Assembly: GCA_018398765.1 (NCBI GenBank)
Contig: JAHBMJ010005785.1
Location: 6,827-46,213 of the forward strand
DNA: 39,387 nucleotides
Origin: Chromera velia
Taxonomy: Eukaryota > Sar > Chromeraceae
Direction of reading: 5' to 3'
Positions 1 through 39,387 of this stretch are shown here, piece after piece. The notes beneath the pieces are model-generated. The model did not search any database. It was not told the origin of the DNA and saw nothing but the letters and a program-made list of their open reading frames with translations. A program made the translations under genes and the position numbers. How positions within the stretch are numbered: the first letter of the stretch is position 1; every line of letters begins with the position of its first letter.

Positions 1-109
1 CCCCCCAACACACAGAGAGAGAGAGAAACAAAAACAGCCTGGGAGTCGGTCGGGCCGATTGACTGCCGCCGAGTTTTATCATCACCTACTGACTGTCTGA
101 CTGACTGAC

Positions 110-3100
110 CGGTTTCCCGTACCGAGCCCCCAAGAGCATTTCCGGGGCCATGTACACATCTGTGCCTGCCTGGGTCATCGCGGTCCCTGCCGGTGTGCGT
201 CTGTGCTCCTCCCTCCTCCCCTTCTCCAATTTCTCCCGTCTCCCGAACAGCTTCAGAAGACGTCGGGGTTTCAGGTGACGCACCTGTAGTCAGAAAGAAC
301 GATTAGATCAAATGAAAAAATCAGAATTTGACCATCGAGGCATCAGAAAAAGGAAGCCCCAAAGGATAAGCAGAAAACAAACGAAGAGAACAAGGAAGTG
401 CAATCCCTGTGCCCAGAGGGATGTTTGTCTGCTTTCTCAAGGACAGAGAAAAAGGCCACCGAAGAGCTAGAGAGAGACACCACAACGAGAAAAGAAAACG
501 CACAACACACATCAAGAAGCCCACCCACCTTGTCTCTCGGGTGAAACTTTCGAGAAAGGCCCAAGTCGCCTGCACAGAGAGACAGAGACACAGAGAGATT
601 GTCGAACTACACAAAGGTAAGTCAACGAAACGACTGGCTGACAGGAAACTCACCGGAAGAGGCAAGGACATTTCTTTCCTTCCTTCTTCTTCGCAGAGGC
701 ACAGGCCTTGCGTCAGAGCGAAACAGACAGACAACCAGGCAGGAAGAAACAGGCAAGGAGGCATGAAGGAAGGAAGGCAAAGTGGAGGAACAGAAGCAGA
801 AAGAATGCGAACTCACCAAGTCTGAGCGTCCCGTCGGCAGAGAGAAAGATATTTTGGCTCTTGATGTCCCTGCGGAGGAACAAAAGGGAAATGGCTTTTC
901 CTTTTTTGAGAGAGACGGCATCCAGGGAACACAGGAGGAGGAGCAGAGAGAGATCGAGGGGCAACGAGAGAGATGCAACATCGAAAGGAATAACAAACAG
1001 TCTCCCCCCCCCCCACTCTGTGCGGACAAGAAGGGCCTGTCCTCCTATTCTTTCTTCTTGTGAAGTACCAAATCCTCCCCTCCGACCCACCCACCTGTGG
1101 AGGAGATTATTCTCATGCAGATAGTGCACCGCCTGGAGGGTCTGGAAGAAGACTCTTCGAATCTGCACACTCGATCAGGCACACACATGTACAGACACAG
1201 ATCCGTTTATTTACTGGATCCTGAAGGAAACTGTACAAAGAGAAAACCCGACAAAAGACCGTTTGCAGGGAGTACAAAAGACGGGAAGAGAGACAGCGCC
1301 GGCCCAACAAACACTCGAGAATTTGGACCTCAACACACGAATAAACGACTGCAAATGTCGGTTCTTTCCTATCATACGCATCTCCTGAGCCTGTCTGCTT
1401 CACTCCCTGCCTGACCGTCTCTTCTGTGAACTCTCTGTGTTCGTGTTCAATCTTCTGTTTCAAGTCCCCCCCTGAGCAGAATTCCATCACGATCATGAAG
1501 AAGCAACGAGGATCGAAACGACCTGCACACATGTGTAGACAGACAGATAGATGCACGCATGTCAATCAAATCAATAATCCCACAGAGCATGCAAGACGAA
1601 AACAAAAACAGCCACAGACATCCAGTCCCCACCCCCCACCCAACCCAATGCATGTAATGCTTCCGTCTGCATGACGACGCTGCAGAAGGCAATCGCGAAG
1701 CTGCAATATCAATAAAACCAGAGAAAAGAAACCTCCTCGCTGTATGACTCGCTGACCGACTGACCGTACTCGAACTCGAAATGAATGAAGTCGCTCTCAT
1801 AGGACACCTGAGCGTGGTCAACGAGGGGGAAGGAGAGGAGAGAAGAGGGGCGTGAATGGGGGTACGAAGAGCGTTTGCAGCACACATAGGCATGGAAGCA
1901 GAGACTCGAGCACCCCTTCATGCATTCATTTTCACACAGAATTCATTTTCATACAGAATTCATGTATGCACTTTTTGAAAAAGAATTCTGTATGAAAATG
2001 AATGCATGGAAGCAGAGACTCAAGCACCCCTTCTTTTTGCACAGAAAAAGAAAGAGAGGGACAGACCCGACCTACCGACTGACTGACCACATATTTGTGT
2101 CTGAGTGTGAGGAGTCTCTTTGCCTCCAGAGAATAAGAATCGGCCTCTGTGATGTCCGTCACGGGGATCTTCTTCATCACAAACACGTCCTTCTCCTTCT
2201 CCTTTCCCCTCCTCTCTCTCTCGACTGTGAACACAGTCCCATACCCCCCTTCCCCGAGCTGCCTCCGCTGGGTGTACACACCCTGACACAAAGGACATTT
2301 GCATCTTCGGTTCATTGAAGTCGCAAGTTTCCACAAATACACACAGCCGAGAATGGCCAGCACGCCCAAGACAAAAAGAGCGCACAGGTTGTCAGAAGAC
2401 AACACCAAAACAATTTGAGCAGGGGGACGAGAGGAAGGGACGGCTGGGGACGATTCGTTCACAGCAACCGCATTTGTCTCTCTCTCCTTCTCTGACTCTC
2501 TCTCCTTCCGAGAGGACGCCTGCTGATGCTGAGAGCAGATGCTGCCCAAACCTCCCACCCCGCCCTTTTTGTCCCTTTCCGAAGTCGGCCTTTTGTGTTT
2601 TGGGCCCTTTTCAGATCCTGCCGGGGCCCCCCCTCCAGAGCAGCCCCTCTTTCTCTTCTGCGGCCTGCTCTCCCTCTGAGGAATCGCATCACTCACCGCA
2701 CTGGGGCTTTCACGGGCCCTTACTGTCTCCTCTTCCTCCTCCCCTAGTGTTTCGACGTCTCCAGACACGGAGAGAGAAACGGAAGAAGGACAGTCAGAAG
2801 ACACCAACACATCCCCGCCTCCCCCCTTGTCCGTGTGAGTACGTATTGAAGAAGAAGAAGAAGAAGAAGATGGCACAGGTTCCTCCTCTGGCTCCTTCTC
2901 TGGACGATCAGGTTCGCACCTCTGTCCCTGGCCATACACACAAGGTCCACCACCCCCAACGCACAACTCCTCAAGGAGAGGCTCGGGCACAAACGGCATG
3001 GAAAGAGACATTGGTTTCCGTTCTCTGTCATCTTCTAACGACGGGCCCTTCTCCTTCAAGGCTGCGACTGCTGCAGCCTCTGCCTGTTCCTTCTCTCTCT

Positions 3101-3326
3101 GTCTCTGTGCTACCCTGTCTCTCTCCGCTCCACTCTGGGCCCATTCGTCTGCCTCCCCCCAAGCCGCTGTCTTCCTCTCTGTCGTTGCAGAGACGGACGG
3201 AACAGAATGGCCGTCCTCGAGCGCTGCGGCTGCGCTTGCAGAGGCCGTGGAACATCTGGAGGAATAAATTCGCAACTGCGAGATGACGATTGTCAAAGTG
3301 ATGGTGCACCGGCTTGATCTAAACAT
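110..3326 (-). CDS. NEK-like serine/threonine protein kinase with N-terminal membrane anchor (partial, 3' end off the left edge)
   Basis: Seven exons read on the minus strand with continuous phase: 3326-2088, 1807-1765, 1522-1416, 1162-1095, 869-817, 569-529, 283-110. The in-window product is about 575 residues. Residues 1-300 are low-complexity Ser/Glu/Arg-rich. A hydrophobic segment follows at about 314-334, then a CxxC pair (CKCPLC). The kinase domain starts near 355: Gly loop LGEGGYG, Lys 385 in VMKKI, helix-C Glu about 401, hinge IVMEFCSGGDL, catalytic HRDIKSQN at 485-492, DLG in place of DFG at 505-507, APE at 563-565. HRDIKSQN and EFCSGGDL fit the NEK family. The C-lobe after APE lies beyond the window. 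The ATG at 3326 is the first Met in the open frame; an upstream coding exon is possible. The membrane anchor in front of the kinase suggests action at a membrane, which is inference. Confidence 0.8.
1890..2033. mobile_element. Inverted-repeat element with 30-bp flanking duplication (locus A), NEK intron 1
   Basis: Direct repeats of 30 bp at 1890-1919 and 2004-2033 differ at one base. The 84-bp segment between them begins ATGCATTCATTTTCACACAG and ends, with the first bases of the right repeat, in the inverse of ATGCATTCATTTTCATACAG. The arms match over about 25 bp with one mismatch, and internal copies of the same core are present. It lies wholly inside intron 1 of the kinase gene. Confidence 0.75.
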
Positions 3327-4106
3327 TCTCTTCTCTCCTTTTCCTTTTGACACAGCGTCTCTCTTGTGTTCCTGTTCTTTTGACTCTTTGCACAAAGGAC
3401 AGCGCGTCTTCCTAGATCTTCGACAGACCCCTCACGACAGAAAAGGAGTGCGCCGAAGTCTGATCAGCGTCCCTCTACCTATATACCTGATACGGCAACA
3501 GGCACCCTGTTGCCCGTTCACAATTCCTCCTTTGTGATGACACACGGTCAAAGAGCACTGCGCGTAGCGGTAAGACCAACGACGAAGATTGCAAAAAGAT
3601 TAGTCCTGCCTGCTGCACTGTCTTGCCAAACAAGAAGCCCAACTCATTCATACTCATTCTGCCTCACACTGTCAGACCTTCGATCAACGCGCGGTGACGT
3701 TGAATCTGAAAAGTGCCCCTCAACCATTCATGACAAAATTCGAGTGCGTATATTCAGGCCGCCAGTCAAGTTCGCACGCGCGCGCGTGCGAGCGAAACTG
3801 TTTGTTTGGCCGAAGTTGCAGGTTTTTTCCTCTTTTTCTCAGACTTTTTGTTTGTGTTTGACCCTTTACACCAAAAATGCAATCGAAGGGGACTGCTGGT
3901 CGGAGAGTCATACAATCTGCTCATATATATATACCTTTACAGCTTTCCAACTGTCCCTGTAGGTTCAACAGTTTCAGAAGCAAAGAAGCAAAACACAGAG
4001 ACGATGCACCCGGTTGGATTCGTACATATCAGGCACTACAATTGACGCTCTTCAGGGTTGAGGCTCTCCTTTTGCAGGTGGACAGAGAGAGCGACGGAGT
4101 GAGGCG
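3327..4106. promoter_or_regulatory. Divergent intergenic region between the NEK-like kinase and the kinesin-like gene
   Basis: About 780 bases between two divergently oriented genes, so it should hold both promoters. It has a short alternating TA run near 3925-3935 and a CG-rich alternating run near 3775-3790. An acceptor-like TTTTGCAG ends at 4077 and is followed by frame open to the kinesin ATG, so a 5' UTR intron or an upstream coding exon of the kinesin is possible. No other coding sequence was recognised. Confidence 0.4.
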
Positions 4107-5340
4107 ATGATACCAGAGAGCAGAGAGAACGTCCGGACGTTCGCACGCGTTCGTCCTCTTCTTCACGAAGAAATAGACAGCTACCGAATTTCCATCTGTA
4201 CTGATGTCGTCACAGACAGGGAATTGGTGCTGGCAACAGAGACAAAGAAGGAACGGTCAGGAAAGCACACGAAGAAGCCCTCACACAATCAAGTCAACAA
4301 TTCTCAACCACCTCTTTTATTTGCTGCGGCTTTATGCAACCCTTGCGAATGCCGATTTTTCAGTCCCTCTACGTACCCCCAGAGTAGGCATGCTTTTATT
4401 CACATGCTGCGCGAAAGAAATGAAGAGAATGGTTCATGGTTTGACCCCTCTCTGTCCTCGTCCTGTGCCTTTATGGTCATGTGAGAAAGAAAATTGGTCA
4501 TTTCTCCCCTTCTAAGGGTAAAGCTTTCCCTTCTGTCGGTGGGTGCAGGTTCTACACAGATGGGGTGTTCGGTCCCAAAAGCGGGAACTCGGAGCTCTTC
4601 CAGACAGTCAGAGAGCTCGCAGATGCCGCTGTGGGGGGACACACGGGGTTCTGCCTCTCAATCGGGGCCATCGGTCAGTGCATATGCGTACACGTGCATG
4701 AAGAGAATGTGAGCGCGAGCGTGTGAGTCTGTGTGTGGGGGGGGGTTCGTCTGCATGTGAATGTGTGGGGATGCACATGTGTCTTTGAATTCATCAATTT
4801 ATCTCGTCTATCGTTCTGCTCCCCTCCTGACAAAGCATCTATTCATCTGACTCCTTCATCTTCTAATGAAGTTTTGTCATGTTCTCCTCTTTCCCCTTTC
4901 AGGGTCGGGAAAGTCCCACACCCTCTGGGGCCCCGACCACTCGGCGGAGGCCACCAACGCTCTCGTGAAGGCTCTGGAGGAGAAGAGGGGGCCTGAGGAA
5001 ACTCTATCGGACGCTCTCGGAAATGATCAAATAGTCAGCATACGGAACGGGAAAGGCAGAAAGCCAAAAATGAATGTATGAATTTCTGCTCGGGTTTTTC
5101 TTCGTTTTCTTCGTCTTCTCAAATCATTTCCTGGGTGCCGAAAAAGAATCGCACGGAAGGGCATTCAGGTATTGTGGAGAGGGGAGTGCAGTTTTGAGGC
5201 AAAAAGTCGATCGAAGATGTATATACATCTCAATCTACATGTCTGCGGCGAGAAGCTGTTCAGGCGACCTGGTAGCTTCCGTCTCTGTATGTGATGATCA
5301 TTTCATCTCTCTGTATTTGTGTGCATAGACAGACGTATGA

Positions 5341-5420
<80 letters not shown>

Positions 5421-6341
5421 ATGCATGTGCAGAAAAGCTTCACAACTCGTTGGACGGAGGTCCGGCAGGCTGCCGCAGAGAGAGCACGGCAGGTTGCGGC
5501 ATCCCGAAGCCAAAAGGGAGCAGGGGAGGCGTTGAGGGAGGGCTCCAACGAGGCTCCAGGAAAGAAGGGGGGAGGGAAAATGAGGCAAATGTTCGAGGAG
5601 GTAGATGCGGACCTGATGGAACCTCCTGTGGCGTTTAGAGAGAGGTCACAAGAAATGGAGATGGGAGACAGATTCTCCGAGAGAGGCGTGATTCTCCGAG
5701 TCATCGAGTCAGTCAGTCAGTTCGTCTGTCTGGTTGGCTGTTTTTCATTTTCTCCGCCTTCTCTCTCTCTCTCTCTTTCTCTGTCTGCACGCTTGTGTGT
5801 TTGTGTGCCTGTTTGTCGGTCAGTCCGAGTGTGTGCATGCATCTGCACCCTCCGCCCCCCCGTCTGCAGACGTCTGTTGAGTCGAAAGGATCACCAGAAA
5901 GAGAGGGCGGCCGCGAGGGCCTCTGCCGGCCTCCTCGGGAGTTCCGCCAACGACCCGGCGGGAGCGGCAGATGGGGGTCTCGTCTCGGGGGCCTCCGGGG
6001 TCACTCCCCCGCAGCCCTCTGGTCCTTCCTCGTCCTCCTCTGGGCCTCTGATCCAGTCCGTCTCCGTCTCTGTGGTGGAGATCTTCGACGGGAAAGTCAC
6101 AGACCTCCTGCAGGACTGGAAGGATCCGCAGGGAGGTCTCCATGTGCCATTCAAGGTCGGTCTGTATGCGTTTATTTTCACACAGAATTCTGAATGCCCT
6201 GAAAAAGAATTTTGTACGAAAAAGAATGCTGTATGAAAATGAATGCCTCCATGTGCCATTCAAGGTCGGTCTGTAAATCGGCTCCGAGGAATCTTCCCCA
6301 CCCTCTCCGACCACGTGGAAGTATTGCAAATAAACGGACAG

Positions 6342-6413
<72 letters not shown>

Positions 6414-9400
6414 TTCTCTTGTTGAAGGGTGACAGTCAATTGATTGGACTGCGGGGGGATCAAATCATGAAGATGCGGGCAATGGATCTGCCGATGAGAA
6501 AAGTATCTGTTTACTACCGCACAGACACAATCAAGGTCACATTCAACAGATGCGCTACTCAGGCCCTCTCATGCCTATCCCTCAAACACTTATCCGCATA
6601 GACAAAAATCACATTATAAACGCGCTTCTCTGCGTGTTCCATGCAGTCATCTTACAGATAAATATCCTGCGCCCCTCTCTCCTCTCCTCTTGTGCAGCCC
6701 ACGTCCCCCTGGGCCACCATCGAGGGCGCGTCTGAGTGGTTCGTGAAGAGGCCGGAAGAGGCAGCCGTGCTTCTTAGACACGCAGAACAAAGGTGGGCTA
6801 CACGTTTTGTTGTTCTTGCGTGTGGGTACCTGCATAGAGACGAAATAGTATTTTGCCTAGACACGCAGGGGAGAGGTGGCCATGCAGGGCAGCAAGATGG
6901 GATACTGACAGAATGATCAACGCTTTTCTGCTTTGGCTAAATCGCAAAGAGAAAGGAAACGGACGTATCGTGAATGTCTTTCTCGCTCTCTCTCTTCCTG
7001 TCTCTGTGCATCTGTATGTGAGATGAACAGATCACTCAGCAGCGGTGTCTTTCCCACCCATTAGAGACATCGCATGTGCTATGCATTTCTTTGAGTGTGC
7101 AGACGCCAGCTTCGTCACTGGCAGCTTGGGAAGGCAGGGAATCTGAGTCGGTCGACGGTGGTTGTGCAGATCTTTGCGGACTCCCTGGCGGCCTCCCCAC
7201 CCCCTGCTCCTGCGGTCTCTCAGCTCGGCATCGGCAGTTCTTTTGCGTCTCCGAAATCTGCTCTGGGAGCCTCTTGGAGAGGGAGGAAGGACAGGGAAGA
7301 GACAGGGTCTGCAGCAGACAGAGGGATTATAGATGGCGGGGGTCATATGGAAAGTTTGGCGTCAAAACGCTTGGGGGGCAAGGAAGGGGAGAAGGAGAAG
7401 AGGAGGCTGAGAGAGCGACTGACGAGAGGGAGCGTAGTGCTCGTAGACCTCTCTTCTTTCCAGAGATGGGAACCTGGACTGTCAGTCAGTTTTTCTCTTT
7501 TTTTCTCTCTCTTTTTCTTCAATCCAGTTAGCCGCCCTTTCTCTTCGCAAATCTGCCATGAACCTATCTATTGAATGGGTAGACTATCATCCATTTGATT
7601 TCACTGGTTGACGTGAGCCCATTTCTGTTTGATTGAATGCAGAGAGGGCACGGCTTCGCTGGCCCCAACTCTCCGGGCTATGTCCTCCGATGGCGGGAAG
7701 GACGAAGAGGGGGAGAGAAGGGAGACAGGGAACGAGAAGGAGAAGGAGGGGGAGGGAGAAGGGGAGGAGAAGAAGGACGAAATCCCGGCAGTTGTCCCTC
7801 CCACACAACTCCGAGAGGGTTCTCAGATTCTTCGGTTGGCATTGGAAGATGTGGACAGACAGAGGGCCAGATTCGATAGAGGACAGGTCAGTGCATTTAC
7901 TTTCATACAGAATTCTTTTCATGCAGAATTACTTTGTTTCGTATGGGAAGAAAAGCATTGGAAGATGTGGACAGACAGAGGGCCAGATTCGATAGAGGAC
8001 AGGTCAGCACGCAGAGAATGGTCTTCGCTGCTTGATGCTCCAGAGAAACGTTGTCAGGGATTCGGACAAAAGAAATGTGCGATACAGAAACAAATTCAAG
8101 TTTCACATTGAACATCCGCATCCTCTCTTCTCTTCTTCCTCTCGCCCATTCATCGTACTGCATCGACACGCACCCATTCAATGCATGGTGGTACAGATAT
8201 TCGTCTTCACCTTCTTCATCTTTTTCTTTTCTGTGCAGCTTCGTCACTCTGCTCTGACTCGTCTCCTCGCCCCCCTCTTCTTTGGAGGCGCCAGAGCAGT
8301 AGTGATTGCTCATGTGTCCCCTGCACCCTCAAAGGCACCTGAGGGCATGGAGACACTCCGAATTCTCACGCTGTTCAAGAAGGTCAGTCAGGAGATGCAT
8401 TTATTTTCATACATTTTCATACAAGAATATTCTGTGTGAGAATAATGAGGGCATGGAGACACTCCGGATTCTCACGCTGTTCAAGAAGGTCAGTCAGAAA
8501 GGAACACTGTGCAAACAAATCCGCTGAGAAGATCCGATTCCATTCAGACTCCACGTTGCAGGACATCTGCATATGTGGGCCTTCCTTCTCGATTCATTCC
8601 CTCCCTCCCTGCAGGTGTTCTGTGTTCCGCGTCCTCTCTGGCTGGCTTTGTCTGACGTTCAGCTCGGTCACCTTCTTCTCCGTTGGCTGAATTACCTCAA
8701 GAGGGGCCTCGGGGGAGTCACCATCGATACCCATGCAAGCGCCAAAATGAGCGACCCCCTCGTCCTGCGGGTAAGTAGATAGATCTTCAATGAATTGGAC
8801 AGAAAACAGAATCCCGTTTTGAAAAGGTGCTTTTGACGCACACACACGAGAAGGTGAAAAGGCAGACAGACCCTTTTGAAAAAGTGCAAAGCATTTGATT
8901 TGAGACCATCTCAGTTTCATGTGAATTTGTTCTCGTAGCACCCCTCTGCTTCAGAACCTCCGCCTGCATGTCAGGAAGATCTTGGAAGAGCTCAAAGCAT
9001 CGACGCTTGATGTCAGGGGCCTGTGGAGACATTCGCTTTCTTTCACATCATATTAATATTTCGTCTGTATCCCTACTATGCATACATGTGACCGCGTAAT
9101 GAATGCTGCAGAACTTCCACCTGATGGTTCTCGAGGAGTTGCGCCTCTCCGCTCGGGAGCTCCAACAGAGACGGCTGAAGGGACTGGTCAGAGATCCGTT
9201 GCCGTGGCAGCATGTGGCGACGTCTGCTGAGGGGCTGGGAGAGGAGGAGGGGGGTGAGGGGATTGAGGGGCCGAGAGGGGTCGGGAAGGAAGGGAGACTC
9301 AGCGCAGCAGCATTCGTCAGTCTCTTTCTGCACCGAGTCTGAGCAAGGGCTTTTTGGGGTCATTCATTTTCGTCAGAGGGAATGGAAGTGAGGACAGAAG

Positions 9401-10421
9401 TTAAGGTTTTTCCGGTATCGGAAGTTTTCAGGCAGTGAACGGTAGTTTGGAGCTTTTGGGGGAGAAAAAACATCAGTGTGTTTTTGCTTCTTCAACGTGT
9501 GTTCCACTGAGGAGTATGTGCGCTTTTTTGACGTGGCATCGAGGTCATCCGTTTCTCTGCCTTCAGAATTTGGAGAGTGTGCATGCCAGTTTTCACGTCC
9601 TTTTCTTGTTCTGCGTCTACGATCTGCAGATGACGCTCACAAAGCGACTGAAAGAGACAGACGGAAAGAAGGTCGGTACAGATCGGGATGAAGAGAGGAG
9701 GGAGCCTTGCTCTTTCTACGATAAGGACGGAACATTCGTTGACCCTTTCGCAACATACTCATGCACTGACTTCAGTCACTTTTTGTTTTTCATCTGATTC
9801 ACTCTTTCCTCCCAATGTCCTTTTTTGGTTTCGTTTTTTCGATTCTTTTCAGGGAAGCGAGAGGAGCTACATTCCTGCAGAGCCCGACGAGGTTCTAGAG
9901 ACTCTGCAGACAGTGGAAGAGGAGGAAGAGGAGGGGGGGGGCAGGGGAGGAGAGAGCATGCACACCGGATCCGCGGCCTCCCTGAGGGTCCACTCAGGAG
10001 GGACTCCCGGGGCCTCCAACGCACCCACACGACAGAGCCACAGGGAGAGGGAGGGAACTGAGGGGGGACGAGGAGGAGGAAACCAAACGCTAGGGGCAGA
10101 GGAGGAGGGGGACCTAGATCTAGACACGCTCATGGCCGCACGGAAGCGGGTGGAAGAGCTCCTCAAAGTCAGTCGGTTGGAATACATGTGTAGTAGGAGA
10201 ACGACTTCAAAAGACGAAAGTGGCGTACAGTTTGTTTCACTTTGCCGTGACCCAATGAGTGGGGGAGTAGAACTGAAAGGTCTCTTCAAGGCAAATTGTG
10301 CAGTCATTCAGTTTCTCTCAGCGTCGATTGTATAAATCCCCCTATGTCTGTATGCATGTACATGCATTTGTGGATGAATCTTCTTGTATGTGTAATTGTG
10401 TGTGTGTGTGCGTGTGTGTGT

Positions 10422-10457
<36 letters not shown>

Positions 10458-13400
10458 CAATCCGATTGGACGAGCCACAATTGGAAGGATGTGAAGGAGG
10501 CTCTGAATGCGCTGAAGGTAAGAAAGAAAGAAAGAAAGAAACAATTTGCCTGTCCGAAGCTCCTTCTGACCCTTATCCCTGTCGTTCCTATTCTACCCAA
10601 ATCTCCATGTGCTTTTGCAACTTTGAGTCAAGCATTGGCGGAAATGTGAATGAAAAGACACAGAGCGCATGCACATACACCCTACTGCATGTGTGCAATT
10701 AATTCTTTGCTTGCAGCGTGCGAACATCAAGAGAGAGGCCGAGAAGGAAGCGAAGGATCTCTCGTCCCAGAGGCGCTGCAGAGTCTGCACACTCCCCTTG
10801 GCACTGTGTCGCAACGAGAAGCATGCACTTGAGACAATGAGGATGAAAGAAAGAGAAGAGGCGATGGGCGCAGATGCTACAGGAGAGGGAGAAGGGTGAG
10901 TACAGGGAGCAATACAAGATCGTGGTACGGTATCGTGCTCTTTGCTGGGAAAGTTCATCGCTAAGTAGAATGCTTTTTTTTTTGTCAAAAACACATCATT
11001 GCAAGAATGAAGTGCGGAATGCAAAAGGGCACGAATGTCCTCAAGTTCACTGTGGGGAAGCATTTGTGAGGAGGAAATGGAGGGTGAATGATTGCGATTG
11101 CTTCATCGATCCGTCCCTCTCTGTCTTTTTCGTTGGTACTCATCTTTCTTCCGTCCTTTCTTCCTTTCTCTCTCGCCGAACTCCCCCCCTATTATCACCC
11201 CTGCCACTCCCTGCAGTCTTGAAGGAACCGCCGGCCTAGAGACTGGAGAGGAAGAAGGGGTTCCGGGTGACGGCAATGATAGCGGAGGGGAGACAGAAGG
11301 ACACACACAGGCCGCACCAGGTCGGTCTATAAAACATCACTTTTGATTGTAAAAAAATGGATCTACCCACAGCAGAAAATACGAGCTCACTCTCTGTGTG
11401 CTTCCAAGTTCAAGTGCAGACGCCCAGACAAACCTCTCTTTCCCCATACGTGTCCTGTGATACTCCCGGCTTTGCTGTCAAGCCCCCACTTTTCTGTTTC
11501 CTCTCCGACAGCAGGTACTGAGGCTGAGAATGCGGAAGAAAGGAGAGAGGGGTCCCTTACTGACCGTGTGTTTCGGACAGCAAACGAGATCAAAAGCCTT
11601 CTCAGAGACGCAGAGACGGAAAGAGAAGAACTCGAAATGGAGGAGTGCGCACACGCAAGCGATCAAGAAAGGTCAGTCAGTCTCTCAAATTTTTGGACGA
11701 CGTCTCTCTATCCATCTGCCTGGACAGACCCAGAAAGCGATGACCTCCTTTCGTTTTGAGGACAAGACACCCAGTATGATTCGCTAACTTTGCAGGGACA
11801 TGCAAAGAGGAATATTTGGAGTTTCGTAGACGCTGGAAATCTTTGACGTGACTCGATTAACACTATTAATCCCATGACACCGACTCCGTATGCATGTCTA
11901 TTCAGATTTCTGCGAAACGTCGAGGCCAGTCTGCGGAACATCGGGGCCGTCGGTTCCTCGTCTTCTGGTCGCAGAGGCAGTGGAGCAAAGGGGGCAAGAG
12001 AGAAGGGGACTCAGAGAGAGAGCGTGGGTCTTCGATCACTCCCGCAGGGGCACTCGAAGGATCACACGGAGAGAGAGGGAGAAGAGGAAGGGGACGATAG
12101 CCCAGATGCGATGGCAGAGGAGGCAGAGAACCTCGGGTCTCTCATTCCCAAAAGGTCAGTGAAGGAGTCAATGTATGCAGTTGAGAAGAAAGAGACAAGA
12201 AAGAAGCGAGGAGGGTTCCATTTCTCACAGAGCGATCAGAGAGAGTCTCTCTCCGCTTTCAAAAAGAGAGGCCTAGAGAGAGCACAAGATGAAGACGAGA
12301 GACCCTCACTGTCTCTGTCAGTCTGGGCTTTTTCTGTATCAACACTATCTATCCATCAATGTAGCGATGTCCAATTACCGACGCATCTGCACACTTGGCT
12401 TCATGCAGGTACATCAACGTTCATCGATCGGAAACGAATAAATTCGTGGAGGCTCGAAAACACTCGGTCAGTCTGTCAGTAGGTGTGCATGTATTCACAC
12501 ACTGGCATGTGCTAAAGTGTTTTTCAAAAAGGGGTGAACAGGATTCCTTTCGGCTTTTTTCCACCCTGTGAACCCTTGATTTCTCTGAATGATTGACGCC
12601 GTTGATTTTCTTCCTTCACCGATTTCCTCATTTTTCTCTTTTCCGACCGACCCCTCTTTTGAGGTTCATTGACGTCTCTGCACAGGCCCGTGCGGAGTTC
12701 TGGAAGGCGGCGCCTGCAGAGATGAAGGAGGCCCTCGAGAGACTCGGGGTGGACCCCCGGGCATGGAAGGAGAAGGAACGGACGGTCGGTCGGTCGGTGT
12801 GTCTCCCTCGAATGTGATTGCATGCAACGTGTGGGGATGGGATGATTGGATCTACGAGAGAGAGAGAGAGAGAGAGAGGGAGAGACGCTCAGGTTGACGC
12901 AGAGGGACAGAGAAGTTTCGACACTGTTCTTCTGGTCTCAATTTTGCTGCGTGTCTGTCAGGTAGAAGGGTTGCAGTCCATGTATGAAGTAGCCGTATTC
13001 AAACATCTTCACCCTAATTGGGAAACCAGAAACAGCATTCTGAGATGAGTGTCTTGTGTGTATACATGCCTATGCATAAGCAAAGTCATGCATACCAAGG
13101 CGTTTCAATGCATGTCCATGTTTTTGCAGAGATGGGAACAGTCCCCTGAGGGCAAACGCGCAAAGGAAATGGAGGTCAGTCGGTCTGTCGTGAAGAATGC
13201 ATGCCCGAGCATAGGAGAAAGAGCTGGAGAGAGGCATCAGACACCCTTTGCCTCTTTCTCTTCTCAGCCTGTTTCTTCTTCCTCTCTTCAGCCTTCGTGC
13301 TTTGCTGTTGCTTTTCCATCCGTGTCCTTGTCTTCTTCTTGTCCGTAACCTTCCATCCGATCCATGAACTTTCTCTCTGTCGTTTCGGACAGATTTAGAA

Positions 13401-14076
13401 CTCTCCTCTATCTGTGTTCCTGTCTTTAATCTGGGTCCCTGCAGCGGCTGAAGAAGCTCGCCGATGTCGCCGCGTTCCGGGAAAGGAGGCTCCAGGTTGG
13501 TCTATGAATTCAGTTTCATACAGAAGTCTTTTTCATACAGAAACATGTATGAAAGTGAATGAAGGCTCTAGGTTGGTCCGAGAAGGAGTTTTCTGGGAAG
13601 GGAGGGGAGAAGAAAGGAGTGCGTCTGCATATCGGTATGCATTCCCGGGGCCTACTTTTGAGGTTGCTCATCCTTTACCGCTCCTTGATTGACGTCGAAG
13701 CATGATGATTCCGCTGCAGCTTGGAAAGGATGGATGCATCGATAGAAGGCATGCGTGTATTAAGAGCACATGTAATTCGCACCTACACAAAACAATATTG
13801 CAGGAGCGCATTCAGCAGTTAGAGGAGGAGCGACAGGCAGAGGAGGCCGCGTTGAAGGAGGAGCAGGAGAGGGAGAGGAGACGGAGGAGACGCAACGAGG
13901 AGCTGAAGAAGAAAATTGCAGAGCATCACGCAGCCAGACAATCAAGGTGAGAGAGAATTGAGGTGGAGAAATGACATGAGAAGTAGACAATCTTGAAAGG
14001 CAAGAGGCAAAAACGGTCTGGTCTTGAAGTCTGGCCGCATAAATGGGGTCCTTATTCTCTCTCTCAGTGTCTGCCT

Positions 14077-14115
<39 letters not shown>

Positions 14116-15530
14116 TGTGTGTGTCTCACACACACACTCTTCGATCCTTTCAGGATTTCGCAGGATTATCTGCGAAAGAGGTCGAATAAAAACTCATGGA
14201 AATGGAGTGAAAGAGAATTGCAATGGAAGACAAGGAATAGATAGAAGTCTGCGAACGAGACTGAGAATGTGCTGATTGAGTCTCTCTCCTCTCTTTGTGT
14301 GGGTGCAGGTGGGGGGACGAGGAAGCGGAAGAACGGAAAAAGCAAGAGAAGGAAAAGGACAACAGAGCAAAAAGGTCAGTGAATGAAATCTACCTCTGTC
14401 GGTTCTCCCTCTCACCTTCTCACTCTCTTTTGCTTTCGTTTTTTCTACGTTCCTGTGTGATACAGAGGAATGGGATTTCATTCTTGTTCCCAATGAGATC
14501 CCTCGCTGGCGTCATGAAGGCAGTCAATCCTCATGGAGGCTCCTCTTTTCATTCAATGCAGAGAGAAGACTGCGGAGCTCCGACTGCAACACCTGAGGGC
14601 GGTCGAGAAGGACAAGGAGAGGGAAAAGGAGACGGCGAGGTTGCAAAAGAGGTCGGCAAGCTAGGCGGTGTAATTGACGGTACGCAAGCAGGCGTGTGTG
14701 CACGTGTGGGGGGGGAGTTGTGGGCTGCATGTGGGGGGGGAGGGAGTGTGGAGTCCAATCAGTCATGAAGTGTGCATGAATGTGCAGACAGATGCCGGAA
14801 CTCACATGTATGCATCGTGCGAATGCTTGAATGGACTCGCATGGCCGTGCCTGCCTGTCTACCTGTATGTCTGTGCAGGTCAAGCAACCAGACAGAGCAG
14901 GAGGCGGTGAGTCTGGTCTTCCGTGCGACCCCAGCTGGAACTGCGGACGCGTCAGAGGGGGGGAGGGGGGGGTTGGGATCGGCGAACAAAGGGGGGGGGA
15001 AGGAGAGCGGCAGGGGCCCCGGCACAGGTATGGTGTTGAGGAATGCCGGGGCCCTAGTTGTGGCCCCATCCCAGCAGGGGTCTACCAGGCGTCAGACCCT
15101 TCCGAGTCGTGTGAAGCCGTCGGGGTCTGTGGGAGGAGGAAAGGGGGGTGGCAAGGGGAGTAGGCCTTTGAAGGCTGCTTTCATGAGGGAGGTGCGGGCC
15201 ATTTCGGACACATACGGTCTCACTCCTGCAGACTTTGTAGCGTTGTGTGCAAAAAAGGAGAAGGAACTCGGCACCCCCCCTTCCCGTCTACCCTTTCCCG
15301 TCTCTTCGATCGGGGGAGAATCTGAAGATCCGTCAGTTGCTCTACCCGACGAAAATTCCATAAACGGAAAGGAGGGCGTTGCATCTGCAGAAGCGTCCCC
15401 GTTGATGTTTTTTGACGTTGTGCAAGGAGTGCAAGGCGAAGAAGACACGGGGGGCGGCGGTGGTTGTGACGCAGAGGGTGCGCATCATCCTGTAGGGGTC
15501 TCTGAAGCTCTCATAGAAGGTGTAAATTGA
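4107..15530 (+). CDS. Divergent kinesin-like protein, N-terminal motor domain
   Basis: Exons: 4107-4255, 4549-4673, 4903-5033, 5433-5707, 5870-6155, 6428-6535 (or -6502), 6698-6792, 7103-7480, 7643-7886, 8239-8382, 8615-8770, 9112-9315, 9630-9671, 9853-10167, 10458-10517, 10717-10895, 11217-11320, 11515-11671, 11906-12154, 12409-12466 (tentative), 12686-12784, 13130-13174, 13445-13495, 13804-13946, 14309-14374, 14562-14651, 14879-15530. They join in one frame of about 1,534 codons. Motor landmarks in order: TFARVRPL, VFGPKSGNSELF, P-loop GAIGSGKSH (residues 89-97), VVEIFDGKVTDLL, switch I region GNLSRST (about 402-408), switch II region DLSSFQ (about 505-510), LTRLLAPLF, VIAHVSPAPS. The motor is spread over about 640 residues because of low-complexity insertions; about 340 is usual. 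The rest is charged, with Glu/Arg coiled-coil-like stretches in exons 24-26 and a Gly-rich tail. Switch I and II depart from SSRSH and DLAGSE, so ATPase activity is doubtful. The start could lie further upstream. Confidence 0.82.
5344..5419. repeat. (CT)n-(GT)n microsatellite
   Basis: A run of CT dinucleotides passes directly into GT dinucleotides and ends 13 bases before kinesin exon 4, so it occupies the place of the polypyrimidine tract of that acceptor. Confidence 0.9.
6138..6275. mobile_element. Inverted-repeat element with 29-bp flanking duplication (locus B), kinesin exon 5 donor
   Basis: Perfect 29-bp direct repeats at 6138-6166 and 6247-6275 each hold the last 18 bases of exon 5, the donor GTCGGT and 5 further intron bases. 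The 80-bp element between them starts TGCGTTTATTTTCACACAG and ends in the inverse of GCATTCATTTTCATACAG. Splicing from the left copy (exon end 6155) keeps the frame. Reading through to the right copy meets a stop inside the element. Confidence 0.8.
6343..6411. repeat. (AC)n microsatellite before kinesin exon 6
   Basis: An AC dinucleotide run with a few G substitutions, followed by a short CTTTTCTCTTGTTG tract and exon 6 at 6428. Confidence 0.9.
7839..8007. mobile_element. Inverted-repeat element with 53-bp flanking duplication (locus C), kinesin exon 9 donor
   Basis: Perfect 53-bp direct repeats at 7839-7891 and 7955-8007 each carry 48 bases of exon 9 coding sequence plus GTCAG of the donor. 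The 63-bp element between them starts TGCATTTACTTTCATACAG and its right end is a degraded inverse of that sequence. The exon copy inside the intron keeps full identity, so the event looks recent. Confidence 0.8.
8340..8497. mobile_element. Inverted-repeat element with 52-bp flanking duplication (locus D), kinesin exon 10 donor
   Basis: Direct repeats of 52 bp at 8340-8391 and 8446-8497 differ at one base and contain the end of exon 10 plus the donor GTCAGTCAG. The 54-bp element between them contains TGCATTTATTTTCATACA near its left end and a degraded inverse copy at its right end. The next intron after locus C carries this second insertion of the same design. Confidence 0.78.
10397..10454. 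repeat. (GT)n microsatellite before kinesin exon 15
   Basis: A GT run leads straight into GCAG and exon 15 at 10458 with no separate pyrimidine tract. Confidence 0.9.
13487..13578. mobile_element. Inverted-repeat element with about 16-bp flanking duplication (locus E), kinesin exon 23 donor
   Basis: Direct repeats AGGCTCCAGGTTGGTC (13487-13502) and AGGCTCTAGGTTGGTC (13563-13578) hold the end of exon 23 and its donor GTTGGT. The 60-bp element between them has TTCAGTTTCATACAG on the left and the inverse of TTCACTTTCATACA on the right. It is the shortest duplication of the set. Confidence 0.65.
14081..14124. repeat. (GT)n microsatellite in kinesin intron 24
   Basis: A GT run with one interruption and a short CA run after it, forming a potential hairpin. 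It lies inside the intron between exons 24 and 25. Confidence 0.85.
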
Positions 15531-16130
15531 AAGAAAGTATTTTTTGTGTTGAATCTTTTGCTTTTTTTCAGACTTAAATTTTTCAAATTTAAGATAACAT
15601 TAATTGCAGGATTGTTCTTTTATCCATTTCTTTGTAAAACTATTGGAATGTGCAATTAATCATTAGATTGAAACCGTATGTAATTAAGGTTTTCATTAAG
15701 ATCTGAGTTTTCAATTTTGAAATTCCGCAATTAAACATTTATTATTATTACTCGTCTAGTCATTCATTTACACTCATTTTTCTAGTTCTACTATTCGTAG
15801 CATCAGCAATTATACTAGCAATTATAATTGACTGAATACTAAGCCGCACATTATCAGTAATAATAAACAATTTTAAGGGGAAAATGTTCAATCTGTCCAT
15901 ATTTATCTATATTTACAATCTTGTTAAAAACGGTTAAAAGTCCGTTGAAACTCCTTTTCTCCCAACTTTTTCTTCTTATTGTCATATCTGTTGAACACCA
16001 ACTTCAAGTCATTTTAATACATGTAAACTTCATAGATCTTCATAGCTAATCTTGTTTCATTGAAGAGGTTTTGCTGTGGCTTTCTCAATTAATTTATCTT
16101 AAGTATAATCTCTCACACCCAGACTGCGGC
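15531..16130. other. AT-rich island downstream of the kinesin-like gene
   Basis: Strongly AT-rich noncoding sequence begins almost at the kinesin stop codon, in sharp contrast to the flanking genes. It includes a perfect 9-bp-arm hairpin, CTTAAATTT TTC AAATTTAAG, at 15573-15593. No open frame or known element was recognised. Confidence 0.6.
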
Positions 16131-16598
16131 CCTCTAACCCACTTGGCACCAGTTGCCCTCCGTGTTACAGTTTTTTGCATGTAAACCTTTTTTTTGCACC
16201 TGAATCACCATGCACGTTGGGGGGGAATCGCCGTACACAGGCCGGGTTTTGAAAAATGGAATGATGATGATATTGAGCTCACCGCCCGGTCCTTGAAAAA
16301 TGGAAAGGTGACGTTGTGGGCCCGGTGCATGGCAACACCGGCCCGCGCCGCCCCCGAGGCCGCCGGGCCGCCGCCCGCCGTGGGCCGAATCTAGCCCATG
16401 CATGAAGGATTCTATCCTGTTCTGTTGGCAATCTAAAGCTGGTGTTCTGTGCTGTGTTCCGCGTTCAGTTCACTCCGACAATCTCCGACAGCACACCCCG
16501 ATTGCACATTTCGCAAGCAGTCCCTCGCAACAACAATCGGAGAAATCTGCAGAGAACTGACAGAAATCTTCACGCAGAGAAAAAGAGGATCTCCACCC
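16131..16598. promoter_or_regulatory. GC-rich block and probable 5' region of the multipass membrane protein gene
   Basis: After the AT-rich island the sequence turns GC-rich, peaking at about 16315-16385, with a CCGGTG/CACCGG inverted repeat and two copies of TTGAAAAATGGAA about 45 bases apart. The frame of the next gene is open from about 16449, and an acceptor-like GTTCAG ends near 16468, so a leader intron is possible. Confidence 0.35.
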
Positions 16599-19500
16599 AT
16601 GGAGGGACTTGTCGAAGTTGAGGACTCTCGGAGTTTGAGTAGATGCTTCTCCCAGGAGAGTCTCAGATCAGCCGTGCAAGATCTGTTGCGTGTGGGGAAC
16701 TATCACTCTGATGTTGGGCCCCTAGGCTCGCGGCATGAGGAGACGGATGACGTCTCAGAAAGAAACAAAGATGATGGAGACGGCGTTGATGGAGGACCGA
16801 ACAGTGAGGTGAGTTACTGCAAGTCTCCTCATCTGAGCGTGATTCGGCAGTTCCTTTGACGTCCCTCCTTGCGTGCTCTTTCCGCCTTTTCTCAGGATTC
16901 ATCCGCGCGAGGGGGGCCCGACTCTTCGGCAGAGGAGAACTTTCATGCGAACAGAGACGGAGACGGAATCGAAAAGCAGAAGTCATCGGCAAGCGTGGGG
17001 CCAGCTGTCTGTGCCGGTGTCGTGCCATCTGGCCATTCGTCTCCTGAGTTTGGAAAAACGGGGGATGGAAGAGATGAGGATGAAGGTCTCGTGGATGAGG
17101 AAGGTGGGGTGATTCCTCGTCCCATGGTCTCTTCAGATTGTGCATCTACAGATCTGGAGGGAGGGGGGGGGGGGGGACGTGAGGGGGGAGCTCTTTGTGA
17201 TCAGCAAGAGAGGCTTAGTGTGGATGTTGCGGGAAGGATAGAGGGACAGAGTCAAGGCACAAGACAGATCCATCGTCCTGCCAGTGGTCCCTCTTTTGCT
17301 GTGGTGAGGGTGCGCTCGTTCTGCTGTCGGAGACGGGTCGTCTTCTTGGACTCAGATCTGCAGATCACATCGCATTTGTACGCGTTCTTCGTGCTGTCAC
17401 TAGCCTTTACGTTCAGCGCAGCTTTCGCGGCTGCTGTTGCAAGTGCAGGGGGCTCTCCTTTTTTCTATCTGTTATTCTCTCCTTTTCTCTCCTACGGAAT
17501 TTACGCTCTCCTCACTCTGTTCCGACATTCTAGTCAAAAAGGAGTTTCCAGGAGATTTCGTCGAGAGATTCTGGCTACTGTGGGGGGGTTTGTGTTGTCA
17601 GCTGTCTTTTTGTCAGTATTTGTCTCTCACGAGAAGCAGGCCCTGCATTTGTTTTTCTTCGGAACCATTGCAGTCCCAATCGTCTGGGGTCTGTTAATTC
17701 CCCTCTTCCAACTGCCCTGTCTCTTCCTCATACCTCTGTCGGTTACAGACCGTTTTGTCTCTCTGTTCGCCTATCTGGCCCTACTCGCATCCGCAGGAGC
17801 GGTAGTGATTGGAGCAACGAGGGGGTCGGGTTTTGACCTTAACAAAGACGTAGAGAGTGGGCACACACGCACGCCAATTTTCGGTTTGCTTTTCGTGCTC
17901 ACTGGTTTTCTCGTGTTTCCAACTGCCAATTTTGTTCGCCGTTCCATTCCTCGGCAGTTCACGGAGGGGCAGGTCGAAGAGATGAGGGCAGAAGGAAGTG
18001 GGTTCTTTTGGTCGAGAGTTGAGATTGATCTTTTGAGAGAAAAGGAGGGGCTGGAAGGAGGCTCCAGAGAAAAGGAAGGCATTAGCGGGGATCAGACCGC
18101 TGCTGACGGTCAAGAAAATGGTCAGATGAGAAATCTCTCACAGAGTGGAGGGAACAGAGGGAGGGTTCTGTTGCAAGTACAGCGAATCAGTTGGAGGGGG
18201 GAGGCAGGAATCGACAAACGGGGATGGGGGGGGAAGGTGAAGATGATCAGGTGAAAGGAGAACCGACGGGCGTCAAGGGTTTGTTTGCTCGTGTGGGGCG
18301 CCGAGTGGAGAAAATCTGGGGTCCCCCTCACCACCGGAACAAGGAGCGATTCTTCTTTGCCCTGGGGACGTTCATGTTGGTGTTTGACTTCTTGACAGAT
18401 GCGTTTGTGGGAGGGACTTTGTTGGGGATTGGGGATAGGTTGGATAGGGCAGAGGGGAAGGGAGAAGAGACGGGAAAGTTTATTGCGTTTGGTTTTACTG
18501 TCAGCTGTCTTGCCCAGCTCGACCTGGCTAATCTGTGGCTGCTGCGGCGCGACGTCAGGGCGCCGCTTTGTGAGATGGTGGGAGGGCTCCCTCCCTCTCG
18601 CACAAGTCTGGTAAGACTCGTTGCGTTCGTTCTTTCACTGAACGAACTGTTGATTCTTGCCCTCACTGCCTTCAGTTTCTCCCAATTTAGGGGGTGGGCT
18701 CTTGGAATGTCCATCACCACAACGGTTTTGGGGGTTTTGTGGAAACTCCTACAATTCCTTCTGTCTGCCTGCAAGAGAAACAAAGAAGAAACTGGAGGCA
18801 GTAGACAGGGGGCGATAGAGACAGTGTCAACGTGTTCAGCGTGCGGTTCTGTTCTCTCGAAAGGGCATTGGTTTTGCCCCAATTGCGGTTCTGCAACGGT
18901 TGCAGACAGAGTGCAAAACTCAACGGAAGACTCCCTCAGCATTACTCCCTCAGTCTCCGCCTCTGCTTCTGCCTTCTCATACGCAGCTCAGAAGCACTGC
19001 TTTCTCCGGGCGCAAGAGAGACAGAGCCAGACAAGCAGAATCAGCCTCAGCACCGCAGCAAGCCAATCTCAAACACCGCAGCTCAATCAGTCCACAAGCT
19101 CTTCAGGAGTAAAACCACCAACAGCCCTGTCCGCCCCCCCACACGCATTCAACCCTCCTTCCTCTTCCTCTTCCGTTCAGCATCACATGATGCAAGGCAG
19201 TCACAGGCACCCTCAAAGCTTTCACTGTCAGGCGGCAGGAAAGCTCCGGGTGGAATCTTCCTCTTTCCCTGAGAGCACCTGTCTGCACAGAAGCAAGGGA
19301 AACTTTCCTCTCACGATGCCTCGCGAACTTGAAGAACTGGTCAGTCGTTTTGGTTCCTTATTCTTTAGATTGCACGGAAAGAGGTTGCTTTGGTTCTTTG
19401 TGGTTTTGAGGTCTTCTCTCTTCCGTGTATGTGCGGTGTTTGTCCGTTGCCGGCATTTGTCTCCTTCCTGCACACTTCTTCACCCTTTCTTTCCATCAAT

Positions 19501-20210
19501 TGACGCTGTGAGGAAAGACAACACACTTCGCTCGCCGAGTCCCTTCCATTCAATCGACCTCTCCTCTCAAACTCGTCTGCTCTGTCAACTCTTCCTGCTG
19601 GCTTGTCGGTAGGAACTAGAGCTAGAAAATCCGTCTGAAAAATAGTGACGGGATATTTTGACACTCTCTCATCGTGCCGGCAGCCTCAACTGAGAAGTGA
19701 AGCCTTCCTCTTCCTTCGATATGTATTTTTGTTTTGACGTCTGACTGCATGACCCTTCTCATGCTGCAGGTTTCCCCTGAGGTGTGGAGGGAGACCGTTG
19801 TGCCCATTAACAGAACCCCTGCTTGGTACTGGTTGGTCCCTGTTTCCTACTGCTTCCCCTTCCTTCTCTTTGCCGACCGCACAAGCTCCACACTGGACGT
19901 CTTTTTAATGCTTTTCTTCATCTGGATTCCTGTCAGCATTTGCGTCATGCAGTGCTGTCTGGGTCCGATGACCCGTCGTCGTGTGTGTGCGCACGTGAGC
20001 CGGATGAACTCCCAATACTGGCACGGGACGCTGGAACACGAAAGGTCCCGATGCTTGCGGCAGGGGGCAGCTCTGGTGATAGACGTTCAGCGCATTCGTT
20101 CCTTCGGGGGGCCACACAGAGTTCCCCCCCAGCAGGTGCCGATGGCTCTGCCGGGAATGCATTGCCCCCAGGGACAGGTGTTTGTGATCAGTACCCCTCA
20201 GATGATGTGA
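16599..20210 (+). CDS. Large multipass membrane protein with zinc-ribbon motif; one frame break
   Basis: Exons: 16599-16808, 16896-19339, 19770-20210, joined in phase 0 by GTGAGT and GTCAGT donors. The middle exon changes frame near an 8-G run at 18226-18235: one frame is open up to a TGA at 18252-18254, another is open from before 18191. One extra G would give a single product of about 1,031 residues. The N-terminal part is acidic and low-complexity. A first half has about six hydrophobic spans (for example LYAFFVLSLAFTFSAAF, LFFFGTIAVPIVWGLLI), a second half has four (for example FFFALGTFMLVFDFL). Next come a zinc ribbon, CSACG...CPNCG, a Ser/Gln-rich linker, and two final spans in the last exon. 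I do not recognise the family; a transporter, channel or receptor is possible. The ATG at 16599 is the first Met in the open frame. Confidence 0.6.
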
Positions 20211-22408
20211 GATTGGAGAGAGAGAGCAGGACGGACGGAAGAAAGGAATAAATCGACACTCCGTTGGTTTGAGAACGTGAAACGAGGAAAGGGGGGGAGG
20301 AATAAATCGACACTCCGTTGGTTTGAGAACGTGAAACGAGGAAATGGAGGCATAAGGCACCCTTGAGTATGTACACACCTGTGTACGTGTCCGTGTGTGA
20401 TTAAGAGAGAGAAAGAGGGAGATGAAGAGAAAGAGAGAGAGACAGACAGAGGGAGAGAGAGATAGAGAGATAGAGGGACGAAGACAGACAGTTTATTTAA
20501 GCGTATGTATGCGTGTGAATAAGATCTTGAGTCTGCATCTGCATCTCCCCGCCGCCCCCCCTCTGTGAATGATATTGATATTCCTCGCAATGCATGGGGG
20601 CACTTGCATGATAGCGAATGAATCAATAAAAAGTTCCCAGGTAAATGTCAGAAATCCAAGTCGACCTGACGCAGCGTACAACAAAAGGGATAGAATGCGA
20701 GCGTAGTGCTCAGTTCTCTTTTCTCTTCTCGTTTATGAGTTCAGGTCAGTGTCGTTGAGAGATTGTACTTTTGTGCGCGTTTGTGAACCGTGTGGGTTCA
20801 CTGTGACGCAGGGTTGGGTTTGCTGGATGGCTGAGTCCGGTTCTGCTTTGCTTTTTCCACTTTGGGCGTGCTTCTATATGCACTGCCCGTGCACATCCCA
20901 TGCAGTCAGGAGGCCAGAGGAACGAAAGACAGCGGGGTGTAACGGGATTTTTTTCGTCGATTGACATTTGCTTTTTCTCTCTAAAAAAGGCTCGTGCGTA
21001 GACATGTAGATGCGTGCAAAAGCCTCGTTGGGGGGCGCACAAATTTAAGGAAAAGGGAGCAGCAAGACCAAAATGAGAGAGGTGTTTAATGTATGGATTC
21101 ACGCACTGGCTGGAAATGCCGTTTTCGTCTCTCGAAGACATTTTGGAAGAATGAGAGCGCGATTGCTTGTTTTGCAGTAGAACTCGCACTGTTTTGTCGC
21201 ACATGCGAGTCGAGATGCGAGTTTTCCGAGAAAGTCGAGCTTTCAACTTAAAGTTTGAATGAGCATTCTGGTTTAGATTAATTAGATTCTGGTTGGTACT
21301 GGTTAAGATTTTCTTGGTTTTATGCCCAACAAATCTAGGAACAAATCCATTTTGTTCTGCTCTCTAATCTGCTCTGGATTTTAAGTTTGTGTATTAAAAT
21401 TTACTTTGAAAATTCACCCATAATTGATTAATTATTCCCCTAACGAAGTGTGGTGCAGTAGCTAGCTTCTTGTACGGGGCTCATATGGTATAAGAAGTTC
21501 TGTCATGCAAGGTTGTTACATCCAGATGCTTTTCTACAGGCTCTTATGCAGAGACTTGGCTAATTGCTGACTGCATGCATGTGACTGCATTAATTGCATG
21601 GAGCCGGCTACGGACACAAGCTCACTCGTTATGCGCGCACTCTAAGGATCCTGACATGACTTGACACTCTAGGATCCCACAATGCTACGATTCCGACTTA
21701 TAACTAGACTTTGAATGAGATTCTAGTTTTAATTTTATACAAGTTTTATGATCAATATCGAAATTGATTGATTAACTGATTGATGGATTTTTCTTGAATA
21801 TCTGAGTCCTTTAGTTATTACTCAGTTGTTCTCTAATGCTAAACACGTAAGCACATCATAAGCACAGACTGATACCTTAATTTTAAAAATTACTTATGAT
21901 TGATTGATTGATTGGTTCCGCGCTAGGCCTTCCCGCTATGTCAAGGTGTCGCCAACACATGCTATGACAGCTATATACATGTTCTAGTGTATGCTATCAT
22001 TGCTATGGTCTTCTTCATTACAGCTAGCCATTAGAAAATCGGTGCTTTAAATTGGCTATGACGCTGCTGCCTCTCATCTAGCTTCTCCTGCAGAAACTCA
22101 TCAAATCTTTTGACACCTTTTCAAACGAATTAGTACCCGGTAGACTTACAAATAAACTGATGAATTGCTCCGTAGACAAATCCGCGCGACCCTCATTGGG
22201 TGTCATTAACACGCTATAAACAAACACCGCCCCCCTCCTTTCCCTTCTCGACCGCGGCGCAGTCTCTCCTCCTGGGACTGCCTTTGCGATGACACAAGAC
22301 ACAAAACGCGCAATACAAAACCCCCAGCCCTCTTCATATTCTCTCTGCGATCCTGATAACAACAACCCTGTCGAAGAGACAAGAACCCCCTCTCCTTTTC
22401 CTTCCCTC
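20211..22408. other. Convergent intergenic region with an AT-rich island
   Basis: Lies between the 3' ends of two convergent genes. It holds a 47-bp duplication (20244-20344), a GA-rich run at about 20405-20475, and an AT-rich island at about 21245-22080 with repeated ATTGATTG and CTGGTTA-type motifs. Open frames here have no recognisable domain. The stretch from 22080 to 22408 may belong to the 3' UTR of the RS-rich gene. Confidence 0.5.
20244..20344. repeat. 47-bp direct duplication around a G-run
   Basis: Two identical 47-bp copies (20244-20290 and 20298-20344) are separated only by GGGGGGG. They lie just after the stop codon of the multipass membrane protein, so probably in its 3' UTR. 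Confidence 0.85.
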
Positions 22409-23818
22409 TCACAGGTGCCCAATCTTTGACTTGAAGTCGCAGGAGAACTTCTGGAGAAGCTCGTCGGATCGAAGGGCCAAACGGCCCAGGGGGTCCAGGT
22501 AGGGGATCTGAAGGGGATCTGTCTCAGGGTGCTGGTGGGTCCTCTGTCCATCCCTCTTTCTGCCTCTGTCACTGTCTCTCTCCCTTTCTTTTCCTCTGTC
22601 TCTGTCCCTTTCTCTTTCGTGACGGTCGGCATGCCGACCGTGCTTTCTTTCCTTTTCCCTCTCCCTCCCTCTCTCTGTGTGATGTTTGTCCCTTCCTCTG
22701 TCTCTGTCTGGGTGCCTTTCCCTGTCCCTGTGCTTTTCCCGGTCTCTCTTCCCGTCTTTCTCTGCACGTCTCTCTGTGTGGTTGTCCCTTTCTCCCTCTC
22801 TGTGCCTTTCTCCATCCCTGTCTCTGCGCCTCTCCCTCTCTCTCTCCCCCCTGTCGACGCCACGTCCTCCGTGCCCGTCTCCCCTTTCCTTTTCCCGCTC
22901 TCGGCGCTTTCTCCCCTCCTCAGCGTCACGCTTCCGTTCCCCCTCTCTCGCGTTCCCTCGCCAATCGGAAGAACGGGAAGAGACTGCATGGGGACCGGAG
23001 CTGGACCCAAGACGAACTTGTGACCTCTTTTCATTTAGACTTTTCGAGGAGGAGGAAGACGAAGAAGAAGACGAAGAAGAAGAGAGTGGACGCTGTCTTC
23101 CCGTCTCTCTTTTGCGTGGGGGGGAGATGTCGCGACTAGTGTCTCTGTCTGATTCATCACTGCTGCTGCTACTGCTACTGCTGGAAGAATGACGGCGTTT
23201 GGCTTTCTCTTTTCGGGCCTTGAATTTCCTTTCCCTTTCCTTACCGTGAGACTTCTTGCTTTTCTTGCGATCGGATTCCCTTTGCATCGTTCTCTTTTGC
23301 TCTTTTCTTTTTCGTTTCGAGCGATCACCACGAGGAGCATGCTCCTTTTCTCTCTTCCGTCTCTTCGCCTCTCTTCCCGCATCACCGTCTCCATCTTCCT
23401 CTTCGCTCTTCACCCTCTTCTCACCAGCCGTCTCTCTGTCTCTCCTCTCCCCCCCCCTCTCGTGGTCTCTGCCCTTTGACGAATCATCAGAAGACGACGA
23501 ATCCTCTGAACTTGCGCCGTCTACGTCAGAAGAAGACGAGGACGAGGAAGAAGAACATGGAGACGAGAGGGCGGGGAGGGGGGGGAGGGGAACGACTTGC
23601 GTGCACACAAAGGGACCAACCAGGCCTGTTCCTGCTCCACCGTCAGCACCCAAATTACCTTCCAACCCTCTGACGGGATGGGGCCTCTGGGCTTTCGCGT
23701 CAGGGCCACTTGGTTGGACAGTCATCGCTGCCTCTAGTGCCGCCATAGGATCTATTGAGGTACCCTTCTGGGCTGTCCCTGCGGGCAGACGCTCATCATC
23801 TGACTCAAAGTCCTCCAT
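22409..23818 (-). CDS. RS/RD-rich nuclear protein, probably splicing-associated
   Basis: A single open frame of 469 residues from the ATG at 23818. The N-terminal 60 residues are acidic then mixed (MEDFESDDERLPAG). Several Ser runs of 8-15 alternate with Lys/Arg/Glu blocks, followed by a long region of RD, RE, RH and ER dipeptides (about residues 250-420). A non-repetitive end contains DPLGRLALRSDELLQKF. Such alternating Arg/Asp/Ser regions are known from SR-related splicing and mRNA-processing proteins, so a nuclear role is likely, but no RRM, helicase or zinc finger is visible and the exact family cannot be named. The last coding bases, CACCTGTGAGAG, contain a donor-like GTGAGA, so a further 3' exon cannot be excluded. 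The opposite strand shows long open frames that are shadows of this composition. Confidence 0.7.
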   Translation of the reverse strand: MEDFESDDERLPAGTAQKGTSIDPMAALEAAMTVQPSGPDAKAQRPHPVRGLEGNLGADGGAGTGLVGPFVCTQVVPLPPLPALSSPCSSSSSSSSSDVDGASSEDSSSSDDSSKGRDHERGGERRDRETAGEKRVKSEEEDGDGDAGREAKRRKREKEHAPRGDRSKRKRKEQKRTMQRESDRKKSKKSHGKERERKFKARKEKAKRRHSSSSSSSSSSDESDRDTSRDISPPRKRETGRQRPLSSSSSSSSSSSSSKSLNEKRSQVRLGSSSGPHAVSSRSSDWRGNAREGERKRDAEEGRKRREREKERGDGHGGRGVDRGERERERRRDRDGERHREGERDNHTERRAEKDGKRDREKHRDRERHPDRDRGRDKHHTERGREREKERKHGRHADRHERERDRDRGKERERDSDRGRKRDGQRTHQHPETDPLQIPYLDPLGRLALRSDELLQKFSCDFKSKIGHL

Positions 23819-25497
23819 CGGACAGTAAGACGCTCTGCCAGAAATTAATGGAAAGGCAGAAAACAGAAGATCGACTTGAGCGTCACGTAGATGCCTCGTT
23901 CATTCCCTGAATGACAACTGACTGGAAAAGAAACTCACTGATCTGAACAGGAAGACCTAAGACCTTGGCAAGAACAAGAAGTCTCTATGGATGATCCATC
24001 GAGAGGCAATCACAACAGACGACGTCACTCTTTAGTGTACTGTACGCATGTATATACGTCTGATTGCTTGTTGTCTTGGCACTGCTGACTGCATCGCTCT
24101 CCAGTCTGAAATAGTCTGAAGATTTGTCTGAAGCATTCGTTCTGAAACCATACGACCAAATTATTTTCATCTCGGCAGATTTTAATTTCGGCCGTCTCCA
24201 TACATCCGTCTCCAAAATGTTTCCATGCTCCTGCGGGCATGCCCGCCGCGCGGCCGGGCAGCCCGACCGCTGACCGGCCGCGGCGCAGTCTAGGGTCTAG
24301 AGTTGCCCTGGTCATGTAGCCGCTGCCCGGGCGGCTGCCGAAGTATACCAATTAAAGTCAAACTGCCTCGAGCACCTCGACTTTAATAAGCAGTTCGACT
24401 TTAGTTTTATTGTAGCTTTTAATAAACCCCTGTGGAGTCCTACCTTGTGGTGCCGCCTTTTGAGCCTTTGCATGCGCCGTGACTGCGTGAGCCCGCGTGC
24501 CACGCCACATTCCACCGCTGCGCTTTGCTTCGCACGTGTCGCACGCGTCGATCAAAGTCGAGTCTGACCTTTGCCTTCAGGCATGCAACATGTCACTTGA
24601 GCAACGGATATTAATAGCATCGATCGTTTGAGTCTGATGCCTGTTCGACAGTTCTATATAGACACAGCTCCAGAGAAAGGAATGAGCAGAAACCGTGCAT
24701 AATAGAATGAATCCAGCTGATTGGAATCCCAGATCGCGCTAGAGCTTAAACTAATATAGAGCCAAACCTTCTGTAAAGTGTTGTCTGAGTTAGTGTTGCT
24801 CACGTTCCTTCTCTTAACCTCCCCTAGGGTTCTTATCCTCGCTTAACCTTCTGTCTGGATACCGTAAGGTGGCCAGACAGGAGGGACAAAGCACCTCCTA
24901 ATTACAGCCTAAGTTATAACGTGCGTCTTTTAAAATTTAGATTTATTTAATTAAAATATGATCTCAAAAGTTATGGATTTTATAATCAAAACGTAGTATA
25001 AAACGAGTGAAACATTTTAAGGTCCATTTATTAGTATTTATCTAGGCAATAAAATTTTATACCAGATTCGTAACCAGAGTAACCAGAATCTAAACGTACT
25101 ACACCAGAGTACAATCATATGTTCTTTTCAGACATCATTTTTTTAGTTTTAGCTTAATTTAGAATAATGTTTTAGATATTCAACGCCTTGGCTTGAATCT
25201 ATCATCAAAAAGACCTGCAAGTACCTACAAGTAGACTTTGTTCTCTGTATATGAAATTATATATATTTTTTTAAATATAGAATTGGATGAAGATGGTTGG
25301 TAAACTGTTGATTTACGGTCTCACTCGCATGGCTAAATTCAAAATCTTTCAAAACGCAGGAGCAACGTGCAAGCTGCAGTCTCAGTGGAGGGACATTGGA
25401 GGCGTTCGGATTGAGCAAGTGATTGACCGACTTCCCTCCTCCATAGGGCCTTGACCTCCTTAGATGCCCGACCCCTCCTTCTTCCCCCTTTGTCCAC
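23819..25497. other. Intergenic region with promoter of the RS-rich gene, GC-rich block and AT-rich island
   Basis: The part next to 23818 should hold the promoter of the RS-rich gene. A very GC-rich block (about 24235-24300) is followed by mixed sequence and an AT-rich island (about 24900-25270) downstream of the ankyrin gene. A motif near 25064-25094, read on the minus strand, shares TTAGATTCTGGTT with the island at 21282-21294. No coding sequence was recognised. Confidence 0.45.
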
Positions 25498-26877
25498 TCA
25501 GGTGGTCTGCGCGACCCCTCGAAATCTCTCGGGAAGGCGCGAGAGCAGGCCCTCCCCCTGGAGGTAATCGTACACGCTGACACCGTATCTGTTCCTAGTG
25601 TGGAGACTAGCCCCGTGCTCCAAAAGAACACTCATCAGAGCTTCCCACCGGAGTGCGTCGCTGGTCTGTGCAAGGGCTCGAAGGGGAGTTCGGTCAAGTG
25701 CGTCTAGAGCGTTCACAGGGGACCCGTGGGAAAGGAGCATCTCAAGGATCTCCTGTCGCACCTCCACCCTTGACCATCGAAGCATTGCTGTGACTGAAGA
25801 GTCACAAATGTAGTGAAGTGCCGTCTTCCCCTGAAATCCGGCCAACCTCACATCGGCTCCGTGACGGAGTAGGAAGGCGACCCCATCGACCACACACTGC
25901 TTTACGGCACAGTGAAGAGCGGTGTTGTCGTTATCGTCGACAGCGTTGATGTCATGACCACGATAGAGGCAGACCTCTGCAAGGTTCATGAAATTGTTCT
26001 CAACTGCGAAATGCAGAAGAGGGTAGCGTCCCACCCCACTGGATTTGGAGATTGTCAAATCTTCCATTTCAGAGGAAGACATACGTTTGGTGATCTCACA
26101 AATCACCTCCTCTTGCTCTCTCAAATTCACATAGTTATCGAAATCAGGCATGAAAGAGAATTGAACTTTGCATGCTGCCTGCACAATTTTCAACCCGTCC
26201 GCTGCTACTGCGCTCACAGAAGCGCCAGAGTTCAGAAGGCTCTTTGCCATCCTCCATCGACGTCTGTCACAAGCAAACATCAAAACGGTGCTGCCAGGTC
26301 TCTGTGACCCTTCGGCACTTTTCACTTCAAGGTCTGGGTTGTCATCCAGCAGGAGCATGAGGGACTCCTCATGATTCTCGGCAACAGCCTTCATCAGGGC
26401 GCTCTGTCCCGACACCAACCCGTTGATATCAGCACCCACTTTCAGAAACAGACGCAAATCCTCTCCGTTGTTCTCTCCCTTAATGAATGAGGCAAGCTCT
26501 TCCTGCGTGATCTCTGCCGCAATTGGACGGAAAGAGCGAACAACCTCACCCACCCCCACCTCAAAGAGAGAGCCAACGTCGAGTTTGAAGTGCTGTGCGA
26601 CAAGCGGCTCTAGCTTGCATTGGAGCTTACGGTTGAAGCATGTCAATTTCGTTTCAAGTTCTTCTATGGTATCAATGTGGGTCTTTTCCATCTCGGGGGA
26701 AATGTCCAGAGGAAATGTGTTGAATGCTCCCCCCACTTCATCCTGCATTCCCTCGTTTCTGATCCCATTCTCCACCATTTCAATTCTCTTCATTGCATTG
26801 TCAAAACAACGGGAGAGCGAAGACTTGAGGGCCTCAAGCTTCGAGAGGACGAGGTCTCTCTTGCTGGATGTGCTCAT
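25498..26877 (-). CDS. Ankyrin-repeat protein
   Basis: Intronless frame of 459 residues from the ATG at 26877; upstream in-frame codons lack another ATG. Residues 1-130 are helical and coiled-coil-like, with no known domain. Ankyrin units follow from about residue 140 to 440, with the typical TALHxA, G-ADV and LLxxGA patterns: SALMKAVAEN, TVLMFACDRR, PLLHFAVENN, TALHCAVKQC, TALHYICDS, TPLRALAQTS, with LLSHGSPVNA and LLEHGASLHT as linking segments. Ankyrin stacks mediate protein binding; no partner or enzymatic domain is visible. The absence of introns contrasts with the intron-dense neighbours. Confidence 0.85.
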   Translation of the reverse strand: MSTSSKRDLVLSKLEALKSSLSRCFDNAMKRIEMVENGIRNEGMQDEVGGAFNTFPLDISPEMEKTHIDTIEELETKLTCFNRKLQCKLEPLVAQHFKLDVGSLFEVGVGEVVRSFRPIAAEITQEELASFIKGENNGEDLRLFLKVGADINGLVSGQSALMKAVAENHEESLMLLLDDNPDLEVKSAEGSQRPGSTVLMFACDRRRWRMAKSLLNSGASVSAVAADGLKIVQAACKVQFSFMPDFDNYVNLREQEEVICEITKRMSSSEMEDLTISKSSGVGRYPLLHFAVENNFMNLAEVCLYRGHDINAVDDNDNTALHCAVKQCVVDGVAFLLRHGADVRLAGFQGKTALHYICDSSVTAMLRWSRVEVRQEILEMLLSHGSPVNALDALDRTPLRALAQTSDALRWEALMSVLLEHGASLHTRNRYGVSVYDYLQGEGLLSRLPERFRGVAQTT

Positions 26878-27635
26878 CGTTGTCAGAAGTGCTGAGTTGA
26901 GGGTAGCCTTCAAAACACCGCTTCAATCAGAGATCGTGCAGAGTCGGAGATCGATTGGGTAAATGAGCGTTTCACAGACAGCTCTCTTTGCGCTCCGGAA
27001 GCATACATACGCATGTATGCAGTCAGAGTCAAGCAACAGAAGACTGTTGAATCAGAGGCGAGTTCTTTGTTGGCCTGTCAGCATCTGTCAGTCGCACAAA
27101 TACGAATGCCTATGGCAAACAAGGACCCCTGATCACATTCAGGCACTGTCAGACAGCACTTTCATATATATCGATTTATGTTCAGTATGGTGGACACAAA
27201 GCGTATACAGTAGCGTACAAATTAAGCGCAACAGATTAATACAGAATCAGTATATATTATATACAGATTTTCTGTACGTATCGATGCATGCATGCATGCA
27301 TGTTCATGTGTTGTTTGCCTCGGGCCATTCCGAGCTATATTATATATAGCCATTTCCGACGCCAGCTTAGTCGCTGCCGTATCGCTGTCTCATGCAGGTC
27401 CACTACAGGACGGTGCCAGGACCACGAGTGTGCAAGGCACTTCATCGCCATCGGCTTTCGTCTGCTTCAATTCTCGCCAAGCTAGACTATACATGTAGAC
27501 TGACAGGAACAGGGCCGAAAAGAGTCCACTGAAGGATTGGTTTCGCGAGCACCATCAGACTGCAGTCTCAGTCTGAACACGTCACTGAAGGACTTCTCAG
27601 ATCTGTCAAAGAGAGACTTATTTGATCGACCGATC
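26878..27635. promoter_or_regulatory. Divergent intergenic region between the ankyrin gene and the four-span protein gene
   Basis: It should carry both promoters. It contains TA-rich stretches including a palindrome-like GCTATATTATATATAGC near 27333-27349 and a (GCAT)n run at about 27284-27302. No AT-rich island of the type seen at gene 3' ends is present, and no gene was recognised. Confidence 0.4.
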
Positions 27636-29300
27636 ATGTCTTGGTTGAAGACGAGGGCCCTGACCCTCTTTTACCTGGTGTGCTTCACGCTGGCGACAGG
27701 GTTGTTGCTTGTGGGCGTTCTGATGGCAGGAATATTGGAGAACGCGAAGGAGTGGGAAGGGAAGGACGGGCAGAAGTTCTACACGAATGCAACTTGGGAG
27801 GTGGGAGCAACACGCTTTTGTCACAAGCCACACGAAGGGAGCGAGGTGACGTGCACGGGCCTCGACTCTGCCTGTATGAGAACGACGAACGAGACAAGCA
27901 ATCCGCTCGAAAAGGCAGAAGGGGGAGAGGGAGATGGAGGAGTGTTCGGACACAAAGAGTTGTGCGAGTAAGTCCCCGTCTACCTGCTTCGCCTTTCTCG
28001 TTTGCTGTCTTCTTTACCTCAGCCACCCTGCTTTCTTCATATCCCTGCTGGTGTCTATGTGTGCAGTCACCACAATGCTGCGAGCATCATGTTGTTTATT
28101 GGGATGGCCACTGTCGGGTGTTGCGCTGCAATACAAGTGGTGGCCTTGTTGCGGTGTTGCATGAAGATCTGGGACCTCCTCACCCTCATAGGCGGGGGGT
28201 TTTCAAGTCAGTACGAGTGCTCTAGTATCAGTGCGTGTGTTTGTTGGGGTTGGAGGGCCTCGATAGCCAAAAATCAGTATGTAGACGGGCAAACTTTCCG
28301 GCCGTGTGTCTAGCTGGAATGCGCACGGCACTGAGTGTATGAGGACTTCCACTTACTGGGTCCCGGTGATGGACGAAAAGACTCACGGGGTGATGAATGG
28401 ACAGATTGGTTGACTGACTGACTGACTGACTGACTCACTGACTCACTGACTCACTGACTCACTGATTGACTGGCTGGCTGACTGACTGAGGGGCTGACCA
28501 ACTGACAGACAGAACGACAGACAGTAAAGCGACGGAGAGACGGACAGACACAGAGAAAAGGAGGGGCCGACCGACGGACCAACAGACAGACCGACAGACA
28601 GGTGCCTAGGCAGGCGAGAGAGGAGAAGATTGAAAACGGGGGGCCGGGTTTCCTTGTTCACTGGGGGCTTAATTTCTTCTCTCGTTCAGACTGTCACCCG
28701 TCTCTATCCTTTGTTCGCCCCCCCTCCCCCAGGTCACTCCGGCTCTCCTCTTCTTTTCTCTTGCTTTCTCCCCACCAGTCTTTCCTTGCCTGCGACCAAG
28801 ACTGCTTTCACGCAACTAACTGCCTTGGATTCGTGTGCACACAGTTGAGAGGTTCTCTGTGATGTGCAAAGCATCTCCAAATGCAAAAAAGAAGGTGCAT
28901 GTCTCCCTGAGCATGTTTGTGTAAGAGCACAAGGGCACATTTTGTTTGCGTAGTCATCAGGCTCACATTGAATGTGCTACACATATCTGCAGCAATAATT
29001 CTGGGGATTGCTCTGGCGTTGTGGGGCACGATACCTGAGTCAAAGAAGAACGCGGACGGGGAGGAGGACATAGGGCAGAACTACATTCTACTACAACAAG
29101 GCCCGATTTATTGGGTGATTCTATCGGGGTTTGGGCTTTGTATGATCGCCTCAGTGACGATCATCATCATGTACTTCTTTTGCAAAAAGTGTCAAGGAAA
29201 TCAAGAGACGCAAAATCTTCGGGATAATCCAAATCCAGAAGATTCCAGCAAAGTGAAACCAGACGTACATGGAAATCAACAAAACACCATGCAATACTGA
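27636..29300 (+). CDS. Four-span membrane protein, tetraspanin/claudin-like topology
   Basis: Three exons, 27636-27967, 28067-28206 and 28993-29300, join with consistent phases (donors GTAAGT and GTCAGT) into 259 residues. Hydrophobic spans lie at about 10-31, 115-139, 148-171 and 196-220. The first loop, of about 80 residues, holds Cys pairs and N-glycosylation sites (NAT, NET). The short cytosolic C-tail has a CKKC motif and ends in QNTMQY. Length and span layout resemble the tetraspan superfamily, but no CCG signature of tetraspanins or W-GLW-C-C of claudins is seen, so the family is unassigned. The ATG at 27636 is the first in frame and is directly followed by the first span. Confidence 0.7.
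28403..28500. repeat. (GACT)n / (CACT)n tetranucleotide repeat
   Basis: An imperfect run of GACT and CACT units inside the second intron of the four-span protein gene; related CAGACAGA units follow it. Confidence 0.85.
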
Positions 29301-30978
29301 CAGAAGGAGGAGGGTAGAGGGTAATTGAATGACTGTGCATGCATGCATGTTTTGTGAGGACCCAACACCTTTTCCCACCCCCGTCCGGTTTTCCTCTTTC
29401 TGTGTGATCAGAGAAGGCAACTGGAACTTTCCCATTCCTCTGTACGCCTTTGCTTTCTCTCGCCTATCTCTTTCTCTCTCTCATCCAATCGGGGTGATGA
29501 CTGACTTGAGAGAGATCGTGCATGTCCTTCCTCCCCTCGATCATTTGTGTGAATCTGTGTCTGTCTGTCTGTCTGGATGTCAGAATTTGCCTCCCTCGAT
29601 CCAAGTTTCAAAGGGTGAAATGAAAGACAAACAATGGCCGGATGACTTGACAATTTACTGATCGAGTCAGTGACCCAGCCTATCAATGAATGAATCTGTG
29701 TAGATGAATGCATCTCTTGGGTGATTATTTAACGGACGATGGCCGGGTCGTGGCAGGATGGCTGTCGGACTCAAACAGTGTCGGAAGGATTCCATTCGCA
29801 TGACATTGTACGTATGAACTCATACAGCCACCATTGCCCTGAATGCGGATGTTTCACACGGTGGGAAGGCTGTAAAACAAGGCGGCCGGACGAGAAGCAA
29901 GGTTCAGAATGTAGAGAACTAGGTGAAGAAAGAGTGGTAAGCTTATTTGGACTTTTGGGCGTAAATCTTTGAAAAGAGGTAGAGACTTTTGCACAGAGTT
30001 CAGCATGGCTGCCATCACGTAAGGTTTCAAGCCCGCAAAGTCGGTCTGGCTGGATTGTGCATGGTCGTTTAGTTGGACTCATTTTAGTAGACTCTGCTTG
30101 CATTCTGTGGAGTTCAATTCTCATCACTACGCATCACTACATTCTTTCAAGATTATTGATGATTATTCGTGTTCTATCATCAAATTCTCTTGCATCTACT
30201 TGCATCCAAGGCTCCGTTTGCAATAAATCTGTACGTTTTATTGCTTAAATCATAGTCTTAATCATTCATAAATAGTTTTAAATCTTCAGATAATTCACAA
30301 ATAGTACGTAGGATAGTTTCGTATTATTCATAAGTATTCTAGTGACAAACTCATTATAATTTGCAAGTAATCAAAAATTGATGCTAAAATTGATGTTGAA
30401 ATCGTTTTACAGCCTAGTTTGCAGCATTTCTCACTGTATTGGTTACTAATAATCTGAACGATAATAGAATTTTTTCTTAATGAGAATTAATCAGAACTCT
30501 TCTATTTGTAGCTCAACTTTATTCAATTTTAAAGAATATGTAACATAATACGTTTTACTAAATCATTCAAGTTTTATGACTTTCAGTTCTTAAAAATTCT
30601 TTGGATAAATATTTTAGTGATGATTTTTTGGCCTTCTGAATAATATTACAAGTTCTTTTGTGTCAGATTTAAGACTCAGTCTGCATCTAGGTCTGCATCG
30701 TCTCAGCAACATTCAATCAACTACGGTATTGCAAGGTTATGCCATGTACATATCGTGAATTTATAATCGACAAGAGACAATTCCATGCAGTAGTAACTCC
30801 GTCTTGGTGTTTTCATCGAAAAGAGAATTCGATTGATATCCTGTCCACCAGTCGCCCTCTTCAATCTTCCTTCCCCCCCCGCTGCCTGCCTAACGAATCC
30901 ATTCCCAATCTTTAGAAATAGGCGCCCACATTCGAAGATCCTTCTTTTGTGTTCCTCATCCCGTTCTTCTTCCTTCCT
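29301..30978. other. Convergent intergenic region with an AT-rich island
   Basis: Lies between the 3' ends of the four-span protein and scramblase genes. AT content rises sharply from about 30100 to 30835. A 77-codon frame at 29739-29972 with a CPECGC motif is the only open frame with an ATG worth noting; it has no support beyond being open. Confidence 0.45.
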
Positions 30979-32316
30979 TCAGCCGGTGCTGTTCTCGTCC
31001 TTCTTTCCCCCCTGGAACATTCGGAAGTCGATGAAGATCGCCGCAGTGACCAGCATTGCCTTCCACTGGGGCTCGCTGACTGCACCGAAGTCCACCCTGC
31101 AGGCAGGCACTCAATCAATCAAAGGCAGAATGTCATTCATTCAGTTATCTTGGACTCTTCCATTTGATCAAACCTTCATCTCAAGGGACCAGTCAGTCAG
31201 CTAGTCCGTAAGTCATTCACTCACCCTCTCACTTACTCACTCCCTCACTCCCTCCCTCCCTCCCTCCCTCCCTCCCTCACTCACTCCCTCACTCACTCAC
31301 TCACTCACTCACTCGATCAAGGACTCACGGAAATCGAAACCAAAAGAAGCGACTAAACAATTCAAGGAAAGACAGACCACCACTGTTGCTATATACGGGG
31401 GGAAAAAAGGAAAGACGGACCAGTATTTGTCGTTCATGTCATCCGCAATAGTGCCCAAGCACGTGTTCTCCTGCATGCGTGCCAACACATGTCGATCAGA
31501 ATTGTACAGGAGAAACGAATGCATACAGACGAATGCATCGATCCATGCATTTACTTTCATACAGGAAAAAAAAAAGAATTGTGCAGGAGAAACGAATGCA
31601 TACAGACGAATGCATCGATCCATGCATTTACTTTCATACAGGAAAAAAAAAGAACCGTACAGGAGAAACGAATGCATACAGACGAATGCATCGATCCATG
31701 CATTTACTTTCATACAGGAAAAAAAAAAGAATTGTACAGGAGAAACGAATGCATACACACGAATGCATCGATCCATGCATTTACTTTCATACAGGAAAAA
31801 AGAAAGAATTGTACAGGAGAAACGAATGCATACACACGAATGCATCGATCCATGCATTTACTTTCATACAGGAAAAAAAAAAGAATTGTACAGGAGAAAC
31901 GAATGCATACAGACGAATGCATCGATCCATGCAGTGCCTGGCACGGGCATATTCTGCACCATGCCACAAGAAAGCAGTCCAAACATGCAGAGCCATGGAA
32001 AGCCTCCTTTTCTTTCAAGCTGGCCAACGATCTCCTTCGATAGAAAGCAAAGGGGCACCTTTGGTCTTATCGACTCACAGATAATCTTTCCCTCAAAAAG
32101 CTTTCGCGCTCTGTTTCTCTGTGTCTCTTACCTCATCATTTTCTGTCTCTGTGTCTCTTTCTCTTTGTCTTCTGTCTCCCCCCTCTCTCCTTGTCTGTGT
32201 GTTGTCACCAAGACGATCTCTGTAAGTCGCATGCTTGTGTGATCTTGAGTGAGTGAGTGAGTGAGTGTGTGTGTGTGTGTGTGTGTGTGCGTGTGCGTGT
32301 GCGTGTGCGTGTGCGT

Positions 32317-32360
<44 letters not shown>

Positions 32361-35289
32361 ATTTCTATTCGAGTATGCATGAATCCACATTTTCCCTCCT
32401 TCCCTCCCTCCCTCCCTCCCTGCAGACCTTCACGATCTGTCCCACGGCCTGCTGCGACTTCATGTCGGTGATGTCGAACTTCACGTACTTGCACGGACCT
32501 GCACAGGCACGCACACACAGTTAGAAAATCGGACATTCTCATGCACATACACGCAGAAATAAAGACAAGCTCAGACACATACACAGGCACATACACACTC
32601 ACACACGTATCCTCACACGTAATAGTTCCTCTACCCAGATGGACATAAACGTGTGTCTCCTGACAAAACCCCAACCCCCTCCCTCCCTGGCCGCCATAGC
32701 AATTTTCATTCTGCCTGCCTGCCTGCCTGCCTGACTGACTGACCACAAGGGCACTTGCAGCAGATCCCGCACTGCATACAGTTTCCCTTGATGCGGAGGG
32801 TGGGGTTCTCCTGCAGACAGGGAGAGAGAGAGAGAGAACACGGGGGGTGAGGGAAGACGTACACTGACAGACAAAGACAGAGACCGGAAGAGGTACAAAG
32901 GCAGATGGAAAGACGGAAAGACAAAAAGTGGGCAGAGAAAGAGAGACAAACATGCAGACAGGGAAGGACATCGAGACAGCTTGATGGACGCAGGCAGTCA
33001 GGCAGACAGGCGGGCAGACAGACAAGGAGGCACGGACAAAGACAGAGAAAGCGACTTTCTTTCGGAGTGACTCTGCAGACGTACAGACAGACGTACAGAC
33101 GGACTGGCTGACCTGATTGTCATTGATGGAGAAGATGTGATTGCAGCAGTCAAAATCATCCTTCAGGATTCCGATCTGCTGACCTGCAGGCAGATTGGTT
33201 GTAGAAGGATTGATTGATTGATTGATTCATTGATTGATTGCTTGCTTGCTTGATTAATTGATTGATTAATTGATTCATTGATCGATTGATTGCATGGATA
33301 GATAATCGTTAATTCATTCTGTACCCATCGCATCCGCAGAATCACAAATCCCGCTGCAGCGTTTCGGACGACAGATCTAGTGGAAAGCGGAGCATAGAGG
33401 GACAGAGAGAGACAAAATATGAAAGACAGAGACCGAGAGAGACTGACCGGTGTGGTTGTTCATCACTTGCATCTTCGGTCTGTTGAGGCAGCAGCAGGTC
33501 ATCTGGCACTCCTTATCGGCCTTGATGAACGGTTGGGGGGACTGTCCGGGAACTGCAATCAAGCAAAAGAGTCACAGCGATAGCAAAGATCGAGGTCAGG
33601 GATAGAACTGGGAGGGCTTCCCAAGGCTCAGACAAATCGGACCAAACCAGATTGAAAGTCGAAGCCGACACTCTTCAGAGCACGCGGATCAATCCACGTG
33701 CAGCCAAGACACTTCTTCATACACGCAGGCGAGACGATGTCTGCATACCTTCACATGCGGACATATTCACACGTACACTCGCGCACGCACGGAGAGGGTG
33801 AGAGGCAAAGAGAGCCTAGACAGATGTCCGACCGATCAACCGACGGACCTTTGATGAACATCTCCTGCATTCTTACATACAAAATTTTGATACATACATA
33901 CATAATGCATGCGACGGACCTTTGATGAACATCTCCAAGTTGAAGGGACGACAAGTCGTTCTGCAGCCAGACAGCATGCGGTCATGAACTGAAAGGGTGC
34001 GGACTAGACGATGAAGCACAAAACAAAAAGAAATACGACATGCAGGGTCCCGCAGTCTCCATTGAGCAGGCAGAGGAGGATAGACAAAAAGAGACGGGCA
34101 GACAGGTCCAGGGGCAGGCAGCCACGCAAGGACGGAGGTCAGCAACGAGACAGCGAAAGGAGGACAGGCAGGCAACCAGACATTCATGTTTGAGTGTTCT
34201 GATCGACAGCCGTCGGTTACGCACGCACCCATACAAATATTCTATCGGCCAGTACGTAAGGACTCGACTGACGGCAGACAGCATCTAGCGCAGAACCCCG
34301 TGGTCTCCTTGGCGATGAACATTTCGTTCCCGTTCACATCCTTTACCGCATATCTGTGTATGGATCGATCATTCGTATGCGTGCGTGAAGGAGCACCGCG
34401 TCTTTTTCGCATCAAAATGACATTCAACGAGTAAGCTGCAGAAACACTTTCCCTACTGAAGGCCTTCGTATAGCCGATCTGTGAGAAATTCCTCTTCGGA
34501 AATTCTGCATCAGTCTGTGCTCATCAATGTGTGAATCCATCCGCCAAAACAATAGTGACTGAATCTGCATGTATGAGATTCGCTGAATGACCGTTTTCCC
34601 TTAAGAAACTTTACACTGTCAGGCAGTTGAACGGCAAAAAGAAAAGAAAAGAGTCCATTTGCGGAGAGAGAGTGTGCTGGAGGAAAACAAACTTTGCACT
34701 CCAATAATCGCTCCATTAGAAACAAGAATTCACGCGGCTGTTTTTGAATCATCTCTCAGGCACAAAGCAGAAGCGAGAGCCCTCTATGTACATGTTTGTG
34801 TGAACACAATTGTTTTCACATCAGTGTTCCTCGACTACGATTATCTCCAGATCCAAACGCCCCCCTTCACGTTCTGCCCTCCGGTCCTCAGGAGGATAGA
34901 TGGAGGGACGCGTACAAGGTTGGATGCCTGACCGTGATGGTGCTTTGAACCGATACGTATGCATATATGTATGGATGCACCCATGAGGGCGTTCTTTCCC
35001 TTTCCATCCCTTCCTTCTCTCTGTCTCTAATCCTACTGACTTGTTCGCCTGGTCGATGCCGATGAATTCGAGGATCTTGATCTTCTCCTTCACGTACACC
35101 TTCTGCTGAGCTGCATGGAAGCATGAATGTTACTCATCGATCGGTCTCTGCATATAGATGCTCGAAAAGACGCATATGTAAGTACTGTCACTGACATGCG
35201 AGCATCTGGAAGGGATCCATTGTGAACTGCATCGGTGGAGCGGCCATGGGCTGCCCGAACTGCTGGGGAGGGGGCTGAGGAGGCTGCAT
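30979..35289 (-). CDS. Phospholipid scramblase family protein
   Basis: Ten minus-strand exons join in frame: 35289-35196, 35110-35041, 34353-34273, 33960-33920, 33552-33448, 33183-33113, 32810-32744, 32498-32428, 31470-31421, 31096-30979, giving 255 residues. The N-terminus is Pro/Gln/Met-rich (MQPPQPPPQQFGQP), as in many scramblases. Conserved blocks follow in family order: VKEKIKILEFIGIDQANKY, VKDVNGNEMFIAKET, CRPFNLEMFI, Cys cluster CQMTCCCLNRP, IGILKDDFDCC, second Cys cluster CMQCGICCKCPCG, FDITD, and IADDMNDKYWVDFG. A C-terminal hydrophobic helix, WKAMLVTAAIFIDFRMF, precedes a short polar tail. The family moves phospholipids between bilayer leaflets or binds DNA/Ca2+ in some members; the Cys clusters are likely palmitoylation or metal sites. 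The frame is open upstream of the ATG to a possible acceptor, so extra N-terminal sequence is possible. All nine donors are GTC-type. Confidence 0.88.
31225..31318. repeat. (TCAC)n / (TCCC)n tetranucleotide repeat, scramblase intron 9
   Basis: Runs of CTCAC and CTCCC units in the intron between scramblase exons 9 and 10. Confidence 0.85.
31499..31934. repeat. Tandem array: six copies of a 51-bp segment separated by five element-like spacers (locus F)
   Basis: Unit of about 77 bp in scramblase intron 8. A 51-bp segment starting GAATTGTACAGGAGAAACGA is present six times, separated by five near-identical spacers TTTACTTTCATACAGG plus an A-run. Together with the preceding TGCA, the spacer matches the left end of the inverted-repeat elements at the other loci. 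The differences are a few point changes and A-run length, so amplification is recent. It is not coding; the open frames here result from the repeat. Confidence 0.8.
32249..32359. repeat. (GAGT)n-(GT)n-(GTGTGC)n microsatellite, scramblase intron 8
   Basis: A compound repeat: GAGT units, then GT, then GTGTGC hexamers, then GT again, downstream of scramblase exon 8 in gene sense. Confidence 0.9.
33208..33296. repeat. (ATTG)n tetranucleotide repeat, scramblase intron 5
   Basis: ATTG units with ATTA, CTTG and ATTC variants in the intron between scramblase exons 5 and 6. Confidence 0.85.
33841..33936. mobile_element. Palindromic element with 25-bp flanking duplication (locus H), scramblase exon 4 donor
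   Basis: Perfect 25-bp repeats at 33841-33865 and 33912-33936. Read on the minus strand, each holds the end of exon 4, AAAG, followed by the donor GTCCGTCG. The 46-bp element between them is close to a palindrome: TGCATTCTTACATACAAAA at one end and an inverse of TGCATTATGTATGTATG at the other. The core differs from loci A-E but the TGCATT ends and the placement at a donor are the same. Confidence 0.65.
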
Positions 35290-35920
35290 GTCACAGATGG
35301 GGTCCGGGTTTGAGAGTCTGACAAGGTCCGAGTTCCCTGATTTGCCACCGAGCGCCAGAGCGAAAGAGGCCTGCACGCGTCCGCTTGTTCGCCAGAGAGG
35401 TGTCTGAGGACTTCAGTCGCGATCTGTAGAATTCAGAGTGAATATCTGAATCACAATCGGACAGCGAAACTGCATGCTAGAGGGGTCGAGGTGCTCCTTT
35501 TGCATGCATGTGTTGAAATTGCCGCGAATTAACTTATATATATATGCATGCATGCATGCAGGCGTCCGCAACCGCGCGGTTCCGCAAAAAAATTATGCAT
35601 GCATGCGAAATCTTTTGATTGCGATCATCCGACTCAACATATATGCAAAACAGATTGATCGAGAGATGATTGCATGAGAGACTCGGCAAGATTGCAAGAG
35701 AATCTGCCTGCGTCATTACAAAACTTCGTACTGTTTGAAAGGCAACGAAGGCGCAGCACTTCTTGCGTGAAGCCGCTAGGGTACTCTGCTAAAGCACCCT
35801 TACCCTCAGGCGAGTACTTTTGACACACGTGGTACAATCAAAAACGTCTCCATTTGTACCCGCTTCCACCTCAGGTTGCTTCCCTGCAAGTGGACGAGAG
35901 GCCCTAGAGCGAGTTCAAGA
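35290..35920. promoter_or_regulatory. Divergent intergenic region between scramblase and the gene 8 secreted protein
   Basis: It should carry both promoters. It contains a TATATATATATGCATGCATGCATGC tract near 35536-35560, quoted here as alternating TA followed by GCAT units. The frame of scramblase is open for 29 codons into this region, preceded by an acceptor-like GTGCAG. Confidence 0.35.
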
Positions 35921-38900
35921 ATGACTCGTCCTCTCCCCCGGAGCAGCCTCTGTGGGTGGAGGATTGGGGTCACTTTTTCTGTCTGGCTGCTCTTCTGTGT
36001 CAGTCTCTCCGATGCTAAAGGAAACACACGGGCACGAGAGCGGCTCTTTGCTTCTTACAGCGACCCGGGTCTTACTCATAAATCTCTTGCAGAGGAACTG
36101 GGAATAGGTGAGTCGTCTCTGTCTGCATGAGTGTCGTGGTTCATGTGTGAAGACGTATATGCACGTGCATGCGGTTGTATATTGATCCTTGCTTCCGGCA
36201 GACATGCATGCGTCCTCATGTATACATCTATGTCTCTCTTTGTAATTTTCAGTCACCGCGTGCCTTTTTTCTGAGACTCTGTCTGTTTGAATAGTATAAA
36301 AACAGTCCTTCTCTATCTGAATGGATACAAGGCTGAATGCACATGCGTCCCGGGAATGTGTGTACAAACACAGAGACAAGAAGGATATCTAGACGCCCAT
36401 GTCTGCTTGCTGATCCTTAAGTCGGTCCATGAAATATTTTGCTGTTTGTCTCTGTACATGACTGAGCGGTTGCAGAGACGGGAAGCATCCGTCTGTTGAA
36501 GCACAACAGAGGGAGTGTGATGGACTTGGCAGGTGCCGTTGAGGAGGCAGAGGCGTGCGTGCTGAAGGGAACGGGAAGGAAAATCATCCCCGAGTTCTCG
36601 GATGCTCAGATGGCAGATCTGAAAAGCGAGCAGGCTCTCGATGCTGCAGAAGAACATGAAGGTGTCAGAGAAGCCAAGAAAAACGACAAAGCATTGAAGG
36701 GAAACAAGAAACAAAAGGGAAGAGTGGCAAAAACTTTGAAAAGATGGAGAGCATGGGTGAAGGGCCGATGGAAGAAAGTGAAGTCGTTCAGGTTCTCGAA
36801 GGTGCGCGCGAGCCTGTCCAAAAAGTACAAATTGTGGGAGGTCGCACGATCAAGAGCCAAACTCGCGGGGGTGCTAAAGAAATACGAACTAATCGACCCT
36901 ACTGCAAAGTGCTTCCGCACACTTCGCCGCCTCCCTCAGGTCGGACAACCCTCCCCTCCTGCACAAGGTGCGAATGAATGTTGTGCCTTCATGGGCAACT
37001 AACAAGCACTCATACATACTTGGATGAGATGTCCGTCCCCACTTCACATCGTCCCTCCGCGTGCCTCCCCAGAGGATAAAGCGATGTGTTCTTTCTTCTT
37101 TTTTGTTCTCTCTCACTCCGACTTTCCTCTCAGCTCTTTGCTGTCTCCCTCTTCTTTTCTCTGATACATCACATCCATCTCCTGTTCACTCCTGTATCAG
37201 CACACAATGCTCGTTTTCAATTTTGACTCCCGTCAATCTTCCTTCCTCTCTCATCATCTCAGAGCCATGTAGACCAAAAGGGCACACACAATTCGACCTT
37301 CTCAGGTCTCTTTACATATTCTTGTCTGCAGGTGAAGAGGACAGACTTTGACCTTCTCACCTTCTGCAAGCTGACCACTGACCAGGTCTGTGGCGAGGCC
37401 TATGTTCACATGGACGGCGCAACTTTAGAGAACACCTACAAGACCCGTCCCCAGAAACTGCAAGGCAACACCATCACAGAGCAAATTTCGGATAGAAACC
37501 TTGCCAAACACAGCAACGCTACGAGCAAAGACTTTGAGAGAGAATATTTGAAGCAGCACGAGGACCCGAGTGCCACGAGTGCCCCAGTACGGGACCAGTA
37601 CGACGCCTTCCACATGGATGACCCGAATTTATCGGAATTCGAAAACAGATTTTGGACACAAAAGGAAAGTTTCAGGTGAGTGGGACCTGCGATTCGCCCT
37701 GTTTACAAACGAAAAGAAGAGTAGAGGACATGATATGATGCTTTTCTTCTTCGTTTCTGAGCATTGAGAGGAGAAGGCATCGGAGAGAATGAGTACATAG
37801 ACTAAACGAAGGAATGAACTCATGAATGAATGGACGTCTGGAGAAATATCGCCGAAAGAAAAGAACGACTAAATGGACAGATGAATCCAATGCCAAGTGC
37901 ACGTAGGTACGCCCAAATCCGAGCATGCCATCACATGTTGATCCACAAGACTTACGTCCCGATGGAGAAGATGATCAAAGACCTTATCTGGCAGAAGAGA
38001 AAGAACCTCATCGGCATCACACTCAAGTTCTTCATCATCGCGGGGGCAGTCACCGCAGCGGTCCTCGTGCCTCCCGTCAGTCCAGTCTCTCTTCTTCTCT
38101 GTGTTGTTTGATATGCCTCCCGTCAGTCCAGTCTCTCTTCTTCTCTGTGTTGTTTGATGTGTTTTTTGATGTCTCCCGTCAGTCCAGTCTCTCTTCTTCT
38201 CTGTGTTGTTTGATGTGTTGTTTGATGTGCCTCCCGTCAGTCCAGTCTCTCTTCTTCTCTGTGTTGTTTGATGTGTTGTTTGATGTGCCTCCCGTCAGTC
38301 CAGTCTCTCTTCTTCTCTGTGTTGTTTGATGCCTCCCGTCAGTCCAGTCTCTCTTCTTCTCTGTGTTGTTTGATGTGTTGTTTGATGTGCCTCCCGTCAG
38401 TCCAGTCTCTCTTTTTCTCATCTCAGCTCGCTTACTCGCTTAGTGCTTCGCTTCGCTTTGCCTCCCTCCCCCCCCTCTTGCCTCTTCTCTTGTGTCATCT
38501 CATCTGTCGTGCCTTCCTTCTTTTACACGGACTCATGCAGCCCTTGCTTGGGTCTCAGCAGCCTCCCTCCCTATTGCAGCCAAGAATATTGAGAGTCAGA
38601 ATGGCATCTCGGAATCTTCTTCCCTGCATGCGTGTGATACCTATTGCAGACCCTGGGCCTCAGCATTTTCTTTTTTTTTCTTTTCTGTATGAAAATAAAT
38701 AAATGAATTCTGCTTGAAAATAAATGCAGACCCTGGGTCTGAGCATTTTCGCGACAGCGGGTCTGGGAACAGCGATCGCCGTCGGGTCATTTGCTGGTCG
38801 GAACGCGGTGGATTACGTGACGGGGCAGGAGGACGCATTCTCGTTCGCGAAGATCAAAAAGTTCGGAATGCAGGAGACGGCTGTGTACGCTCTGTCTATA

Positions 38901-39104
38901 GGAGCACAGATGGTCGGCATCCCTGCCGTCCCTATTCTGAGAGGCATAACTGGAGTAATCAAGTCAGTCGCACAGGGGGCACGAAGAGGAAAGGAGGTGA
39001 AGGATCGGTCCAAGGGAGACAAAAGTGCCGATTCTTTTCTGTATCACAAAAGTCCTGAAGTGAGTCGCATACAGCTCTATTCCGTTCAATTCAGACGTAG
39101 GTGA
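35921..39104 (+). CDS. Unknown secreted or membrane protein with signal peptide and basic central region
   Basis: Five exons join in phase: 35921-36107, 36476-36939, 37332-37675, 37907-38075, 38730-39104, for about 512 residues. The N-terminus is a clear signal peptide (basic RPLPRSSLCGWR, then hydrophobic IGVTFSVWLLFCVSLSDA). Exon 2 is Lys/Arg-rich (for example KRWRAWVKGRWKKVK). Exon 3 is acidic-polar with two Cys. The end of exon 4 and the start of exon 5 form two hydrophobic spans (FFIIAGAVTAAVLV and LSIFATAGLGTAIAVGSFAG), then a third weaker one. The last exon may end at a GTGAGT donor at 39060 with a further exon off or near the window edge; reading through gives a TGA at 39102-39104. 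No family was recognised. The intron before exon 5 carries the donor array and locus G. Confidence 0.6.
38070..38420. repeat. Seven-copy tandem repeat of an exon end plus splice donor
   Basis: CCTCCCGTCAGTCC, the last six bases of exon 4 plus the donor GTCAGT, recurs at 38070, 38116, 38172 (TCTCCC), 38230, 38288, 38332 and 38390, each followed by the same CT-rich and TTGTTTGAT sequence. Unit spacing is 44-58 bases. Only the first copy keeps the reading frame: using a later copy would run into TGA in the first repeat. Confidence 0.85.
38645..38750. mobile_element. Element with about 26-bp flanking duplication at an acceptor (locus G), gene 8 exon 5
   Basis: Repeats at 38645-38670 and 38725-38750 (two mismatches) each hold TGCAG, the acceptor, plus the first 21 bases of exon 5. 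The 54-bp insert carries two copies of a TTCTGTATGAAAATAAAT-like core, the inverse orientation of the core seen at the other loci, after a T-run. The right copy is the one that continues into open coding sequence. Confidence 0.65.
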
Positions 39105-39250
39105 TACTGATAGACAGACGAGACAGTAAGACAGAGGGGTATCGCAAGAGTCAGCAAGTCACTGGCAGGCAGCCGCGTACGGACCGATCATCTCCAGATA
39201 AACTTGACAAAGCTGCAAAGAAGACGAAAGACAGACAGACAGACAGACAG

Positions 39251-39332
39251 ACACACACACACACACACATACACACACACACACACGTACACATACACAT
39301 ACACACCCACACACACATGCATACACACACGC

Positions 39333-39386
<54 letters not shown>

Positions 39387-39387
39387 A
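39251..39387. repeat. (AC)n microsatellite at the right edge
   Basis: An AC dinucleotide run with G, T and ACAT interruptions, preceded by CAGA tetranucleotides, continues to the window end. No gene seen. Confidence 0.9.

Follow-up and report, generated by a model that had tools for sequence, protein, structure and literature searches.

The genome of Chromera velia carries a family of short inserts, flanked in most cases by long direct repeats, in which each insert looks freshly built, without copying from the other inserts. In our reading, whose chances we judge to be evenly balanced, each insert was synthesised anew at its own site, both 3' ends of a break with a long stagger being extended along a template. 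Mobile elements usually come to notice through the descent common to their copies; since here the arm is common and the interior changes between sites, the family may well escape standard repeat finders.

Loci in the window and across the genome

Within the window (the whole 39,387-nt stretch analysed), seven loci, A-E, G and H, consist of inserts of 46-84 bp between direct repeats of 22-53 bp; the first-pass annotation had described seven inverted-repeat loci with long direct duplications, and all of them are present. Their repeat pairs reach alignment scores of 29-106, whereas the best of about 300 random 60x60-bp pairs scored 23, and the 18-bp core has 19 matches in the window at ≤3 mismatches (shuffle mean 0.03). 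At locus A, two 30-bp repeat copies (1890..1919 and 2004..2033, 29/30 identical) enclose an 84-bp insert (1920..2003) with two plus arms, one minus arm and a hairpin fold z of -5.6. The 80-bp insert of locus B (6167..6246; inverted arms, fold z -4.5) lies between copies identical at 29/29 positions (6138..6166 and 6247..6275); the first holds the exon end at 6155, the donor and 11 nt of intron, and the donor of the second, if used, would add 109 nt and shift the frame. At locus C the copies (7839..7891 and 7955..8007) are identical over 53/53 positions and surround a 63-bp insert (7892..7954) with one plus arm at ≤3 mismatches; here the exon ends at 7886, followed by the donor and 5 nt of intron, and use of the second donor would add 116 nt, again with a frame shift. 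Locus D has the same layout, with copies at 8340..8391 and 8446..8497 (51/52 identical), an exon end at 8382 with donor and 9 nt of intron, a second donor that would add 106 nt and shift the frame, and a 54-bp insert (8392..8445) with two overlapping plus core matches and, by eye, a degenerate minus end.

The remaining splice sites were assigned by motif only. At locus E the first repeat copy (13481..13502) includes an exon end, a donor and 7 nt of intron, and the 54-bp insert (13503..13556) contains two plus cores and one minus core, the last core extending 6 bp into the second copy (13557..13578, 19/22 identical). Locus G, read on the minus strand, has an exon end and donor in a repeat identical at 25/25 positions (33841..33865 and 33912..33936), around a 46-bp insert (33866..33911) with degenerate arms and no core match at ≤3 mismatches. 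Locus H shows a TGCAG acceptor and exon start in its first copy (38645..38670), which is 24/26 identical to the second (38725..38750); its 54-bp insert (38671..38724) carries two minus cores head to tail, the last core extending 3 bp into the second copy. Locus F is a tandem array (31504..31934, end set by eye) of five cores spaced 76-77 bp, with neighbouring units 95-99% identical. In single-strand folding against their own shuffles, the inserts of A, B and E folded better and those of C, D, G and H (4/7) did not. A plain tandem duplication lies at window position 20244.

The repeat of E measures 22 bp rather than the length of about 16 given in the first-pass annotation. The description there of the insert ends as inverted or half-inverted needs qualifying: with ≤3 mismatches allowed, the two arms of H point the same way, D shows two overlapping plus arms, C one and G none. 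By inspection, B, C, D, E and G have an exon end plus donor and H an acceptor, in line with the five donor loci and one acceptor locus of the first-pass annotation, with open-frame support for B, C and D only; A would be its intronic locus.

Allowing ≤2 mismatches, the core motif matches the whole genome 1,413 times and the reversed control 15 times, which bears out the proposal of a genome-wide family. We sampled 150 loci, all picked by a good arm copy, so that one-ended and degenerate cases are possibly miscounted. Four (L045, L080, L081 and L082) were left out because no arm copy with ≤1 mismatch stood where one was expected, and 14 more, overlapping others or inside arrays, were removed by hand, which left 132 non-redundant loci. 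Clear flanking repeats were found in 116/132, with a median of 38 bp, a range of 16-71 bp and a standard deviation of 12.4; the other 16 scored <28 and were excluded from the length and position counts. The repeat score had a median of 61 for real flanks vs 15 for mismatched flanks, and only 3/1,043 mismatched pairs reached the threshold of 28. Chance or simple repeats as the cause are ruled out by the shuffles, the reversed-pattern control and the mismatched flanks. The repeat pairs were 100% identical in 24/116 loci. Longer repeats tend weakly to enclose shorter inserts (correlation -0.28), possibly through an effect of the alignment; the templated-extension model makes no such prediction. 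The base composition of the repeat ends, with both orientations pooled, revealed no strong nick motif, and T was scarce (10%) immediately outside the repeat, perhaps a by-product of aligning to the arm's T.

Arms, junctions and interiors of the inserts

An arm was recognised at both ends of 70/116 inserts, at the left end only in 20 and at the right end only in 26 (46/116 one-ended), in a test allowing ≤6 of 21 mismatches. The two arms of one insert belong to the same subtype in 56/70 cases. Of 186 junction sides, 36 had the repeat edge exactly where the arm starts, 30 had it 2 nt within the arm and 8 had it 4 nt within, and filler of 1-31 nt was present at 88, a raggedness that departs from precise terminal inverted repeats. 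Conservation drops inward from about 98% to about 50%, on the left (89 sides) as on the right (90 sides). The inserts have a GC content of 28%, and no tail, either A-tail or simple, was seen in them by eye.

Palindrome 8-mers cover 48% of the sequence of 84 interiors, compared with 5% in shuffles, and the interiors are, by this comparison, scrambled pieces of a 74-bp perfect palindrome. Similarity between whole inserts reaches 0.84 at best (1,544 pairs of 104 inserts with a length difference ≤8 bp), and at least 15 nt are common to 69/3,486 interior pairs (all pairs of the 84). Exact palindrome pieces make up 40/69 of these long common words and 29/69 are not exact; the 14 longest consist of arm pieces carrying some added letters, a join of two arms, or CATA repeats. 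As the non-exact words were inspected only among these 14, it is possible that a few interiors are common by descent. Taken together, the arms are alike and the interiors differ by site, without the similarity expected from descent between copies. L151 is a chain of arms, and L152 and L153 contain near-complete palindromes. In six arrays with at least three copies, nine adjacent complete-unit pairs are 95-100% identical; agreement is lower in two-copy arrays and for last, padded units (0.51-1.00).

These features bear on a MITE-like family, in which a transposase would make an unusually long and variable stagger and the interiors would be scrambled later through palindrome instability. The terminal inverted repeats of the 70 two-armed inserts, the matching subtypes at their ends and the near-complete palindromes are what such a family would leave, but the 46 one-armed inserts and the ragged junctions are not, and inserts are scrambled to the same extent whether their repeats are identical (palindromicity 0.56, n=23) or diverged (0.59, n=31). 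Repeat identity and palindromicity are uncorrelated (rho -0.04, n=112), and later decay of intact palindromes is unsupported, scrambling showing no increase with age. Inverted arm pairs 1-10 kb apart, expected if an autonomous element had these ends, were not seen by eye in the listed 100 of the 119 half-arm places. The duplications are not of the fixed short kind made by MITEs and TIR elements and, as had been suggested, their long and variable lengths fit no standard transposase. The inserts are unlike ordinary MITEs, and we regard this origin as improbable.

Somewhat less doubtful, though still unlikely, is the capture of DNA hairpins or fragments at long-staggered breaks through end joining that involves a polymerase of the Pol-theta type; the palindrome would then be DNA rather than an RNA copy, and the scrambling would arise by template switching in repair. 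Junctions with 2-4 nt overlaps and filler, and slippage-like interiors with template jumps, agree with it, as do the tandem duplication at 20244 and long repeats around non-core AT-rich spacers; with such non-core repeats also present, duplication may be a general process. Break repair filler normally comes from nearby or random DNA, however, and here one arm sequence recurs in the 1,413 core matches. A repeat-first scan of 184 kb of flanks (part overlapping) returned 37 repeat pairs, namely 10 core, 14 plain tandem and 13 non-core; eight of the 10 core pairs lie outside already sampled arrays, and only about 5/13 non-core pairs look insert-like by eye, which also speaks against general capture. 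Long direct repeats around AT-rich non-core spacers were observed at L029:2056, L032:635 and L066:903.

A model for insertion

That the inserts are largely arm pieces can be read from the sequences themselves; under the templated-extension model, the order, direction and priming of the events would be as follows. Two nicks about 15-70 nt apart, a spacing suggested by the repeat lengths, would open the DNA. The 3' ends would then be extended by copying a fixed arm of about 37 nt, half of the palindrome, with priming often via a 2-nt TG or 4-nt TGCA match and with early stops, returns to the arm start and slippage during copying. The complementary arms of the two extended ends would pair, or one end would join directly, and gap filling would give the order repeat, arm, arm, repeat. 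Genic inserts would survive mostly where the duplicated stretch holds a splice site, because the mRNA is then unchanged, a generalisation drawn from the reading frames at three window loci and one succinate dehydrogenase (SDHA) locus. If this reading is true, the genome contains about a thousand natural records of DNA-end extension and joining, and splice-site duplication is a simple, harmless entry of insertions into genes, with implications for intron growth and for how alveolate introners arose. The alternative of a repair-based duplication, offered by the first-pass annotation, comes close to this explanation.

Target-primed reverse transcription from both ends fits best, with a putative reverse transcriptase that would act on a small hairpin RNA and prime at both ends ('symmetric twin priming'); the predicted template transcript would end ...GAATTCTGTATGAAARTRAATGCA. 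Reverse transcriptases are abundant in the genome, with 1,759 candidates, of which 150 were scored and matched. On the other side, Rfam gave only sub-threshold matches, mostly microRNA-like, in five loci, a perfect hairpin is a poor polymerase template, and a palindromic DNA donor would equally give matching subtypes at both ends.

Twin-primed LINE insertions arise by target-primed reverse transcription at both target ends. They resemble the inserts in the flanking duplication, the inverted halves and the truncated and jumping copies, but here a single short palindromic template serves both halves, which begin at its same end; neither a long element nor a tail is seen, and the repeats measure 16-71 bp. 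Of the traits of SINEs and LINEs, the variable-length target duplication is present, as are fixed outer ends with the copy truncated inward from both sides; the tail and single orientation are absent, both ends beginning with the same arm start in the 70 two-armed inserts. Non-LTR retrotransposons of the CRE/R4/R9 type are long and site-specific, whereas the inserts here are about 60 bp and dispersed; target duplication is common to both. In the excerpted text of PMC3636483, all known CRE and R4 elements, and R8 and R9, are described as duplicating their target, and a title cited there calls the R9 target duplication 'exceptionally long'. The mobile GC clusters of yeast mitochondria are, in the relevant part of PMC4478555, short palindromes subject to merging and shuffling, the four commonest being flanked by AG or ACT only. 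Such clusters are organellar, GC-rich and bounded by direct repeats of 2-3 bp, unlike these AT-rich inserts with long repeats, whose loci are probably nuclear, since split genes with kinesin, SDHA and MTHFR domains occur in some flanks. A viral or prokaryotic origin was rejected, there being no exact 29-base match in viral_contigs and no 27-base match in genome_contigs.

Position relative to genes and splice sites

Gene models were evaluated for the 69/116 loci that are 3 kb long, using a home-made model of limited recall. A first coding model, built on both-strand ORFs, was noisy and was replaced by a second, seeded with hand-picked window exons, so that its success inside the window is not independent. 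Repeats cross an exon border in 12/69 loci vs 3.6% of random segments (about 5-fold, p=6e-6) and lie inside exons in 1/69 vs 13% (p=8e-4). By loose motifs, 53/116 loci have a splice site, vs 35.4 expected. The anticipated excess at splice borders was thus recovered; the statement that the duplication usually spans a splice site describes this window, but genome-wide such loci are an enriched minority. By strict motifs, counted over 232 orientations (both strands of the 116 loci), donors peak 5-10 nt inside the repeat edge and acceptors at 0-5 nt. A fuller reading, in which inserts not related by descent were written from one hairpin template onto long-staggered breaks placed near splice sites and are silent in the host gene, is put forward tentatively, as less likely than not. 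On that reading, the sharp placement would reflect a break coupled to exon-intron borders, for instance via transcription or splicing.

In the kinesin-like gene that holds loci B, C and D, the predicted exons join in an open frame through the upstream donor only, and the acceptor of the next exon lies well downstream of the second repeat copy. The upstream donor alone also preserves the frame in the SDHA gene (locus L089), so that the mRNA is predicted to be unchanged in both genes. True introners, whose insertion would give rise to new introns with the duplicated target as the source of both splice sites, are very improbable here. AG|GT often occurs in the repeats close to the insert edge and could in principle supply both sites, but at the kinesin-like loci the frame points to the upstream donor with a distant acceptor, and 56/69 loci score as non-coding. 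By frame, the inserts of B, C, D and L089 lie at the donor of a longer existing intron and none is a spliced intron of its own at a new position; the term introner, used in the strict sense, is therefore not supported, the inserts adding no intron in the two readable genes.

Known introners share some of these features. Those of Amoebophrya, also an alveolate, have internal inverted repeats, with direct repeats at exon/intron borders that are only 3-5 nt long, and the element is the intron, according to the sections of PMC7789003 on them; here the repeats are longer (16-71 bp) and the element sits at an existing donor in the genes that could be read. Across diverse eukaryotes, the text drawn on from PMC9860276 describes target duplications that can supply splice sites and many families with terminal inverted repeats. 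Target duplication and inverted arms are thus common to both, but the earlier-characterised families treated there have repeats of 3-9 bp, with the element being the intron. Neither Chromera nor Vitrella is named in the main text of that article.

Pfam assigned 12 families among 132 ORFs beside 68 loci. Family searches near the loci gave no match for the first ten and, for the second ten, placed SDHA, EGF, MTHFR and a weak beta-propeller. The protein of the window gene model had no homologue at E≤0.001 among 8,000 candidates scored. No paralogue offering an empty site was found among 40/60 scored candidates of a DNA search with 6000-8600; besides itself, this query returned matches of about 30-90 bp that by query position were mostly inserts and low-complexity sequence. 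At one conserved gene the duplication proved to be derived, as had been expected.

Inserts, direct repeats and abundance of the core

The seven inserts named in the first-pass annotation (loci A-E, G and H, between positions 1890 and 38750) were all recovered by local alignment, with lengths of 84, 80, 63, 54, 54, 46 and 54 bp at A, B, C, D, E, G and H, respectively, and direct repeats of 30, 29, 53, 52, 22, 25 and 26 bp. Their repeat pairs score 29-106, against a maximum of 23 for ~300 random pairs, and the 18-bp core motif of the insert ends matches the window 19 times at ≤3 mismatches (mean for shuffles 0.03). The core is also present throughout the genome, as had been anticipated: a search of 177.8 Mb in 4,040 contigs (published assembly: 193.66 Mb, 5,953 scaffolds; PMC4501334) gave 683+730 matches at ≤2 mismatches, compared with 7+8 for the reversed pattern, and exact matches number 201 and 272 for two sister forms (controls 0). 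A repeat-first scan of 184 kb of flanks of known loci, which may be richer in inserts than the genome, yielded eight additional inserts with the core. Since six of these eight exceed two mismatches, the core count is probably a lower bound on insert number, although inserts average 1.25 core matches each.

We sampled 150 loci picked by a good arm (~37 nt, half of a 74-bp palindrome) in contig order, plus three with long palindromes; 146 were placeable, 132 were non-redundant and 116 had clear repeats. The repeats are long and variable, as first proposed, with a median of 38 bp and a 5-95% range of 21-62 bp around inserts of median length 62 bp. Identity between copies has a median of 95% (24 of 116 pairs are identical), and only 3 of 1,043 mismatched flank pairs reach the score threshold. 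In contrast, the sources consulted give duplications of 3-9 bp for introners characterised earlier (PMC9860276) and 3-5 nt for Amoebophrya elements (PMC7789003). Yeast GC clusters are reported at AG/ACT (PMC4478555). Target duplication is described for the CRE, R4, R8 and R9 retrotransposons, exceptionally long for R9 according to a title cited there (PMC3636483). We found no prior description of the palindromic insert family in the open-licence literature searched; the Chromera genome paper gives a general account of transposable elements, totalling ~30 Mb (PMC4501334).

Long duplications also arise without the palindrome, as seen at 20244-20344, where 47 bp are perfectly duplicated in tandem around a spacer of seven G residues and the core is absent. 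Direct repeats of 69-82 bp around core-free, AT-rich spacers of 27-33 bp (L029:2056, L032:635, L066:903) perhaps represent other insert families.

Arm structure and mode of insertion

Read inward from either side of the insert, TGCATTYAYTTTCATACAGAATTCTTTTTC declines in conservation from ~98% to ~50%; together with its continuation AGGGAGC and their mirror it forms a perfect 74-bp palindrome. The palindrome centre has 44 genome matches at ≤3 mismatches (control 3) and the half-arm 119 (control 0). Nearly complete palindromes occur in L152 and L153, and arms are chained with jumps in L151. Palindrome 8-mers cover 48% of insert interiors (shuffles 5%), and arm subtype is equal at the two ends in 56 of 70 inserts, implying that a single kind of template serves both ends.

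Several features speak against copy-and-paste from a few masters. One recognisable arm only is found in 46 of 116 inserts, and junctions are ragged: among 186 sides the repeat edge lies at the arm start in 36, two nt inside in 30 and four nt inside in 8, with filler at 88. Whole-insert similarity peaks at 0.84 (1,544 pairs among 104 inserts, length difference ≤8 bp). Only 69 of all 3,486 interior pairs share ≥15 nt, and 40 of the 69 shared words are exact palindrome pieces; the 14 longest, those read by inspection, consist of arm fragments carrying a few additional letters, of a junction between two arms, or of CATA repeats. Descent from few masters should leave interiors alike, yet these are unlike beside repeats ~95% identical, which disfavours it. 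Scrambling after insertion is unlikely, as interiors are equally scrambled beside identical and diverged repeats (rho -0.04).

The arm, junction and interior sequences are consistent with two-ended 3' extension on a short template, with an RNA, an enzyme and an order of steps that we infer. At a break with a long stagger, each 3' end would be extended by copying a single short template, a process prone to premature stops, jumps and slippage, after which the arms would pair. Such a process would resemble twin-primed target-primed reverse transcription that leaves long duplications, and reverse transcriptases are abundant in the genome. Its main rival is capture of a DNA hairpin during break repair.

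Tandem amplification of repeat-plus-insert units was observed at L007, L024, L052, L061, L138 and window position 31504, the eighth window locus (F). Twelve loci tried gave 2-5 copies spaced 71-129 bp; L049 and L088 are one array reported twice. In six arrays of ≥3 copies, nine adjacent complete-unit pairs are 95-100% identical; two-copy arrays and last units, the latter padded past the array end, span 0.51-1.00. Such amplification offers a path to minisatellites. The stretch from L061:1876 to the locus end is a long, degenerate array built from units resembling TTAGGGTTCACGTAGGGTCAG, similar to telomeric repeats.

Splice sites and host genes

Over 232 orientations, donor motifs concentrate 5-10 nt before the repeat end (14 versus 3.5 expected) and acceptor motifs 0-5 nt from the repeat start (13 versus 3.3); part of the acceptor peak may be explained by overlap of TGCA in the arm with TGCAG acceptors. 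When the empty sites of 69 loci were reconstructed and scored with a home-made gene model, 12 repeats spanned a coding border, compared with 3.6% of random segments (p=6e-6). The proposed excess at splice borders thus stands, as a property of a minority of repeats rather than the usual one: 56 are non-coding by the model and one is wholly coding, versus 13% of random segments (p=8e-4). In this sole coding case, L037, TGCAG was seen by eye within the repeat. Random insertion and survival alone would place ~4% of tolerated sites at borders, against 12 of 68 observed, a gap that requires some preference for exonic or border DNA.

Pfam matches a kinesin motor (residues 372-411, E 8e-10) in the window gene at 5870-8770, whose frame 1 is open through seven predicted exons with the upstream donors of B, C and D. 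Substituting the second-copy donor singly at each of these loci would add 109, 116 and 106 nt, respectively, and introduce 8, 5 and 4 stops in frame 1. The L089 exon aligns gaplessly over 93 residues with a solved succinate dehydrogenase, ending in the repeat-encoded peptide, matched as one stretch; use of the second-copy donor would lengthen it by 100 nt and introduce two stops. There, at least, the duplication is thus derived and, judged by frame, silent. Other conserved flanks encode MTHFR at L056 and an EGF protein at L066.

At 38068-38410 a core-free tandem array of a ~46-bp unit contains, by eye, the end of an exon with its donor (CCTCCC|GTCAGTCC), on that reading a splice site duplicated by a different route. 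Donors near 5708, 8383 and 11672 often continue, also by eye, into GTCAGTCAG or GTCGGTCGG micro-repeats, giving tandem copies of the 5' splice signal. The window, elsewhere near 0.5 GC, has AT-rich stretches at 15601-16200 (GC 0.32), 21001-22200 (0.40-0.41), 24601-25200 (0.36) and 30001-30600 (0.32).
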